Below, piece after piece: positions 1 to 64,000 of a stretch of DNA of 64,000 nt; position 1 is the stretch's first letter; every line of letters begins with the position of its first letter. The notes beneath the pieces were generated by a model that saw only the letters and a program-made list of their open reading frames with translations, did no database searches and was not told the DNA's origin. The stretch is from the NCBI RefSeq assembly GCF_006716675.1, contig NZ_VFPM01000002.1, positions 1 through 64,000 on the forward strand, given 5' to 3'. This DNA is from Humibacillus xanthopallidus (GTDB taxonomy: Bacteria > Actinomycetota > Actinomycetes > Actinomycetales > Dermatophilaceae). Made by a program: the position numbers and the translations under genes.

Positions 1-703
1 GTCGTCGGGCAGGACGATGCCGATGTTGGTCAGCGCCGGCTCGACGAGGATCGCCGCGACGTCGCCGTGGGCGAGGGCGCGCTCGAGCGCTCGAGGTCGT
101 TGAACTCGACGACACGGGTCGTCTCCGAGGTCGGCACCGGGGCGCCGATGTTGCTCGGCCGGTCGACGGTCGAGCCGCCTCGCCCAGCGTCGCGAAGGCC
201 TCGTCGACCGAGCCGTGGTAGCACCAGTTGTGCACCACGACCTTGGGCGGCCGGTGAGAAGGCGGGCGTAGCGGATCGCGTGCCGGTTGGCGTCGGTCGC
301 GGTGAGGGTGAACTGCCAGTAGGGCAGACCGAAGCGCTCGGCGAGACCGGTCGAGACCGCGATGGCGTCCTCGGTCGGCAGCATCGTCGTGATGCCTCGG
401 GAGAGCTGCCGGGTCACCGCGTCGACGGTCGCGGCGGGGGAGTGGCCCATCATCGCGCCGGTGTCGCCGAGGCAGAGGTCGACGTGGTCGATGCCGTCGA
501 CGCAGGTGAAGTGGGCCCCGGCCGCGCTCTCGACGAAGACCGGGAAGTCGCCCGGCCACTTGACCATCCAGCTCATCGGGACGCCGGGGCATGTGGGCCC
601 GCGCGCGCTCTGCCAGCTCGCGGGAGCGGGGACGGGCGGCGGTGAAGGCGGCACGCTCGCGCTCGTGGAGCCGGGCCAGGCGGGATCGGTCGAGGGAGGT
701 CAT
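1..703 (-). pseudogene. Class III aminotransferase, partial and frameshifted
   Basis: PLP-dependent class III aminotransferase (acetylornithine/GABA/GSA-aminomutase superfamily), N-terminal part only; it runs off the left edge. It starts at ATG 703 (MTSLDRSRLARLHERERAAF). Recognisable stretches such as DGIDHVDLCLGDTGAMMGHS, PKVVVHNWCYHGSVDEAF and EPALTNIGIVLPDD lie in different frames. Adding or removing single bases, mainly in C or G runs near 577, 252, 190 and 95, restores one reading frame. It is divergent from a gamma-glutamylputrescine-oxidase-like FAD gene, so a role in amine or polyamine catabolism is plausible (inference). The family call is firm, the substrate unknown. Frameshifts are more likely sequencing errors than true decay because the neighbours show the same kind. 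Confidence 0.7.
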
Positions 704-780
704 GCCGGCATCCTGCCCCGGCGGCGGCTTCCGCGGAAGGGGTATGGGGAATGCCGTTCACCTTCGGAATCCGTAGGCAA

Positions 781-795
781 TGGAACCGCATTCCA
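781..795. promoter_or_regulatory. Possible operator between divergent amine-catabolism genes
   Basis: The 152-bp gap between the divergent aminotransferase and FAD-oxidase starts holds a small inverted repeat, TGGAA-CCGCA-TTCCA. Further GGAAT words lie nearby at about 749 and 766. A shared operator would fit the divergent arrangement, but only symmetry supports it. Confidence 0.25.
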
Positions 796-855
796 CCGAA
801 AAGTGTGTGCTGCCCCCACCTTCACCACGACAGGCAGGCGGTGCATACTGCCCGC

Positions 856-2221
856 ATGCCTGCGAGCGGATACCGAAGCCTGAGTCTGTGGCACGACACG
901 ATGGACGACGACTTCACCCCCGACCGGGGCTCGATCGCGACGTCGAGGTCGACGTCGCGATCGTGGGGGCGGGCTACACCGGGCTGTGGACGGCATACAC
1001 CTCGTGCGCCGACCCGACGGTCCGCGTCGCCGTCATCGAGCGCGAGATCGCGGGCTTCGGTGCCTCGGGGCGCAACGTGGCTGGTGCTCGGCGCTCTTCC
1101 CGGCGTCGCTCCAGCGGATGGCGAGCGAGCGCGGACGCGACGCTGCCGTGCGGATGCAGCACCAGCTGCACGCACGGTGGCCTCCGTCGGCGCCATCGCC
1201 GGAGGAGGGCATCGACTGCCACTTCGACCAGGGTGGCTACCTCTCGGTGGCACGCAACCCCGCCCAGCTCGAGCGGGTGCGGGCGGAGGTCGCCGACTTC
1301 CACGCCTGGGGGTTCGGGCCGGACGACCACCGGTCCGCCCACGAGGTGGCCGAGTTCGCGCAGGTCTCCGACGCGCTCGGCGGCTCGTGGACGCCGCACT
1401 GCGCGGCGATCCACCCCGCGCGGCTCGTGCGTGGGCTCGCGGCCGTCGAGCGACGCGGCGTCACGATCTACGAGCGCACCTCGGCCGTCGACGTGGGCAG
1501 CCGGCGCGTCGTCACCCGCACGGCACCGTGCGGGCCGAGCACGTCGTGCTCGCCACCGAGGGCTACACGCCGACGGTCGCGGGCCGCCGGCGGGCGATCG
1601 CCCCGGTCTACTCGCTCATGACGGCGACCGAGCCGCTGGGCGACGACATCTGGCAGCAGATCGGCCTCGAGCGCCGCACGACGTTCGCCGACAACCGGCA
1701 CCTCGTCGTCTACGGTCAGCGCACCCGCGACGGACGCATCGCCTTCGGTGGGCGCGGGGCCCCCTACCATACGCGTCGCGGCTCTCGTCGGCGTACGAGC
1801 GCGACGAACGCGTGCACGCGATGCTGCGGCGGATCCTCGTCGAGCTCTTTCCGGTGCTGCGCGACGTCGCCTTCACCCACGCCTGGGGTGGCAACCTCGG
1901 CGTGCCGCGCGACTGGTTCCCGTCGGTGCGTCACGACAAGCACACGGGGCTGGCCTTCGCCGGGGCTACGTCGGTGACGGCGTGGCGACCTCCGCGCTCG
2001 CGGGCCGCACGCTCGCGGCGATGATCAGCGGCGACGACCCCGACGACCTCGCCTCGCTGCCCTGGGCCGGGCGGACGTCGCGGGCCTGGGAGCCGGAGCC
2101 GCTGCGCTGGCTCGGTGTCAACGCCGTCACCGCCCTCATGACCTCGGCCGACTGGTCGGAGCGACGCACCGGCCGCAGCTCGCGCGCCGCCTCGGCCTTC
2201 TGGACGGCGATGGGCCAGTAG
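856..2221 (+). pseudogene. FAD-dependent amine oxidase/oxidoreductase (DAO family), frameshifted
   Basis: FAD-binding DAO-family oxidoreductase similar to gamma-glutamylputrescine oxidase. It begins at ATG 856 and stops at TAG 2219-2221. The dinucleotide-binding motif [18 protein letters not shown] and the following FGASGRN are visible, as are [20 protein letters not shown] and the C-terminal [17 protein letters not shown] and [20 protein letters not shown]. These pieces lie in three frames. At least six single-base losses explain it, near 925 (C run), 1079 (G), 1180-1200, 1525 (C run), 1770 and 1965 (G run). An intact paralogue of the same family lies at 50206-51624. The shape of the protein is otherwise full length. 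Confidence 0.75.
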
Positions 2222-2240
2222 CCCCAGGCCCTCACTCACC

Positions 2241-2344
2241 GTCGAGTGCCCAGTTCCCCACGGGGAAGTGGGCACTCGACCGGGAGGCTGCGTCGAGTGC
2301 TCGGTTTCGGACGTCGTGGGTGCGTCGGGAAGTGGGCACTCGAC
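2241..2344. repeat. Family A hairpin repeats, two units
   Basis: Two hairpin units between convergent genes. Unit 1 (2241-2280) has arms GTCGAGTGCCCAGTTCCCC and GGGGAAGTGGGCACTCGAC with one mismatch and a 2-base centre. Unit 2 (2292-2344) keeps the ends GTCGAGTGC and GGGCACTCGAC but has a longer, different middle. The same ends recur at 23513-23650, and a related inside-out form lies at 61303-61345. No ORF or transposase is associated. It may act as a bidirectional terminator or be a REP-like element. Confidence 0.8.
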
Positions 2345-2361
2345 GGCGAGTGGGAACCCGG

Positions 2362-3212
2362 TCAGGCCGGGCGGAAGGCCCCGTCGCGCAGGACCGGGAC
2401 GGCGGTCGACGCATCGAGCTCGGCCGCGATCCTGACGTCGTCGGGCCAGCCCTGGGCCACGAGCTCGCGCCCGCTCGCCGACCTCTCCAAGGCCGCGGGC
2501 ACGTCGTCCTCGACGGTGAGCCAGGCCGCCAGCGCGGCGCTCGCCTCGGGGCTGAGAAGCAGGGGGCCGGCCTGGTGCTCGAGCCGCTCGACGAGCGAGG
2601 CGACGAATGCGCCTGCGCCCCAGAGGTCTTCGACTGCAGGGCGCAGCGACCCATCCGGCCAGCGCTCTCCCGCCGGCACGACGACGACAGCCGGCTGTCG
2701 ACCTCGGGCCGCCACCATCTTGCCCACGACCCACCGTGCGGCAGCCGCCCGGTTGCGCAGCGACACCGCGACGACGTCGGCACCCGCGTCGGCGAGCTGG
2801 TGACTGATCGTCGAGCCGTTCGGTGACGGCAGGACGAGAGCGCTCACCCCCGACGCCTCACGAATCGACTTGGGAGACAGGCTGATCGGCGGTATGCCGT
2901 CCGGCTGGCCACCAGCCGAGGCCTTGCGTGACGCTGACCTCGGCACCGCGAGCCGCGCCCCGAGCCGCTCGGCGTGCGCGACGGCCGAGTCGTCCTTCCA
3001 GCGGTAGGGGTGCACGGGATGGCGGCGTCCGCCGCCACCGAGACGCAGGTCGTGAAGCTCAGCACGTCGATGACGACGGCGGTGACGGCGGCGCGGGACG
3101 CGACGGCATACCGCGTCAGGGCCTCGGCGCCCGTTGGACCCCACTCGAGGCGCACGACGTGGCCGTCCTGGCTGTGCCACGGCGGAGCCGGGCGCGCGAC
3201 CCCGTCGCTCAC
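2362..3212 (-). pseudogene. 2-phosphosulfolactate phosphatase family (ComB-like), one frameshift
   Basis: ComB-family protein (2-phosphosulfolactate phosphatase fold). The N-terminal part contains VVIDVLSFTTCVSVAADA, with the conserved D-V-L-S-F region. After a one-base gap near 3020 the frame continues with HPYRWKDDSAVAHAERLGAR and LVLPSPNGSTISHQLADAGA, the family's SPNGS motif. GTG 3212 is chosen because it overlaps the upstream YjbR stop by 4 bp (GTGA). Adding one base gives an uninterrupted 283-residue protein, close to family length. Coenzyme M synthesis is not expected in an actinobacterium, so the real substrate is unknown. Last gene of a four-gene overlapping operon. Confidence 0.7.
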
Positions 3213-3608
3213 GACCTGTCGCCGTCGTCGAGCAGGCGAACCAGCCGGGCCGGCGCCGTGAGCCGGTAGGACGCGTCGACGAGCTCGGCCACCTCGTCCC
3301 ACGCCACCTGCTCCACCGAGCCCGCCGGAGCGAAGTCGAGCCCCAGCCAGCCGTAGGGCCCCAGGTAGGGGCTCGAAGAAGCGGTCGTCGGCGAGCAGCG
3401 CCGGCCGGTCGGCGGCGTCGGGCAGGAAGACGAGGGAGCGGGCGTAGGGCTCGGGGTCGTGGTCGCCCCGGACCACCGCGCCATAGCCGGCGAAGACCTT
3501 CTTCGTGAAGAAGTTCGGCCGGCCGTGCGAGACCTTCTCCTGCGCCTCGGGCAGCGCGAGGCAGATCTCGCGCAGCCGCGCGAGGTAGGGGTCGGCGTCC
3601 TCGAACAT
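3209..3608 (-). pseudogene. MmcQ/YjbR family protein, one frameshift
   Basis: Small MmcQ/YjbR-fold protein (PF04237 type) of unknown biochemical role, about 132 residues when repaired. It begins MFEDADPYLARLREICLAL at ATG 3608 and includes KVSHGRPNFFTKKVFAGYG. An extra C in a CCCC run near 3372 shifts the frame before YLGPYGWLGLDFAP and the C-terminal ELVDASYRLTAPARLV. The repaired FrnE stop and this start form TGATG, and its own stop overlaps the ComB-like start by 4 bp, so the four genes are surely co-transcribed. Confidence 0.65.
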
Positions 3609-4360
3609 CACGGGGGGCCATGCCCTCCACGGTAGGGGCCTCAGCGGGCGCAGGGCCCCCACCGCAGCCGTCGGCTCCGCAGGCCCCGCCGCAGCCGCCA
3701 CCGACGGCGACCGGCTCGGGCTGCTCGTGACGGTTGGCCCAGGCGGTCTCGAGCGCCTGCGTGAAGACCTCGACGGGCTGCGCGCCGGAGACGCCGTACT
3801 TGCGGTCCAAGACGTAGAAGGGCACCGACTCGATGCCGAGCATCTTGGCGGTGGCCTCGTCGCTGCGCACGTGGTTGCCGAAGTCGTCGGACTCGAGCAT
3901 CGCGCGCACCTCGGACTCGTCGAGCCCGATCTCGGTGGCGAGGCCGACGAGGGTGTCACGGTCACCGACCGCGAGACCGTCGGTGAAGTAGGCGCGCATG
4001 AGGCGCTCGGGCGGCGTCGGCGAGGCCGTGCTCCGCCGCGAGGTGCACGACGCGGTGCGCGTCGAAGGTGTTGCCGTAGCGGGCCTGCTCCCAGTTGAAC
4101 TCGAGCCCGAGCTCGGTCGCGGCGGCCGCCATCGAGCGGTGCTGGGCGACGGCCTGCTCCTGGCTCGTGCCGTACTTCGCCGCGACGAGGTCGACGAGGG
4201 GGAGGTCCGCGACGGCCGGCGCGCCCCGGTCGAGCTCGAAGCTGTGCCACGTCACCTCGACGTCGTCGCGGTGCTCGAACGCGCCGAGGGCGGCCTCGAG
4301 CCGGCGCTTGCCGAGGTAGCAGAAGGGGCACACGATGTCGGACCAGATGTCGATCTTCAC
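3608..4360 (-). pseudogene. DsbA/FrnE-family thiol oxidoreductase, frameshifted
   Basis: Cytoplasmic DsbA-like (FrnE) dithiol oxidoreductase. The N-terminus MKIDIWSDIVCPFCYLGKRR carries the CPFC redox motif at about residues 11-14; there is no signal peptide. The thioredoxin-fold C-terminal half, SVPFYVLDRKYGVSGAQP, lies in another frame after an extra C near 4007. The tail has a cysteine/glycine-rich stretch (GGGCGGACGADGCGGG), unusual for the family and perhaps metal-binding (inference). A missing C near 3614 hides the natural stop, which would overlap the YjbR start. GTG 4360 overlaps the upstream hydrolase stop by 4 bp. Confidence 0.75.
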
Positions 4361-5240
4361 GGTCCTGCACCTACCCGCGGGCCGCGTTCTCCCCGCATCG
4401 GGTCATCTGCGTCACGCACCCGCGCGATGACCGCCCTCGCGCACTCGCGCGGCCGCCGCTCGGGCAGCCAGTGGTTGGTCGTCGAGCTCGACGAACGTGT
4501 AGGGGCCGGTCACGTGCTCGCGGGTCAGCTCGGCCGCAGTCCTGCCGAGGGCGGAGTCCGCGGAGCCCCAGACGAAGGTGGCCGGCACCGACACCGGTGG
4601 GCGGGCACGTGCGAGGAGGCGGTGGCGCGGTACCAGCCGATCGGCCCGGCGAGCGCGTCCGCGTGGGCGAGGTGGGCGGCATACCGCTCGGCGTCCTCGA
4701 GGGGCATGCCGGTGCGCACGACGATGGAGTGGAAGAGGGCGGCGACGACCCGCTCGGGCACCCACGGCACCTGGAAGGCCGCCATGTACCACGACTTGAG
4801 CTGCTGCCCTCGGTCCGACCTCAGTGCACGCGAGAGGGCGGCGGGGTGGGGTGTCGAGAGTGCCGTGACCGTCGCGACGCGGTCGGGGTGGTTGGCCGCC
4901 AGCAGCCAGCGACGGCGCCGCCAGTCGTGCCCGACGACGTGCGCGCGCGAGACCCCGGCGGCGTCGAGCAGGGCGAGCACGTCGGCGAGCAGCTCCTCGA
5001 GGCGGTATGCCGCCGGCCGGGTGGGCGCGCGCGCGCGCCGCGCTGTAGCGCGCGCTGTGCGTGGAGGTGCGAGGGTGCGAGACCGGGTCGTGGAGCAGCG
5101 GTGCGATGCGGTGCCAGCAGGTGCGATCGGGGGGAAGCCGTGCAGCAGCACGCCGTCTCGCCCCCGACCGGCCCTCGTCGTCGACCTCGAAGGTGAGGCG
5201 CGCGGGTGAAGGAGTGCAGTCGCGCCGGGTCGTCAGCCAT
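4357..5240 (-). pseudogene. Alpha/beta hydrolase, multiple frameshifts
   Basis: Alpha/beta-hydrolase (haloalkane dehalogenase/epoxide hydrolase-like). The oxyanion-region motif LLHGFPP, the nucleophile elbow region AHVVGHDW, ATVTALSTPHPAALSRAL and the C-terminal VPATFVWGSADSALGRTAAE are present but spread over three frames. The usual catalytic-His region reads HWLPERRPRECARAVIARVR in a further frame near 4470-4400. At least four single-base changes between about 4480 and 5160 are needed. ATG 5240 (MADDPARLHSF) is the likely start. First gene of the leftward operon; its repaired stop overlaps the FrnE start by 4 bp. Confidence 0.65.
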
Positions 5241-5375
5241 CTGCCCATCATGACGCCTGCGGGCGGGGCGGCCCCCGGCAGTCCTTGGGCGGTCCCGGCC
5301 GCTCGTGTAGCGGTCTCAGGGCCCGCTCCGGGAGAAACCTGAGGTCTCGGCCGCCGCGGGGACTACCGTGGAGGT

Positions 5376-7062
5376 ATGCCCACCACCACCGCCCACCTGC
5401 GCACCGGTCGCCGGTGGTGGCACGTCTCGGGCACAGGGGTCTTCTTCGGCGCGGCCTACGTATCATCGCGATGTCGCCGAGCCTGCTGCCGCGCACCTGG
5501 TACTACCAGGGCATGATCACCGGGCTGTGCGCCGCGGCCGGCTATGCGCTAGGGTCGTGCTCGCGTGGCTGGTGCGGACGATCGCTCGCGTCATCGACCT
5601 GCGCATCATTGGTCAGTGGCGAGGCGCGGCACTGGATCCTCGTCGCCGCGCCCGTCTTCGCCGCGGTGGCCGTCGTCGCCGTGACCGTCTCGAACGTCCG
5701 GTCGCAGGCCCCGCACCGCCGCCGTCGTGGGGCTCGCCCGCTGAGCCCGCTCGACTGGGTGCTCGCCCTCCTGCTGGCCGCAGCCATCACCGCCGCTCTC
5801 ATCGCCCTCGCGCGCGGGTGCGCGGCATGACGCACCGGCTCGCCGAGGCCGCCGGCCACGTGCTGCCCAAGACGATCGCGTCGGGGGTGGCCATCGTCGT
5901 CGTCGTGCTCACGACGGCGTGGGTGAGCGACAGCGTCGTCTTCCACCGCGGATCCAGGCCTTCGCCGGCGTTGCGGCGCAAGTGAACTCGAGCCCACCGG
6001 TGGGGCGGGCCGCTCCGGCTCGCCGCTGCGCTCGGGTGGGCCGGGGTCGCTCGAGAGCTATGCGAGTCTCGGCTACCAGGGCCAGATGTTCGTCACGAGC
6101 GCCCCGACGCCGGCGCAGATCACGGCCGCCACGGGACGCGACGCGATCGAGCCCATCCGGGTCTATGCCGGCCGCTCGCCGGACGAGTCGATCGACGAGG
6201 TGGTCGACTCGGTCGTGGCCGAGCTCCGGCGCACGGGCGCCTTCGAGCGCCGGGTGCTCGCCGTCATCACGACGACGGGTACGGGCTGGGTCGACGACTG
6301 GTCGGCGCAGTCGATCGAGTACCTCAGCAACGGCGATCAGTGCGATCGCGGCGATGCAGTACTCTACCTGCCGAGCGCCCTGTCGATGATGACCGACCGC
6401 GACACCCCGCGCGAGGCCGGCAAGGCGCTCTTCGACCGGGTGCATGCCGTGTGGAGCAGCCTCCCCGAGGACCGGCTCCCAGCTCGTCGTCGGCGGGGAG
6501 TCCCTCGGCTCGTACGGCGGCCACGCCGCCTTCACCGACGCCGCCGACATGCTGCGCAAGGCGCAGGGCGGGGTGTGGGTCGGCACGCCGAGCTTCACCG
6601 GGATCGCGATGGAGCTGACGGCTCGCCGCAACGAGGGCTCGCCCGAGATCGTCCCCGTCGTCGACGCGGGACGCCACATCCGCTTCGTCGCCGGCAGCGA
6701 CGGCTGACCACGACTACTACGGCCGCGACTACGGCACGTGGGACTTCCCCCGCTTCGTCTACGCCCAGCACCCCTCCGACCCCGTCGTCTGGTGGAACCC
6801 CGCACTGCTCGGCGCCGAGCCGGAGTGGCTGCGCGAGCCTCGCGGACGCGACGTCAACCCGGACGTCACGTGGATCCCGTTCGTCACCTTCTGGCAGCTG
6901 ACGACCGACATGGCGGTCGGCCACGACCCGCCCGACGGCTACGGCCACCGCTACGGAGCCGAGCTCGTGCCGGCCTGGGGGTCGGTGCTCGGCGGGTCGC
7001 CGACCGACGACTACTCGGCGATCATCGCGGGCATCGAGAAGACGGTGAGCCGGGTCGAGTGA
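5376..7062 (+). pseudogene. Membrane alpha/beta-hydrolase family protein, frameshifted
   Basis: Actinobacterial membrane protein with N-terminal transmembrane segments and a C-terminal alpha/beta-hydrolase domain (PF10081 type). Start ATG 5376 follows GGAGGT. Visible pieces: MSPSLLPRTWYYQGMITGLC (start of the membrane part), GRDAIEPIRVYAGRSPDES, the serine-hydrolase elbow QLVVGGESLGSYGGHAAF, and TWDFPRFVYAQHPSDPVVWW followed by PDVTWIPFVTFWQLTTDM near the end. Breaks occur near 5455, 5550, 5620, 5950, 6340, 6478 and 6706, again mostly single-base. The gene is full length if repaired (about 560 residues). Substrate unknown; neighbours give no clue. Confidence 0.7.
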
Positions 7063-7095
7063 GCGACCCGGGCGGCGCTGACCTACGCTCGGCGG

Positions 7096-7695
7096 GTGCC
7101 GGTGCAGCGTTTCCACGGACAGATCGCCGGCATCGGCTCGGCGTCGGGCACCCGTGTCGTCGTCGGGTCGTGGCACCGGACCCCGCTGGGGTCCTTCGGT
7201 GACGCCATGGTCGAGACGGCGTCGGGCCACCGGGTTCTCGTCGCGCCGAGCCCCGAGGTGGCGGCCTTCATCGAGGCGACCTACGCCTTCGACGAGGTGC
7301 GTCTCGAGCCGGTCACCGTGACCTCCGCGGAGCACGGGTGGCATGTCGAGTCGCCGTCGCTCCTGCTCGACCTGAGCGTCGGGGGGCGTATGCCGCTCGG
7401 CCGGCTCCTGCGGCTCGTGCCGTCCCGCATCGCCACGAGCCGGGCATGGGCAACCGCCGTTGATCCGTTCGCACGGGTTGCCCTGCGCGGCGTGCGAACT
7501 CGAGGAACCGCCCTCGAGGGCCGGCGGGAGTACTACGGGGCGACCGACCTCCACGCCGTCACCAGCCTCGTCGGCTCGTTCGACGGGGAGCCGCTCGGAG
7601 CGCTCGCCCCGGTGGACCCGCCGTGCCGGTTCGGATTCTCGTCCACGCCGACGCGGCCGTCGGTGACGGCGGTCGTCACGACGGTGGTCACCTAG
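7096..7695 (+). CDS. Conserved hypothetical protein
   Basis: An intact 199-residue ORF starting at GTG 7096 with no signal peptide, membrane segment or Cys pair. It has a central hydrophobic beta-rich region (VETASGHRVLVAPSPEVAAF, then SPSLLLDLSVGG) and a Thr/Val-rich C-terminus. I do not recognise a domain with confidence. It is one of two genes (with the zinc-ribbon gene) in the first 9 kb with no obvious frameshift, although its low-complexity end would hide one. It follows the membrane hydrolase by 33 bp in the same direction and could share its transcript. Confidence 0.55.
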   Translation: MPVQRFHGQIAGIGSASGTRVVVGSWHRTPLGSFGDAMVETASGHRVLVAPSPEVAAFIEATYAFDEVRLEPVTVTSAEHGWHVESPSLLLDLSVGGRMPLGRLLRLVPSRIATSRAWATAVDPFARVALRGVRTRGTALEGRREYYGATDLHAVTSLVGSFDGEPLGALAPVDPPCRFGFSSTPTRPSVTAVVTTVVT

Positions 7696-7717
7696 CGGGA
7701 GCCGCCTGGGGCCCGGG

Positions 7718-8029
7718 TCAGCTCGAGAAGAAGAGGCCGGCCATGCCCTTCTTGCGGTACTTCTTGCCGCCGTGGTGGCCCCACGACGGACCGCCGTACT
7801 GCTGCGGCGGCGGGTGCGCCACGAAGCGGGCCTCCAGCTGCGACAGGTGCTCGAACTCGCCGAAGTCGAGGAAGATGCCCCGGCACTGGTCGCACTGCTC
7901 GACGTGGACGCCGTTGCGGTCATAGGTGCGCATCGCGCCCCGGCACTTCGGGCAGATGAATCCCTGCGGCTGGTACGCGGCTGCCCCGGTGGCGTCCTGG
8001 TGCGGGAAGGGCGGCGGTTGCTGGCTCAT
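7718..8029 (-). CDS. TFIIB-type zinc-ribbon protein
   Basis: A 103-residue soluble protein. A Pro/Gln-rich N-terminus is followed by a zinc ribbon of the zf-TFIIB family (PF13453): CPKCRGAM near residue 26 and CDQCRGIFLDFGEFEHL near residue 48, the typical CPxC...CxxCxGxWLDxGE layout with W replaced by F. The tail is rich in His, Gly and Lys and ends in FFSS. ATG 8029 fits. Only 10 bp separate it from the phosphotransferase stop, so it is probably the last gene of the epimerase-phosphotransferase operon. Function of this family is unknown. Confidence 0.8.
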   Translation of the reverse strand: MSQQPPPFPHQDATGAAAYQPQGFICPKCRGAMRTYDRNGVHVEQCDQCRGIFLDFGEFEHLSQLEARFVAHPPPQQYGGPSWGHHGGKKYRKKGMAGLFFSS

Positions 8030-8039
8030 GGGGCCATCC

Positions 8040-8962
8040 TCACATCCGGGCGCAAGCCTGCAACAGGGCTGATGCTGAGATCTCACTGGATGCCGGCTGG
8101 ATGGCGAGCTCGCGCACCGCGGCGACGAAGACGGCACACCGGGCAGGCAGGTCGAGGCGTGGCCACGGGTCGCTGTCGTGGGGGATGCCCGGGCCGCCGG
8201 CGGCGCGGTACGCGTCGATGAAGGTGCCCCAGTCCTCGTCGTCGAGCAGCCCCGCGGCCCAGAAGCCGGCCGGCCGGCCGAGGTCCCATGCGGGGTCCCC
8301 GAGCCCGACGTCGTCGATGTCGAGCAACCGCCAGCCGTCGCCGTCGTGCGCCAGCTGGCCGAGGTGCCAGTCGCCGTGGACCAGCGACCCGCGGCGTGAG
8401 TCTCCGGGCTGCGCGCCATCCCTGCGCTGCGCCACCAGCTGTGCTGCCAGCTGTGCTGCCAGCGGTGCGCCCACCGTCGACAGCAGGTGCCGGACGTCGT
8501 CACCGATGCCTAGGTCGGCGACCCGCGCCAGCGCTCGGTCGACCCTGTCGCCCCCGCCGTGCGCGCCGAGCCGTGCGGTCACCGCGTCCACCGGCGTGCG
8601 GTGCAGGCGGGCGAGGAGTTCGCCGGCCGCCGCCCACGGCAGATCGCCGTCGTCCGGACCCAGCACGTCGACGCGGGCCAGGCCGTGACGAGACGGCCGC
8701 TCGCCGGGTCCGTCACAGGCCTGCTCGACAACGGGGGCACGACGAGACCACGGGCAGCCAGCTGCCCCGAGGCCGCGAGCCGACGTGACAGGGCGGCGGC
8801 ATCCGTCCGCAGGTGGTGGACCTTCACGACGACGTCCCCGACGTGGACGACGAGCGCACCGGACGGGGTGTGGACCCGTCGGACCGGCGACCCGTCGCGG
8901 ACCCCGCGGCTCAGCCTGGCGGCATACGCCCTGAGCCACGCGTCGGAGGGTTCGGCCGTCAC
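8040..8962 (-). pseudogene. Aminoglycoside-phosphotransferase-like kinase, one frameshift
   Basis: APH/choline-kinase-fold phosphotransferase (PF01636 type). The N-lobe (SGALVVHVGDVVVKVHHL, the Lys of the ATP site) and the catalytic loop SLVHGDWHLGQLAHD followed by WRLLDIDDVGLGDPAWDL are clear. One C is missing in a C run near 8674 (frame passes from GRLVTAWP to RVDVLGPDDGDLPW); adding it gives exactly 307 residues. GTG 8962 overlaps the epimerase stop by 4 bp. The small-molecule substrate cannot be told; resistance is not implied. Confidence 0.75.
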
Positions 8963-9999
8963 CCGGGGATTGTCGCCGACGCAGCCGGGCGATAGCGCTC
9001 GTCGAGGTGACCGGCGTCGACGAGCCAGGTGATCGTGTCGCGGATCGTGTCGTCCCACGCGCGCGGCTGCAGGTGGAGCTCCGTGCGGGCCGGGCTGTCG
9101 TCGAGCCGCGTGTCGCGGATCGTGATCTCGACGCCCTCACGGTCGGCCGGATAGTGCCACGACGCCGGGAGGCGAGCGTTCACGGCATCGATCGGTGCCG
9201 TCGCCTGTGCGGCGATGGCCTTGGGCAGGGTGAGGTGAGGGCGCCTGCGGGCGATCGCCCGCTCGACCGCGCCGAACAGCTCCCTGCCGCCGACGTGGTG
9301 ACCCGGCACGACGAAGCGGCGCGGCCCGCGCCCCGCCTCGATGACGCCGACCACGGTGGCGGCCACGTCGCGCACGTCGACGCAGTGGTAGCCCCCGGCG
9401 GGCCACACCGGCAGGCGACCTCGCACGACAGCCACGAGACGGGCGGCCTGGTCGCCGAGATGGGGGTCGTACGGGCCGTAGACGCCCCCGGGATAGACCG
9501 ACACGACGGGCGAGCCGGTCTCCTGCAGGCGGCGGGCGACCCGCTCGGACTCGGTCTTCGACGCCGCGTAGGGCATCTCCAGGTCGCCGAGGGGCAGGTC
9601 CGGACCGCTGGGACCGCGCCGCGTCAGCGCGACCGTGGACGATATGTGCACCACGGGGTCGCACCCGGCCGCGACGGCACGGCCGAGCACAGCCTCGGTG
9701 GCGGCCAGGTTGGTGGCCGTCACCTCGGCAGCCCGTCGGGGGTCCACCGAGAAGACGGCCGCGGCGTGCACGACGGCGTCGCAGCCGTCGAGGGCCTGGC
9801 TGATGAGCGCCTCGTCGCGCACGTCGCCCACCACGACGTCATCGGGCGGGACCGCGTCCGCGAGGCCGTGTGGCGCGAGCGCCGACTGCACGCGCTCGGG
9901 TCGGCGCGCGAGCAGTCGCACCTCGTGGCCGGCCGCCAGCAGGCCGACGACGACGTGCGACCCGACGAAACCGGTGCCTCCGGTGACCATCACCTTCAC
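8959..9999 (-). CDS. NAD-dependent epimerase/dehydratase (extended SDR)
   Basis: Extended short-chain dehydrogenase of about 346 residues. The N-terminus VTGGTGFVGSHVVVGLLAAG is the NAD(P)-binding TGxxGxxG motif, VVGDVRDEALISQALDGCDA the adenine-binding region, AAAVFSV and HISSTVAL the active-site strands, and MPYAASKTESE supplies the YxxxK pair. Similar to dihydroflavonol-reductase-like NAD-epimerases. GTG 9999 (VKVMVTGG) or ATG 9990 are possible starts; the former is usual for the family. First gene of a leftward operon with the phosphotransferase. Intact, which marks where the frameshift-rich region ends. Confidence 0.85.
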   Translation of the reverse strand: MKVMVTGGTGFVGSHVVVGLLAAGHEVRLLARRPERVQSALAPHGLADAVPPDDVVVGDVRDEALISQALDGCDAVVHAAAVFSVDPRRAAEVTATNLAATEAVLGRAVAAGCDPVVHISSTVALTRRGPSGPDLPLGDLEMPYAASKTESERVARRLQETGSPVVSVYPGGVYGPYDPHLGDQAARLVAVVRGRLPVWPAGGYHCVDVRDVAATVVGVIEAGRGPRRFVVPGHHVGGRELFGAVERAIARRRPHLTLPKAIAAQATAPIDAVNARLPASWHYPADREGVEITIRDTRLDDSPARTELHLQPRAWDDTIRDTITWLVDAGHLDERYRPAASATIPG

Positions 10000-10128
10000 C
10001 GTCCCAGTGTCCGGTGCACTGACGGGTCGCGCAGGACTATCGGCGAAGAGCGCTGCCGTTCGCCGAACCGTCGCGACGAGACCGGCAGCTACGGACCGCT
10101 CCTCAGTCTTCGCTGGTAAGACAGGGGG

Positions 10129-10859
10129 ATGGGAACGATGATCGAGCTGCCCCAGCATGACCTGACCGCCTACCGCGCCGACCCGCCCGGCGAGGTGCGC
10201 GGGGCCGTCGTCGTCATCCAGGAGATCTGGGGTCTGGCCGACCACATCAAGGACGTCGCGGACCGCTTCGCGGCAGAGGGCTACCTCGCGGTCGCCCCCG
10301 ACCTGCTCGGGCACATCGGCCTCACGCCGGAGGTCGGCGCCGAGCTGCAGCAGCTGATGGCAGCCGACGAGGCGACGCGCACGGCGGCCCAGCCGCGCAT
10401 GCGGGAGGCGCTGGGTGGTGCCCGGTCGCCGGAGTTCGCCGCCTGGGCGGTGCCGGCGCTGCGGTCCGTCGTCGACCTGCTCCTCGAACAGCCCGGGGTC
10501 GACGGCTCGGTGGGGGTCGTCGGTTTCTGCTTCGGCGGCTCCTACAGCTACGCACTCGCACTCGCCGAGCCCCGGCTCCGCGCCGCCGTCGCCTTCTACG
10601 GCGGCTTCCCCGAGACCGGTGACCCCGCCACGATCAGCTGCCCCGTCCTCGCGTTCTACGGCGAGGAGGACCACGGCATCACCGACGGCGTGCCGGAGCT
10701 CGAGCAGCGCATGGCCGATGCCGGTGTCGACTTCACGGCGCGCGTCTACCACGAGGTCGGGCACGCCTTCTTCAACGACACCTCGCCCTCGCGCTACGAC
10801 GCGGAGGCGGCCGGCGACGCCTGGCAGCGCACACTCGACTTCTTCGGACGTCACCTCTG

Positions 10860-10860
<1 letters not shown>
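10129..10860 (+). CDS. Dienelactone hydrolase family protein
   Basis: A 243-residue cytosolic alpha/beta hydrolase of the carboxymethylenebutenolidase family. The N-terminal VVVIQEIWGLADHIKDVADR is the family's conserved glutamate region, VGVVGFCFGGSYSYALA carries the Cys nucleophile (C of GFCFGG), FYGEEDHGI the Asp and HEVGHAFFND the His, so the triad is complete. Aromatic catabolism or ester hydrolysis is expected for the family; the substrate here is not shown. ATG 10129 is used. Its stop overlaps the PhoD-like start (TGATG), making one operon. Confidence 0.88.
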
Positions 10861-12662
<1,802 letters not shown>

Positions 12663-12669
12663 TGCCGGG

Positions 12670-13515
12670 GTGACACCGACCGCGCCCGTGGCCCGCCGCC
12701 TCGAGATCGCCCGTCGCGCAGCGCGCGCCTACCGGGCCGACGCCGCCGTCGCCGCCGTCCTCGTCGCCGGCTCGGTCGCTCGCGGCCTCGCCGACGACGC
12801 CTCGGACGTCGAGCTCGACGTCTACTGGTCGCGGCCACCGAGCATCCGGCAGAGACGCGCCGCCGTCGAGGGAGCCGGCTGGCAACGGGTCTACGCCGAG
12901 GAGGACGAGCACGAGTGGGCCGACGGGCTCATGGTCGACGGCGTCAAGATCGATGTCAGCGGTTTCGTGACGACGACGATCGACGACTACCTCGACCGGG
13001 CCGCCCGCGGCGACACGGAGGCCGAGCTCCAGGTGCGCATCACTGCCCTGCTCGACGGAGTCACCCTGCACGGCGAGCCGGTCCTCGACGCCTGGCGCTC
13101 GCGGTGCCGGCCCTACCCCGAGCCGCTCGCGCGGGCCATGGTCGAGCAGGGCCTCGACCTGCGCCCGCAGGAGCGACTCGAGATGCTCGCCGCCCGTGAC
13201 GACGTCGTGCTCCTCCACCGTGACCTCGTCGACGGTGTGCAGGGCGTGCTCGACGCCCTCTTCGGCGCCAACCGGGTCTACGCGCCCCACCCTTTCCACA
13301 AGTGGCTCACGTGGGAGGCCACCCTGCTGGCCCAGCGCCCCGACGATCTCGAGGAGCGCATCCGGTCCCTCCTCGCTGCGACGCCGGCCGAGGCCGCAGC
13401 GATGATGGGGGCCCTCGTCCACGACACCTTCGAGCTCGCGGAGCGGCTCGTTCCCGGCGCCGACCTCGGGCCTCTGCGGGCGGCATACGACCTGCGGCGC
13501 GTGACCGGCAGCTAG
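12670..13515 (+). CDS. Nucleotidyltransferase-fold protein
   Basis: A 281-residue protein with an N-terminal minimal nucleotidyltransferase motif, VLVAGSVARGLADDASDVEL, the GS-x9-DxD signature, with further Asp in VDGVKIDVSGF. The rest is helical and resembles aminoglycoside-adenylyltransferase-like or DUF4037-like proteins that act on small molecules; which one is not clear. GTG 12670 (VTPTAPVARRLEIARR) is chosen since it starts just after the PhoD stop; an earlier in-frame start would overlap PhoD by about 90 bp. Third gene of the operon. Confidence 0.75.
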   Translation: MTPTAPVARRLEIARRAARAYRADAAVAAVLVAGSVARGLADDASDVELDVYWSRPPSIRQRRAAVEGAGWQRVYAEEDEHEWADGLMVDGVKIDVSGFVTTTIDDYLDRAARGDTEAELQVRITALLDGVTLHGEPVLDAWRSRCRPYPEPLARAMVEQGLDLRPQERLEMLAARDDVVLLHRDLVDGVQGVLDALFGANRVYAPHPFHKWLTWEATLLAQRPDDLEERIRSLLAATPAEAAAMMGALVHDTFELAERLVPGADLGPLRAAYDLRRVTGS

Positions 13516-13522
13516 CGCCCGC

Positions 13523-14722
13523 TCACGAGGCGGAGGGGGCGCGCCGCCACCGGTTGGGCGCGGCCGGCACAGCAGGTATGCCGTGTGGCTCCTCGAGCGC
13601 CTCGGGCTCGTCACGCTCGAGGGCGTTCTCGGGGTCGAGGGGGCTGAGGCTGCCGAGGCTCTCAGCGACGACGACGGCGTCGTCACCGGGCCTCAGGCGG
13701 AAGTCGGTCTTGGGGTTGGTGACGGTCATGCCGTCGCGCACGACGGCGAGCAGCGTGGCCTCGTGCTCCTGGCGGAGCCGGGCCGAGAGCTCGTCGGTCG
13801 TGAGGTCGACGTAGTCGTCGGGCAGAGCGACCCGGTAGAGCTCCGAGCCGTCGCCCCCCGAGACGATGTCGGTGACGAGCTCGGCGAGGCCCGGGTAGAG
13901 CGCCGAGCGTGCGAGCAGCCGCGAGGCGAGGGTCGAGGTCACGAGGATCTCGTCGGCGTGGGCGCGCTCGAAGTGCTCGACGTGCTTGGGGTTGTTGACC
14001 TCGACGACCGTGCGCACCGCGGGGGCCAGCGACTCGATGGCGAGCACGGCGAGGATCGAGCGCATGTCGGCCTCGTTGCTGCCGTCCGCCGGGAAGACGA
14101 TGGCGGCACTGGCCTGCTCGATGCCCGCGCGCTCGAGGTCGTGGGCGTTCGTCACGTCGCCGCGCACGAAGTAGACGCCCATCCCGGCCGGGTTGGACTC
14201 GGCGTCGTGGACGAGCACGATCTTCGAGGTGAACTCGTCGCCCCGCAGCTCCTCGATGAGCTCGCGCGCGGTGGCGTTCCAGCCGCACACGACGATGTGG
14301 TTCTCGTAGCCGGCAGCACCCATGCCCTGGCCCTCCTTGAGCAGGTAGTCGATGACGAAGCCGACGAGGGCCGCCGTGAGCGCGGCGACGATCGCCACGC
14401 CGAAGAAGGCGAGCAGCCAGCCGATGACGAAGCCCGGCGCCGAGTTCACGTAGCTCGGGTCGCCCGAGCCGATGACGGTGGTCACCGCCCAGTAGAAGGA
14501 GTCGCCGAGGCCGTGGAGCGAGCGCTTCTCGACCTCGAAGACCGTGACGAGGAACGCCGCGACGAAGACGAACGCGATGACGGCCAGCAGCAGGGTGCGG
14601 AAGAAGTGGAGGTCGACGTCGCCGCTGATCCGCCTGAGGTGGAAGGTGATCCGCTTGACGATCGGCAGCGCGGTGAGGGGTCGGAAGGGCGCGGCGACAA
14701 CCCGCTTCACCGCTGCACGCAT
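13523..14722 (-). CDS. RCK-coupled ion channel with atypical filter
   Basis: A 399-residue two-TM ion channel with a cytosolic TrkA-N (RCK) domain. TM1 is about residues 43-62, the pore helix and filter region about 75-88, TM2 about 95-120. The RCK starts at HIVVCGWNATARELIEEL (Rossmann GxxxxxxxL type) and a TrkA-C-like part follows (YVDLTTDELSARLRQEHEAT). The filter reads TVIGSGDP instead of the potassium signature TVGYGD, so ion selectivity is uncertain. ATG 14722 is preferred; longer starts would add a basic stretch. The 294-bp upstream gap holds only GC-rich direct repeats of GTGCCGG type and no gene. Confidence 0.85.
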   Translation of the reverse strand: MRAAVKRVVAAPFRPLTALPIVKRITFHLRRISGDVDLHFFRTLLLAVIAFVFVAAFLVTVFEVEKRSLHGLGDSFYWAVTTVIGSGDPSYVNSAPGFVIGWLLAFFGVAIVAALTAALVGFVIDYLLKEGQGMGAAGYENHIVVCGWNATARELIEELRGDEFTSKIVLVHDAESNPAGMGVYFVRGDVTNAHDLERAGIEQASAAIVFPADGSNEADMRSILAVLAIESLAPAVRTVVEVNNPKHVEHFERAHADEILVTSTLASRLLARSALYPGLAELVTDIVSGGDGSELYRVALPDDYVDLTTDELSARLRQEHEATLLAVVRDGMTVTNPKTDFRLRPGDDAVVVAESLGSLSPLDPENALERDEPEALEEPHGIPAVPAAPNRWRRAPSAS

Positions 14723-15016
14723 GAGACCCCCCGTCCGACGACGCGCGGGCCAACCCGCAGGACTCCTCAGACATGGTCTCGCGAGCGGCCGCGCGGCGCA
14801 GCGGAATCCGCGACGGTATTCACGCGCCGGATGGAGCGAATCGCCGTGAAGCGGGCGTTCTGACCGTTTCCTCCTGTCAGCGGCTGGAGGCACAGGCAGC
14901 GGGGACGCCGCTCAGCGGCGCCGCCGGGGTCTCATGCCAAGCGGCGGCGTCGCTGCGGTCGCGCGGGCCTGTCGGTGTGCCGGTGCGCCGGCTGGTGTGC
15001 CGGCCGGCGTCGCCGG

Positions 15017-15328
15017 TCAGGAGTGCCGCATCCGCAGGCGGTTCATCTCGGCCTCGACCTCGGCCGGCCCCGGCTCCGGGCTGAGGACGTCCCAGACGTT
15101 GAAGGCCAAGCCGATGCCCCAGCCGAGCAGGATGAAGATGGGCCAGAAGAAGCCCGCTCCGCTCACCCACCAGATGCCGACGAGCAGGAGGTTGACCATC
15201 ACGTAGGCGATGGCGTGAGCCTGCAGGTCCCGCTTCGCCTTGAGGTGCTTGAGTGCCAGCGCGCGGAGGTCGTCATCCACCCGGTCCGGTGGGACCTCGG
15301 CGCCTGGCGGCACGATCGGGTTGCTCAT
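15017..15328 (-). CDS. 2TM domain protein
   Basis: A 103-residue membrane protein with the 2TM domain (PF13239): a charged N-terminus, [22 protein letters not shown]1 ([16 protein letters not shown]) and TM2 ([20 protein letters not shown]), then a short acidic tail. ATG 15328 follows AGGGAG at a good distance. Function unknown; often found alone or fused to a kinase. Divergent from dnaK, so the gap between them holds both promoters. Confidence 0.8.
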
Positions 15329-15487
15329 CGTGATCTCCCTTCCACCTCCAGCGTGCGACGCGCGCACCGGGTCGCGGCAGGGCCGTTGGTCCTGCCATCC
15401 GAGGCATCCCGAGGCATCCCGAGGCCGTCGACGCGCGCGAGCGCCATCGACCCCGAGGTGGTGGGGAACAATCGAGCTGCACCCAGA

Positions 15488-15508
15488 GTTGAGTCGAGTG
15501 AACGCAAG
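15488..15508 (+). promoter_or_regulatory. HAIR operator upstream of dnaK
   Basis: GTTGAGT, 7-bp spacer, ACGCAAG: close to the HspR-binding HAIR consensus CTTGAGT-N7-ACTCAAG known from Streptomyces and Mycobacterium. It lies 95 bp before the dnaK start, and hspR is in the same operon, so autoregulated heat-shock repression is expected. Confidence 0.85.
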
Positions 15509-15603
15509 ATTTGCGAGTCCGGCTTTGACAATCGCTGGCCGGGCGCGCAGATTTGCTCCGAAGCCCCATCTCAACAGCACCATCACGCAACGAGGAGTCA
15601 CCC

Positions 15604-17513
<1,910 letters not shown>

Positions 17514-17517
<4 letters not shown>

Positions 17518-18200
17518 CCGACACGACCGGAACCCCGACCCCTGAGGGCGCACAGCCCGAGGGTGTCGAGACCGAGTCGGCCACGACGGCCGCTGAGTCG
17601 GCCGCCGCGACCGAGGGAGCCGGCAGCGCATCTGCTGCCGGCTCCCCGGCCGGGGCGGGTGCGGGTCACCACCGCTACTTCGAGGGTGGCCCCGGAGCCT
17701 CGTCCGAGCCCGGTGGTGAGGACGAGTTCGACCACGGCGCCGGCGAGAGCGAGAGCGAGGTGCTGGCGCGTGAGGACGCGCTGGCAGCCTCCTACCTCTC
17801 CGACCTGCAGCGGCTGCAGGCCGAGTACGTCAACTACAAGAAGCGGGTCGACCGCGACCGTGACGTCATCCGCAACGCTGCCGTCGGCAGCGTCGTGGAG
17901 TCGCTGCTCCCGGTGCTCGACGACATCCACATGGCCCGCCAGGTCGGCGACCTCGCCAACGGTCCGTTCTCCGCGATCGCCGACAAGCTCGAGGCCATCC
18001 TCGGTCGCTACGGCGTCGAGCGGCTCGGCGAGGCCGGCCAGGAGTTCGACCCCAACGTGCACGAGGCCCTCATGCACGTCGAGGCCGACCTGCCCGAGGG
18101 AGCCACCGGCACGCACGTCGTGCAGGTGCTCCAGCCCGGCTACCGCATCGGCGAGCGCCTCGTGCGCGCGGCGAGGGTCTCGGTTGCCGACGCAGGCTGA
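17514..18200 (+). CDS. grpE: Nucleotide exchange factor GrpE
   Basis: A 228-residue GrpE, the ADP/ATP exchange factor for DnaK. A long, low-complexity, Ala/Glu-rich N-terminus (about 75 residues) precedes the coiled coil ([36 protein letters not shown]) and the beta-wing domain ([35 protein letters not shown]). The N-terminal extension is longer than in most GrpE but common in actinobacteria. GTG 17514 overlaps the dnaK stop. Confidence 0.97.
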
Positions 18201-18304
18201 GCGTGACACCTCCCGGCGCGGGGTGACCCGCGTCGGGACCCCCGGGTCGGGAGACATGCAGCATGATGTGAGGATCCAGCCACACGATCAGAAGGAGGTG
18301 CGCC

Positions 18305-19330
18305 GTGGCTAGTCAGGACTGGTTCGAGAAGGACTTCTACGCCACCCTCGGCGTGCCCCAGGACGCCGACGCGGCGGTGATCAAGAAGGCCTACCGCAAG
18401 CTCGCCCGTGACCTGCACCCCGACCACAACGTCGGCAACACCCAGGCCGAGGAGCGCTTCAAGGAGATCGGCGAGGCGTATGCCGTGCTCTCCGACCCCG
18501 AGCAGCGTCGCGAGTACGACGCGGTCCGTGCCATGTCGCACGGCGGCGCGCGCTTCACCGCGGGCGGGCCCGGCGGTGGCGGCGCCGGCTTCGAAGACAT
18601 CTTCTCCGCGTTCGGCGGGCCGGGTGGCCCCGGAGGGGGCGGCCAGCGCGTGCGCTTCGACACGACCGGTGGCGGGCAGCCCAACATCGAGGACCTCCTC
18701 GGTCAGATGTTCGGCGGCAGTGCCGGCGGCTTCGGCGGCCGCCAGGGCTACGGCGGCTTCGGCTCCACGGCCGGGCCCCGGCCGGGCGCCGACGTGCAGG
18801 CGAGCACGAGCATCGGCTTCCGCGACGCCGTCGAGGGCTCGACCGTCACCCTCACCTCGCCCGACCTCGGCCGCATCACGGCCCGCATCCCTCCGGGCGT
18901 CAAGGACGGCCAGCGGATCCGCTTGCGCGGCAAGGGTCGTCAGGGTGACCCCGGCGCTGCGCCCGGCGACCTCATCCTCACGGTGACCGTCGGCAAGCAC
19001 CCCGTCTTCGGGCGTGACGGCGACAACCTGACGATCGACCTGCCCGTCACCTTCGCCGAGGCCGCGCTGGGCGCGACCGTGTCGGTGCCGACGCTCGATG
19101 GCGGGTCGGTCAAGGTCAAGGTCGCCCCCGGCACCCCGAGCGGCCGCGTGCTGCGGCTCAAGGGCCGTGGCGTGACGCGCGGCGACCACAAGGGCGACCT
19201 GCTCGCGAAGGTCCAGGTCGTCGTGCCGCAGCGGCTCACCGACGAGGCCCGAGAGGCGATCGAGAAGATGGCAGCGGCCGAGGACGGCCACGACCCGCGG
19301 GCCGAGCTCTTCCAGCGGGCCCGGGCCTGA
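18305..19330 (+). CDS. dnaJ: DnaJ-type co-chaperone lacking zinc finger
   Basis: A 341-residue Hsp40. The J domain (residues about 9-75) has the HPD motif in [14 protein letters not shown] Gly/Phe-rich linker follows, then C-terminal substrate domains ([49 protein letters not shown]). There is no cysteine zinc-finger, so it is a type II (CbpA-like) DnaJ, as in the DnaJ of other actinobacterial HspR operons. GTG 18305 has a near-perfect Shine-Dalgarno, AAGGAGGT. The 104-bp gap from grpE holds no gene. Confidence 0.95.
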
Positions 19331-19368
19331 CGGCATACGGCAGCAACCCGCCGGCACAGCGAAGGACG

Positions 19369-19830
19369 GTGATGACGATGGCACGCAGGAACGCCCGCGC
19401 GGGCGGCCACGACGACGACGCCCCGGTGTTCGTCATCTCGGTCGCGGCCGAGCTCGCCGGCATGCACGCCCAGACGCTGCGCCAGTACGACCGGCTCGGG
19501 CTCGTCACGCCGTCGCGCACCCGCGGTGGCGGCCGCCGCTACAGCACGCGCGACGTGGCCCTCCTGCGCGAGGTGCAGCGGCTGTCGCAGGAGGGCGTCT
19601 CGCTCGCCGGCATCCAGCGCATCCTCGAGCTCGAGACGCAGGTCGACGCGCTCCAGGCGAAGGTGGCCGAGCTGACCGAGGCGCTCGACCAGGCGCGTGC
19701 CGCGCTCGCGTCGGGCTCGCGCGTCTTCGCCGTGGGGCCGATGGGTGAGGTCGTGCCGATTCGTCCCGGTCAGCGGCCACCTCGCCATGCATCGTCGCAG
19801 GCCCTCGTCGTGTGGAGACCCGAGCGCTAG
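19369..19830 (+). CDS. hspR: Heat-shock repressor HspR (MerR family)
   Basis: A 153-residue MerR-type repressor of the HAIR operators. The winged helix covers about residues 20-90: VFVISVAAELAGMHAQTLRQ, YDRLGLVTPSRTRGGGRRYS, then a dimerisation coiled coil (LELETQVDALQAKVAELTEA). GTG 19369 or the ATGs just after it are candidate starts. It sits directly after dnaJ, as in Streptomyces and Mycobacterium, where DnaK acts as its co-repressor. Both HAIR sites in this window (before dnaK and clpB) are its predicted targets. Confidence 0.95.
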   Translation: MMTMARRNARAGGHDDDAPVFVISVAAELAGMHAQTLRQYDRLGLVTPSRTRGGGRRYSTRDVALLREVQRLSQEGVSLAGIQRILELETQVDALQAKVAELTEALDQARAALASGSRVFAVGPMGEVVPIRPGQRPPRHASSQALVVWRPER

Positions 19831-19946
19831 CGGCTGAATCGTCAACCGCATGTGCAAGACTGTGGGGCCGCCTCGAGCAAAGGGGTGTCAAGTGCAGTAG
19901 CTGGATGCCGCCGGAGGCCTCTCGTGATTTTGATTCCGGAGGTCGA

Positions 19947-23177
<3,231 letters not shown>

Positions 23178-23216
23178 TCCGGCGCGTCCACGGCCGCGGT
23201 CTGAGAGACTGCGGCC

Positions 23217-23462
23217 GTGGACGCTGAGCACCTCCTCGTCTTCCCCGACCGTGACGCGGCCGAGCTCGTCGCCGAGCAGTTCGAGGCCGCCGGCCTCGCC
23301 GACGTCCGCGTCATCCGTGAGGCGCTCGCCGGCGAGGACGACTCCGAGGCCCACGAGTGGGCCGTGCACGTGCGAACCCCCGACGACCCGGGGTATGCCG
23401 TCGAGTTCCTCGCGATCGCCGAGCGCCACGACGGGTGGTACGACCCCCACCCACACGGCTGA
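23217..23462 (+). CDS. Small RraB-like protein (putative RNase E inhibitor fold)
   Basis: An 81-residue acidic protein, LLVFPDRDAAELVAEQFEAA ... AVEFLAIAERHDGWYDPHPHG. Size, the early Asp-rich helix and the terminal FLAIAERHDGWYD match the ribonuclease E inhibitor RraB family (PF06877) as I remember it; this is a pattern match, not a search. GTG 23217 starts 40 bp after the sensor-kinase stop, so co-transcription is likely. Pairing with an ANTAR protein hints at RNA-level regulation, but that is speculation. Confidence 0.6.
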   Translation: MDAEHLLVFPDRDAAELVAEQFEAAGLADVRVIREALAGEDDSEAHEWAVHVRTPDDPGYAVEFLAIAERHDGWYDPHPHG

Positions 23463-23512
23463 GATCATCGCCGGCGCCGTCCACGCCAGCGTCGGGAACG
23501 GGGCACCCGACC

Positions 23513-23650
23513 GTCGAGTGCTCAACTTCCGTCGTCGAGAACTGGGCACTCGACCGTCGAGTGCGCACTTGTGGTCGTTGGGAACTGGGCACTCGACCGT
23601 CGGGTGCTCAACTTCCGTCGTCGAGAACTGGGCACTCGACCGTCGAGTGC
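23513..23650. repeat. Family A hairpin repeats, three tandem units
   Basis: Three 42-bp units (23513-23554, 23556-23597, 23599-23640), each separated by one C, plus a trailing GTCGAGTGC. Every unit begins GTCGAGTGC or GTCGGGTGC and ends GAACTGGGCACTCGAC, so units fold as hairpins; junctions form the perfect palindrome GCACTCGAC-C-GTCGAGTGC. Units 1 and 3 are nearly identical; unit 2 differs in the middle. It occupies the gap just before the clpB HAIR site. Confidence 0.88.
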
Positions 23651-23681
23651 CACGTTGGTCACGTTCTTGCGCGTTCACAAA

Positions 23682-23702
23682 GTTGAGTGGAATAGACTCA
23701 AG
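23682..23702 (+). promoter_or_regulatory. HAIR operator upstream of clpB
   Basis: GTTGAGT, 7-bp spacer, ACTCAAG: one base from the HAIR consensus CTTGAGT-N7-ACTCAAG. It lies 48 bp before the clpB start, so it would overlap the promoter. Known to be an HspR target in related actinobacteria. Confidence 0.9.
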
Positions 23703-23750
23703 TCGGCACGAGTTGTCGCAGGTGTTCGCCACCCCTGACCAGGAGACCGC

Positions 23751-26312
23751 ATGGACCTTCAGCTGACCACCAAGGCGCAGGAGGCCTTCGCCCAGGCCGC
23801 CACCACCGCCACGGGCAAGCACCACCCCGCCATCGAGCCCGCCCACCTGCTGCTCGCCCTCGCCGCACAGACGGGCACGACGACGCCCGCCCTGCTGACG
23901 GCGGGCGGTTCGAGCGTGGCCGCCGCGACCGCCGCAGCGGAGCGAGCCATGGCCTCCCTGCCCCAGGTCAGCGGGGTCGCCCAGCAGCCGCAGCTCTCCC
24001 CGGCCTCCCTGCGGGCGATCCAGCAGGCGCAGCAGTACATGACCTCGATGGGCGACTCCTACGTCTCCACCGACCACCTGCTGCTCGCGCTCGCGCGCAC
24101 GGGCCAGTTCGCGCTCGATGCCGATGCCATCGAGAAGGCGATCCCTGACCTGCGCGGCGGCCGCCCCGTCACCTCCGACAACCCGGAGGGCACCTTCGAG
24201 GCGCTCGCGAAGTACGGCACCGACCTCACCGCCCGCGCCCGCGAGGGCAAGCTCGACCCCGTCATCGGACGTGACGCCGAGATCCGCCGCGTCGTGCAGG
24301 TGCTCTCGCGCCGCACGAAGAACAACCCCGTCCTCATCGGCGAGCCCGGCGTCGGCAAGACCGCCGTCGTCGAGGGGCTCGCCCAGCGCATCGTCGAGGG
24401 CGACGTGCCCGAGAGCCTGCGTGACAAGACCCTCTACAGCCTGGACCTTGCCGCGATGGTGGCCGGCGCGAAGTACCGCGGCGAGTTCGAGGAGCGGCTC
24501 AAGGCCGTCCTCGAGGAGATCCAGGGCTCCGACGGCCAGATCGTCACCTTCATCGACGAGATCCACACCGTCGTCGGCGCGGGGGCCGGTGGCGAGGGCG
24601 CGATGGACGCCGGCAACATGCTCAAGCCCATGCTCGCCCGCGGCGAGCTGCGCCTCGTCGGTGCGACGACCCTCGACGAGTACCGCAAGCACATCGAGAA
24701 GGACGCCGCGCTCGAGCGCCGCTTCCAGCAGGTCTTCGTCGGTGAGCCGTCCGTCGAGGACACCATCGCGATCCTCCGCGGTCTCAAGGAGCGCTACGAG
24801 GCCCACCACAAGGTGACGATCGCCGACGCCGCCCTCGTCGCGGCCGCGAGCCTCTCCGACCGCTACATCAGCGGGCGCCAGCTCCCCGACAAGGCCATCG
24901 ACCTCATCGACGAGGCGGCGTCGCGACTGCGCATGGAGATCGACTCGAGCCCCGTCGAGATCGACGAGCTCCGCCGTGCCGTCGACCGACTCAAGATGGA
25001 GGAGTTCGCCCTCGCGCAGGAGACCGACGCGGCCTCGCGCGACCGCCTCGAGCGGCTGCGCAAGGACCTCGCCGACCGCTCGGAGGAGCTCGCGGCGCTC
25101 AACGCCCGGTGGGAGGCCGAGAAGTCCGGCCTCAACGCCGTCGGCGACCTCAAGGCCCGCGTCGACGACCTGCGCACCCAGGCCGACCGGCTCCAGCGCG
25201 AGGGCGACCTCGGCGCCGCGTCGAAGATCCTCTACGGCGACATCCCCGCCCTCGAGAAGCAGCTCGCCGACGCGCAGGAGCGCGAGGCCGCAGCCACGGC
25301 CGACGACGAGGGTCCGATGGTCAAGGAGGAGGTCGGCGCCGACGACATCGCCGACGTCATCTCCGCGTGGACCGGCATCCCGGCCGGGCGCCTGCTCGAG
25401 GGCGAGACCGAGAAGCTGCTGCACATGGAGCAGCACATCGGTGCCCGCCTCATCGGTCAGGCCGACGCCGTGCGCGCGGTGTCGGACGCCGTGCGACGCA
25501 CCCGCGCCGGGGTCTCCGACCCCGACCGGCCCACGGGCAGCTTCCTCTTCCTCGGCCCGACCGGTGTCGGCAAGACCGAGCTGGCCAAGAGCCTCGCCGA
25601 CTTCCTCTTCGACGACGAGCGGGCCATGGTCCGCATCGACATGTCGGAGTACTCCGAGCGGCACTCCGTCGCGCGCCTCATCGGCGCCCCTCCTGGCTAC
25701 GTCGGCTACGAGGAGGGCGGCCAGCTCACCGAGGCCGTGCGCCGTCGGCCCTACTCGGTCATCCTGCTCGACGAGGTCGAGAAGGCCCACCCCGAGACGT
25801 TCGACATCCTGCTCCAGGTGCTCGACGACGGGCGTCTCACCGACGGCCAGGGCCGCACGGTCGACTTTCGCAACGTCATCCTCGTGCTCACCTCGAACCT
25901 CGGGTCGCAGTTCCTCATCGACCCGCTGCTCTCGCCGGAGGAGCGCCGTGAGTCGGTCATGACGGTCGTGCGCTCGACCTTCAAGCCGGAGTTCCTCAAC
26001 CGGCTCGACGAGGTCGTCGTCTTCGATGCGCTGAGCCGCGAGGACCTCGCGCACATCGTCGACCTGCAGGTGCGTGCCTTCGGTGCGCGCCTGGCGGACC
26101 GGCGGATCACCCTGTCGGTGACAGACCCGGCGCGCGAGTGGCTCGCCGCCCGCGGCTACGACCCGGCCTACGGTGCCCGACCGCTGCGCCGCCTCGTGCA
26201 GCGCGAGATCGGCGACCGGCTCGCCCGCGCGCTGCTCGCCGGGGAGGTGCGCGACGGGTCGACCGTCACCGTCGACGTCGACGAGGCCGGAGAGGCGCTC
26301 GTCCTCGGCTGA
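23751..26312 (+). CDS. clpB: Disaggregase ClpB (Hsp100)
   Basis: An 853-residue AAA+ disaggregase that works with DnaK. N-domain (residues 1-145), first AAA+ with Walker [16 protein letters not shown] and Walker [14 protein letters not shown], the coiled-coil middle domain (about 395-520), second AAA+ with [30 protein letters not shown] and LTSNLGS, and the C-terminal domain with [21 protein letters not shown] 23751 follows CAGGAG. It is a separate transcription unit under its own HAIR site and ends before a strong terminator. Confidence 0.98.
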
Positions 26313-26351
26313 CCGCTGGACGACCCTGGGTCGCACGTCCGCCCGACGCAC

Positions 26352-26383
26352 GGAGGGGGCCTCGCACCAGCGAGGCCCCCTCC
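26352..26383. terminator. Rho-independent-type hairpin after clpB
   Basis: A perfect 14-bp stem, GGAGGGGGCCTCGC, loop ACCA, GCGAGGCCCCCTCC, 40 bp after the clpB stop and before the convergent HAD gene. No clear T tract follows, as is common in actinobacteria. Likely bidirectional. Confidence 0.85.
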
Positions 26384-26438
26384 GTCGTATGCCGTGACCG
26401 GCTCCAGTCGGCCGGCGCCGGTGTCGTCGGTGTCGGGG

Positions 26439-27044
26439 TCAGCGGGCGAAGAGCTCGGCGTCCCAACCGAACTCGCGTGCGGCCCGGACGTTCTCGGCGC
26501 GGTCGTCGGTGAACCACACCTCCTCCGGGGCCACGTCACGCCCGAGGTCACCCTCGATGGCGCGGTGGGCGGCGGCATACGCCTGCTGGTCAGGCTTGGC
26601 GACGCCGAAGTCGGCGCTGTTGAGCACCCCGTCGAAGAGCCGGGTGAGCCCGAGCAGCTCGAGCTCGGCCGGCACGTAGTCGGTGCCGTTGGTGAAGACG
26701 TAGGTGCGGTGCCCGTCGGAGCGCAGCGACTCGAGTCTCTCGACGGTCTCGTCGACCACCGTGCCGCGGTGCGTGCGCCACGCCTCCATGTGCTCGCGCA
26801 CGCGCGCCGGCTCCGGCACGACGTGCTCGAGCTCGGTGCAGATCGCATCGAACCACGCGTCGAAGCTGCGCCGACCGGTGATGGTCGGCAGCAGCAGCTC
26901 GCTGCGGAAGGCCGTCGCCGCGACGTGCCCTGCCGGCAGCCCGAGGGCTGCCTCGATGGCCGGGTTGGCGTCGCCCGGGGCGAAGTCCCGAACGACGCCG
27001 TCGAGGTCGAAGACGTATGCGGTGTGCTCCCTCGTCGAGGTCAC
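26439..27044 (-). CDS. HAD-superfamily hydrolase
   Basis: A 201-residue HAD phosphatase-like protein. Motif I is YVFDLDGVVRDF, motif II YVFTNGT, motif III the Lys of GVAKPDQQAY, motif IV VWFTDDRAENVRAA. An alpha-helical cap lies between motifs I and II, as in the haloacid dehalogenase/epoxide-hydrolase-N subgroup. GTG 27044 overlaps the stop of the upstream membrane-protein gene by 4 bp, so both are one transcript. Substrate unknown. Confidence 0.85.
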   Translation of the reverse strand: MTSTREHTAYVFDLDGVVRDFAPGDANPAIEAALGLPAGHVAATAFRSELLLPTITGRRSFDAWFDAICTELEHVVPEPARVREHMEAWRTHRGTVVDETVERLESLRSDGHRTYVFTNGTDYVPAELELLGLTRLFDGVLNSADFGVAKPDQQAYAAAHRAIEGDLGRDVAPEEVWFTDDRAENVRAAREFGWDAELFAR

Positions 27045-27670
27045 GCGCGGGTGCGGCGCTCCGCCGTCGTGTCGCTGCCGTCGACGCCGTCACCCACGTC
27101 GGTCCGGTCCGTGCCGTTGTCGCGGTAGGTGCCGTCGGCACCGTCGGTGCGGTCGGTGCCGTTGTCGGTCCACGAGGCCGTGCCCTCGTGGACGTTGCCC
27201 TCGGCCCGGCCGGTGACGACGTCGGCGACCGACGGCCCCTGACGCTCGCGCCACTCCGCCTCACGGCGGGACAGCTCGGCCTCGCGGCTGCCGAGCTCCT
27301 CGTCGCGGGCGCTCAGCTGCGACTCGCGGCGTCGCAGGTCCTCGTCGCGCAGGCCGGCCTCCTCGATGCGGCGCTCGGAGTCGAGCCGGGCGGTCTCCGC
27401 CTTCTCCTCGACCTCGGCGAGCCGGGCGGCCTCCTTGTCCTCGCGACGCGCGCGTGCCCGGCGGCGGGCAGCCGACGAGAGCAGCGCCCAGCCGAGCGCG
27501 ATGAGCAGCACGGCGATGGCGGCATAGGCCGCGAGCTCCAGCGGGCTCACGGTGCGCGTGAAGCCCAGGGCGGTGAGGGCGATCGTGCCGCCTGCCGCCT
27601 GCGCTCCGATGTAGGTGACCACCGCTGCTCCGGCGCCGATCAACAGGAGGATCACTCCGATGAGGGCCAT
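27041..27670 (-). CDS. Membrane protein with coiled coil and Asp/Thr repeats
   Basis: A 209-residue protein of unknown function. Two N-terminal TM segments (residues 1-27 and about 43-66) are followed by a long charged coiled coil (ARLAEVEEKAETARLDSERR, then SQLSARDEELGSREAELSRR) and a hydrophilic tail with repeated DNGTDRTDGADG-like units encoded by a degenerate DNA repeat near 27085-27170. ATG 27670 fits. Could be an envelope scaffold; nothing in the sequence shows the partner. Operon with the HAD gene. Confidence 0.65.
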   Translation of the reverse strand: MALIGVILLLIGAGAAVVTYIGAQAAGGTIALTALGFTRTVSPLELAAYAAIAVLLIALGWALLSSAARRRARARREDKEAARLAEVEEKAETARLDSERRIEEAGLRDEDLRRRESQLSARDEELGSREAELSRREAEWRERQGPSVADVVTGRAEGNVHEGTASWTDNGTDRTDGADGTYRDNGTDRTDVGDGVDGSDTTAERRTRA

Positions 27671-27808
27671 GCTTGACTCCTTGGGATAGCGGGGCGGGTC
27701 ACCGCCCTCTCGATACTGTCATCTGTTGCCATACCCCAAACCGGGTGTTACGGCCCATGAGCCCGGCTTGCACGGCTGCGCCTGCCGCCTGCCGTTAGCC
27801 TGACCCCC

Positions 27809-28519
27809 ATGCGCATCCTGGGACGGCTCGCGGCCGCTGCACTGGCCGCCGTGTGCCTCATGACGACGGCGTCCTGCTCCGGCAGCGGCGACATGCCGAG
27901 CCCGACCCAGTCGACCCCGTCGGCTGCGCAGCGGCTGACAGCCGCCAAGGCAAAGGTCGACGCCGCGACCTCCGTGCACCTCGGCCTCGCGAGCAAGGAC
28001 GTGCCCGAGGGGAGCAACGGCATCATCTCGGCCGACGGGTGGGGGAAGCACCCTCCGGCCTTCAAGGGCACCTTCAAGGTGCGTCTCGGCGGCATCGAGG
28101 GCGACGCCGAGATCACCTCGGTCGACGGCGCCGTCTACGCGAAGCTCCCCTTCGTCCCCGGCACCCAGAAGATCGACCCGGCCTCGCTCGGCCTGCCCGA
28201 CCCCGCCACCCTCTTCTCTCCCGACGCGGGCCTGACGAGCCTCATGGCGAAGACCGTCGATCCGAAGGTCTCCGGCCAGGTGCGCGCCGGCTCCGAGGTG
28301 CTCACGATGATCACCGGCACGATCCCCGGGGCGGCCGTCGTCGACCTCTTCAAGATCGGCGACCGCAACGGCACCTTCACGGTGGCCTACGGGCTGACGG
28401 ACGCGAACGAGCTGCGGCAGGTCACGCTCACCGGCCCCTTCTTCGGTGCAGGCACGTCCTCGACCTACGTCCTCACCCTCGACCAGTACGGCCAGCCCGT
28501 CACCATCACGGCCCCGTGA
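27809..28519 (+). CDS. LppX/LprAFG-family lipoprotein
   Basis: A 236-residue secreted lipoprotein. The signal peptide ends in a lipobox with the acceptor Cys at about residue 23 (MTTASCSGSG). The mature part (TAAKAKVDAATSVHLGLAS, GEAEIT-type region EGDAEITSVDGAVYAKLPF, GTIPGAAVVDLFKIGDRNGT) matches the LppX_LprAFG fold (PF07161), which binds acylated lipids in a hydrophobic pocket in mycobacterial LprG. Its stop overlaps the MFS start by 4 bp, the same arrangement as mycobacterial lprG-Rv1410c. Confidence 0.85.
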   Translation: MRILGRLAAAALAAVCLMTTASCSGSGDMPSPTQSTPSAAQRLTAAKAKVDAATSVHLGLASKDVPEGSNGIISADGWGKHPPAFKGTFKVRLGGIEGDAEITSVDGAVYAKLPFVPGTQKIDPASLGLPDPATLFSPDAGLTSLMAKTVDPKVSGQVRAGSEVLTMITGTIPGAAVVDLFKIGDRNGTFTVAYGLTDANELRQVTLTGPFFGAGTSSTYVLTLDQYGQPVTITAP

Positions 28520-30255
28520 GCGCCACCGGCGGTCGCCTGCCCCTGCTCGCCGCGGCCTCAGCCGCCGTGGCGCTCGCCGCGGCCGACACCTACGTCGTCG
28601 TCCTCGCGCTCACCGACATGATGGCCGGCGTCGGCATCGGCATCAACGCCCTCCAGCGCGCGACGCCGATCATCTCCGGCTTCCTCCTCGGCTACATCGC
28701 CGTGCTGCCGCTCATCGGCCGCCTCTCCGACCTGCTCGACCGGCGCCGCATCCTGCTCGGGTGCCTCGTCGTCTTCGTCGTCGGCTCCGCGATCACGGCG
28801 CTCGCGGTCGAGATGCCGGTGCTCGTCACGGGCCGCGTGCTCCAGGGCATCGGCGGTGGAGGGCTCGTGCCGGCGACGCTCGCACTCGTCGCCGACCTCT
28901 GGCCCGCCGGCCGACGCGGCACCCCGCTCGGCGTCGTCGGCGCGGTGCAGGAGCTCGGCTCCGTCCTCGGGCCCGTGCTCGGAGCAGTCATCCTCGCGTG
29001 GGCGGGCTGGCGGGCCATCTTCTGGGCCAACGTCGTCGCCGGCCTGCTCCTGTATGCCGTCATCCACCTCCTCGGGTCACGTGCCCTCGGCACCGGGGCG
29101 GGCGGCATACGGCGCGCCGACGAGTCGCTCTCTCGATCGGGGGGTGGGCGAGGGCGCGGGGTGACTGTGCTCGCGTGGGTGCTCGCGCTCCTCGCCCTCG
29201 GCATCGGAGGGCTGGCCCTCGCCGCCCCCGACTCGCTCGTCACCGACGTCGCGCTCGGTGCTCCCTTCGTGCCCTTCGCCGGCGACTCGCGGGTGCTGAC
29301 ACCGATCGGGCTCGTCGCGCTCGTGCTGCTCGTGCTGCTCGCGGTCGTCACGGCGCCGCGCTGGTGGCCGGTGCTGCGGCGCTCCGACCTCTTCGGGGCC
29401 CTGCTCGTCGCGGTGGCGCTCGGCAGCCTCGTCCTCACCTTCGCGTCGTCCGACCCCGAGCGCGAGGTCGTGGGCCCGCTCGGCTACTCGTTGCTGCCCG
29501 TCGGCGCCGTCGCGCTGCTCGTGCTCTGGTGGTGGCACCGGCGGGCGGCGGCGCCGCTCATCCCGCGCGGGGTGCTGCACGCGCGCGGGGTGCGCTCGCT
29601 CGCCGTGAGCCTCCTCGTCGGTGCGGCCCTCGTGGCCGTCGTCGTCGACGTGCCGCTCCTCGCACGGCTCACCGACGACTACGACGCGACGGGTGCGGCG
29701 CTCGTGCTCGTGCGCTTCCTCGTCGCGGTGCCCGTCGGGGCCTTCGCCGGGGGCTGGGCGCTGCGCCGCCTGGGCGACGGAGCGGTGGCCGGCATCGGTC
29801 TCGCCCTCGCAGCGGCAGGTCTGCTCGTCATGTCGCGCTGGACCCTCGACTCGCTCGGCGAGACGGTGTCGACGACCGTCGTGCTCGTCGTCGTCGGGCT
29901 CGGCATCGGGCTCGCGCTCGCACCGGTGAACAACGCGGCGCTCGCCGACTCTCCGGCCGACGCCCACGGCGTCGCGAGCTCGCTCGTCGTCGTGGCCCGC
30001 ATGGTCGGCATGGTCGTGGGCCTCGCCCTGCTCACCACGGTGGGCCTGTCGCGCTACTACGCCGCCGTGCGGCTGCTGCCTGACCCGCTCGACACCGCCG
30101 CCCTCATCGGCGCCGGCGTCGTGCAGGTGCAGACCGTCTTCCTCGGCGGTGCGCTGGCGGCGCTCGCCGGGTCGGCCGTGGCCCTCACGCTCGGCCTGCG
30201 GCGGCCCGACCGGGTCACGAGCCGCGGCGACGAGCGGCTGGTCGTCGTCCCGTAG
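28516..30255 (+). CDS. MFS transporter, P55/Rv1410c-like partner of lipoprotein
   Basis: A 579-residue major facilitator protein of the 14-TM drug/lipid exporter type. GTG 28516 overlaps the lipoprotein stop. The MFS A motif region reads GRLSDLLDRRRILLG, and LGPVLGAVILAWAGWRAIFW is motif C-like. A central loop (about residues 190-215) contains GGIRRADESLSRSGGGRGRG, encoded by a copy of repeat family B. By analogy with LprG-Rv1410c, which exports triacylglycerides to the outer envelope, it may export a lipid (inference). The later TM pair 215-280 contains a long external hairpin. Confidence 0.85.
   Translation: MSATGGRLPLLAAASAAVALAAADTYVVVLALTDMMAGVGIGINALQRATPIISGFLLGYIAVLPLIGRLSDLLDRRRILLGCLVVFVVGSAITALAVEMPVLVTGRVLQGIGGGGLVPATLALVADLWPAGRRGTPLGVVGAVQELGSVLGPVLGAVILAWAGWRAIFWANVVAGLLLYAVIHLLGSRALGTGAGGIRRADESLSRSGGGRGRGVTVLAWVLALLALGIGGLALAAPDSLVTDVALGAPFVPFAGDSRVLTPIGLVALVLLVLLAVVTAPRWWPVLRRSDLFGALLVAVALGSLVLTFASSDPEREVVGPLGYSLLPVGAVALLVLWWWHRRAAAPLIPRGVLHARGVRSLAVSLLVGAALVAVVVDVPLLARLTDDYDATGAALVLVRFLVAVPVGAFAGGWALRRLGDGAVAGIGLALAAAGLLVMSRWTLDSLGETVSTTVVLVVVGLGIGLALAPVNNAALADSPADAHGVASSLVVVARMVGMVVGLALLTTVGLSRYYAAVRLLPDPLDTAALIGAGVVQVQTVFLGGALAALAGSAVALTLGLRRPDRVTSRGDERLVVVP
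29116..29146 (+). repeat. Family B repeat copy inside the MFS gene
   Basis: GCCGAC-GAGTC-GCTCTCTCGATCGGGG matches the intergenic family B unit (GCCGACAAAGTGCTCTCTCG followed by ATCGGGG) except in a 5-base block. It keeps the reading frame and encodes part of the hydrophilic central loop. Confidence 0.7.
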
Positions 30256-30277
30256 GAGCCCCGGCGAGCAGGCGCGG

Positions 30278-31069
30278 TCAGTCGGCGATCTCGACGACGA
30301 CGGGCGCGTGGTCGGAGGCGCCCTTGCCCTTGCGCTCCTCGCGGTCGATGGCGGCGCCGACGACCCGCTCGGCGAGCGCGGGGGAGCAGAGTGCGAAGTC
30401 GATGCGCATGCCCTGGCGCTTCGGGAAGCGCAGCTGCGTGTAGTCCCAGTAGGTGAAGGTGCCGGGCTCCGAGGTGTGGGGGCGCACGACGTCGGAGTAG
30501 CCGGCGTCGACGACGGCGGCGAAGGCGGCGCGCTCCGCGGGCGAGGTGTGGGTGCGCCCCTCGTAGTAGGCGACGCTCCAGACGTCGGCGTCGGTGGGGG
30601 CGATGTTCCAGTCGCCCATGAGGGCGATCTGCGCGGCGGGGTCGTCGGCGAGCCAGCCGCTGGCGGCCCGCTCGAGGGCCGCGAGCCACTCGAGCTTGTA
30701 GGTCAGGTGCGGGTCCTCGAGGGCGCGGCCGTTGGGGATGTAGAGCGACCAGAGGCGCACACCTCCGCAGACGGCGCCGAGGGCGCGTGCCTCTGCCGCC
30801 GCGGGCTCGCCCCAGCCGGGCATGCCGTCGAAGCCCACCTGCACGTCGGACAGGCCCACCCGTGATGCGACGGCGACGCCGTTCCACTGGCTGAGCCCGT
30901 GGTGGGCCACCTCGTAGCCGAGCGCCTCGAAGCGGTCGAAGGGGAACTGGTCCTCGCGAGCCTTGGTCTCCTGGAGGGCGATCGCGTCGACCTCGTTGCG
31001 TTCGAGCCAGGCCGTGACCCGGTCGATGCGGGACCGGATCGAGTTGACGTTCCACGTGGCGATGCGCAC
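30278..31069 (-). CDS. xth: Exodeoxyribonuclease III
   Basis: A 263-residue AP endonuclease/3'-5' exonuclease. Conserved blocks: MRIATWNVNSIRSRIDRV, ALQETKAREDQFP (metal-binding Glu), WSLYIPNGRALEDPH, LMGDWNIAPTDADVW, and GMRIDFALCS with the catalytic His in GASDHAPVVVEI. Length and layout are typical for XthA. ATG 31069 is 52 bp from the divergent SDR start. Base-excision repair in the cytoplasm. Confidence 0.95.
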   Translation of the reverse strand: MRIATWNVNSIRSRIDRVTAWLERNEVDAIALQETKAREDQFPFDRFEALGYEVAHHGLSQWNGVAVASRVGLSDVQVGFDGMPGWGEPAAAEARALGAVCGGVRLWSLYIPNGRALEDPHLTYKLEWLAALERAASGWLADDPAAQIALMGDWNIAPTDADVWSVAYYEGRTHTSPAERAAFAAVVDAGYSDVVRPHTSEPGTFTYWDYTQLRFPKRQGMRIDFALCSPALAERVVGAAIDREERKGKGASDHAPVVVEIAD

Positions 31070-31121
31070 AGTCGGTCACCCTAGACCGCCGCCCCGACAC
31101 CGTGTGCCTAGGGTGACACCC

Positions 31122-31898
31122 ATGGCTGCTGAGCGAACCCCTCGACCCACCGCACTCGTCACCGGTGCGAGCGCCGGCATCGGTCGCGAGTTCGCGGTCC
31201 AGCTCGCCGCGCGCGGGCACGACCTCGTGCTCGTCGCACGGGACCGCGCGCGGCTCGACGCCCTCGCCGCCGAGCTGACGAGCAGGTATGCCGTCTCCGC
31301 AGAGGTGCTCGTCGCCGACCTCTCCGACCGGTCCGCCGTGCAGACGGTCGCGGACCGGCTCGCCGACCCGGCGCGTCCCGTAGACGTCCACGTCAACAAC
31401 GCCGGCTACGGCCAGCGGCGCAGCTTCCTGCGCAACGACCTCGCCGCCGAGGAGGCGGCCTTCGACGTGCTGACCCGGGCCGTGCTCGTGCTCTCCCACG
31501 CAGCCGGGGTCGCGATGCGCGACCGCGGCCGGGGCCAGATCATCAACGTCTCGTCGGTGGCAGGGTTCATCGCCTCGGGCTCCTACTCGGCGGCCAAGGC
31601 CTGGGTGACGACGTTCAGCGAGGGCCTCGCGAGCGAGCTCGAGGGCACCGGCGTCACCGTGACAGCCCTGTGCCCGGGCTTCACCAACACGGAGTTCCAG
31701 CAGCGTGCGGGCATCGGCAAGCCGGGGCCCGACTTCCTGTGGCTCGACCCGTCGCGGCTCGTCGGTGACTGCCTCGACGACGTCGCCAAGGGTCGGGTCG
31801 TCTCGGTGCCGGGGCTGCAGTACAAGGCGATGGTCGGTCTCCTGCGGGTCGTTCCCCGGTCGGTCATCCGGCGCCGGGCCCGCCTCGTGCGTCGCTGA
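31122..31898 (+). CDS. Short-chain dehydrogenase/reductase
   Basis: A 258-residue classical SDR. Cofactor motif TALVTGASAGIGREFAVQLA, NNAG in VHVNNAGYGQ, catalytic Ser in IINVSSVAGF and Tyr/Lys in GSYSAAKAWV. The C-terminal VVPRSVIRRRARLVRR is basic and may be amphipathic. Related to the YqjQ/DltE-like dehydrogenases whose substrates are unknown. ATG 31122 lies close to GGGTGAC. Confidence 0.85.
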   Translation: MAAERTPRPTALVTGASAGIGREFAVQLAARGHDLVLVARDRARLDALAAELTSRYAVSAEVLVADLSDRSAVQTVADRLADPARPVDVHVNNAGYGQRRSFLRNDLAAEEAAFDVLTRAVLVLSHAAGVAMRDRGRGQIINVSSVAGFIASGSYSAAKAWVTTFSEGLASELEGTGVTVTALCPGFTNTEFQQRAGIGKPGPDFLWLDPSRLVGDCLDDVAKGRVVSVPGLQYKAMVGLLRVVPRSVIRRRARLVRR

Positions 31899-31959
31899 GA
31901 CTCCTGCGCGCCCGGACATCGGGCGACCACTGTCGGGAGGTACTCCTAGGGTGTGAGCC

Positions 31960-32394
31960 ATGGCGACGGTGAGGCAGGTTCAGGTCACGTTCGACTGCGC
32001 AGAGCCCGAGCGGGTCGCTCGGTTCTGGTGCGAGGTGCTCGGCTACGTCGTGCCGCCACCGCCGCCGGGCTTCGCGAGCTGGCACGACTTCGACCGCTCG
32101 CTGCCACCGCAGCACCAGGGCTCGGCGTTCGCGTGCGTCGACCCGACCGGAGCGGGGCCGCGGCTGTTCTTCCAGCGCGTGCCCGAGGGCAAGGTCGTCA
32201 AGAACCGCGTGCACCTCGACGTCCGCGTCGGCACCGGACTCGTCGGGCAGGAGCGACTGGACGCCCTCGAGGCCGAGTGCGCACGGCTCGTCGCCCTGGG
32301 TGCGGTGCGCGGGCCGCTCCTGCTCGCCGACGGCCACAACGAGTCCTGCCAGGTGATGCAGGACGTCGAGGGCAACGAGTTCTGCCTCGACTGA
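31960..32394 (+). CDS. VOC (glyoxalase-like) family protein
   Basis: A 144-residue single-domain VOC protein: VQVTFDCAEPERVARFWCEV at the start, then PRLFFQRVPEGKVVKNRVHL, and VMQDVEGNEFCLD at the end, the standard layout of actinobacterial glyoxalase-like PF18029 proteins. The metal ligands of true glyoxalase I are only partly conserved. ATG 31960. After the stop, an 18-bp GC-rich direct repeat (CTCGGGCGGCG type) fills the gap to pyrE. Confidence 0.82.
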   Translation: MATVRQVQVTFDCAEPERVARFWCEVLGYVVPPPPPGFASWHDFDRSLPPQHQGSAFACVDPTGAGPRLFFQRVPEGKVVKNRVHLDVRVGTGLVGQERLDALEAECARLVALGAVRGPLLLADGHNESCQVMQDVEGNEFCLD

Positions 32395-32501
32395 CAGCCG
32401 TCGCCCGCCTCTCGGGCGGCGGCCGCGTCTCGGGCGGCGACCGCGCCCGTGGGGCGGGCACGCGCTGAGGGCGGCCGCCACTCGCCCTACCATTGAGCCT
32501 C

Positions 32502-33059
32502 GTGACTGACACCGCCGCCGCCCGCGCCCGCCTCCTCGAGATCATCCGGGAGAAGGCGATCGTCCACGGTCGCGTCACCCTGAGCTCCGGCAAGGAGGCC
32601 GACTACTACGTCGACCTGCGCCGCATCACGCTCGACGGAGAGGCCGCGCCGCTCGTCGGGATCGTCATGCGCGACCTCACCAAGGACCTCGACTACGAGG
32701 CCGTCGGCGGCCTCACACTCGGAGCCGACCCCGTCGCGACCTCGATGCTGCACGCCGCGGCGGCCGCCGGCGAGCGGCTCGACGCCTTCGTCGTGCGCAA
32801 GGCCGGCAAGGCCCACGGGCTGCAGCAGCGCATCGAGGGACCGTCGATCACCGGCCGCCGTGTCGTCATCGTCGAGGACACGACGACGACCGGTGCGTCG
32901 CCACTGGCCGCCGTCGAGGCGGCCCGCGAGGACGGCGCCACCGTCGTTGCCGTCGCGACCATCGCCGACCGGGCGACCGGGGCCGGCGAGCGCATCAGCG
33001 AGGAGGCCGGCGTCGCCTACCTGCACGCCTACTCGCTCGAGGAGCTGGGACTCGGCTGA
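32502..33059 (+). CDS. pyrE: Orotate phosphoribosyltransferase
   Basis: A 185-residue OPRTase that makes OMP from orotate and PRPP in pyrimidine synthesis. The N-terminal VTLSSGKEADYYVDLRRITL, GLTLGADPVATSMLH and the PRPP-binding loop RRVVIVEDTTTTGASPLAAV are diagnostic. GTG 32502 is preferred over TTG 32493. In many actinobacteria pyrE lies near a TrmH-type methylase, fba and purA; here those genes lie further downstream with others between. Confidence 0.95.
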   Translation: MTDTAAARARLLEIIREKAIVHGRVTLSSGKEADYYVDLRRITLDGEAAPLVGIVMRDLTKDLDYEAVGGLTLGADPVATSMLHAAAAAGERLDAFVVRKAGKAHGLQQRIEGPSITGRRVVIVEDTTTTGASPLAAVEAAREDGATVVAVATIADRATGAGERISEEAGVAYLHAYSLEELGLG

Positions 33060-33120
33060 CACCCACCCACCGACAGAGCGCCTACTGCGGTCTCGAGCGG
33101 GTGAGCGCGCTGCCCATGGT

Positions 33121-33150
33121 CCGACGGACTGCTCTCTCGATTGGCGGGTG
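33121..33150 (+). repeat. Solitary family B repeat between convergent genes
   Basis: CCGACGGACTGCTCTCTCGA followed by TTGGCGGGTG resembles the family B unit seen at 61217-61306 and, inverted, at 59282-59339. It fills the gap between pyrE and the convergent activator gene, ending just before the latter's stop. Confidence 0.65.
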
Positions 33151-33151
33151 A

Positions 33152-34732
33152 TCAGAGGCGGGGCACGTGGAGGTCGTACTGCGCGATCTTGCGATAGATC
33201 GTCGAGCGGCTCATGCCGAGGTCACGCGCGGCCTCCTTCATCGTCGCCCCCGGCCGGGTCAGCGCCCGCACGATCTCCTCGCGCTCGAACGCCTCGATGC
33301 GGGTGAGGCGCCGGTGCGAGCCGCTCAGCACCTCGCTCGGCAGGTGCCGGGCATCGACGACGTCGGTGCGGGTCGCCGCCTGGCGCACCGCGTGCACGAG
33401 CTGCTCGACGTTGCCGGGCCAGCCGTGGTCGGTGAGGGCTCGCTGCGCCGCAGGCGTGAACTCGATCTCGCGCCCGCGCACCCGTCGCGCGACATGGGCG
33501 GCGAGCGGCAGCACGTCGGCCGGGCGCTCGCGCAGCGGTGGCACCTCGACGACGGTGCCGACGAGCGCTCGCACCGCAGGCGGTATGCCGTCGAAGTGCC
33601 GCGCGGTCACCGCGCCACCGCACGTGGCGAGGTCTGGGCCGGCAAGGATCGAGGGGGCGAGGCTCGAGGGAGCGAGGCACGAGGAGGCCGTCCGGGGTGT
33701 GACGTCGGCAGGGCTGCCTCCGGTGCCAGCAGGCGTGACGTCGGCGACGGCATACGTCGATCGGCTGACGCGGCCGAGCACCTGGCCCACCTCATCGCCC
33801 GCCCACGCGGGCAGCTCGTCGACATCGCACGCGATGGCCGAGGTGCTGGGCTTGCCCACCTCCGGGGTCCAGAGCGAGAGCCAGGCAGCGACGTCCTGCG
33901 GGGCCGGGAGCCCGGCGCTGAGGATGCGGTCGCGAGGGCGGGCGGCGCGCAGTGCCTGCGCGAGCAGCGTGGCGCGCCCCGACCCCGGCTCCCCGACGGC
34001 GGCGACGAGACGACCCGCCGCCAGGGCGCTCGCAGCCGCGTCGACCGCCTCGCGCCAGGCGGGGGAGAGGTCGTGCAGCGTGCCCGAGCCCGGCTCGAGA
34101 TGCGCCGCCTCGACGCGATAGACCTCGCCCCGGGGCGCCGCCCGCGGCCGCAGGCCACGTGAGCGGGCGAGCATGAGGGCCGTCGTCGTGCTCGCCGCCG
34201 ACTGGGCCAGCGCGAGGAGCAGGTCACCTCGGTCGCGCGACCACGTCGTGATGTTGACGCTGCCCTCGAGCCGTCCGGTCGTGGGGTCGAGCACCGGCAC
34301 GGCGGCGCACGTGTAGCCGCAGAGGCTCAGGCTGTAGTGCTCCTCGGCGCGCACGAGCGCCGGCACTCGGTCAGCGAGCGCGAGGCCGAGCCCGTTGGTG
34401 CCCGCCTCGCGCTCGGAGAAGGCGAACCCCGGCGCCAGGTGGACCGCGTCGAGGGCCCGCAGCAGCGACGTGTCGCCGCTCAGCCGGTTGAGCACGAGAC
34501 CGTCCGCGTCCGTGAGCATGAGGCTGATCGGCTCGTCCGCGAGGGTGCGGTGCAGGCTCGTCAGCACCTCGTGGCCGCACTGGAAGAAGAGCGAGTCGCG
34601 TGGCTCGGGCGCCCCGGAGAAGACCGGGGTCACCGACTCGAGCGGCACGCCGTAGTCCTCGCTGCGGCGCCACGACGCGAGGAGCCGCTCGTCCACGGGC
34701 GCCGAGACGGACGTGCCCGGGTCTCCCGGCAC
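33152..34732 (-). CDS. AcoR/MimR-like activator with degenerate AAA+ domain
   Basis: A 526-residue regulator. The N-terminal GAF-type sensor starts with LLASWRRSEDYGV and contains GFAFSEREAGTNGLGLALAD, the AcoR hallmark. The AAA+ region is degraded: Walker A reads GEPGSGRATLL (Arg for Lys) and no GAFTGA sigma-54 contact motif exists, though the R-finger block VPPLRERPADVLPLAAHVAR and GWPGNVEQLVHAVR remain. The C-terminal Fis helix-turn-helix is EAARDLGMSRSTIYRKIAQY. It probably acts with ordinary sigma factor. Divergent from the amidohydrolase operon, its likely target. Confidence 0.82.
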   Translation of the reverse strand: MPGDPGTSVSAPVDERLLASWRRSEDYGVPLESVTPVFSGAPEPRDSLFFQCGHEVLTSLHRTLADEPISLMLTDADGLVLNRLSGDTSLLRALDAVHLAPGFAFSEREAGTNGLGLALADRVPALVRAEEHYSLSLCGYTCAAVPVLDPTTGRLEGSVNITTWSRDRGDLLLALAQSAASTTTALMLARSRGLRPRAAPRGEVYRVEAAHLEPGSGTLHDLSPAWREAVDAAASALAAGRLVAAVGEPGSGRATLLAQALRAARPRDRILSAGLPAPQDVAAWLSLWTPEVGKPSTSAIACDVDELPAWAGDEVGQVLGRVSRSTYAVADVTPAGTGGSPADVTPRTASSCLAPSSLAPSILAGPDLATCGGAVTARHFDGIPPAVRALVGTVVEVPPLRERPADVLPLAAHVARRVRGREIEFTPAAQRALTDHGWPGNVEQLVHAVRQAATRTDVVDARHLPSEVLSGSHRRLTRIEAFEREEIVRALTRPGATMKEAARDLGMSRSTIYRKIAQYDLHVPRL

Positions 34733-34988
34733 ACCGCCTGTCCCGCCCTCGCGGGCGCCGCGTCGTCCTCCGGCACCATCGCCGCCTCCTGCCCGAGCCG
34801 TTGCTCGACCCCGCCGACCTCGAGCGCTGTCTCGGTCGTTCGGTTCGGCCTCGATCCGACGCTACCTCCGGGCTGGGCATCCGTCTCGGTCGCTGCGTCT
34901 CAAATTGGGACACCGTGCGTCTGTCCGGCTCGGCGCACGGTGCCTACGGTCGTGGAGAGGTCAACGACGACATCACCGAGGAGACAGC

Positions 34989-36056
34989 ATGTACAGCAAG
35001 GACGGCGAGAACTACTTCATCGTCGACGCGCACGTCGCGTTGTGGGACGCCCGCCCCGAGAACCAGCGCAACATCCACGGCAAGCAGTTCATCGACTGCT
35101 TCTACGACTACCACCGCAACCTCAGCCCCGAGTCCGAGGTCTGGACCTACGAGGAGTACCTCTACCAGGGCGGGGAGCGCCTCAAGAAGGACCTCTTCGA
35201 GGACGGCTACGTCGACCACGCGATCTTCCAGCCGGCACACCTCGGCGAGTTCTACGTGCGCGGCTTCGGGCAGACCGAGGAGGCCTCGCAGCTCGCGAAG
35301 GCCGACCCGGCCCGCCTCACGTACAACCACCACTTCGACCCCCGCAACGGCGAGCAGGGCCTCGACCAGCTGCGTGCGGACGTCGAGCGGCTCGGCTTCA
35401 AGGGCGTCAAGCTCTACACGGCCGAGTGGCACGGCGAGAGCCGCGGCTGGAAGCTCGACGACCCGTGGGCCTACCGCTACTTCGAGGCCTGCCGAGAGCT
35501 CGGCGTGACGAACATCCACGTCCACAAGGGTCCGACGATCCGGCCGCTCGACCGCGACGCCTTCGACGTCGCCGACATCGACCACGTCGCGAGCGACTTC
35601 ACCGACCTCAACTTCATCGTCGAGCACGTCGGCCTGCCGCGCCTCGAGGACTTCTGCTGGATCGCCACCCAGGAGCCGAACGTCCACGGCGGTCTCGCCG
35701 TTGCGATGCCCTTCATCCACACCCGCCCGCGCTACTTCGCTCAGATCATCGGCGAGCTGCTCTACTGGATCGGCGAGGACCGCATCCAGTTCTCCAGCGA
35801 CTACGCCATCTGGACGCCGAAGTGGCTCATCGAGAAGTTCGTCGACTTCCAGATCCCCGAGGACATGACGGAGTACGCGCCGCTCACGGTCGCCCAGAAG
35901 AAGAAGATCCTCGGGCTCAACGCGGCGAAGATGTACGGCATCGACGTGCCCGCCGAGCTGCAGCTGCCCGACGCCGACGAGACGGCCACCGGACCGCGCG
36001 GTGCCGACGACACGGCCGAGCGGGCGCAGGACCCGACGGCCCTGGCCGGGGTCTGA
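34989..36056 (+). CDS. Amidohydrolase, prm/mim-cluster type
   Basis: A 355-residue amidohydrolase-2 (ACMSD-like, PF04909) protein. It begins YFIVDAHVALWDARPENQRN rather than with an HxH, so the first metal site is atypical. ELGVTNIHVHKGPTIRP and FIVEHVGLPRLEDFCW supply His residues, and IQFSSDYAIWTPKWLI the late Asp. Homologues accompany binuclear propane/acetone monooxygenases (PrmABCD, MimABCD), where their role is unclear. ATG 34989 follows GAGGAG. It heads amidohydrolase-DUF59-ADH-ABM; no monooxygenase gene is in this window. Confidence 0.82.
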   Translation: MYSKDGENYFIVDAHVALWDARPENQRNIHGKQFIDCFYDYHRNLSPESEVWTYEEYLYQGGERLKKDLFEDGYVDHAIFQPAHLGEFYVRGFGQTEEASQLAKADPARLTYNHHFDPRNGEQGLDQLRADVERLGFKGVKLYTAEWHGESRGWKLDDPWAYRYFEACRELGVTNIHVHKGPTIRPLDRDAFDVADIDHVASDFTDLNFIVEHVGLPRLEDFCWIATQEPNVHGGLAVAMPFIHTRPRYFAQIIGELLYWIGEDRIQFSSDYAIWTPKWLIEKFVDFQIPEDMTEYAPLTVAQKKKILGLNAAKMYGIDVPAELQLPDADETATGPRGADDTAERAQDPTALAGV

Positions 36057-36058
36057 CG

Positions 36059-36901
36059 ATGGGTCTCGCACCCCTGCGGGCCGCGCCCGACATCGAGGCG
36101 CTGACGGCGGCATACGTCGCGCTCTCGACGGTGATCGACCCCGAGCTCGACGAGCCGATCACCGACCTCGGCTTCGTGCGCTCGCTCGAGGTCGTCGGCG
36201 ACGACGTCGTCGCGCACCTGCGTCTGCCGACCTCGTTCTGCGCGCCGAACTTCGCCTACCTCATGGCCTCGGATGCGAAGGACGCGCTCTCGGCGCTGCC
36301 CTGGGCTCGTCACGTCGTCGTCGAGCTCGACGACCACCACGACAGCGACCTCATCAACGCCGGGCTCGCGGCCGACGCCGGCTACCGGGGCACGTTCCGC
36401 CACGAGGCCGAGCAGGACCTCGACGAGCTGCGCGTGACCTTCCAGCGCAAGGCCCACACCGCGGCGATGGAGCGCTGCCTGACGGCGCTGCTGCGGGCCG
36501 AGCCCGGCCGCGCGGTCGAGGACCTCGGCTCGGTGACGCTGGGCGACCTGCCGGCCGACGACCGCACGGCGGCGTTGCGCCGGCGCCGCTCGGCCATCGG
36601 TCTGCCCGACGAGGACAGCGCCGCCGTGCTCGTCGACCACGAGGGTCGGGGGTATGCCGTCCGCGACGTGCCGCTCGCCCTGCGGCGGGCGCGCTCGACC
36701 CGCATCTCCATCGACGGCAACGCGCACTTCTGCCGTGGCCTGCTCCGCACCCGCTACCCCGGCTCGGAGCGCGACCAGGTGCAGCGGCCCGAAGGGGCCG
36801 AGGCTGCGGACGCCGCGTACGCCGCGGATCTGCCTGAGCCTCAAGGTCGTCCGGCTCTGACGTTCATCCCCATCTCTCAGCTGAAGGAGCACCACTCATG
36901 A
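36059..36901 (+). CDS. DUF59/MIP18-family protein
   Basis: A 280-residue protein with an N-terminal DUF59 domain: VALSTVIDPELDEPITDLGF, then LRLPTSFCAPNFAYLMASDA with a Cys in the usual position. DUF59 proteins help assemble iron-sulfur or other metal centres. The longer C-terminal half (from about residue 105) is of the type encoded in propane/acetone monooxygenase clusters. It starts 2 bp after the amidohydrolase stop and overlaps the dehydrogenase start by 4 bp. Confidence 0.82.
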   Translation: MGLAPLRAAPDIEALTAAYVALSTVIDPELDEPITDLGFVRSLEVVGDDVVAHLRLPTSFCAPNFAYLMASDAKDALSALPWARHVVVELDDHHDSDLINAGLAADAGYRGTFRHEAEQDLDELRVTFQRKAHTAAMERCLTALLRAEPGRAVEDLGSVTLGDLPADDRTAALRRRRSAIGLPDEDSAAVLVDHEGRGYAVRDVPLALRRARSTRISIDGNAHFCRGLLRTRYPGSERDQVQRPEGAEAADAAYAADLPEPQGRPALTFIPISQLKEHHS

Positions 36902-37932
36902 GCACCATGCGCGCCGTCCAGGTCGTCGGCTACCACCAGGACCTCGAGATGAAGGAGGTGCCGGTTCCCGAGGTCACGGGGGCGTTCGACGTCGTCGTCA
37001 AGATCGGTGGTGCGGGCGTCTGCCGCACCGACCTGCACATCCTCGAGGGCCAGTGGGCCGAGAAGTCCAACGTCGCGCTGCCCTACACGATCGGTCACGA
37101 GAACGCCGGCTGGGTGCACGCCGTCGGGAGCGAGGTGACCAACGTCAAGGAGGGCGACAAGGTCATCGTCCACCCGCTCATCACGTGCGGGCTGTGCCGC
37201 GCCTGCCGCTCCGGCGACGACGTGCACTGCGAGAGCAACCAGTTCCCCGGCATCGACACCAACGGGGGGTATGCCGAGTACCTCCGCACATCGGCCCGCA
37301 GCGTCGTGCGCATCGACGACTCCCTCGAGCCCAAGGACGTCGCGGCCCTCGCGGACGCCGGCCTCACGGCATACCACGCGGCGGCGAAGGCCGCCCGGAG
37401 GCTGACGCCGCGTGACCGCGTCGTCGTCATCGGAGCAGGAGGCTTGGGGCACATCGGGATCCAGGTGCTCAAGGCGCTGACCCCGGCGGAGATCATCGTC
37501 GTCGACCGCAACCCCGACGCGCTGAAGCTCGCCCTGTCGATCGGCGCCGACCACGGTGTCGTCGGCGACGGCAACCAGGTGCAGGAGGTGCTCGAGCTCA
37601 CCGGCGGCCACGGCGCCGAGGTCGTCGTCGACTTCGTCGGCGAGGGCGGCGCGACCGCCGAGGGTGTCGCGATGCTGCGCCGGGCGGGTGACTACCACGT
37701 CGTCGGCTACGGCGAGAACATCAACGTGCCGACCATCGACATCGTCTCGACCGAGATCAACTTCATCGGCAACCTCGTCGGCTCCTACAACGACCTCCAG
37801 TCGCTCATGGTGCTCGCCGCTCGTGGACACGTGAAGCTGCACACCCAGACGTACGCGCTCGACGACTTCCAGAAGGCGATCACCGACCTCGACGCCGGTA
37901 ACGTCAGGGGCCGGGCGATCCTCGTCCCCTGA
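36898..37932 (+). CDS. Zinc-dependent alcohol dehydrogenase
   Basis: A 344-residue medium-chain dehydrogenase. Catalytic zinc ligands: Cys in GAGVCRTDLHILE and His-Glu in YTIGHENAGWVH; structural zinc Cys residues in CGLCRACRSGDDVHC. NAD-binding site VVVIGAGGLGHIGIQVLKAL. Like the ADH of prm/mim clusters it probably oxidises short-chain alcohols such as propanol (inference from context). ATG 36898 overlaps the DUF59 stop (ATGA). Confidence 0.9.
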   Translation: MSTMRAVQVVGYHQDLEMKEVPVPEVTGAFDVVVKIGGAGVCRTDLHILEGQWAEKSNVALPYTIGHENAGWVHAVGSEVTNVKEGDKVIVHPLITCGLCRACRSGDDVHCESNQFPGIDTNGGYAEYLRTSARSVVRIDDSLEPKDVAALADAGLTAYHAAAKAARRLTPRDRVVVIGAGGLGHIGIQVLKALTPAEIIVVDRNPDALKLALSIGADHGVVGDGNQVQEVLELTGGHGAEVVVDFVGEGGATAEGVAMLRRAGDYHVVGYGENINVPTIDIVSTEINFIGNLVGSYNDLQSLMVLAARGHVKLHTQTYALDDFQKAITDLDAGNVRGRAILVP

Positions 37933-38014
37933 GCGAGGCCGACGGCGCCCGTCAGACGCCGGACCCGACTCCCTTGTCCTGCACGACTTCTCGTCACACC
38001 ATCAGGAGAGTTCC

Positions 38015-38341
38015 TTGATCTTCATCACCGCGAAGTTCCCCGTGAAGCCCGAGCACGCCGACGACTGGCCCGAGATCTCACGGTCCTTCACCGAGGCGAC
38101 CCGGGCCGAGGAGGGCTGCCTCTGGTTCGACTGGTCGCGCAGCCTCGACGACCCCAACGAGTACGTCCTCGTCGAGGCCTTCCGCGACGACGCGGCCGGT
38201 GGTGCGCACGTGCAGAGCGCGCACTTCACCGCCGCGACGCAGGAGTTGCCCGCCTACCTGTCGGCGACGCCGCGCATCGTCAACACGACGGTGCCCGGCA
38301 CGGAGTGGTCGGAGCTCGGCGAGCTCGCCGTGCGCGACTGA
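38015..38341 (+). CDS. Antibiotic-biosynthesis-monooxygenase (ABM) domain protein
   Basis: A 108-residue ABM-domain protein (quinol monooxygenase YgiN-like): FITAKFPVKPEHADDWPEIS, RAEEGCLWFDWSRSLDDPNE, YVLVEAFRDDAAGGAHVQS. TTG 38015 follows AGGAGAG. It lies 82 bp after the dehydrogenase in the same direction and likely belongs to that operon. Such small ferredoxin-fold proteins can oxidise or isomerise quinols without cofactors. Confidence 0.82.
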   Translation: MIFITAKFPVKPEHADDWPEISRSFTEATRAEEGCLWFDWSRSLDDPNEYVLVEAFRDDAAGGAHVQSAHFTAATQELPAYLSATPRIVNTTVPGTEWSELGELAVRD

Positions 38342-38344
38342 CGG

Positions 38345-38638
38345 CTACTCGAGGACCTCGAGGACGACGGCCGCAGGGTCGCCCTCCTCGAGGTCCTCGG
38401 CACGTCGGACGGCCTTCTTGACCGGCAGGACGTAGGCGCCGCGCGTGCTGTCGGGGAAGACCGAGGTCTGCCACGTCGTGGAGCCGATCGTCGCCCGGAC
38501 CCGCACCGAGCCGAAGCCGCGCGGCGGTCGGGGGCGCTCCCGGATGAGGGCGGACTCCTCGGCGGGAACCGTGACGAAGAACCAGGCCTCCTGCGCCTCC
38601 CAGCGCCAGAGGTCGGCCGAGAAGCGGCACGTCGTCAT
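38345..38638 (-). CDS. DUF1905 family protein
   Basis: A 97-residue beta-rich protein beginning MTTCRFSADLWRWEAQEAWF, with VPAEESALIRE, GFGSVRVRATIGSTTWQTSV and YVLPVKKAVRRAEDLEEGD, the DUF1905 (PF08922) pattern. Function unknown; related proteins are often fused to YdeI-like domains. ATG 38638. Convergent with the ABM gene, only 3 bp apart. Confidence 0.82.
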   Translation of the reverse strand: MTTCRFSADLWRWEAQEAWFFVTVPAEESALIRERPRPPRGFGSVRVRATIGSTTWQTSVFPDSTRGAYVLPVKKAVRRAEDLEEGDPAAVVLEVLE

Positions 38639-38744
38639 GGACAAAGGGTAGGACGGTGCACCGACACCCCTCGGACGCGCGGGTCCGCCACTAGGATCGG
38701 CAGGGCGGTCACGGTGGCCGCTCGCCTCGCCCTCGGGAGTTCGC

Positions 38745-39470
38745 ATGCTCATCGTCTGGATCCTGCTCGGCCTCGTCCTGCTCGCCGCGGTCGTCGGGGT
38801 CGTCATGTACAACGGCCTCATCGGGCTGCGCAACAAGGTCGAGGAGGGCTGGCGCCAGATCGACGTCGAGCTGAAGCGTCGCCACGACCTCATCCCCAAC
38901 CTCGTCGAGACGGTCAAGGGCTACGCGTCGCACGAGCGGGGAACGCTCGAGGAGGTCATGCAGGCGAGGTCGGCCGCGATGAGCGGGGCCTCGACGCCCG
39001 CCGCGGCCGCCGCCACCGAGGGGCAGTTGAGCCAGGCGCTGGGCCGGCTCATGGCTGTCGCCGAGGCCTACCCCGACCTCAAGGCCAACCAGAACTTCCT
39101 CGCCCTGCAGCAGGAGCTGTCGAGCACCGAGGACCGCATCGCGAGCTCGCGCCGCTACTACAACGCCCTGGTGCGCGACCTCAACACGAAGGTCGAGAGC
39201 GTGCCGTCCAACATGGTCGCGGGCATCGCCAAGGTGCAGCGCGCCGAGTACTTCGAGACCCCCGCCACCGAGGCCGTGGCCCCGAGCATCTCGTTCGGCG
39301 CCAACGGTCCTGCCGGCGGCGCCCCGACCATTGCCCCGTCGACCCAGCCGGGGGCCGTCGGCGGCGCCTCGACGCAGCCGGGCGCCGCGCCGGGAGCGCT
39401 GCCGCAGGCCCAGGCTCCGGGCGGGTCGACGCCCGACCCGACGACCGACTCGGGCACGCCGAACGCGTAG
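38745..39470 (+). CDS. LemA family protein
   Basis: A 241-residue LemA protein: one N-terminal TM (LIVWILLGLVLLAAVVGVVM), then NGLIGLRNKVEEGWRQIDVE, ELKRRHDLIPNLVETVKGYA, and the helical bundle with YPDLKANQNFLALQQELSST. The last 65 residues are a Pro/Gly/Ala/Gln-rich disordered tail (TQPGAVGGASTQPGAAPGAL) that other LemA proteins lack or have shorter. ATG 38745. Ends inside a 21-bp tandem repeat. Confidence 0.9.
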   Translation: MLIVWILLGLVLLAAVVGVVMYNGLIGLRNKVEEGWRQIDVELKRRHDLIPNLVETVKGYASHERGTLEEVMQARSAAMSGASTPAAAAATEGQLSQALGRLMAVAEAYPDLKANQNFLALQQELSSTEDRIASSRRYYNALVRDLNTKVESVPSNMVAGIAKVQRAEYFETPATEAVAPSISFGANGPAGGAPTIAPSTQPGAVGGASTQPGAAPGALPQAQAPGGSTPDPTTDSGTPNA

Positions 39471-39512
39471 TCAGGCACGCTGAACGTGTGGTCAGGCACG
39501 CTGAACGTGTGG
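39450..39512 (+). repeat. 21-bp tandem repeat spanning the lemA stop
   Basis: Three 21-bp units: 39450-39470 (coding, ending in the stop TAG), then two copies of TCAGGCACGCTGAACGTGTG-G at 39471-39491 and 39492-39512. The first unit differs at five positions, including the stop codon itself. A one-base change of the stop would extend the protein through the repeats in frame. Confidence 0.85.
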
Positions 39513-39554
39513 TCAGGGCGCACCGCGGCGGTGGGAGGGCGTCGCCGCGGCGGC

Positions 39555-40514
39555 CTAGCCCTTGACGTAGGAGAGCTTCTCGCTGACCTTGCCCTCCTGC
39601 AGCCGCACGACGTCGACGCCGCGCACGTGCCCCGGTGACCCGTCCGGCGCGACCCAGTCGAAGCGCCACCGCAGCACCCCGCGATCCCCGGCCACGAAGG
39701 ACTCCTCCTCGGTGAAGGCGGGGCTGCCGGTCTCGGTGAAGAGCGACTCCCAGACCTTCCGAACCGCCGAGGCGCCGACATGGCGCACCCCGTCGGGAGC
39801 CGGCCCGGTCGCCTCGAAGACGCAGTCGTCGGTCATCAGGGCCATGATCGCGTCGACGTCTCCCCGACCGAAGGCCGCGATGAAGTCGGAGAAGGCCGCG
39901 TGGGCGCCGCTCCAGGCGGCATCGCGCCCGAAGCGAGCGAGCAGGTCGGCCCGTGGGTCTCCCGTCATGAAGCCGCGGGGCCCGATGGCGCCACCGTCGC
40001 GGTAGAGGGACTCGCGGCCGTCGAACCACGCCGACACCGCCTCGACGAGGACCGGGTCGAGGGTCCGGTCGCCGCCGGTGGCGGCAGCGAGGTCCCAGCC
40101 GTGCACGAGGTGGTCGGCGATGAGCTGGCGCACGTACTCGTCGGCCGACTCCTCGCCGTAGGAGAGGTGCACGGTGCCCGCGGACTTCAGCGCACCCGAC
40201 GCATCGATCGCCTCGTGCCCGGCCGCCCGGCCCGCCGTCTTCGGGTGCGCCCCGAGGACGTCTCCGTCGAAGCGGTCTCCGACCTCCTCGATCGTCGAGC
40301 CGGAGAGGAGCGGCACGGTCCACAGGTCCTCGCCGACGACGTGGTTGACGAGGTCCCGCACCGACCACCCGCGGCACGGGGTCGGGTCGTCCCATGCATC
40401 GTCGGGCACGGCCGCGAGCGTCGCCAGCCACCCCTCGACGGAGCGCCGGTGTAGGCTCGCGGTGTCGAGCGCGCCCTGCGTGGCCGGCCCTCCCGGAGAC
40501 GTCGTCCGAGCCAT
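39555..40514 (-). CDS. Maleylpyruvate-isomerase-fold protein fused to SnoaL-like domain
   Basis: A 319-residue fusion. The N-terminal part (about 15-200) is a mycothiol-dependent maleylpyruvate isomerase/DinB-fold domain: WDDPTPCRGWSVRDLVNHVV, LIADHLVHGWDLAAATG. The C-terminal part (about 205-319) is SnoaL/NTF2-like: FIAAFGRGDVDAIMALMTDD, SFVAGDRGVLRWRFDW, HVRGVDVVRLQEGKVSEKLS. Each domain alone is common; the fusion couples a thiol-transferase fold and a small-ligand pocket. ATG 40514 is favoured by the domain start. Substrate unknown. Confidence 0.8.
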   Translation of the reverse strand: MARTTSPGGPATQGALDTASLHRRSVEGWLATLAAVPDDAWDDPTPCRGWSVRDLVNHVVGEDLWTVPLLSGSTIEEVGDRFDGDVLGAHPKTAGRAAGHEAIDASGALKSAGTVHLSYGEESADEYVRQLIADHLVHGWDLAAATGGDRTLDPVLVEAVSAWFDGRESLYRDGGAIGPRGFMTGDPRADLLARFGRDAAWSGAHAAFSDFIAAFGRGDVDAIMALMTDDCVFEATGPAPDGVRHVGASAVRKVWESLFTETGSPAFTEEESFVAGDRGVLRWRFDWVAPDGSPGHVRGVDVVRLQEGKVSEKLSYVKG

Positions 40515-40618
40515 CGTGACCTCCGATCCACCCCCGGTACTTTTCCTGCCGTTCCAGTGTGCGCCGGTCGGGGGGCGCGGGGAGGGCAATCCGGCGAAGC
40601 CGACCGGACGGCATACGG

Positions 40619-40652
40619 CACAGGGCCCGATCCGCGGGGATCGGGCCCTGTG
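40619..40652. terminator. Terminator-like hairpin upstream of the isomerase gene
   Basis: A perfect 15-bp stem CACAGGGCCCGATCC, loop GCGG, GGATCGGGCCCTGTG. It would end leftward transcription coming from the DedA gene. Confidence 0.85.
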
Positions 40653-40656
40653 AGCC

Positions 40657-40766
40657 AGTCAGGGGCAGCCAGTCAGGGGCAGCCGGTCAGGGGCAGCCGG
40701 TCAGGGGCAGCCGGTCAGGGGCAGCCGGTCAGGGGCAGCCGGTCAGAGGCAGCCGGTCAGCGGCGG
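40657..40766. repeat. 14-bp tandem repeat, about seven copies
   Basis: Consecutive units of GGTCAGGGGCAGCC (first two with A at position 1, the seventh with one change) run from 40657 to 40754, and a partial eighth ends inside the last codons and stop of the DedA gene. Copies are nearly identical, suggesting recent slippage expansion. Confidence 0.9.
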
Positions 40767-41518
40767 TCGCCGCGCCCCGGGTCGCCGACGCTCTCGGCGG
40801 GAAGGACCCCGCCGTCCGCGGGGTCGATGATGTCCTCGGCGGCCTCGCCGAGCTCCTCGACGATGGCGTTCGCCTGGCGCCGGTGCTTGAGGTACTCGAA
40901 GAGCATCGGCAGGACCGACACGGCCACGATGAGCAGCACGGCGATCTCGAGCTTGTCGGACAGCCACGGGAAGGCCGCCCCGAGGAAGTAGCCGAGCAGG
41001 GTCAGGCTGGTGACCCAGAGCACCGCGCCGACCGCGCTCCACGTGAAGAAGCGGCGGCGGTCCATGCGGCTGACGCCCGCGACGACCGTGATGAAGGTGC
41101 GCACGATCGGCACGAAGCGGCCGATGACGAGGGCCTTGTTGCCGTGCTTGTCGAAGAAGGCGGTCGTCTCGTCGAAGTACTTCTTCTTGAGGATGCGCCC
41201 GTCACGCTGGTAGAGCGGCGTGCCGATGGCCCGGCCGATCTCGTAGCCCACGACGTTGCCGAGGAAGGCGGCGGCGCACAGCCCCACGATCGCGACGACG
41301 AGGTTGATGTGGATCTGGCCCGTGGCGATGAACAGGCCCACCGCGAAGAGGAGGGAGTCGCCGGGCAGGATGGGGAAGAGCAGCCCGCACTCGATGAACA
41401 CGATGGCGATGGCGATCCAGAAGAAGGCCGCGCCGTACTGCTCGAGCAGATACGTGGGGTCCATCCACTTGGGGCCGAGGGCTGGGGCGGCAGCCGACAG
41501 GGCGGCGAGTGCATGCAT
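40757..41518 (-). CDS. DedA family membrane protein
   Basis: A 253-residue VTT/DedA protein. Membrane re-entrant core: FIECGLLFPILPGDSLLFAV, GNVVGYEIGRAIGTPLYQRD, and the R-F-x-P block VIGRFVPIVRTFITVVAGVS, then a TM (AVGAVLWVTSLTLLGYFLG). DedA proteins are phospholipid or undecaprenyl-phosphate translocases or proton-coupled transporters. ATG 41518 gives a typical short N-terminus; an upstream ATG would add 40 unconserved residues. Its 3' end merges with the 14-bp repeat. Confidence 0.9.
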   Translation of the reverse strand: MHALAALSAAAPALGPKWMDPTYLLEQYGAAFFWIAIAIVFIECGLLFPILPGDSLLFAVGLFIATGQIHINLVVAIVGLCAAAFLGNVVGYEIGRAIGTPLYQRDGRILKKKYFDETTAFFDKHGNKALVIGRFVPIVRTFITVVAGVSRMDRRRFFTWSAVGAVLWVTSLTLLGYFLGAAFPWLSDKLEIAVLLIVAVSVLPMLFEYLKHRRQANAIVEELGEAAEDIIDPADGGVLPAESVGDPGRGDRR

Positions 41519-41866
41519 GATCAACAGGGTAAGCGGTGCGGCCCGCTCAGCCGGAATCGTCCGCACGGCCCACAGCGAGGTCTCAGGTTCGTATCGGAAC
41601 CGACGAGATGGTTCCAAACGGTGCAGGTCGCCCCTCACGATGGTCGTGGGAGCACGGGGGGAGGACCGACCCGGCTCCGGTCTCGGGGACGCGACCTCGG
41701 TCGCGACGCAGCCGGCCTCCCCCCACCATCCCGGCCGTATTAAGCCATGTCAGTAGCGCGCGCACGTCCCACGCACGACTGACGGGTCTGGCGAGACGGC
41801 ATACCGCAGGCTCGCAGACTGTGCACGTCGACAGCCCGGCTCTAGCGCCTCGTCAGCCGAGCCCGC
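41519..41866. other. Gene-free interval
   Basis: A 348-bp gap between the DedA start and the stop of the small membrane protein. I see no convincing ORF or RNA. It holds one CGGCATAC word (41797-41804), a GACGAGATGGTTCC stretch and several GC-rich direct repeats. It probably carries the DedA promoter. Confidence 0.5.
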
Positions 41867-42493
41867 TCACGCGACCGGCAGGTCCGCGAGGTTGACGGCT
41901 GCGACCCCGAGGCTTGCGATGGCGGCGAGGACGAGCAGCACCCGTGCGGGTCGCCACATGAAGCTCGAGGTCACCCCGGAGAAGAAGAGTGCGACCGCGA
42001 GCAGGATGGTGGTGATGACGTAGCTGTGCTGGATGTCTCCCGCCCGGAGCGCCTGCGCGGTGGCGGCATCGGCCTTGGCGGTGGCGGCTCGGTAGGGGCC
42101 GAACTGGGCGTTCATGTAGCTCGTGTCGTCGATGAGCCGCGTCGGGATGCTGCCGGCCTTGATCATCGTCTCCCAGCGGTCGATGACCGGTAGCAGCTCC
42201 TCCCGGATGAGCGTCTCTCGGTAGAACGTGGCGAGCTTCGTGTTGCCGGCCTGCACCGCCTGGGCGTACTGCGCGATCATGCTGCTGTCGTAGGAGGCCT
42301 TCTGGGTGGCGAGCCCGAAGAGCCGGCTCGCCTCGACCCGGGCGTCCGTCGAGGCGGTCATCGCGCTGGCCTGGACGCCGTTCCACTGGGTCGCCTGGTA
42401 GCCGCACCACGCGGTGCCGACCGTGGCGATGCCGAGCACGAACACCGCGACGAGCTCGATGAGCCGATCGATGCCGGTGAACTCGCGTTTCAT
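41867..42493 (-). CDS. Hypothetical membrane protein with three TM segments
   Basis: A 208-residue protein. TM1 is residues about 9-32 (LIELVAVFVLGIATVGTAWC). A long helical, Ala/Gln-rich extracytoplasmic-type domain follows (QATQWNGVQASAMTASTDAR, SMIAQYAQAVQAGNTKLATF), and two TM segments close the C-terminus (TTILLAVALFFSGVTSSFMW, LLVLAAIASLGVAAVNLA). Resembles DUF4337-like proteins; I do not recognise it firmly. ATG 42493 overlaps the SPFH-gene stop by 4 bp, so the two products probably act together in the membrane. Confidence 0.7.
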   Translation of the reverse strand: MKREFTGIDRLIELVAVFVLGIATVGTAWCGYQATQWNGVQASAMTASTDARVEASRLFGLATQKASYDSSMIAQYAQAVQAGNTKLATFYRETLIREELLPVIDRWETMIKAGSIPTRLIDDTSYMNAQFGPYRAATAKADAATAQALRAGDIQHSYVITTILLAVALFFSGVTSSFMWRPARVLLVLAAIASLGVAAVNLADLPVA

Positions 42494-43431
42494 GGCATTC
42501 CAGTCGCTGTCGAGGTGTCGTCGGCCGCGGTCTGGTCGGTGGTGGTCTGGTCGGTGGTGGCCGGGTCATTGGTGGGGGTGTCCTCGCGGACCGTCAGGCC
42601 GAGCCTGCCGGGGCCGTAGCCCGGGCGTCGGCGGCCGAGCTGCACACCGTCCGAGCGCTGGACGAGCTCGCGCCACAGGTCGGTCTCGCGGTAGCGCCAG
42701 GCGCCCTCACGCAGGCTCGTGATCTGCCGCTCCAGCTCCCCGTCGTTCCGGGCCTGGGCGAGGCGCGTGGCCGCCTCCGCCTCTTCGAGGGCGAGCTCGA
42801 AGCGGGCCCGCACGGTGGCCTGGATGACCTCGCCCGTGCGACCGAGGTCGACCGGACCGAGGACGAAGCCGGCGACCCGAAGGCCGTGCTCCTCGAGCGC
42901 AGCCGTGACGGCGGCCGCGAGCCGGGCCTCGGTCTCGGTCCGCTCGCTGCCGAAGAGGCTCGCGACGGTGACCTCGGGGTCGCTGAGCGAGCGGCTGATC
43001 GCCCGCGCGCTCTCGTCGCGCACGAGACCGTTGATGCCCTGCGGGCCGAAGCGCTCGTGGACCGTGCGCAGCTGCTCGGGGATGATCGCGTAGCGCACGG
43101 TGTAGGACACGTCGGCGCGGGCGCGGTCGCCCAGTGCGCAGCTGAGGCTCGGGCCGGAGCGGTCGAGCTCCGAGCTGGCCGTCGAGGCGCCCTCACCGGC
43201 GCGGTAGGCCATCTCGACGGAGGGATACTCCACGATCATGAACCGGCGCACGAGTGGCACCCAGTGGCGGCCCGGCGCCAGGGTGTGGTCGGTCGCCTTG
43301 CCGTTCTTCACGACCAGACCGAGGGAGCCCGCGGGCACCGTGGTGAAGCCCGCCGCGAGGACGACCCACACGACGACCCCGATGATCGGGGCGAGCAGCA
43401 CGAGCAGGATGACGATCGCGGCAGTGCTCAT
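42490..43431 (-). CDS. SPFH/band-7 domain protein
   Basis: A 313-residue SPFH (prohibitin/stomatin-like) protein. N-terminal TM (AIVILLVLLAPIIGVVVWVV), SPFH core beginning VPAGSLGLVVKNGKATDHTL and continuing YTVRYAIIPEQLRTVHERFG, then a coiled coil (RARFELALEEAEAATRLAQA). The tail is a Thr/Asp/Gln-rich repeat (TTDQTTTDQTAADD) from a GGTCGGTGGT DNA repeat. SPFH proteins scaffold membrane microdomains. First gene of a two-gene operon. Confidence 0.85.
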   Translation of the reverse strand: MSTAAIVILLVLLAPIIGVVVWVVLAAGFTTVPAGSLGLVVKNGKATDHTLAPGRHWVPLVRRFMIVEYPSVEMAYRAGEGASTASSELDRSGPSLSCALGDRARADVSYTVRYAIIPEQLRTVHERFGPQGINGLVRDESARAISRSLSDPEVTVASLFGSERTETEARLAAAVTAALEEHGLRVAGFVLGPVDLGRTGEVIQATVRARFELALEEAEAATRLAQARNDGELERQITSLREGAWRYRETDLWRELVQRSDGVQLGRRRPGYGPGRLGLTVREDTPTNDPATTDQTTTDQTAADDTSTATGMP

Positions 43432-43597
43432 GACGTGCCCCCCACAGCGGTCGGCGTGGTCGTCTCGGTCGTGGGTCGCATGGCAGTTCTCCTGTCACGG
43501 CCTGGCCGGTGCGGGCGGCATCTCCCCGGCTCCGGCCCGGTCGCTAGTCTTTCGGGCAGTCCGACATCAGGTCCAGCGTGGACCGGAAGGGGATGCG

Positions 43598-44296
43598 TTG
43601 GCATCGTACGAACGGGGTGAGACCGGTGCCGGTGGCGTGGACAGCGTCGGCGGTGTCGGCGGTGTCGGCGGTGTCGGCGGCAGCGTGGCCGACGTGGGCG
43701 TCGGGCCCTGGGTCGGCGAGTGGCCGTCAGGGGCGCACTGGGATCTTGACCTGCTGCGCGAGGGCGACCGGCGCAACGTCGTCGACGCCTACCGCTACTG
43801 GCGGCACGAGGCGATCGTCGCCGACCTCGACACGCGCCGCCACGACTTCCACGTCGCGGTCGAGAACTGGGGCCACGACTTCAACATCGGCTCGGTGATC
43901 CGCACGGCCAACGCGATGGGGGCCCGGGCCTTCCACATCGTCGGCCGGCGGCGGTGGAACCGTCGGGGCGCCATGGTGACCGACCGCTACCAGCACGAGC
44001 ACCACCACCGCGATGCTGCGGGGCTCGCGTCGTGGGCGCGAGACGCAGGGTTGGCGCTCGTCGGCATCGACAACCTGCCGGGCTCGCTGCCGCTCGAGAC
44101 CCACGACCTGCCCCGGGAGTGTGTGCTCGTCTTCGGCCAGGAGGGGCCGGGCCTGTCCGAGCAGATGCGGGCCGAGTGCGACGTCGTGCTGCACATCGAG
44201 CAGTTCGGCTCGACCCGCTCGATCAACGCCGGAGCTGCAGCGGCCATCGCGATGCACGCGTGGGTGCGGCGCCACGTCTTCGACCAGCGGCCCTGA
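43598..44296 (+). CDS. SpoU/TrmH family RNA methyltransferase
   Basis: A 232-residue SPOUT methylase. Motif 1 NIGSVIRTANAMGARAFHI, motif 2 VLVFGQEGPGLSEQM, motif 3 FGSTRSINAGAAAAIAMHAW; the trefoil knot is complete. It should 2'-O-methylate a ribose in tRNA or rRNA. TTG 43598 (LASYERGETGAGG) is preceded by GGAAGGGG, and fits best though weakly. The N-terminus contains GGVGGVGGVGG encoded by four GGTGTCGGC repeats (about 43651-43686), absent in relatives as far as I know. Confidence 0.87.
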   Translation: MASYERGETGAGGVDSVGGVGGVGGVGGSVADVGVGPWVGEWPSGAHWDLDLLREGDRRNVVDAYRYWRHEAIVADLDTRRHDFHVAVENWGHDFNIGSVIRTANAMGARAFHIVGRRRWNRRGAMVTDRYQHEHHHRDAAGLASWARDAGLALVGIDNLPGSLPLETHDLPRECVLVFGQEGPGLSEQMRAECDVVLHIEQFGSTRSINAGAAAAIAMHAWVRRHVFDQRP

Positions 44297-44313
44297 CCGA
44301 CTGACGTGCCACC

Positions 44314-45540
44314 TCAGGTGACGGGGTCGCGGCCGCGCCACCGCAGCGGCTCCTCGGCGTACTCCTCGACGACGTGTGCCGCGACGCCGAAGGACCGGGC
44401 GGCCTGGAAGACGACCTCGCCCGCCTCCGCCGGCAGGTCGAGGGCGTGCAGGGCGGCGGCGCTGGCGAGGTCGATGTTGGGCTTCGCACCGGTGCGTTCG
44501 GCGACGACGCGCGAGAGCGCCTCGACTCGGCGTCGCAGCGGCCGGGTGCCCGGCAGCTGCCACACCGCCTCGAGCACGAGGTCTGCCCGAGGATCACCGT
44601 CGGGGTAGAGGAAGTGGCCGAAGCCGGCGACACCGCGGTGCTCGCGCACGACGCGGCCCACGGCCACGGCGGGGTCGAGGCCGGGCGCGAGCAGCGCGTG
44701 GGCAGCGATCGGGGCCGCGCCGTGGAGCGGCCCCGCCATCGCGGCATACGCGGCGGCGAGGCAGTCGTGCAGCCCGGCACGGGTGGAGGCAGCGACCCGG
44801 GCGGCGACCGTCGAGGCCGTCAGGCCGTGATCGAGCAGCGAGACGAGGAGCGCCCGGGTGAGCCGGAGCTCGGCCTCCGTGCCGGAGCGTCCGCCGAGCG
44901 CGCGCAGCTGGTGCTCGGCGAGGTCTCCGACCGCGAGGGTGTGCCTCGTGGTCGGCAGCGTTCCCGCGGCGAGTGACAGCGCGGCCGGCACGAGGGCCAG
45001 GGCCGTCGAGCGCACCCGGTCCGGGTCGACGTCGCCCGCGAGAGGGTCGGCGGCAGCGAGCAGCTGCACCGCCACGGGCAGCCGCCGCTCGAGCGGCAGG
45101 CGGGTGATGCTCGTGGCGAGGCTGCGCAGCTCACGGGGGATCTCCGGCGTTCTCAGAGCCTGCGGACCGAGGTCTTCGCTGTCCGAGAGTGACTGCCCCG
45201 ACATGGATCCCACGACGAGGGCGGCAGCCTGCTCGACAGAGTCGAGCGCCATCACCTCGACGAGCGGCACGCCCCGATAGAGCAGATCCCCGTCGAGCTG
45301 GCTGCTGACCGTCGTCGCGATGCTGCGGAAGCGGAGGACCGGCTGCGGTGACCCGGTGGGGCGCGACGACGAGGCGAGCGCGTCGATCTGCGCGCGGTCG
45401 AAGAGGCTCTCCTGCTGCCCAGGCCGACGCTGGCTCTGGAGCAGACCGCGACTGACGTAGGCGTAGAGGGTGGCCCGCTTGACGCCGAGGCGCTGGGCCG
45501 CCTCTGTCGTCGTGATCCAGCCATCGGGGTGTGGGGGCAT
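44314..45540 (-). CDS. Citrate synthase-like protein with N-terminal HTH
   Basis: A 408-residue protein: an excisionase/MerR-like helix-turn-helix (residues about 6-50; WITTTEAAQRLGVKRATLYA) followed by a citrate synthase domain. Citrate synthase His sites appear in AMAGPLHGAAPIAAHALL and GVAGFGHFLYPDGDPRADLV, and the late Asp in KPNIDLASAAALHA. The fusion suggests a metabolite-sensing regulator or a DNA-bound enzyme. It is divergent from a second citrate synthase, with symmetric AT-rich operators between. Streptomyces encodes a comparable pair. ATG 45540. Confidence 0.87.
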   Translation of the reverse strand: MPPHPDGWITTTEAAQRLGVKRATLYAYVSRGLLQSQRRPGQQESLFDRAQIDALASSSRPTGSPQPVLRFRSIATTVSSQLDGDLLYRGVPLVEVMALDSVEQAAALVVGSMSGQSLSDSEDLGPQALRTPEIPRELRSLATSITRLPLERRLPVAVQLLAAADPLAGDVDPDRVRSTALALVPAALSLAAGTLPTTRHTLAVGDLAEHQLRALGGRSGTEAELRLTRALLVSLLDHGLTASTVAARVAASTRAGLHDCLAAAYAAMAGPLHGAAPIAAHALLAPGLDPAVAVGRVVREHRGVAGFGHFLYPDGDPRADLVLEAVWQLPGTRPLRRRVEALSRVVAERTGAKPNIDLASAAALHALDLPAEAGEVVFQAARSFGVAAHVVEEYAEEPLRWRGRDPVT

Positions 45541-45549
45541 GCGGTCTCC

Positions 45550-45597
45550 ATGTTGATCCGGTCAACGTTGAGGCGATCAACATTGACGATGTTGATC
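45550..45597. promoter_or_regulatory. Paired GTTGATC/GATCAAC operator between divergent citrate synthases
   Basis: A perfect inverted repeat GATCAACAT (45575-45583), spacer TGACG, ATGTTGATC (45589-45597). A second, looser one uses ATGTTGATC (45550-45558) and TCAACGTTG (45562-45570). This is strikingly AT-rich for the window and lies between the two divergent starts. The HTH-citrate synthase is the obvious candidate to bind it. Confidence 0.75.
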
Positions 45598-45638
45598 AAT
45601 ATTGCCGACAGTGAGCAGTGAACCGAAAGGAGCACGAC

Positions 45639-46838
45639 ATGTCCACCACTGCAGCGGGCCGCCCGGCCACCACCACCCCATCAGACGGCTTCGTCACCGT
45701 GCCGCCCGGCCTCGCCAAGGTCGTCGTCACCGAGACCGAGCTCGGCGACGTGCGCGGCGACGAGGGGTTCTACCACTACCGGCAGTACTCCGCCGTCGAC
45801 CTCGCGGAGCACGTCTCGTTCGAGGACGCCGCACACCTGCTCCTCGTCGGCCACCTACCCGACGCCGATGAGCTCGGCCGTTTCGGCGCGGAGCTGGGCC
45901 GTCGCCGCCCGCTCCCTTCCCGGCTGGCCGCGCTGCTGCCGGAGATCTGTCGCACGACGAGCGACTCGCTCCAGGTGCTGCGCACCGCGCTCTCGGCCTG
46001 GGGCGGCATCGCCGACCTGCGCCCGCTCTACGACTCGAGCGAGGAGGAGCGTCGCGAGGCGGTGCTCAGCGCCATCGCCGTGACGCCGACGATCCTGGCC
46101 GCCGCACACCGTCTCCAGCGCGGTCTCGAGCCGGTCGCCGCCGACTCGTCGCTCGGCCACGCCGCTGACTACCTGCGCATGGTTACGGGCGAGGTGCCCG
46201 CCGAGCACGAGGCCCGCGCCGTCGAGAGCTACCTCGTCGCGACGATGGACCACGGCTTCAACGCCTCGACCTTCACGGCGCGCGTCATCGCCAGCACAGG
46301 TGCCGACCTCGCGGCCTGCCTCGTCGGGGCGATCGGGTCCTTCTCGGGGCCGAAGCACGGCGGCGCGCCCAGCCGGGCGCTCGAAGCGCTCGACGAGATC
46401 GGCTCGCTCGACCGGGCGGCGGCCTGGGTGCGCCACCGGGTCGAGGCCGGCGAGCGCATCATGGGCTTCGGGCACGCCGTCTACCGCACGCGCGACCCGC
46501 GCTCAGAGATGCTGAAGGAGATCGCCCGCGGCTGGGACGACCCGCTCGTCGACCTCGCCGTGGGGGTGGAGGACGCCGTCGAGGCGACCCTCGCCGAGCT
46601 GAAGCCGGGGCGCGAGCTGCACGCCAACGTCGAGTTCTACGCGGGCGTCGTCATGAAGCTCGCGGGCCTGCACCCGAGCATGTTCACCCCGACGTTCTGC
46701 GTGGCCCGCGTCGTCGGGTGGGGTGCCAACGTGCTCGAGCAGGCTCGTGACCCGAAGATCATCCGCCCGGCCGCGCGCTACGTCGGCCCGCCGGCGCCCC
46801 AGCCGCTCCCCGAGCGGACGGCCGGACGGGCGAGCTAG
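45639..46838 (+). CDS. Citrate synthase family protein
   Basis: A 399-residue citrate/methylcitrate synthase. Conserved: GFYHYRQYSAVDLAEHVSFE, ATMDHGFNASTFTARVIAST, the catalytic His in FSGPKHGGAPSRALEAL and GFGHAVYRTRDPRSEML, and RVVGWGANVLEQARDPKIIR. The third catalytic position is Glu (HANVEFYAGVVMK) where most family members have Asp. ATG 45639 follows AAAGGAG. Full length. Possibly a methylcitrate synthase; substrate cannot be told. Confidence 0.9.
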   Translation: MSTTAAGRPATTTPSDGFVTVPPGLAKVVVTETELGDVRGDEGFYHYRQYSAVDLAEHVSFEDAAHLLLVGHLPDADELGRFGAELGRRRPLPSRLAALLPEICRTTSDSLQVLRTALSAWGGIADLRPLYDSSEEERREAVLSAIAVTPTILAAAHRLQRGLEPVAADSSLGHAADYLRMVTGEVPAEHEARAVESYLVATMDHGFNASTFTARVIASTGADLAACLVGAIGSFSGPKHGGAPSRALEALDEIGSLDRAAAWVRHRVEAGERIMGFGHAVYRTRDPRSEMLKEIARGWDDPLVDLAVGVEDAVEATLAELKPGRELHANVEFYAGVVMKLAGLHPSMFTPTFCVARVVGWGANVLEQARDPKIIRPAARYVGPPAPQPLPERTAGRAS

Positions 46839-46857
46839 CGAAAGGCCCCCCACACCC

Positions 46858-46911
46858 CCGGATCGAGGTGATCCTGACACCCAGGTGGGTGCCAGGATCA
46901 CCTCGATCCGG
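46858..46911. terminator. Long perfect hairpin between convergent genes
   Basis: A perfect 19-bp inverted repeat, CCGGATCGAGGTGATCCTG (46858-46876) and CAGGATCACCTCGATCCGG (46893-46911), with an inner CACCC-AGGT-GGGTG stem. The stem continues to about 24 bp in all. It sits between the ends of the citrate synthase and matrixin genes, so a bidirectional terminator is likely. It immediately joins a GTATGCCG word. Confidence 0.8.
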
Positions 46912-46928
46912 TATGCCGTGGGGCGGGC

Positions 46929-47750
46929 TCAGCTGCCGTAGACGGCGCGCACGCCGGCGCGGTCCTGGTCGGTCATCGACAGGTCGTCGGAGGTGCCGTT
47001 GCACTGCGGGTAGTGCATGATCGACGCCGAGTCGTAGGGCGTCAGCGGGCGCCAGTTGTTGTCCTCGAAGCACGTGCCTGCCTCGGGCCGCGTGTGCTCG
47101 TGGCGGAAGCCGAGGGTGTGCCCGAGCTCGTGGGCCATGATGTTCGACGGCGTCCAGGAGCCGGAGTTGTAGAGCGACTTCGCGTTGACGAGGATGTTGC
47201 GGCCCGACTTCGAGGTGCTCGGGAAGAAGGCGCGCGCGATGTACTGCGTCGTCTTCGTGGGCTCGACGGAGAAGAGGACCGCGCTGTTGCGCGTGGTGCA
47301 GCTGCCGTCCTGGCTCGAGACGTAGACGTAGTTGACCTTCGAGGAGGCCGCCTCCCACTGGGCCGCGCCCGCCGCCATGGCCTGCACGACGCGCGTGTAG
47401 TCGGCGCCGAACCTCGTGCTGACGCAGTAGGTGAGGTTGGCCGCCTGCGTGGCCGACCACTTGTCGTCGCGGCCGCTGACAGTGTTGATGATGAGCGAGT
47501 CCTCGTCCACGTGCTTCGGCGAGGAGACCATCGAGTCGTAGAACTGGCGCAGGCCGCCCATGCTGCCCTCGGGCTCGTCGCCGTTGACGACGTAGACGCC
47601 GCCCTCGTCCTGGTAGGTGCTGGCGGCGAACTCCTGGAAGGTCGGCACGTCGCCGGCCACGGGGGCTGCCGACGCGCTGGTCGTGGCCAGCCCGGCGGCG
47701 AAGGTGGCGGCGACGGCGATGGACAGGGTGCGGGACTTCGTGAGGTGCAT
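46929..47750 (-). CDS. Secreted matrixin-type metalloprotease
   Basis: A 273-residue secreted zinc protease. A Sec signal peptide (MHLTKSRTLSIAVAATFAAG...SASA) is followed by a propeptide-like region and the catalytic domain: NIMAHELGHTLGFRHEHTR is the extended zinc motif HExxHxxGxxH and SASIMHYPQC the Met-turn. Related to matrixin and M57-like proteases. ATG 47750 after AGGAGCAC. The enzyme probably degrades external protein; target unknown. Confidence 0.88.
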   Translation of the reverse strand: MHLTKSRTLSIAVAATFAAGLATTSASAAPVAGDVPTFQEFAASTYQDEGGVYVVNGDEPEGSMGGLRQFYDSMVSSPKHVDEDSLIINTVSGRDDKWSATQAANLTYCVSTRFGADYTRVVQAMAAGAAQWEAASSKVNYVYVSSQDGSCTTRNSAVLFSVEPTKTTQYIARAFFPSTSKSGRNILVNAKSLYNSGSWTPSNIMAHELGHTLGFRHEHTRPEAGTCFEDNNWRPLTPYDSASIMHYPQCNGTSDDLSMTDQDRAGVRAVYGS

Positions 47751-47945
47751 GTGAGTGCTCCTGAGGGTCGGGTCACCCTCGGCGCGGGCGACTCATCGCA
47801 ACGTAGGACCGTGCAGGTCATCCGCGGGCGAGCACCTGGTCAGGAGTTGGCAGGCGCAGGTCAAGGGATCGTCGCGGGCCTGCGTGCCTCTGCGCTCGAC
47901 GAGACCCGGCGTGGGACGCCGTGGTCTCGTCGAGCCAACGACCCG

Positions 47946-48788
47946 TCAGGCGACGTGGGTCGGACGCACCGGAGCGAAGGGTCGGATCTCGTCGTCGCCC
48001 TCCTGGATGATCCCGCACGACGACTCGGGCACCTCGCGCCAGGCGCCGGGGAGGTCGCGCAGCGGCTCGGACACGACGAGCCGGGCGTCGTCGCCAAGGG
48101 TTGCGAGCACCTCGACCTCGGGGTGCAGCTTGCGCAGCTCGGTGACCGCGGTGGAGTGGAAGAGGCTCCGGCTCTGGTGCTGCGTCGAGTAGCGGAACGC
48201 CCACACCGAGCTGCCGTCACTCGTGGCGATCGTCGCCTGGACCGGGTTGGCGACCCCCTTGCGCTCGGCGAGGTCCTCGACGAACCCGACGGCCCGAGCC
48301 ACCCCTTCGATCGGGTCGTCCTGCAGGCCGAAGGTCAGCGCGAGGAAGAAGAGCACCTCGGAGTCCGTCGACCCCTCGATGTCGGGGTAGAGCGACGGGT
48401 CGACGGCGAAGACGAGGTCACGCTTCAGCTCGTGGAAGCCGAAGACGGCGCCGTTGTGCATCCACAGCCGATCCCCCCATCGGAAGGGGTGGCAGTTGCT
48501 GCGCTGGACGGGGGTCCCCGTCGAGGCGCGCACGTGCGCGAAGAACAGGGAGGTGCTGACCTGCGACGTCAGCTCGCGCAGGTTGCGGTCGTTCCACGCC
48601 GGGTCGACGTTCTTGAAGACGGCCGGGGTCGGGCCCCTGCCGTACCAGCCGATGCCGAAGCCGTCACCGTTCGTCGTCGTCGCCCCCATCGTCGAATGGA
48701 GGCTCTGCTCGATGAGCGAGTGCTTCGGCTTGAAGAGGAGATCCTCGGCGAGGACCGGGTCACCTGAGTACACCATCCACCTGCACAT
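47946..48788 (-). CDS. Class II glutamine amidotransferase
   Basis: A 280-residue Ntn-type amidotransferase. It starts MCRWMVYSGDPV, so Cys2 becomes the N-terminal nucleophile after Met removal; GDGFGIGWYGRG, FFAHVRASTGTPVQRSNCHP and RLWMHNGAVFGFHELKRDL are the glutaminase sites. It lacks a synthase domain, like EgtC and YafJ. ATG 48788 is fixed by the Cys requirement. An ergothioneine role would need egtB/egtD neighbours, which are not here. Confidence 0.88.
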   Translation of the reverse strand: MCRWMVYSGDPVLAEDLLFKPKHSLIEQSLHSTMGATTTNGDGFGIGWYGRGPTPAVFKNVDPAWNDRNLRELTSQVSTSLFFAHVRASTGTPVQRSNCHPFRWGDRLWMHNGAVFGFHELKRDLVFAVDPSLYPDIEGSTDSEVLFFLALTFGLQDDPIEGVARAVGFVEDLAERKGVANPVQATIATSDGSSVWAFRYSTQHQSRSLFHSTAVTELRKLHPEVEVLATLGDDARLVVSEPLRDLPGAWREVPESSCGIIQEGDDEIRPFAPVRPTHVA

Positions 48789-48855
48789 GCCTCCATCGCA
48801 GCAGCGCGTGGCGTCCGGCGCATCACTCGGAACGGATGAGCGTAACGTCCGCTCC

Positions 48856-49983
48856 ATGAGTGTGAGTGCTGCCGCCCTCGACGTCACGACGATGCGCGAC
48901 CGGCTCGACCGACTGCGCGCCCGGGCCGCCGACGCCGGGGTCGTGGCCGTCGTCATCACGCCGGGGTCGGACCTGCGCTACCTCCTCGGGGTCGGCGGCT
49001 CCTCCTTCGAGCGGCTGACGGCGTTCGTCGTGCCGACCGACCGGGCGGTCGCCCCCGTCCTCGTGTCTCCCGCTCTCGAGTTCGCCGGGCTCGGGCACCT
49101 TCCGCTCGAGGCCGTTGGGGTCGAGGTGCGCACGTGGGTCGACGGGGAGGACGCCCACGCTCTCGCTCTCGCGGGCCTCGCTGCCGGCCCCGTCGCGGTC
49201 TCCGACATGACGCCCGCCCTGCACCTGCTTCAGCTGCGCGACGCGGGTGCCACCGAGCAGCGCCTCGCCGGCCCGGTCCTGCGCGAGCTGCGCATGCGCA
49301 AGGACCCCGTCGAGCTCGCCGAGCTGAGAGCCGCGGGCGCAGCCATCGACCGCGTCCACGCCCGCGTCGGGGAGTGGTTGCGTCCGGGGCGCACCGAGGC
49401 GCAGGTGGCTGCGGACATCGCCGCTGCCATCGTCGAGGAGGGCCACGCCGCAGCCGATTTCGTGATCGTGGGCTCCGGGCCGAACGGCGCCAGCCCGCAC
49501 CACTCCGTCAGCGAGCGCGTCATCGAGCGAGGTGACGTCGTCGTCGTCGACATCGGTGGCCCGCTGCCCTCGGGCTACAACTCTGACAGCACCCGCACGT
49601 ATGCAGTGGGCGCGCCCCGCGAGCCCGACGTCGCCGAGGCGTATGCCGCGTTGCAAGCCGCCCAGCAAGCCGCCGTCGATGCCGTGCGTCGCGGGGTGAC
49701 GTGCGAATCGGTCGATGCCGCAGCGAGATCCGTGCTCGAGGAGGCTGGCCTTGCTCATCACTTCATCCACCGCACGGGTCACGGCATCGGCCTGGACGTG
49801 CACGAGGAGCCCTACATCGTCACCGGCAACGACCTCGTGCTCGAGCCGGGGATGACCTTCTCGATCGAGCCCGGTGTCTACCTGGCCGGGCGGTGGGGCG
49901 CCCGCATCGAGGACATCGTCGCGGTGACGTCCGACGGTGTGGAGCGCTACAACACCCGTCCCCACGACCTCGCCATCCTCTAG
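48856..49983 (+). CDS. M24-family Xaa-Pro aminopeptidase
   Basis: A 375-residue pita-bread-fold peptidase. The creatinase-like N-domain covers about residues 12-135. Metal ligands: DVVVVDIGGPLPSGYNSD (Asp), STRTYAVG (Asp-Ser-Thr-Arg type), HRTGHGIGLDVHEEPYI (His), MTFSIEPGVYLAG (Glu) and WGARIEDIVAV (Glu). Complete site. ATG 48856 follows the divergent amidotransferase start by 67 bp. Cytoplasmic peptide turnover. Confidence 0.92.
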   Translation: MSVSAAALDVTTMRDRLDRLRARAADAGVVAVVITPGSDLRYLLGVGGSSFERLTAFVVPTDRAVAPVLVSPALEFAGLGHLPLEAVGVEVRTWVDGEDAHALALAGLAAGPVAVSDMTPALHLLQLRDAGATEQRLAGPVLRELRMRKDPVELAELRAAGAAIDRVHARVGEWLRPGRTEAQVAADIAAAIVEEGHAAADFVIVGSGPNGASPHHSVSERVIERGDVVVVDIGGPLPSGYNSDSTRTYAVGAPREPDVAEAYAALQAAQQAAVDAVRRGVTCESVDAAARSVLEEAGLAHHFIHRTGHGIGLDVHEEPYIVTGNDLVLEPGMTFSIEPGVYLAGRWGARIEDIVAVTSDGVERYNTRPHDLAIL

Positions 49984-50028
49984 AGCCGGCCTGCGCACCC
50001 CAACCCCCGAGGCCGCCCCGCACCTTTC

Positions 50029-50199
50029 GTAGCCCGGGCGACGAGAAGTGCGGGTTTTGGGGCCCCTGGCCGCGCTTTTCGTAGCCCGGGCGACGGGAAG
50101 TGCGGTTGTGCGGCGGCTGGCCGCGCTTTTGGTAGCCCGGGCGACGGGAAGTGCGGGTTTTGGGGCTTTTGGCCGCAGTTTTGGTAGCCCGGGCGGGGG
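50029..50199. repeat. Family C 52-bp tandem repeat, four copies
   Basis: Four copies of GTAGCCCGGGCGACG-type units start at 50029, 50081, 50132 and 50184 (51-52 bp apart). Within each, GCGCTTTTCGTAGCCCGGGC and GACGGGAAGTGC form an imperfect palindrome of about 32 bp. Units alternate GGGTTTTGGGG with other middles. Between convergent genes; no transposase. Confidence 0.85.
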
Positions 50200-50205
50200 A
50201 ATGGG

Positions 50206-51624
50206 TCAGGAGTCGAAGCCGACGCCGATCGTGTCGAGAGCCTTGAGCCACAGGTTGCGCTTGCCGGTGCGGTCCTCGGCAGCCAGCGCCGACCGCGTCG
50301 CCCGCACGGCGGCATACCGGATCGGCTCGGGAGGGAAGGGGATCGGCTTGCGCCGCACCATCTGGAGCCGGGTCGCCTCGGTGTCACGGCCGTCGACGAG
50401 GTCGAGCGCGACCCGCGCGCCGAAGCGGGTCGACGCGACGCCGAGCCCGGTGTAGCCGACGGCATACGCCATGCGACCGCCGAGCGCGGTGCCGAAGACC
50501 GGCGTGAAGCGCGACGTCGTGTCGATGACGCCGGCCCAGCGGTGGGTGAACCGGATGCCGTCGAGTTGGGGGAAGATGTCGACGAAGTGGTCGGCGAGCA
50601 GTCCGTGAGAGGCGTCCGACTGCTCGAGCGCGGGGTCGATGCGCCCCGGGAAGTGGTAGTTCGCGTCATAGCCCCCGAAGAGCACGCGGTCGTCGAGCGT
50701 CCTTCGGTAGTAATGGAACTGGTTGCCGGCATCGGTCAGCCCCTCGCGCCCCTTCCAGCCGACGGCGTCGAGCTGCGCAGGGGTCAGCGGCTCCGTCATG
50801 AGGACATGGTCGTAGACGGGCAGCACCCAGGCGCTGAACCTCTTGAGCACGCCGCGGGCGGCGTTGGTGCCGATGACGACGCGTCGCGCGTGCACGCTGC
50901 CGTCCTCGAGCGAGACGCGCACACCGTCGCCCTCGGCGTCGAATCCCGTTGCGCGCGTGTACTCGTGGATCCTCACACCCAGCGACTCGGCCGCTCGAGC
51001 GAGGCCCCACACGAGGCGGGCGGGGTCGACGAGGCCGACCTCCGGGTCGAACATCCCCGCGCGGTAGAGCGGCGAGTCCACCCGCGAGCGCGCGCCCGCG
51101 GCGTCGAGCAGCTCGACGTCGTAGCCGTGGGCCCGGTGCAGCTCGAAGGCCTCGCGGACGGTGGGCACCTGGTGGTCGGTCAGGGCGAGGGTCAGCTCGC
51201 CGGGCACGTGGAAGTCGGCGTCGATGCCGTATGCCGTCAGCGTCCTCCCGATGGCCGCGAAGTTCTCCGCCGCGAGCCGCTCGAGGGTGTCGATCTCGTC
51301 GGGCCAGCAGCCGAGCCCCTGCGACAGGCCGTGGGTCAGGCTCGGAGCGACGAAGCCCCCGTTGCGACCGGACGCGCCGTCGGCCAGCCGGTCGGCCTCG
51401 ACGACGACGACGTCGCGGGAGGGGTCGTCCTCCTTCGCCTGGATCGCCGTCCACAGCCCGGTGAAGCCGCCGCCGACGACGAGCAGGTCGGTGCGCGAGG
51501 CGAGGCCGGTGAGCGGCGGTCGCGGTTCGGGCCGCTCGGCCCGGTCGGTCCAGAACGGGGTGGGAGCGGCGTCGGCGAGGGCGCGCGCGGCGCGGGGGCT
51601 GAGGGCGGCGGGTCGGTTGCTCAT
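50206..51624 (-). CDS. FAD-dependent oxidoreductase (DAO family)
   Basis: A 472-residue FAD enzyme, like gamma-glutamylputrescine oxidase. Rossmann motif DLLVVGGGFTGLWTAIQAKE, then ADGASGRNGGFVAPSL, and the C-terminal FTHRWAGVIDTTSRFTPVFG and MAYAVGYTGLGVASTRFGAR for flavin and substrate. Paralogue of the broken gene at 856-2221. ATG 51624. Divergent from the GNAT gene; the 140-bp gap has repeated CGAAAC words at about 51655, 51683, 51696 and 51719, perhaps operators. Confidence 0.88.
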   Translation of the reverse strand: MSNRPAALSPRAARALADAAPTPFWTDRAERPEPRPPLTGLASRTDLLVVGGGFTGLWTAIQAKEDDPSRDVVVVEADRLADGASGRNGGFVAPSLTHGLSQGLGCWPDEIDTLERLAAENFAAIGRTLTAYGIDADFHVPGELTLALTDHQVPTVREAFELHRAHGYDVELLDAAGARSRVDSPLYRAGMFDPEVGLVDPARLVWGLARAAESLGVRIHEYTRATGFDAEGDGVRVSLEDGSVHARRVVIGTNAARGVLKRFSAWVLPVYDHVLMTEPLTPAQLDAVGWKGREGLTDAGNQFHYYRRTLDDRVLFGGYDANYHFPGRIDPALEQSDASHGLLADHFVDIFPQLDGIRFTHRWAGVIDTTSRFTPVFGTALGGRMAYAVGYTGLGVASTRFGARVALDLVDGRDTEATRLQMVRRKPIPFPPEPIRYAAVRATRSALAAEDRTGKRNLWLKALDTIGVGFDS

Positions 51625-51764
51625 GACCCGTGTGATTCGACCACGAGGCCCGGTCGAAACGGAACCTCCCATCGCACCATGACGAAACCCTGAGGCGAAA
51701 GGCCCCTTGCCCGACGGGCGAAACCCGTTGCAGGACGCGCACCCGCTTTGGTTGTCTCAGGTCC

Positions 51765-52568
51765 ATGACCCCTGAGGAGCTGCTGCGCGTCTTCCACGAC
51801 GAGACCCGGGCGCCGATCAGACTCGGCACCGCCCAGCGACCCATCGAGGTCGACGGCCTCATCCGGCGCGAGTACGACGTCGACGGGGGCCAATGGAACA
51901 TGGTCGAGAGCCCCGACGGGCTGGGGCCCGACCCGGACGCCTACGACGCGGTCATCGCGCGCCAGCGTGACTTCTTCGCCCACCGCGGCCTGCAGGTCGA
52001 GTGGAAGACCTACGACTACGACGAGCCGGCAGACCTCGGTGAGCGCCTCCTGCGGGCCGGTTTCGTCAAGGAGGACGACGAAGCCCTCATCCTCGGTGAG
52101 GCCGCGCCCCTCGCCGCGCAGGACATCCGACTCCCCGAGGGCGTGACCGTTCGCGCGGCGGAGACCGAGGACGACTTCGCCCGGATCCGCGCGATGCTCG
52201 AGGAGGTCTGGGACAAGGAGCAGTCGTGGGTCACCGACTCGCTGCTGCCGGGCTGGCAGCGCGACCCGCGTGCCATGGACGTCGTCCTCATCGAGGAGTC
52301 ACCCGACGGCCCCGTGCTCTGCGCGGCCCGCAGCGAGTACGACGAGAGCAGCTTCACGGGCCTCTGGGGCGGCTCGACCCGCGCCGAGTGGCGCGGGCGC
52401 GGTCTCTACCGTGCGACCCTCCTCCACCGGGCGCGGCTCGGCCTCGACCGGGGCAAGGACCACGTGCGGGTCGACGCCTCGCCGGACTCCGAGCCGATCC
52501 TGCGACGGCTGGGGTTGCACCGCGTCGCGACGACGACGCCCTACGTCTTCGACCCGCGCTCGCACTGA
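51765..52568 (+). CDS. GNAT family N-acetyltransferase
   Basis: A 267-residue protein. The C-terminal half is a GNAT domain: GVTVRAAETEDDFARIRAML, then STRAEWRGRGLYRATLLHRA, the acetyl-CoA pyrophosphate loop (RGRGLY), and VRVDASPDSEPILRRLGLHR. The N-terminal 120 residues look like a second, degenerate GNAT-like or sensor part. ATG 51765. Acceptor unknown. Confidence 0.82.
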   Translation: MTPEELLRVFHDETRAPIRLGTAQRPIEVDGLIRREYDVDGGQWNMVESPDGLGPDPDAYDAVIARQRDFFAHRGLQVEWKTYDYDEPADLGERLLRAGFVKEDDEALILGEAAPLAAQDIRLPEGVTVRAAETEDDFARIRAMLEEVWDKEQSWVTDSLLPGWQRDPRAMDVVLIEESPDGPVLCAARSEYDESSFTGLWGGSTRAEWRGRGLYRATLLHRARLGLDRGKDHVRVDASPDSEPILRRLGLHRVATTTPYVFDPRSH

Positions 52569-52596
52569 CCGGCCGCGAGTCTGGGACACTCCAGCC

Positions 52597-53517
52597 GTGG
52601 AGGCCGGCACCCGAGACGCCTCGCCGCAGCCGCGCCGAGGGCGACCGGCCGCGGCGGCCCTCGCGGTCGGCTGTGTGCTCGGCCTCCTCTGCGGCTGCAC
52701 CTCGGGTGTGTCGGCAGGGCCGGCGGCTCCCGCCTCGGCGACCACCGGCACCGCACCCCCGGGTGTCGACCGGCCGTCCGCGACCGGAATGGAGGCCCCG
52801 CCCGGCGTCGAGCCGGCACCCACGGACCAGGCACCCACGGGACTGGCTCCCACCGCGCTCGCCGAGCCGGGACCGTCGATGACGGTGATCGAGGATGCTG
52901 CCCAGTGCACGGTGCGTCGCGAGCTCGCAGGTGCCGACCGCAGGGTGCCCATCGACGAGGTCTTCCCCGGGTGGAGCTCGGGTGGTTTCTCAGATCCCGG
53001 CGAGGTCGTGCCGGGGCGAGACGCCGCCGATCCGGCCCGGTGCCCCGGCGAGCTTCCGACCAACCCGTACTGCGACGAGACGTTGCCGTGGACCGGGTTG
53101 CTGTTCGACACCTTCGTCACCGCGAGCGGCGCTCGCCGGGTGGTGGATGGCTACCTCCTGGCCATGCCGCACGGCTCCGACCCCGAAGCGCCCCCCGAGA
53201 AGACGCCGGGCACCCGCGTCGTCACCTACCGACTGCTCGACCTCGCTCCCGGTGACCCGAAGGGTGTGGGCGCCTACCTCGACCGGTCCTTCCGCAGCTG
53301 CGCGCAGGCCCGCCCGGCCACCACCTCCGAGGTCCCAAGTGCCGCCGGCATCGAGGCGCTCATCGGCACGGCCCCGTCGGACTATCGCGCCCCGGCGGCC
53401 CAGCTCGTCCTGCTGCGTCGAGGCGACCACCTCGTGTGGGCCGTTCTCGACGGCGGGGGCTGGAGGACCGGCGAGCGCGCGCACGCCCTGCGGGTTCTCG
53501 TCGCGCACCTGCTCTGA
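52597..53517 (+). CDS. Putative secreted lipoprotein
   Basis: A 306-residue protein. The N-terminal stretch AAAALAVGCVLGLLCGCTSG holds a lipobox-like sequence with Cys near residue 33. A Pro/Thr/Ala-rich spacer with TDQAP and TGLAPT repeats follows, then a globular part with several Cys (AAQCTVRREL, DPARCPGELPTNPYCDETLP, FRSCAQARP). GTG 52597 lies 28 bp after the GNAT stop. I do not recognise the family; an envelope role is inferred from the signal alone. Confidence 0.65.
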   Translation: MEAGTRDASPQPRRGRPAAAALAVGCVLGLLCGCTSGVSAGPAAPASATTGTAPPGVDRPSATGMEAPPGVEPAPTDQAPTGLAPTALAEPGPSMTVIEDAAQCTVRRELAGADRRVPIDEVFPGWSSGGFSDPGEVVPGRDAADPARCPGELPTNPYCDETLPWTGLLFDTFVTASGARRVVDGYLLAMPHGSDPEAPPEKTPGTRVVTYRLLDLAPGDPKGVGAYLDRSFRSCAQARPATTSEVPSAAGIEALIGTAPSDYRAPAAQLVLLRRGDHLVWAVLDGGGWRTGERAHALRVLVAHLL

Positions 53518-53676
53518 TCGCCGGAGACCGCGACCGGACGCACGATCCTCCCGGTCTCGGGAAACCACGCGGGATGGCGCGCGGGACAGCACGCGGACAG
53601 GCATATGACCGCGACGGCATACATGGCAGGATCGTTGGCGGATCGTGAACCCGCTCATTCGACAGCAGGAGTAGCA

Positions 53677-54701
<1,025 letters not shown>

Positions 54702-54705
<4 letters not shown>

Positions 54706-55109
54706 GCGACAACCTGCTCGGCATCCCCGAGACCCGCCTCGCGGTCGACCCTGCAGCCGAGCGACTCGCTGCAGGGATCGACGCGGTGCAGGTCGCAGCG
54801 GCCTACCCGGCGAGCTCGCTCGCGTGGGCCGTCCTCGCGGAGGACGCGCTCGCCGACGGGGACCGCGACGTCGAGGCGTACGCGTACGCCCGCACGGGCT
54901 ACCATCGCGCGCTCGACTCCCTGCGCAAGAGCGGCTGGCGCGGGCAGGGTCCGGTGCCGTGGTCGCACGAGCCGAACCGCGGCTTCCTCCGCTCCCTCGC
55001 GGCGCTCGCCCGGGCGGCTCGCGCCATCGGCGAGAGCGACGAGGAGGCCCGGTGCACGCAGTTCCTGCGTGACAGCTCGGCCGAAGGTGCCCGCGAGCTG
55101 GGTCTCTGA
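54702..55109 (+). CDS. DUF3151 family protein
   Basis: A 135-residue soluble alpha-helical protein of the actinobacterial DUF3151 family: SDNLLGIPETRLAVDPAAER, VAAAYPASSLAWAVLAEDAL, YAYARTGYHRALDSLRKSGW, EPNRGFLRSLAALARAARAI. Almost always next to fba in actinobacteria, which this case follows (4-bp GTGA overlap). Function unknown; its TPR-like helices suggest protein binding. Confidence 0.9.
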
Positions 55110-55151
55110 CCCGCCGTTTCGCACCCACCCGACCGGACGGCATACGCCCGC

Positions 55152-55961
55152 ATGACGCTCTTCTGCTGTGACATCGACGGCACCCTGCTCAACGCGCACC
55201 GCACGCTCTCGGGGCGAACCATCGCCGCCATCCAGGCGGTGCGCGAGGCGGGGCACACCTTCGTTCTGTGCTCGTCGCGGATGCCGTCGTCGATGGCCGC
55301 GCTCGACCGTCTCTGCGGGGGCACGGGCGTGCCGCTCATCGCCTACAACGGGGGGCTCGTGATCCGTGACGACGGGAGCGTCGCGACCGACGAGCACATC
55401 GCTGCCGCCGATGCGCGCGTCGCCTACGACACGTGCGCGCGCCTCGGGCTGCACGGGAGCTTCTTCGCGGGTGACTCCTGGTATGCGTGGGGCCGCGACC
55501 GCTGGACCCAGCGGGAGATCAACCACACGGCCGTCGAGCCCTCGGCGGAGTCGGCGCACGACTACGCGGCCCCCGGGCGCATCGAGGCCGAGCCGCCGCA
55601 CAAGGTGATGGGGATGGGCGACGCCCACCTCGTCGACGAGCTCGAGCGCGTGCTCGCCGGGCGCGAGGGGCTCGTCACCTATCGCTCCAAGGCGACCTAC
55701 CTCGAGGTGGCGAGCGCCGAGTGCTCGAAGGGGGCCGGCGTCCGCTCGATCGCCGCCGACCTCGGCATCGACCTCGCTGACACCGTCTTCTACGGCGACA
55801 ACGACAACGACCTGTCCGCCTTCGCCGTCGTCGGCACCTCCGTCGCAGTGGCGAACGCGAAGCCGTACGTGCTCGAGGCGGCCTCCGAGGTCACCGCCGC
55901 GCACCACGCGGACGGCGTCGCGGCGCACCTCGAGCAGTGGCTGGCGGCGGACGCCTTCTGA
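55152..55961 (+). CDS. Cof-type HAD phosphatase
   Basis: A 269-residue HAD hydrolase of the Cof subfamily. Motif I FCCDIDGTLLNAHRTL, motif II FVLCSSRMPSS, then IAYNGGLVI, the C2B cap, and motif IV TVFYGDNDNDLSAFAVVGTS. Complete catalytic set. Likely a flavin- or sugar-phosphate phosphatase. ATG 55152 follows a CGGCATAC word at 55138-55145 in the 42-bp gap. Confidence 0.9.
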   Translation: MTLFCCDIDGTLLNAHRTLSGRTIAAIQAVREAGHTFVLCSSRMPSSMAALDRLCGGTGVPLIAYNGGLVIRDDGSVATDEHIAAADARVAYDTCARLGLHGSFFAGDSWYAWGRDRWTQREINHTAVEPSAESAHDYAAPGRIEAEPPHKVMGMGDAHLVDELERVLAGREGLVTYRSKATYLEVASAECSKGAGVRSIAADLGIDLADTVFYGDNDNDLSAFAVVGTSVAVANAKPYVLEAASEVTAAHHADGVAAHLEQWLAADAF

Positions 55962-55973
55962 CGGGCTCACGTC

Positions 55974-55992
55974 TGCTCCGCTGGGCGGAGCA
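55974..55992. terminator. Small hairpin after the Cof gene
   Basis: A perfect 8-bp stem TGCTCCGC, loop TGG, GCGGAGCA, 12 bp after the stop. Possible terminator before purA. Confidence 0.5.
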
Positions 55993-56064
55993 GGATGCGA
56001 GGGGGTTGGCCCGTTGGGCCCGGGGACCGGGCAGGCGAGCGGGGGCCCGGCGCTGACCCGATAG

Positions 56065-57414
<1,350 letters not shown>

Positions 57415-57468
57415 CGTCACTCAGCGGCCTACCTGATCATTGAAAGTGCTTGGAGCAGAAGGACATTC

Positions 57469-59265
57469 ATGACTGACAACGTCGTCGAGCAGAAGGTCGA
57501 GCTCGACTGGGTCACCCGTCTCGCCGACGAGGTCGTCGCCGAGGCGCAGCGCCGCGGCGTCGACGGGCCGATCGTGTGCGCGTCGGGCATCAGCCCCTCG
57601 GGCCCGATCCACCTCGGCAACTTCCGCGAGCTCATCACGCCGCACCTCGTCGCCGACGAGATCAAGCGCCGCGGCGTCGACTGCGAGCACATCCTCAGCT
57701 GGGACGACTTCGACCGCTTCCGTCGCGTGCCGAAGAACCTTGCAGGCGTTGACGATTCGTGGGAGCAGTACATCGGTATGCCGCTCACCTCCGTACCGCC
57801 GCCGGCACGCTCGCCGCACGCGAGCTGGGCCGACCACTTCAAGGCACCGCTCATCGAGGCCATGGAGGCCACCGGCATCGAGGTGCGCCAGATCAGCCAG
57901 ACCGAGCAGTACCGCGCCGGCGTCTATCGCGACCAGGTGTTGCTCGCGATGCGTGAGCGCTTCGCCATCGACAAGGTGCTCGACCAGTACCGCACCCTCG
58001 AGGCCGCTGAGAACGCGCGGCAGAAGGCGACCGGCAAGGGCAAGGGCGCCGGTCCCGGCGGCGGCAAGGGACCGAAGCTCACCGAGGAGCAGGCTGCTGC
58101 GGCGACCGAGGCCGAGCGGGGGTCGGGCGCGGCGAGCGAGGACGACGGCAGCGAGGGCAAGGCGGGCTACTACCCGTACAAGCCCTTCTGCACCGCGTGC
58201 GGCACCGACTTCACGACCGTCACCGCCTATGACGACGACAGCCACGAGCTGACCTACGACTGCACCCGGTGCGGTCACAGCGAGACCGTCGACCTGGACA
58301 CCTTCACGAACGGCAAGCTGGTCTGGAAGGTCGACTGGCCGATGCGCTGGGCGCACGAACACGTCCTGTTCGAGCCGTCCGGCGTCGACCATCAGAGCCC
58401 CGGCAGCAGCTTCGTCGTCGGCAAGGACCTCGCCCCGATCTTCGGCTGGGAGCGCCCGGTCGGACCGATGTATGCCTTCGTGGGCATCGCCGGCATGGCG
58501 AAGATGAGCTCGAGCAAGGGTGGGGTCCCGATCCCGACCGACGCGCTCGAGGTCATGGAGGCTCCGGTGCTGCGCTGGCTCTATGCCCGCCGGCGGCCCA
58601 ACCAGAGCTTCGACGTCGCCTTCGGTCCCGAGCTGCAGCGCCTCTACGACGAGTGGGATGCCTTGAACCGCAAGGTCGCCGACGGGTCGGCCCAGCCGGG
58701 AGATCTCGCCGCGCACCTGCGGGCGACCTCGACCGCATCGGGTGCGCTGCCGGCGACGCCGCGGCCGATGCCCTTCCGGACGATCGCCTCGGTCATCGAC
58801 GTGACGCAGGGTGACGAGGAGCAGGCCGTGCGCATCCTCAGCGACCTCGACCCCGACAACCCGGTCACCTCGACCGACGACCTGCGCCCGCGCCTCGACT
58901 GTGCCGAGCGCTGGATGCTCGGCTACGTACCGGCCGAGGACCGCACCATCGTGCGCACCGAGCCCGACGCGGAGCTGCTCGGCAGCCTCGACGAGCAGCA
59001 GCGCGAGTCGCTCCGGCTGCTCGCCGAGGGGCTCGACGAGCACTGGTCGCTCGACGGTCTGACCCACCTCGTCTACGGTGTGCCGAAGATCCAGCGCGGG
59101 CTCGACCCCGAGGCCAAGGTCAAGGACCCCGAGCTGTCGGCGGCGCAGCGCGCGTTCTTCGTGCTCGTCTACCGGCTGCTCGTGTCCAAGGACACCGGCC
59201 CGCGCCTGCCGACGCTCCTGCTCGCGGTCGGAGCCGACCGCGTGCGCAGCCTCATCGGCCACTGA
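57469..59265 (+). CDS. lysK: Class I lysyl-tRNA synthetase
   Basis: A 598-residue class I LysRS. The HIGH-type motif is in SGISPSGPIHLGNFRELIT (about residue 44-51) and KMSKS-type in GMAKMSSSKGGVP (about 344). Two CxxC zinc knuckles (FCTACGTDF and DCTRCGHSE, about 242 and 266) follow a Gly/Lys/Ala-rich insert (about 185-230), which makes the protein longer than most. The enzyme charges tRNA-Lys; most bacteria use an unrelated class II enzyme. ATG 57469. It follows purA by 54 bp. Confidence 0.93.
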   Translation: MTDNVVEQKVELDWVTRLADEVVAEAQRRGVDGPIVCASGISPSGPIHLGNFRELITPHLVADEIKRRGVDCEHILSWDDFDRFRRVPKNLAGVDDSWEQYIGMPLTSVPPPARSPHASWADHFKAPLIEAMEATGIEVRQISQTEQYRAGVYRDQVLLAMRERFAIDKVLDQYRTLEAAENARQKATGKGKGAGPGGGKGPKLTEEQAAAATEAERGSGAASEDDGSEGKAGYYPYKPFCTACGTDFTTVTAYDDDSHELTYDCTRCGHSETVDLDTFTNGKLVWKVDWPMRWAHEHVLFEPSGVDHQSPGSSFVVGKDLAPIFGWERPVGPMYAFVGIAGMAKMSSSKGGVPIPTDALEVMEAPVLRWLYARRRPNQSFDVAFGPELQRLYDEWDALNRKVADGSAQPGDLAAHLRATSTASGALPATPRPMPFRTIASVIDVTQGDEEQAVRILSDLDPDNPVTSTDDLRPRLDCAERWMLGYVPAEDRTIVRTEPDAELLGSLDEQQRESLRLLAEGLDEHWSLDGLTHLVYGVPKIQRGLDPEAKVKDPELSAAQRAFFVLVYRLLVSKDTGPRLPTLLLAVGADRVRSLIGH

Positions 59266-59281
59266 CCTCACGCAGAACCCT

Positions 59282-59339
59282 CCCGATCGAGAGAGCACTC
59301 CGTCGGCATCACCCCCGATCGAGAGAGCACTTCGTCGCC
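59282..59339 (-). repeat. Family B repeats, two inverted copies
   Basis: Two copies of CCCGATCGAGAGAGCACT-C/TCGTCG type (from 59282 and 59313), the reverse complement of the units at 61217-61306. They lie just after the lysyl-tRNA synthetase stop and before a terminator. Confidence 0.8.
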
Positions 59340-59365
59340 CTCGATCAGGGGAAGCGCGGCATACG

Positions 59366-59406
59366 GGAGGGGCCGCCCGACCCACGAACGGTCGAGCGGC
59401 CCCTCC
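59366..59406. terminator. Terminator hairpin between lysK and the M4 protease
   Basis: Arms GGAGGGGCCGC (59366-59376) and GCGGCCCCTCC (59396-59406) pair perfectly, with an inner CGAC/GTCG. Its loop shares CACGAACGGTCGAG with the family A hairpin at 61303-61345. It lies between convergent genes. Confidence 0.8.
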
Positions 59407-59424
59407 TTCATGCGGGGTAACGCG

Positions 59425-61002
59425 TCAGTTGACGTTCACGGCCGACCAGGCCGCGGCGGTCGCGTTGTACTGCGTGCTGCCGGCGCCGTAGAGGTCCGTG
59501 GCGGCCGAGAGCATCCCGGCGCGCGCGCCGGCGTAGGTCGTCGACGAGGTCCAGTACGTCGTCAGGGCGCGGTACCAGATCGCGGCGGCGGCGTCGCGGC
59601 CGATGCCGGTCACCGACGAGCCGTTGCAGGTCGGGCTGGTGTAGGTCACGCCATCGAAGACCTTGGCGGCCGTCCCCTCGGCCAGGAGGTAGAAGGCGTG
59701 GTTACCGACGCCCGAGGAGTAGTGCACGTCGAGGCTGCCGACCGTCTTGCTCCAGCAGTCGGCCGACGCGCCGTCGGTGCTCGGCTTGTTCATCCAGCGG
59801 AGCGGCTTCTTGGGCGACTTGAGCGAGAAGCGCTCACCGATGAGGTAGTCACCCGGGTCACCGGCCGTGTTGGCAGTGAACTCGACCATCGTGCCCATGA
59901 CGTCGGAGGTCGACTCGTTGAGGCCTCCGGACTCGCGACGGTATGCGAGTCCCGCCGTCGCGGACGTGACGCCGTGCGTCATCTCGTGCCCGGCGACGTC
60001 GAGCGAGACGAGCGGTCCGTAACTGACTCCGTCGCCGTCGCCGTAGCGCATGCAGAAGCACGTGTCGCTCCACGAGGCGTTGACCCAGTTGCTGCCGACG
60101 TGGACGAGGCTGCGAGCGCCCTTCCCGTCGTTCTTGATGCCGTTGCGGCCGAAGGTGTTCTTGTAGAAGTCCCACGTGGCGCCCACGCCGAAGTCGGCGT
60201 CGACCGCGGCGGACTGTCGGTTCGTGTTCGAGCCCGTCCCCCAGGTGTTGTCGGCGTCGGTGAAGAGCGTGCCGGTCGTCGAGGACGTCGAGCCGTTGTT
60301 GCCGTCCTCGGTGCGAGCGTTGCCGCGAGCCGGGTCGATCATCTGCCACTGGCCACCGGACGGCGTGGTCTGGATGGTGACGGTGCCGAGGTAGAGGCTG
60401 TTGCCCGTGCCCGCGTCGTTGATCTCGGTGGCCCACTGGTCGACGACCGCACCGGTGCGAGCGTCGACGAAGACCACCTTGCCGGCCGGCTCCTGGTGGG
60501 CGCCGACGCCGTCGACCTGGGTCTTCCAGACGAGACGGGCAGGGCCGTAGGCGTAGACGGCGAGAGTGGGCGTCGAGGTTCGTACGGTGAAGTCGGCTGT
60601 GGCGGCCGCGGTGTGCGCCGCGGTTGCCGCAGCAACCGTCGGTGTGGTCGAGGCGACCCGCACCGCGGTCGAGGCCGCGTTGACGCCCTTCCAGCCGCCG
60701 GCCTTGTCGGTGTGGACGACGAGGTCACCGCCGACGATGGGCAGACCCTTGAAGGTTCTGTCGAAGCGGACGTGGGTGGTGCCGTCAGGGTCGGTCGCGA
60801 CGCTTCGGCTCGAGAGGGACTGGTCCCGGTCGAGGCCGAAGGCAGCTCCGTGGGCGGTGGCCGCGGCGACGGCCCGGTCGATGCCGTTGCTCCCCGCTGC
60901 GGCCGGTGTGGCCGCCTGCGCACCGCTTGTGGCGATGGTGGCGAGAGCAGTAGCGGCGATCGCTGCGGTGGCGACCGTCGTGATGAGGCGCTTGTTCGTC
61001 AA
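59425..61002 (-). CDS. M4 (thermolysin-like) secreted metalloprotease
   Basis: A 525-residue secreted protease. Signal peptide to about residue 30 (ATSGAQA), an FTP/PepSY propeptide (RFDRTFKGLPIVGGDLVVHT), then catalytic domain: SLDVAGHEMTHGVTSATAGL has the HExxH zinc site, GLNESTSDVMGTMVEF the third ligand Glu, and VGNHAFYLLAEGTAAKVF the C-terminal domain. Calcium-site residues are likely. ATG 61002 follows CAGGAG. Probably nutritional; no inhibitor gene nearby. Confidence 0.93.
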   Translation of the reverse strand: MTNKRLITTVATAAIAATALATIATSGAQAATPAAAGSNGIDRAVAAATAHGAAFGLDRDQSLSSRSVATDPDGTTHVRFDRTFKGLPIVGGDLVVHTDKAGGWKGVNAASTAVRVASTTPTVAAATAAHTAAATADFTVRTSTPTLAVYAYGPARLVWKTQVDGVGAHQEPAGKVVFVDARTGAVVDQWATEINDAGTGNSLYLGTVTIQTTPSGGQWQMIDPARGNARTEDGNNGSTSSTTGTLFTDADNTWGTGSNTNRQSAAVDADFGVGATWDFYKNTFGRNGIKNDGKGARSLVHVGSNWVNASWSDTCFCMRYGDGDGVSYGPLVSLDVAGHEMTHGVTSATAGLAYRRESGGLNESTSDVMGTMVEFTANTAGDPGDYLIGERFSLKSPKKPLRWMNKPSTDGASADCWSKTVGSLDVHYSSGVGNHAFYLLAEGTAAKVFDGVTYTSPTCNGSSVTGIGRDAAAAIWYRALTTYWTSSTTYAGARAGMLSAATDLYGAGSTQYNATAAAWSAVNVN

Positions 61003-61216
61003 GGTGTGAACTCCTGGCTACCGGTCGGTCCCCCGAGACGATCGGATTGATCGTGTCGTCACCGTCGTGGGAGAGGGTGGGTCGGCGCCAGAGGCTCGGA
61101 GCAAGGTTTACCAGTGCTTGAAGAAGAAATGAATGAAGGACGGCCCGGCTCTCAGGTTGCTCACAGGTTGCAGGCTGTTTCCGGTCCAATCCGACCCAAA
61201 CCGACTCGTCAGGAGG

Positions 61217-61345
61217 GCCGACAAAGTGCTCTCTCGATCGGGGTGAGCCGACGGAGTGCTCTCTCGATCGGGGTGCGCCGACAAAGTGCTCTCTCGATCG
61301 GGGGAAGTGGCCACTCGACTCACGAACGGTCGAGTGGGCACTTCC
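61217..61345 (+). repeat. Family B (three units) joined to family A hairpin
   Basis: Three 30-bp family B units begin at 61217, 61247 and 61277 (GCCGAC-AAAGTGCTCTCTCG, then ATCGGGGTG). The last runs straight into a family A element with arms GGAAGTGGCCACTCGAC (61303-61319) and GTCGAGTGGGCACTTCC (61329-61345), one mismatch. This is the only place where both families touch. Confidence 0.9.
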
Positions 61346-61381
61346 ACCGGACCCGGGCGCGCGACGGCGCCGGGCAAGGAG

Positions 61382-61428
61382 CGGGCGAGGGGCGAGACCC
61401 TGGGGGGGTGAGTCTCGTCCCTCGCCCG
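61382..61428. terminator. Hairpin downstream of the helicase gene
   Basis: Arms CGGGCGAGGGGCGAGAC (61382-61398) and GTCTCGTCCCTCGCCCG (61412-61428) with one mismatch and a 13-base loop containing seven G. Possible terminator for the leftward helicase, though 160 bp past its stop. Confidence 0.55.
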
Positions 61429-61588
61429 AGCGCGTCCTCATTGGGGGGCGGGACTGCGCCGGACGCCGACTGGGTCTGGGGGGATAGACCGGCGGGGAGG
61501 GTGATTTCGCACTGCCGTCGACGTCTTGACCATCATTGCGTGTGCCGGGGGGCGACACTGACCACATCGACATTCCTTGAACAAGTCT

Positions 61589-63970
61589 TTACCTTGCTCT
61601 GGCGAACTCTTGCTCCTGCGCCGAGAGCACCGTCATGCGGTGGGCCGCGCGGGTCAGGGCCACGTAGAGGACGCGCACCCCGCCGGGCGACTCGCGCACG
61701 ATCTCGCGAGGGTCGACGACCACCGTCGCGTCGTACTCGAGGCCCTTCGTCGACATCGGGTCGACGACCTGGACACGCCCGTCGACACCGTCGTGGGCGA
61801 GCTCTGACAGAGGTGCGAGCCGGGCGGCATACGACGACGGCGTGATGACCGCGACGGACCCGTCGACCTCGCCGAGCAGGTGCAGGACGGCCTCCCGCAC
61901 CGAGCCCATGGGGTCCTCCCCGAGCGAGCCCTCGACCGGGTGGATGCCGGTCTCGCGCACCGCCTGCGGGATGTCGGCGTCGGGCACCTCGCGGCGCACG
62001 ACCTCGGCGGCGTAGTCGAAGATCTCGCGCGCGTTGCGGTAGTTCGTGTCCATGTGGAAGAGCTGGCGAACCTGACGGCCGTAGGCCTCCTCGCGCGCCG
62101 TCGTCGCCTCGTCGGGGTCGGGCCACGACGCCTGCGCCGCGTCGCCGACGACGGTCCACGACGCGGTGCGCCCCCGCAGGCCGATCATCCGCCACTGCAT
62201 GGGGGAGAGGTCCTGCGCCTCGTCGACGAGCACGTGGGCGTAGTCGTCGGGCTTGCCGATGCGTCCGGCGAGCAGGCGCTCGCGCGGGTCGGCCGAGCGC
62301 GTGTGCGACGTGTCCTCGCGCTCCGGCCGGTTGACCGGCTGCACCTCGGTGACGCCGTACTGCGTGAGGTCGTCGAACTCCTCGATCTCGTAGAAGCCGC
62401 GCTCCTCGGCCTCCTTCTCCTTGACCGGGCCGACGCGCCCGGCGAGGTCGTCGACGAGCGCCACGTCGGCCACCGACCACGTGCCGGTCTCGAGGGCCGT
62501 CGTGAACGAGCCGGCGAGCAGCTCGGCGTCGGCGGGGGAGAACGCGCCGCGTGCGTGACGACGCACGAGCTCGGGGTCGGCGAGCCAGAGCAGCACCTCG
62601 CGCGGGTCGACCTGCGGCCACCACTGCTCCATGAAGGACTCGACGTCGAGGTGGTCCTCCCACTTGTCGATGAACTCGGCCTTGGCGTCGCGCTCACCGG
62701 TCACCCCGAGGCTCGCCCACGCGGCCTCGCCGAGCGCGGCCTGGGCGACCGCGGTCGCGGCGTTGCGCTGGTGCTGGCGCAGCACCTGCGAGCGCACCCG
62801 GTCGAGCGCCCGGGCCTCGAGGCGCACGGCGCGCCCCGCGACCATGACCCTCAGCTCCGTCGGGGCGCCGGGCACGCGACCGCGCGCAGCGGCAGACAGC
62901 AGCGGGCGGATCCGCGTGGAGCCCTTGAGGCGCGCGACCTCCGGCGGGTCGAGCCGCTCCGCGTGCATGGCGTCGATGACGTCACCGAGCGCACGGAGGG
63001 TGACGCTGTCCTCGCCGAGTGACGGCAGCACGCGCTCGATGTAGGCCGTGTAGGCGCCGGAGGGGCCGACGACGAGGATGCCGCCCGACTCGAAGCGTCG
63101 CCGCTCGGAGTAGAGCAGGTATGCCGCGCGGTGGAGTGCGACGACCGTCTTGCCGGTGCCCGGGCCCCCGGTGATCTCGGTGACCCCGCGCGCGCTGGCG
63201 CGGATGGCCTCGTCCTGGTGCGCCTGGATCGTGGCGACGATGTCGCGCATGCGCTCACCGCGAGTGCGGGTCAGCGCCGCCATGAGGGCGCCGTCGCCGA
63301 CGATGACGAGGTCGTCGGGCGGCTCGGGCACCATGAGGTCGTCCTCGATGCCGATGACCGTGGCTCCGCGGCTGCGCAGCACCCGCCGCCGCAGCACTCC
63401 CATGGGCTGCGCCGGTGTCGCGCGGTAGAAGGCGGAGGCCGCGGGGGCGCGCCAGTCGATGACGAGGGGCTCGTAGTCGTCGTCGCGGACCCCGAGACGG
63501 CCGATGTAGCGCACCTCGCGGTCGTCGGGGCGGGCCTGCCGCTCGCCGCTGCCGTTGGCTCCGCCCGCGTCGTCGGTCCCGCCGGCGTCTTCGGTCCCGG
63601 CGGCCCCGCCGCTCCCACCGTGGCCGTTCGCGCGGGCCGCCGCCTCGCGCAGCATGGCGTGGTCGAGGTCGAGGCGACCGAAGACGAGACCTTCGTACTG
63701 GGTGTCGAGGGCCGTGCGCCGCTTGGCGGCGTGGAACATCAGGGCGTCGCGCTCGAAGAGGCCGGCCGCCTCCTCCATGCCGACCTCCGCGGACTTGGCG
63801 ATGTGGCCCCGGGCCAGGCCCTCGGCCTGCACGACGTCGGCGCGGTGGCCGGCCTTCTCGAGCTCCTCGTGGACCCGGTCGACGTGGGCCTGCTCGACGG
63901 CGATCTCGCTCGCGACGTCGTCGGTCACGTGTACGCCGCCGCGTCGCGACGGCGTGCCAGCAGGGGTCAC
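61589..63970 (-). CDS. HelD-like UvrD/Rep-superfamily helicase
   Basis: A helicase of about 790 residues related to HelD/HelR, which strip or recycle RNA polymerase. An N-terminal coiled-coil arm (AVEQAHVDRVHEELEKAGHR) precedes the helicase core: Walker A ITGGPGTGKTVVALHRAAYL (about residue 268), Walker B HVLVDEAQDLSPMQWRMIGL, motif QVVDPMSTKGLEYDATVVVD, and ALTRAAHRMTVLSAQEQ at the end. A Gly/Ala-rich insert lies near residues 110-150. GTG 63970 is used, but GTG 63928 is also possible and the frame is open to the window edge, so the true start may lie outside. Confidence 0.88.
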   Translation of the reverse strand: MTPAGTPSRRGGVHVTDDVASEIAVEQAHVDRVHEELEKAGHRADVVQAEGLARGHIAKSAEVGMEEAAGLFERDALMFHAAKRRTALDTQYEGLVFGRLDLDHAMLREAAARANGHGGSGGAAGTEDAGGTDDAGGANGSGERQARPDDREVRYIGRLGVRDDDYEPLVIDWRAPAASAFYRATPAQPMGVLRRRVLRSRGATVIGIEDDLMVPEPPDDLVIVGDGALMAALTRTRGERMRDIVATIQAHQDEAIRASARGVTEITGGPGTGKTVVALHRAAYLLYSERRRFESGGILVVGPSGAYTAYIERVLPSLGEDSVTLRALGDVIDAMHAERLDPPEVARLKGSTRIRPLLSAAARGRVPGAPTELRVMVAGRAVRLEARALDRVRSQVLRQHQRNAATAVAQAALGEAAWASLGVTGERDAKAEFIDKWEDHLDVESFMEQWWPQVDPREVLLWLADPELVRRHARGAFSPADAELLAGSFTTALETGTWSVADVALVDDLAGRVGPVKEKEAEERGFYEIEEFDDLTQYGVTEVQPVNRPEREDTSHTRSADPRERLLAGRIGKPDDYAHVLVDEAQDLSPMQWRMIGLRGRTASWTVVGDAAQASWPDPDEATTAREEAYGRQVRQLFHMDTNYRNAREIFDYAAEVVRREVPDADIPQAVRETGIHPVEGSLGEDPMGSVREAVLHLLGEVDGSVAVITPSSYAARLAPLSELAHDGVDGRVQVVDPMSTKGLEYDATVVVDPREIVRESPGGVRVLYVALTRAAHRMTVLSAQEQEFARAR

Positions 63971-64000
63971 GGTGCGGGGCTCGCCGGTCGTGGTCGACCG

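Follow-up and report, generated by a model that had tools for sequence, protein, structure and literature searches.

Two bacterial families, both Gram-negative, are described as strongly sequence-selective in the DNA they take up (PMC7811141, PMC5031613). In the Neisseriaceae, the DUS is 5'-ATGCCGTCTGAA-3' and is accompanied by dialects (PMC3630211). In the Pasteurellaceae, the USS is printed as 5'-AAGTGCGGT-3' (PMC5031613). Known uptake sequences show a graded excess of mismatched forms (PMC1939737). Transformation of Micrococcus luteus requires comEA-comEC, tad-1 and tad-2 (PMC4322843); the term 'uptake sequence' was not found in the M. luteus papers searched for it.

The window analysed here is a whole stretch of 64,000 nt from Humibacillus xanthopallidus, in which the octamer GTATGCCG recurs. 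Judged from sequence, GTATGCCG is likely a DNA uptake sequence favoured by the competence machinery of the cell, with variants replacing it in relatives. It shares with uptake sequences its copy excess, occurrence in both orientations, permissive sites, foldable pairs, scarcity in atypical DNA and dialects. An uptake signal was the first option named in the first-pass annotation, and it gains support from the codon-shuffle excess, the conservation, the lack of local strand bias and the related words; the word is inferred to promote uptake.

The closest parallel is with the Neisseriaceae DUS, which likewise has thousands of exact copies, foldable inverted pairs, genomes with two dialects, and dialects in related species with changes at few positions (PMC3630211). 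The extended motif around the GTATGCCG core is GTATGCCGTC, and the ATGCCGTC within it is shared, possibly by chance, with the Neisseria word printed in PMC5031613. Unlike the DUS, GTATGCCG occurs in Gram-positive actinobacteria with Tad/Flp-type pilus genes, has a different core, and shows only weakly enriched one-mismatch forms; PilM is unmatched in 179 of 186 genomes of the family, and no ComP-like receptor is known here. With the Pasteurellaceae USS, it shares a short core with weaker flanks, rarity in newly acquired segments and coding sequences, and molecular drive as an explanation (PMC7811141), whereas sequence and machinery are unrelated. The USS is relatively evenly spaced (PMC7811141), in contrast to the random spacing of GTATGCCG.

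Abundance and placement of GTATGCCG

In the window, an exact search finds 41 copies of GTATGCCG, 21 on the plus strand and 20 on the minus strand (as CGGCATAC; Table 1). The first-pass annotation had counted 39 by eye, 20 versus 19 by orientation; the 20 of 20 coordinates it listed are real and the balance stands, and the total is corrected to 41. One hundred dinucleotide shuffles of the window yield a mean of 0.77 copies and a maximum of 3, and under an order-2 Markov model no 8-mer in the window scores above GTATGCCG (41 vs 1.25), in keeping with the over-representation first noticed. It is also the top-scoring 8-mer of a 464-kb sample of the genome, with 239 copies against 12.9 (order 3) or 9.9 (order 2), and is thus far from the Markov expectation. 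The complete genome (5.27 Mb) contains 2,908 copies, 1458 forward and 1450 reverse, with a density of approximately 0.55 sites per kb; the same letters read backwards, as a control, give 217/189. Even spacing was looked for and not found, the copies being randomly spaced (CV 1.02).

Table 1 Copies of GTATGCCG in the 64,000-nt window; every row is an exact match, and further sources of a remark stand in the last column.
Position	Strand	Remark	Further basis
991..998	-		
2892..2899	+	TCCGGC directly after	
3104..3111	-		
4677..4684	-		
5005..5012	+		
7388..7395	+		
8920..8927	-		
11069..11076	+		
13481..13488	-		
13576..13583	+	orthologous site in G001 is GTATGGCG	alignment
17358..17365	+		
18478..18485	+		
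19331..19338	-	outside predicted genes	gene calls
23393..23400	+		
26387..26394	+	outside predicted genes; site not conserved in G001	gene calls, alignment
26573..26580	-		
29052..29059	+	arm of close inverted pair with 29103	
29103..29110	-	other arm of inverted pair with 29052	
31286..31293	+		
33583..33590	+		
33748..33755	-		
36108..36115	-	not conserved in G001	alignment
36652..36659	+		
37269..37276	+		
37367..37374	-	G001 has GTACGCCG	alignment
40609..40616	-		
41797..41804	-	outside predicted genes	gene calls
44742..44749	-		
46911..46918	+	outside predicted genes	gene calls
49641..49648	+	not conserved in G001	alignment
50310..50317	-		
50460..50467	-	G001 has GTACGCCG	alignment
51229..51236	+		
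53615..53622	-	outside predicted genes; site not conserved in G001	gene calls, alignment
53700..53707	+		
55138..55145	-		
56688..56695	+		
57776..57783	+		
59357..59364	-	outside predicted genes	gene calls
61825..61832	-		
63119..63126	+		

The core is narrow, at 8 bp: 13 of the 24 one-mismatch neighbours are at or below expectation and 18 are below 1.3-fold. The six higher forms (1.5-4.1-fold) are altered in one of the first two letters or in the last, and the two most enriched are based on just 3 and 6 copies. In the sister species G001 (91.8% identity), GTATGCCG is intact at 33 of 40 aligned sites, compared with a background of 61% for 8-mers with five G/C and 25/52 for one-mismatch neighbours (Fisher p 0.001).

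Copies per 10 kb climb with G+C (rho 0.69, 50 bins), and four of these bins hold no copy, where 0.31 are expected. Three GTATGCCG-poor stretches contain accessory-looking metabolic genes, and we infer an acquired origin for the poor bins. Inverted pairs separated by at most 60 bp number seven in approximately 0.53 Mb, a raw count; folding, run on five of the seven, produces stem-loops in all five. Outside predicted genes lie 59 of the 239 copies in the 464-kb sample, against 37 expected with crude gene calls (p 0.0003). In the window, the crude gene caller, apparently not dependable over the initial 10 kb, places 13 of 41 copies outside genes, more than the earlier figure of about eight in gaps.

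Words and dialects in the family

Among 362 genomes from 19 other families of the order, none is enriched for GTATGCCG (maximum 180 copies); within its order, the word is confined to one family. In some genera of this family, variant words are found, namely GGATGCCG, GTACGCCG, CGTAGACC, GTATGCG(G) and GAATGCCG, each a one- or two-letter change of GTATGCCG. Carriers amount to 127 of 186 genomes and 38 of 53 genera, with thresholds of 85, 450 and 300 copies per Mb that were picked by eye with the distributions known, and with copies per Mb computed from hand-summed counts and rounded genome sizes. Whole-genome counts reach 3,619-4,480 copies of GGATGCCG in five genomes and 1,125-4,185 copies of GTACGCCG in ten, while CGTAGACC, GTATGCG(G) and GAATGCCG are seen in sampled sequence of relatives. 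Two genomes, G052 and G053, carry two words, with 2,195 and 2,099 copies of GGATGCCG beside 1,217 and 1,189 of GTATGCCG.

The word changes inside a single genus in the pairs G025/G026, G050/G052 and G096/G097, the excess in G096 being modest. Some of the genomes that pass the threshold show a modest GTACGCCG excess, as in sampled G096 (31 vs 12.8 in 128 kb) and G031 (11 vs 4.0). Unrelated words may also occur, CGAAGGGG in the Janibacter/Marihabitans lineage and CGATGCGG in genus g9. Ten genera with tad-1 fall below every threshold, and their samples hint at other words in g41, g48 and g9. The comparison of one dialect at the orthologous site of another was limited to too few aligned sites.

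Alternative explanations and proposed mechanism

The placement of GTATGCCG in reading frames is uneven: of the 180 genic copies in the 464-kb sample, 146 are in one of the two frames read as Tyr-Ala or Ala-Tyr, and the Tyr-Ala frame by itself has over half, as might suit a side effect of codon usage, of preferred dipeptides or of biased mutation. Such an origin is nearly inconceivable. A synonymous-codon shuffle of coding DNA of the host genome, in which GTATGCCG is the top word, leaves 12.6 copies against 186 observed and rules out a codon-usage or dipeptide artefact; 66 further copies in the same sample are intergenic, and other G+C-rich genomes of the same family lack the word. Of the rare TAT and ATA codons, which the first-pass annotation linked to the word, 100 of 264 TAT and 13 of 34 ATA codons of the 464-kb sample lie inside it; these codons are not equally common elsewhere. 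The earlier suggestion of selection on DNA rather than protein agrees with the codon-shuffle excess, the conservation, the lack of strand bias and the related words. Chi and KOPS are exact octamers, distributed chromosome-wide and oriented along the replication arms. GTATGCCG, an exact chromosome-wide octamer of high copy number, resembles such recombination or segregation signals but has no replication orientation: the strands hold 146 vs 127 copies in the sampled sequence, with no heterogeneity across 21 stretches (p 0.998), and the genome is balanced at 1458/1450, leaving no replication-type bias locally or genome-wide. This balance, already held against Chi and KOPS in the first-pass annotation, refutes the oriented form and makes a signal of this class very improbable.

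HIP1 of cyanobacteria, GCGATCGC, is a palindrome and a highly iterated octamer found through the chromosome. GTATGCCG is also an octamer iterated chromosome-wide, but it is not its own reverse complement, and the HIP1-like motif earlier listed as an option is therefore excluded in its palindromic form. A methyltransferase target or epigenetic mark, kept in a HIP1-like manner for functional methylation, would suit the exact core, and word changes within the family could track swaps of specificity subunits. It is nevertheless quite improbable, as GTATGCCG is neither a palindrome nor a bipartite Type I site, its scarcity in atypical DNA and its inverted hairpin pairs are not predicted, and restriction targets are usually avoided rather than accumulated. 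It is unlikely that GTATGCCG is bound by a nucleoid-associated or organising protein acting along the whole chromosome, with selection for binding maintaining the approximately 0.55 sites per kb and with dialects reflecting changes in that protein. Such a role agrees with a word found chromosome-wide on both strands and kept between species; however, avoidance of atypical DNA is not obviously expected of it, the two words together in G052 and G053 are not readily explained, and no link to tad-1 is predicted.

As an uptake sequence, GTATGCCG would be bound by a surface part of a Tad-type competence pilus, or by ComEA, and kin DNA would be captured more often through this preference. Recombination would then replace unmarked alleles by marked ones, and through this overwriting, copies would build up by molecular drive where the protein code permits. 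A shift in receptor preference would gradually rewrite the genome in a new dialect, and G052 and G053 would be caught between two dialects. The evidence leans somewhat towards a third origin of sequence-specific DNA uptake, in Gram-positive actinobacteria with a Tad pilus, in which most tad-1 lineages would own a word (at least six GTATGCCG dialects plus unrelated words) and dialects would form barriers between genera. A third family, this one Gram-positive, with another type of pilus and with dialects over 38 of 53 genera, would then be at hand, and comparison could test which force drives the evolution of uptake sequences, be it kin recognition, molecular drive or receptor mechanics, a long-standing question. 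It would also predict naturally transformable members and the DNA that matches them, opening the way to practical genetic tools. Among the literature matches listed (open-licence papers, titles and abstract starts), there is no report of an uptake sequence in the host family and no paper on competence in it; the matches listed for the octamer letters as a query look unrelated by title.

Competence genes and the tad-1 cluster

No word, of whichever dialect, is carried by any of the 12 genomes judged tad-1-negative (5 genera), defined as those of genera where no member matched TadE or TadF. The remaining genomes carry a word in 127 of 174 cases (38 of 48 genera; genus-level Fisher p 0.001, post hoc and uncorrected for shared ancestry). 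Four genomes without a TadE or TadF match (G043, G051, G182 and G186) are counted as tad-1-positive on the strength of congeners or a TadA match, and three of the four carry a word. Under the criterion of no TadE and no TadF match, 16 genomes are selected, and a word is present in three of them (G051, G182 and G186), giving 3/16 vs 124/170 (Fisher p 3e-5). A single loss event may lie behind the absence of tad-1 from all five genera.

The association has exceptions in both directions. G123 has a complete tad-1 and no word. Remnants of tad-1 are found in G086, G087 and G133, yet the words are kept, as they are in G093 (split tadA) and G186 (truncated tadC, pilins not found); these five genomes contain 994 to 3,949 word copies each. 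Slow decay is proposed as the reason why words may survive beside a damaged tad-1. As a motif-free natural knockout, G096 (interrupted tadC) is ruled out with 1,463 copies of GTACGCCG (318 per Mb), and the knockout argument is dropped because of this modest excess. Loss of the tad-1 pilins in G096 is ruled out as well, the pilins lying approximately 39 kb away.

Other candidates for the machinery are set aside. Type IVa pili are rejected, with a PilM match in just 7 of 186 genomes; ComEC, found in 180 of 186 with or without a word, and T2SSE ATPases, found in 185 of 186, do not discriminate. The distances of TadE, TadF and TadG show no relation to dialect (p 0.83, 0.29 and 0.29, by label permutation) over 325 pairs from which wordless or doubtful-call loci are excluded and in which G026 and L208 are probably one genome.

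The host genome contains comEA-comEC together with tad-1- and tad-2-type clusters. As in M. luteus (PMC4322843), the tad-1-like order is TadA-TadB-TadC-(pilin)-TadE-TadF-TadG, alongside comEA-comEC and a separate tad-2-like cluster bearing a mini-pilin. By eye, the N-termini of TadE and TadF resemble the M. luteus ones printed in PMC6370729.

Abundance, core and codon context

An exact search of the window finds 41 copies of the word GTATGCCG (21 plus-strand, 20 minus-strand), against a mean of 0.77 (maximum 3) in 100 dinucleotide shuffles, and it is the top over-represented 8-mer there. The 20 coordinates listed for it in the first-pass annotation are all correct, although the total of 39 is an undercount. 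Across the genome (G000; 5.27 Mb in 6 contigs), 1458 forward and 1450 reverse copies are present, and the control, the same word reversed without complementing, has 217 and 189. No strand bias is seen between 21 stretches of G000 (p 0.998). Ten neighbouring pairs lie at most 60 bp apart in about 0.53 Mb, 7 inverted and 3 direct. Copies are spaced at random, with a CV of 1.02 across 144 kb. The 5 inverted pairs that were folded are all intergenic and all give stem-loops, with z-scores of -3.0 to -9.7.

In a 464-kb sample of G000, consisting of the window and 20 stretches of 20 kb, 239 copies are seen against 9.9 expected under an order-2 model. The core is narrow: 18 of the 24 one-letter variants stay below 1.3-fold, 13 of them at or below expectation, and the remaining 6, altered at position 1, 2 or 8, reach 1.5 to 4.1-fold. 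The flanks are weaker than the core, with C or G in front and T or C behind. The intergenic consensus extends to GTATGCCGtccGGC, and a TCCGG tail follows 14 of 63 intergenic copies.

A codon effect is ruled out as the cause of the excess: coding DNA of G000 holds 186 copies against 12.6 expected from a synonymous-codon shuffle of the genome sample (here excluding stretch L017 and adding L099-L102), and 66 further copies are intergenic. By our own crude gene calls in the 464 kb, 59 copies fall outside predicted genes against 37 expected (p 0.0003), while the 180 genic copies read as Tyr-Ala (TAT GCC) in 100, Ala-Tyr (GCA TAC) in 46 and the other four frames in 34. In this sample the word contains 100 of 264 TAT and 13 of 34 ATA codons. 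The same caller reads all 20 kb of L017 as one open frame, which suggests a giant gene.

Conservation and distribution along the genome

The window aligns with a congener (G001) over 60.9 kb at 91.8% identity, and the word is intact there at 33 of 40 aligned copies, compared with 61% for the whole set of 8-mers containing five G/C and 25 of 52 for neighbours that differ at one position (Fisher p 0.001 against the latter). Over 50 bins of 10 kb, copy number correlates positively with both G+C (rho 0.69, p 3e-8) and codon adaptation (rho 0.61); the word itself is lower in G+C than the genome, yet commoner in G+C-rich bins. Four bins are empty against 0.31 expected. Three word-poor stretches (L008, L002, L014) are inferred to be acquired DNA. 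Among 20 proteins from these stretches are members of the sugar-uptake, amylase, arabinose isomerase, P450, subtilase and PPK2 families, and none of a phage or transposase family.

One family, several dialects

Within the order as sampled, GTATGCCG belongs to one family, the Dermatophilaceae. Counts in 186 genomes of this family (53 genera) are very uneven, at 7 to about 110 in many, 140 to 320 in few and about 340 to 4,724 in the rest. Of 396 genomes drawn from the order, 362 belong to 19 other families, and no count among these exceeds 180; in the genome that reaches this maximum, the reversed control numbers 195. A scan with an alignment of TadA from the Tad pilus cluster tad-1 supplied the named relatives. 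Its best 80 loci include Terrabacter, Intrasporangium, Knoellia, Pedococcus, Phycicoccus, Ornithinimicrobium, Serinicoccus, Arsenicicoccus, Nostocoides and others, which we take to belong to Dermatophilaceae/Intrasporangiaceae; the closest named TadA among them is that of Terrabacter aerolatus (93%).

A close variant, here termed a dialect, exceeds the codon-shuffle null in some genomes where GTATGCCG is scarce (see table). Whole-genome counts confirm two dialects. GGATGCCG reaches 3,816 in G034, 3,838 in G035, 4,480 in G050, 3,619 in G051 and 3,949 in G186, and 241 to 1,336 elsewhere, except in two genomes that hold both words (G052, 2,195 GGATGCCG and 1,217 GTATGCCG; G053, 2,099 and 1,189). 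GTACGCCG numbers 1,125 to 4,185 in ten genomes and 33 to 1,011 in the others; its excess is modest in lower-count members sampled from the ten (G096, 31 vs 12.8; G031, 11 vs 4.0). The word changes within genera g21 (G025/G026), g30 (G050/G052) and g45 (G096/G097). The best 80 TadA loci, checked over up to 21 kb each, include one of Arsenicicoccus piscis with CGTAGACC and one of A. cauae with GTATGCCG. A 15-kb locus of a Phycicoccus metagenome bin (L213) has 14 GAATGCCG against 0.4 expected, beside 4 GTATGCCG.

By thresholds chosen by eye, at least one of GTATGCCG, GGATGCCG and GTACGCCG is carried by 125 of 186 genomes; with the sampled dialects of G026 and G041, carriers total 127 genomes in 38 of 53 genera. 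No comparably dominant word appears in 20 to 60 kb samples of G002, G169, G007, G010, G019, G036, G038, G054, G028, G110, G107, G191, G082 and G123.

Samples of five more genomes hint at further words, CGAAGGGG in four (G104, G105, G066, G067; two from g41, two from g48) and CGATGCGG in one of g9. The unrelated CGAAGGGG(G) is iterated on both strands in these two genera and in Janibacter limosus, J. anophelis and Marihabitans asiaticum (L202, L205, L224), at densities that reach about one per kb; it occurs 35 times against 5.3 in 40 kb of G104 (L169, L170) and is at most 1.8-fold in other genera (samples of at least 28 kb). In G095 (L141, L142), CGATGCGG occurs 38 times against 6.7 in coding DNA and is absent from 3.2 kb of intergenic sequence; it may be another dialect or a coding repeat. 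Strong local words (L209, L233, L264) are either local repeats or more iterated words: GTGTACCA in Nostocoides (12 vs 0.3), ACCTACAC in a Frankiaceae bin (9 vs 0.3) and ACAACCAC in Cellulomonas edaphi (10 vs 0.3).

Loci discussed, and sampled counts of variant words (one-letter variants against expectation, dialects against codon shuffle)
Feature	Genome or sample	Coordinates	Seen vs expected
Variant GGATGCCG	464 kb of G000		87 vs 46
Variant ATATGCCG	464 kb of G000		6 vs 2.2
Variant TTATGCCG	464 kb of G000		3 vs 0.7
Dialect GGATGCCG	G034; G186; G050		69 vs 13.2; 41 vs 5.2; 31 vs 8.0
Dialect GTACGCCG	G020; G032; G101; G102		43 vs 12.5; 39 vs 9.8; 39 vs 8.5; 36 vs 6.3
Dialects CGTAGACC; GTAGACCG	G026		30 vs 7.6; 20 vs 3.8
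Dialects CGTATGCG; GTATGCGG	G041		10 vs 0.6; 11 vs 1.5
Class B tad cluster	G000	C1:250.7-255.5 kb	
Class A tad cluster	G000	near C1:1.027 Mb	
Single open frame (L017)	G000	C4:1-20000	
Shortened tadC	G186	L179:3667-4566	
Serine recombinase gene	G096	L158:7531-8886	

Uptake-sequence reading and the tad-1 cluster

GTATGCCG quite probably works like a DNA uptake sequence, because its thousands of copies in both orientations, codon cost, conservation, scarcity in atypical DNA, hairpin pairs, small-step dialects and mixed genomes fit the anatomy described for Neisseriaceae and Pasteurellaceae in the portions consulted of PMC3630211, PMC5031613 and PMC7811141. Unlike in those families, the host is Gram-positive, the pilus is likely of the Tad type, mismatched forms show only weak enrichment and copies are randomly spaced. 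The string ATGCCGTC, common in the extended motif GTATGCCGTC, also lies within the Neisseria uptake sequence ATGCCGTCTGAA (PMC5031613, in part), probably by chance, since phyla and machinery differ.

G000 possesses comEA-comEC (L101; ComEA domains HHH_3 and SLBB), a class B cluster of tadA-tadB-tadC-pilin-TadE-TadF-TadG and a second, class A tad cluster with a DUF4244 mini-pilin. According to the part of PMC4322843 consulted, natural transformation of Micrococcus luteus requires comEC and two tad clusters, tad-1 and tad-2, which share the build of the two G000 clusters. Class B is named tad-1 because the M. luteus TadE/TadF N-termini printed in PMC6370729 (seen in part) resemble it by eye.

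TadE and TadF were searched in 186 genomes and tad-1 TadA in 18. Neither pilin was found in 12 genomes, which are every member of g7, g19, g27, g31 and g49, and the TadA search in 7 of these returned distant relatives alone (at most 40% identity). A word is carried by 0 of these 12 (5 genera) vs 127 of 174 others (38 of 48 genera), a post hoc contrast that ignores shared ancestry. TadE and TadF were also not found in G186 and in three fragmented drafts with pilin-bearing congeners (G043, G051, G182); a word is present in 3 of these four, and pooling all 16 genomes that yielded neither pilin gives a contrast of 3 of 16 vs 124 of 170. Over 325 locus pairs, TadE, TadF and TadG distances give no signal with dialect once TadA-C distance is accounted for.

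Exceptions occur in both directions. G123 carries no word despite a complete tadA-tadG set, while the word is kept in G086, G087 and G133 (tadA remnants alone), G093 (split tadA) and G186 (shortened tadC); in G105, with a tadA remnant, GTATGCCG is not in excess. If the word decays slowly once competence is lost, this would account for tad-1-damaged genomes that still have it. In G186, tadC similarity ends at residue 265 of 325, with no TadE/F/G found downstream and no TadE/F in the genome-wide searches, and the GGATGCCG copies are still present. In G096 (L158, L104), tad-1 is interrupted within tadC by a segment of about 38 kb that bears a large serine recombinase gene beside the break; the segment probably represents a mobile element that entered a competence gene.
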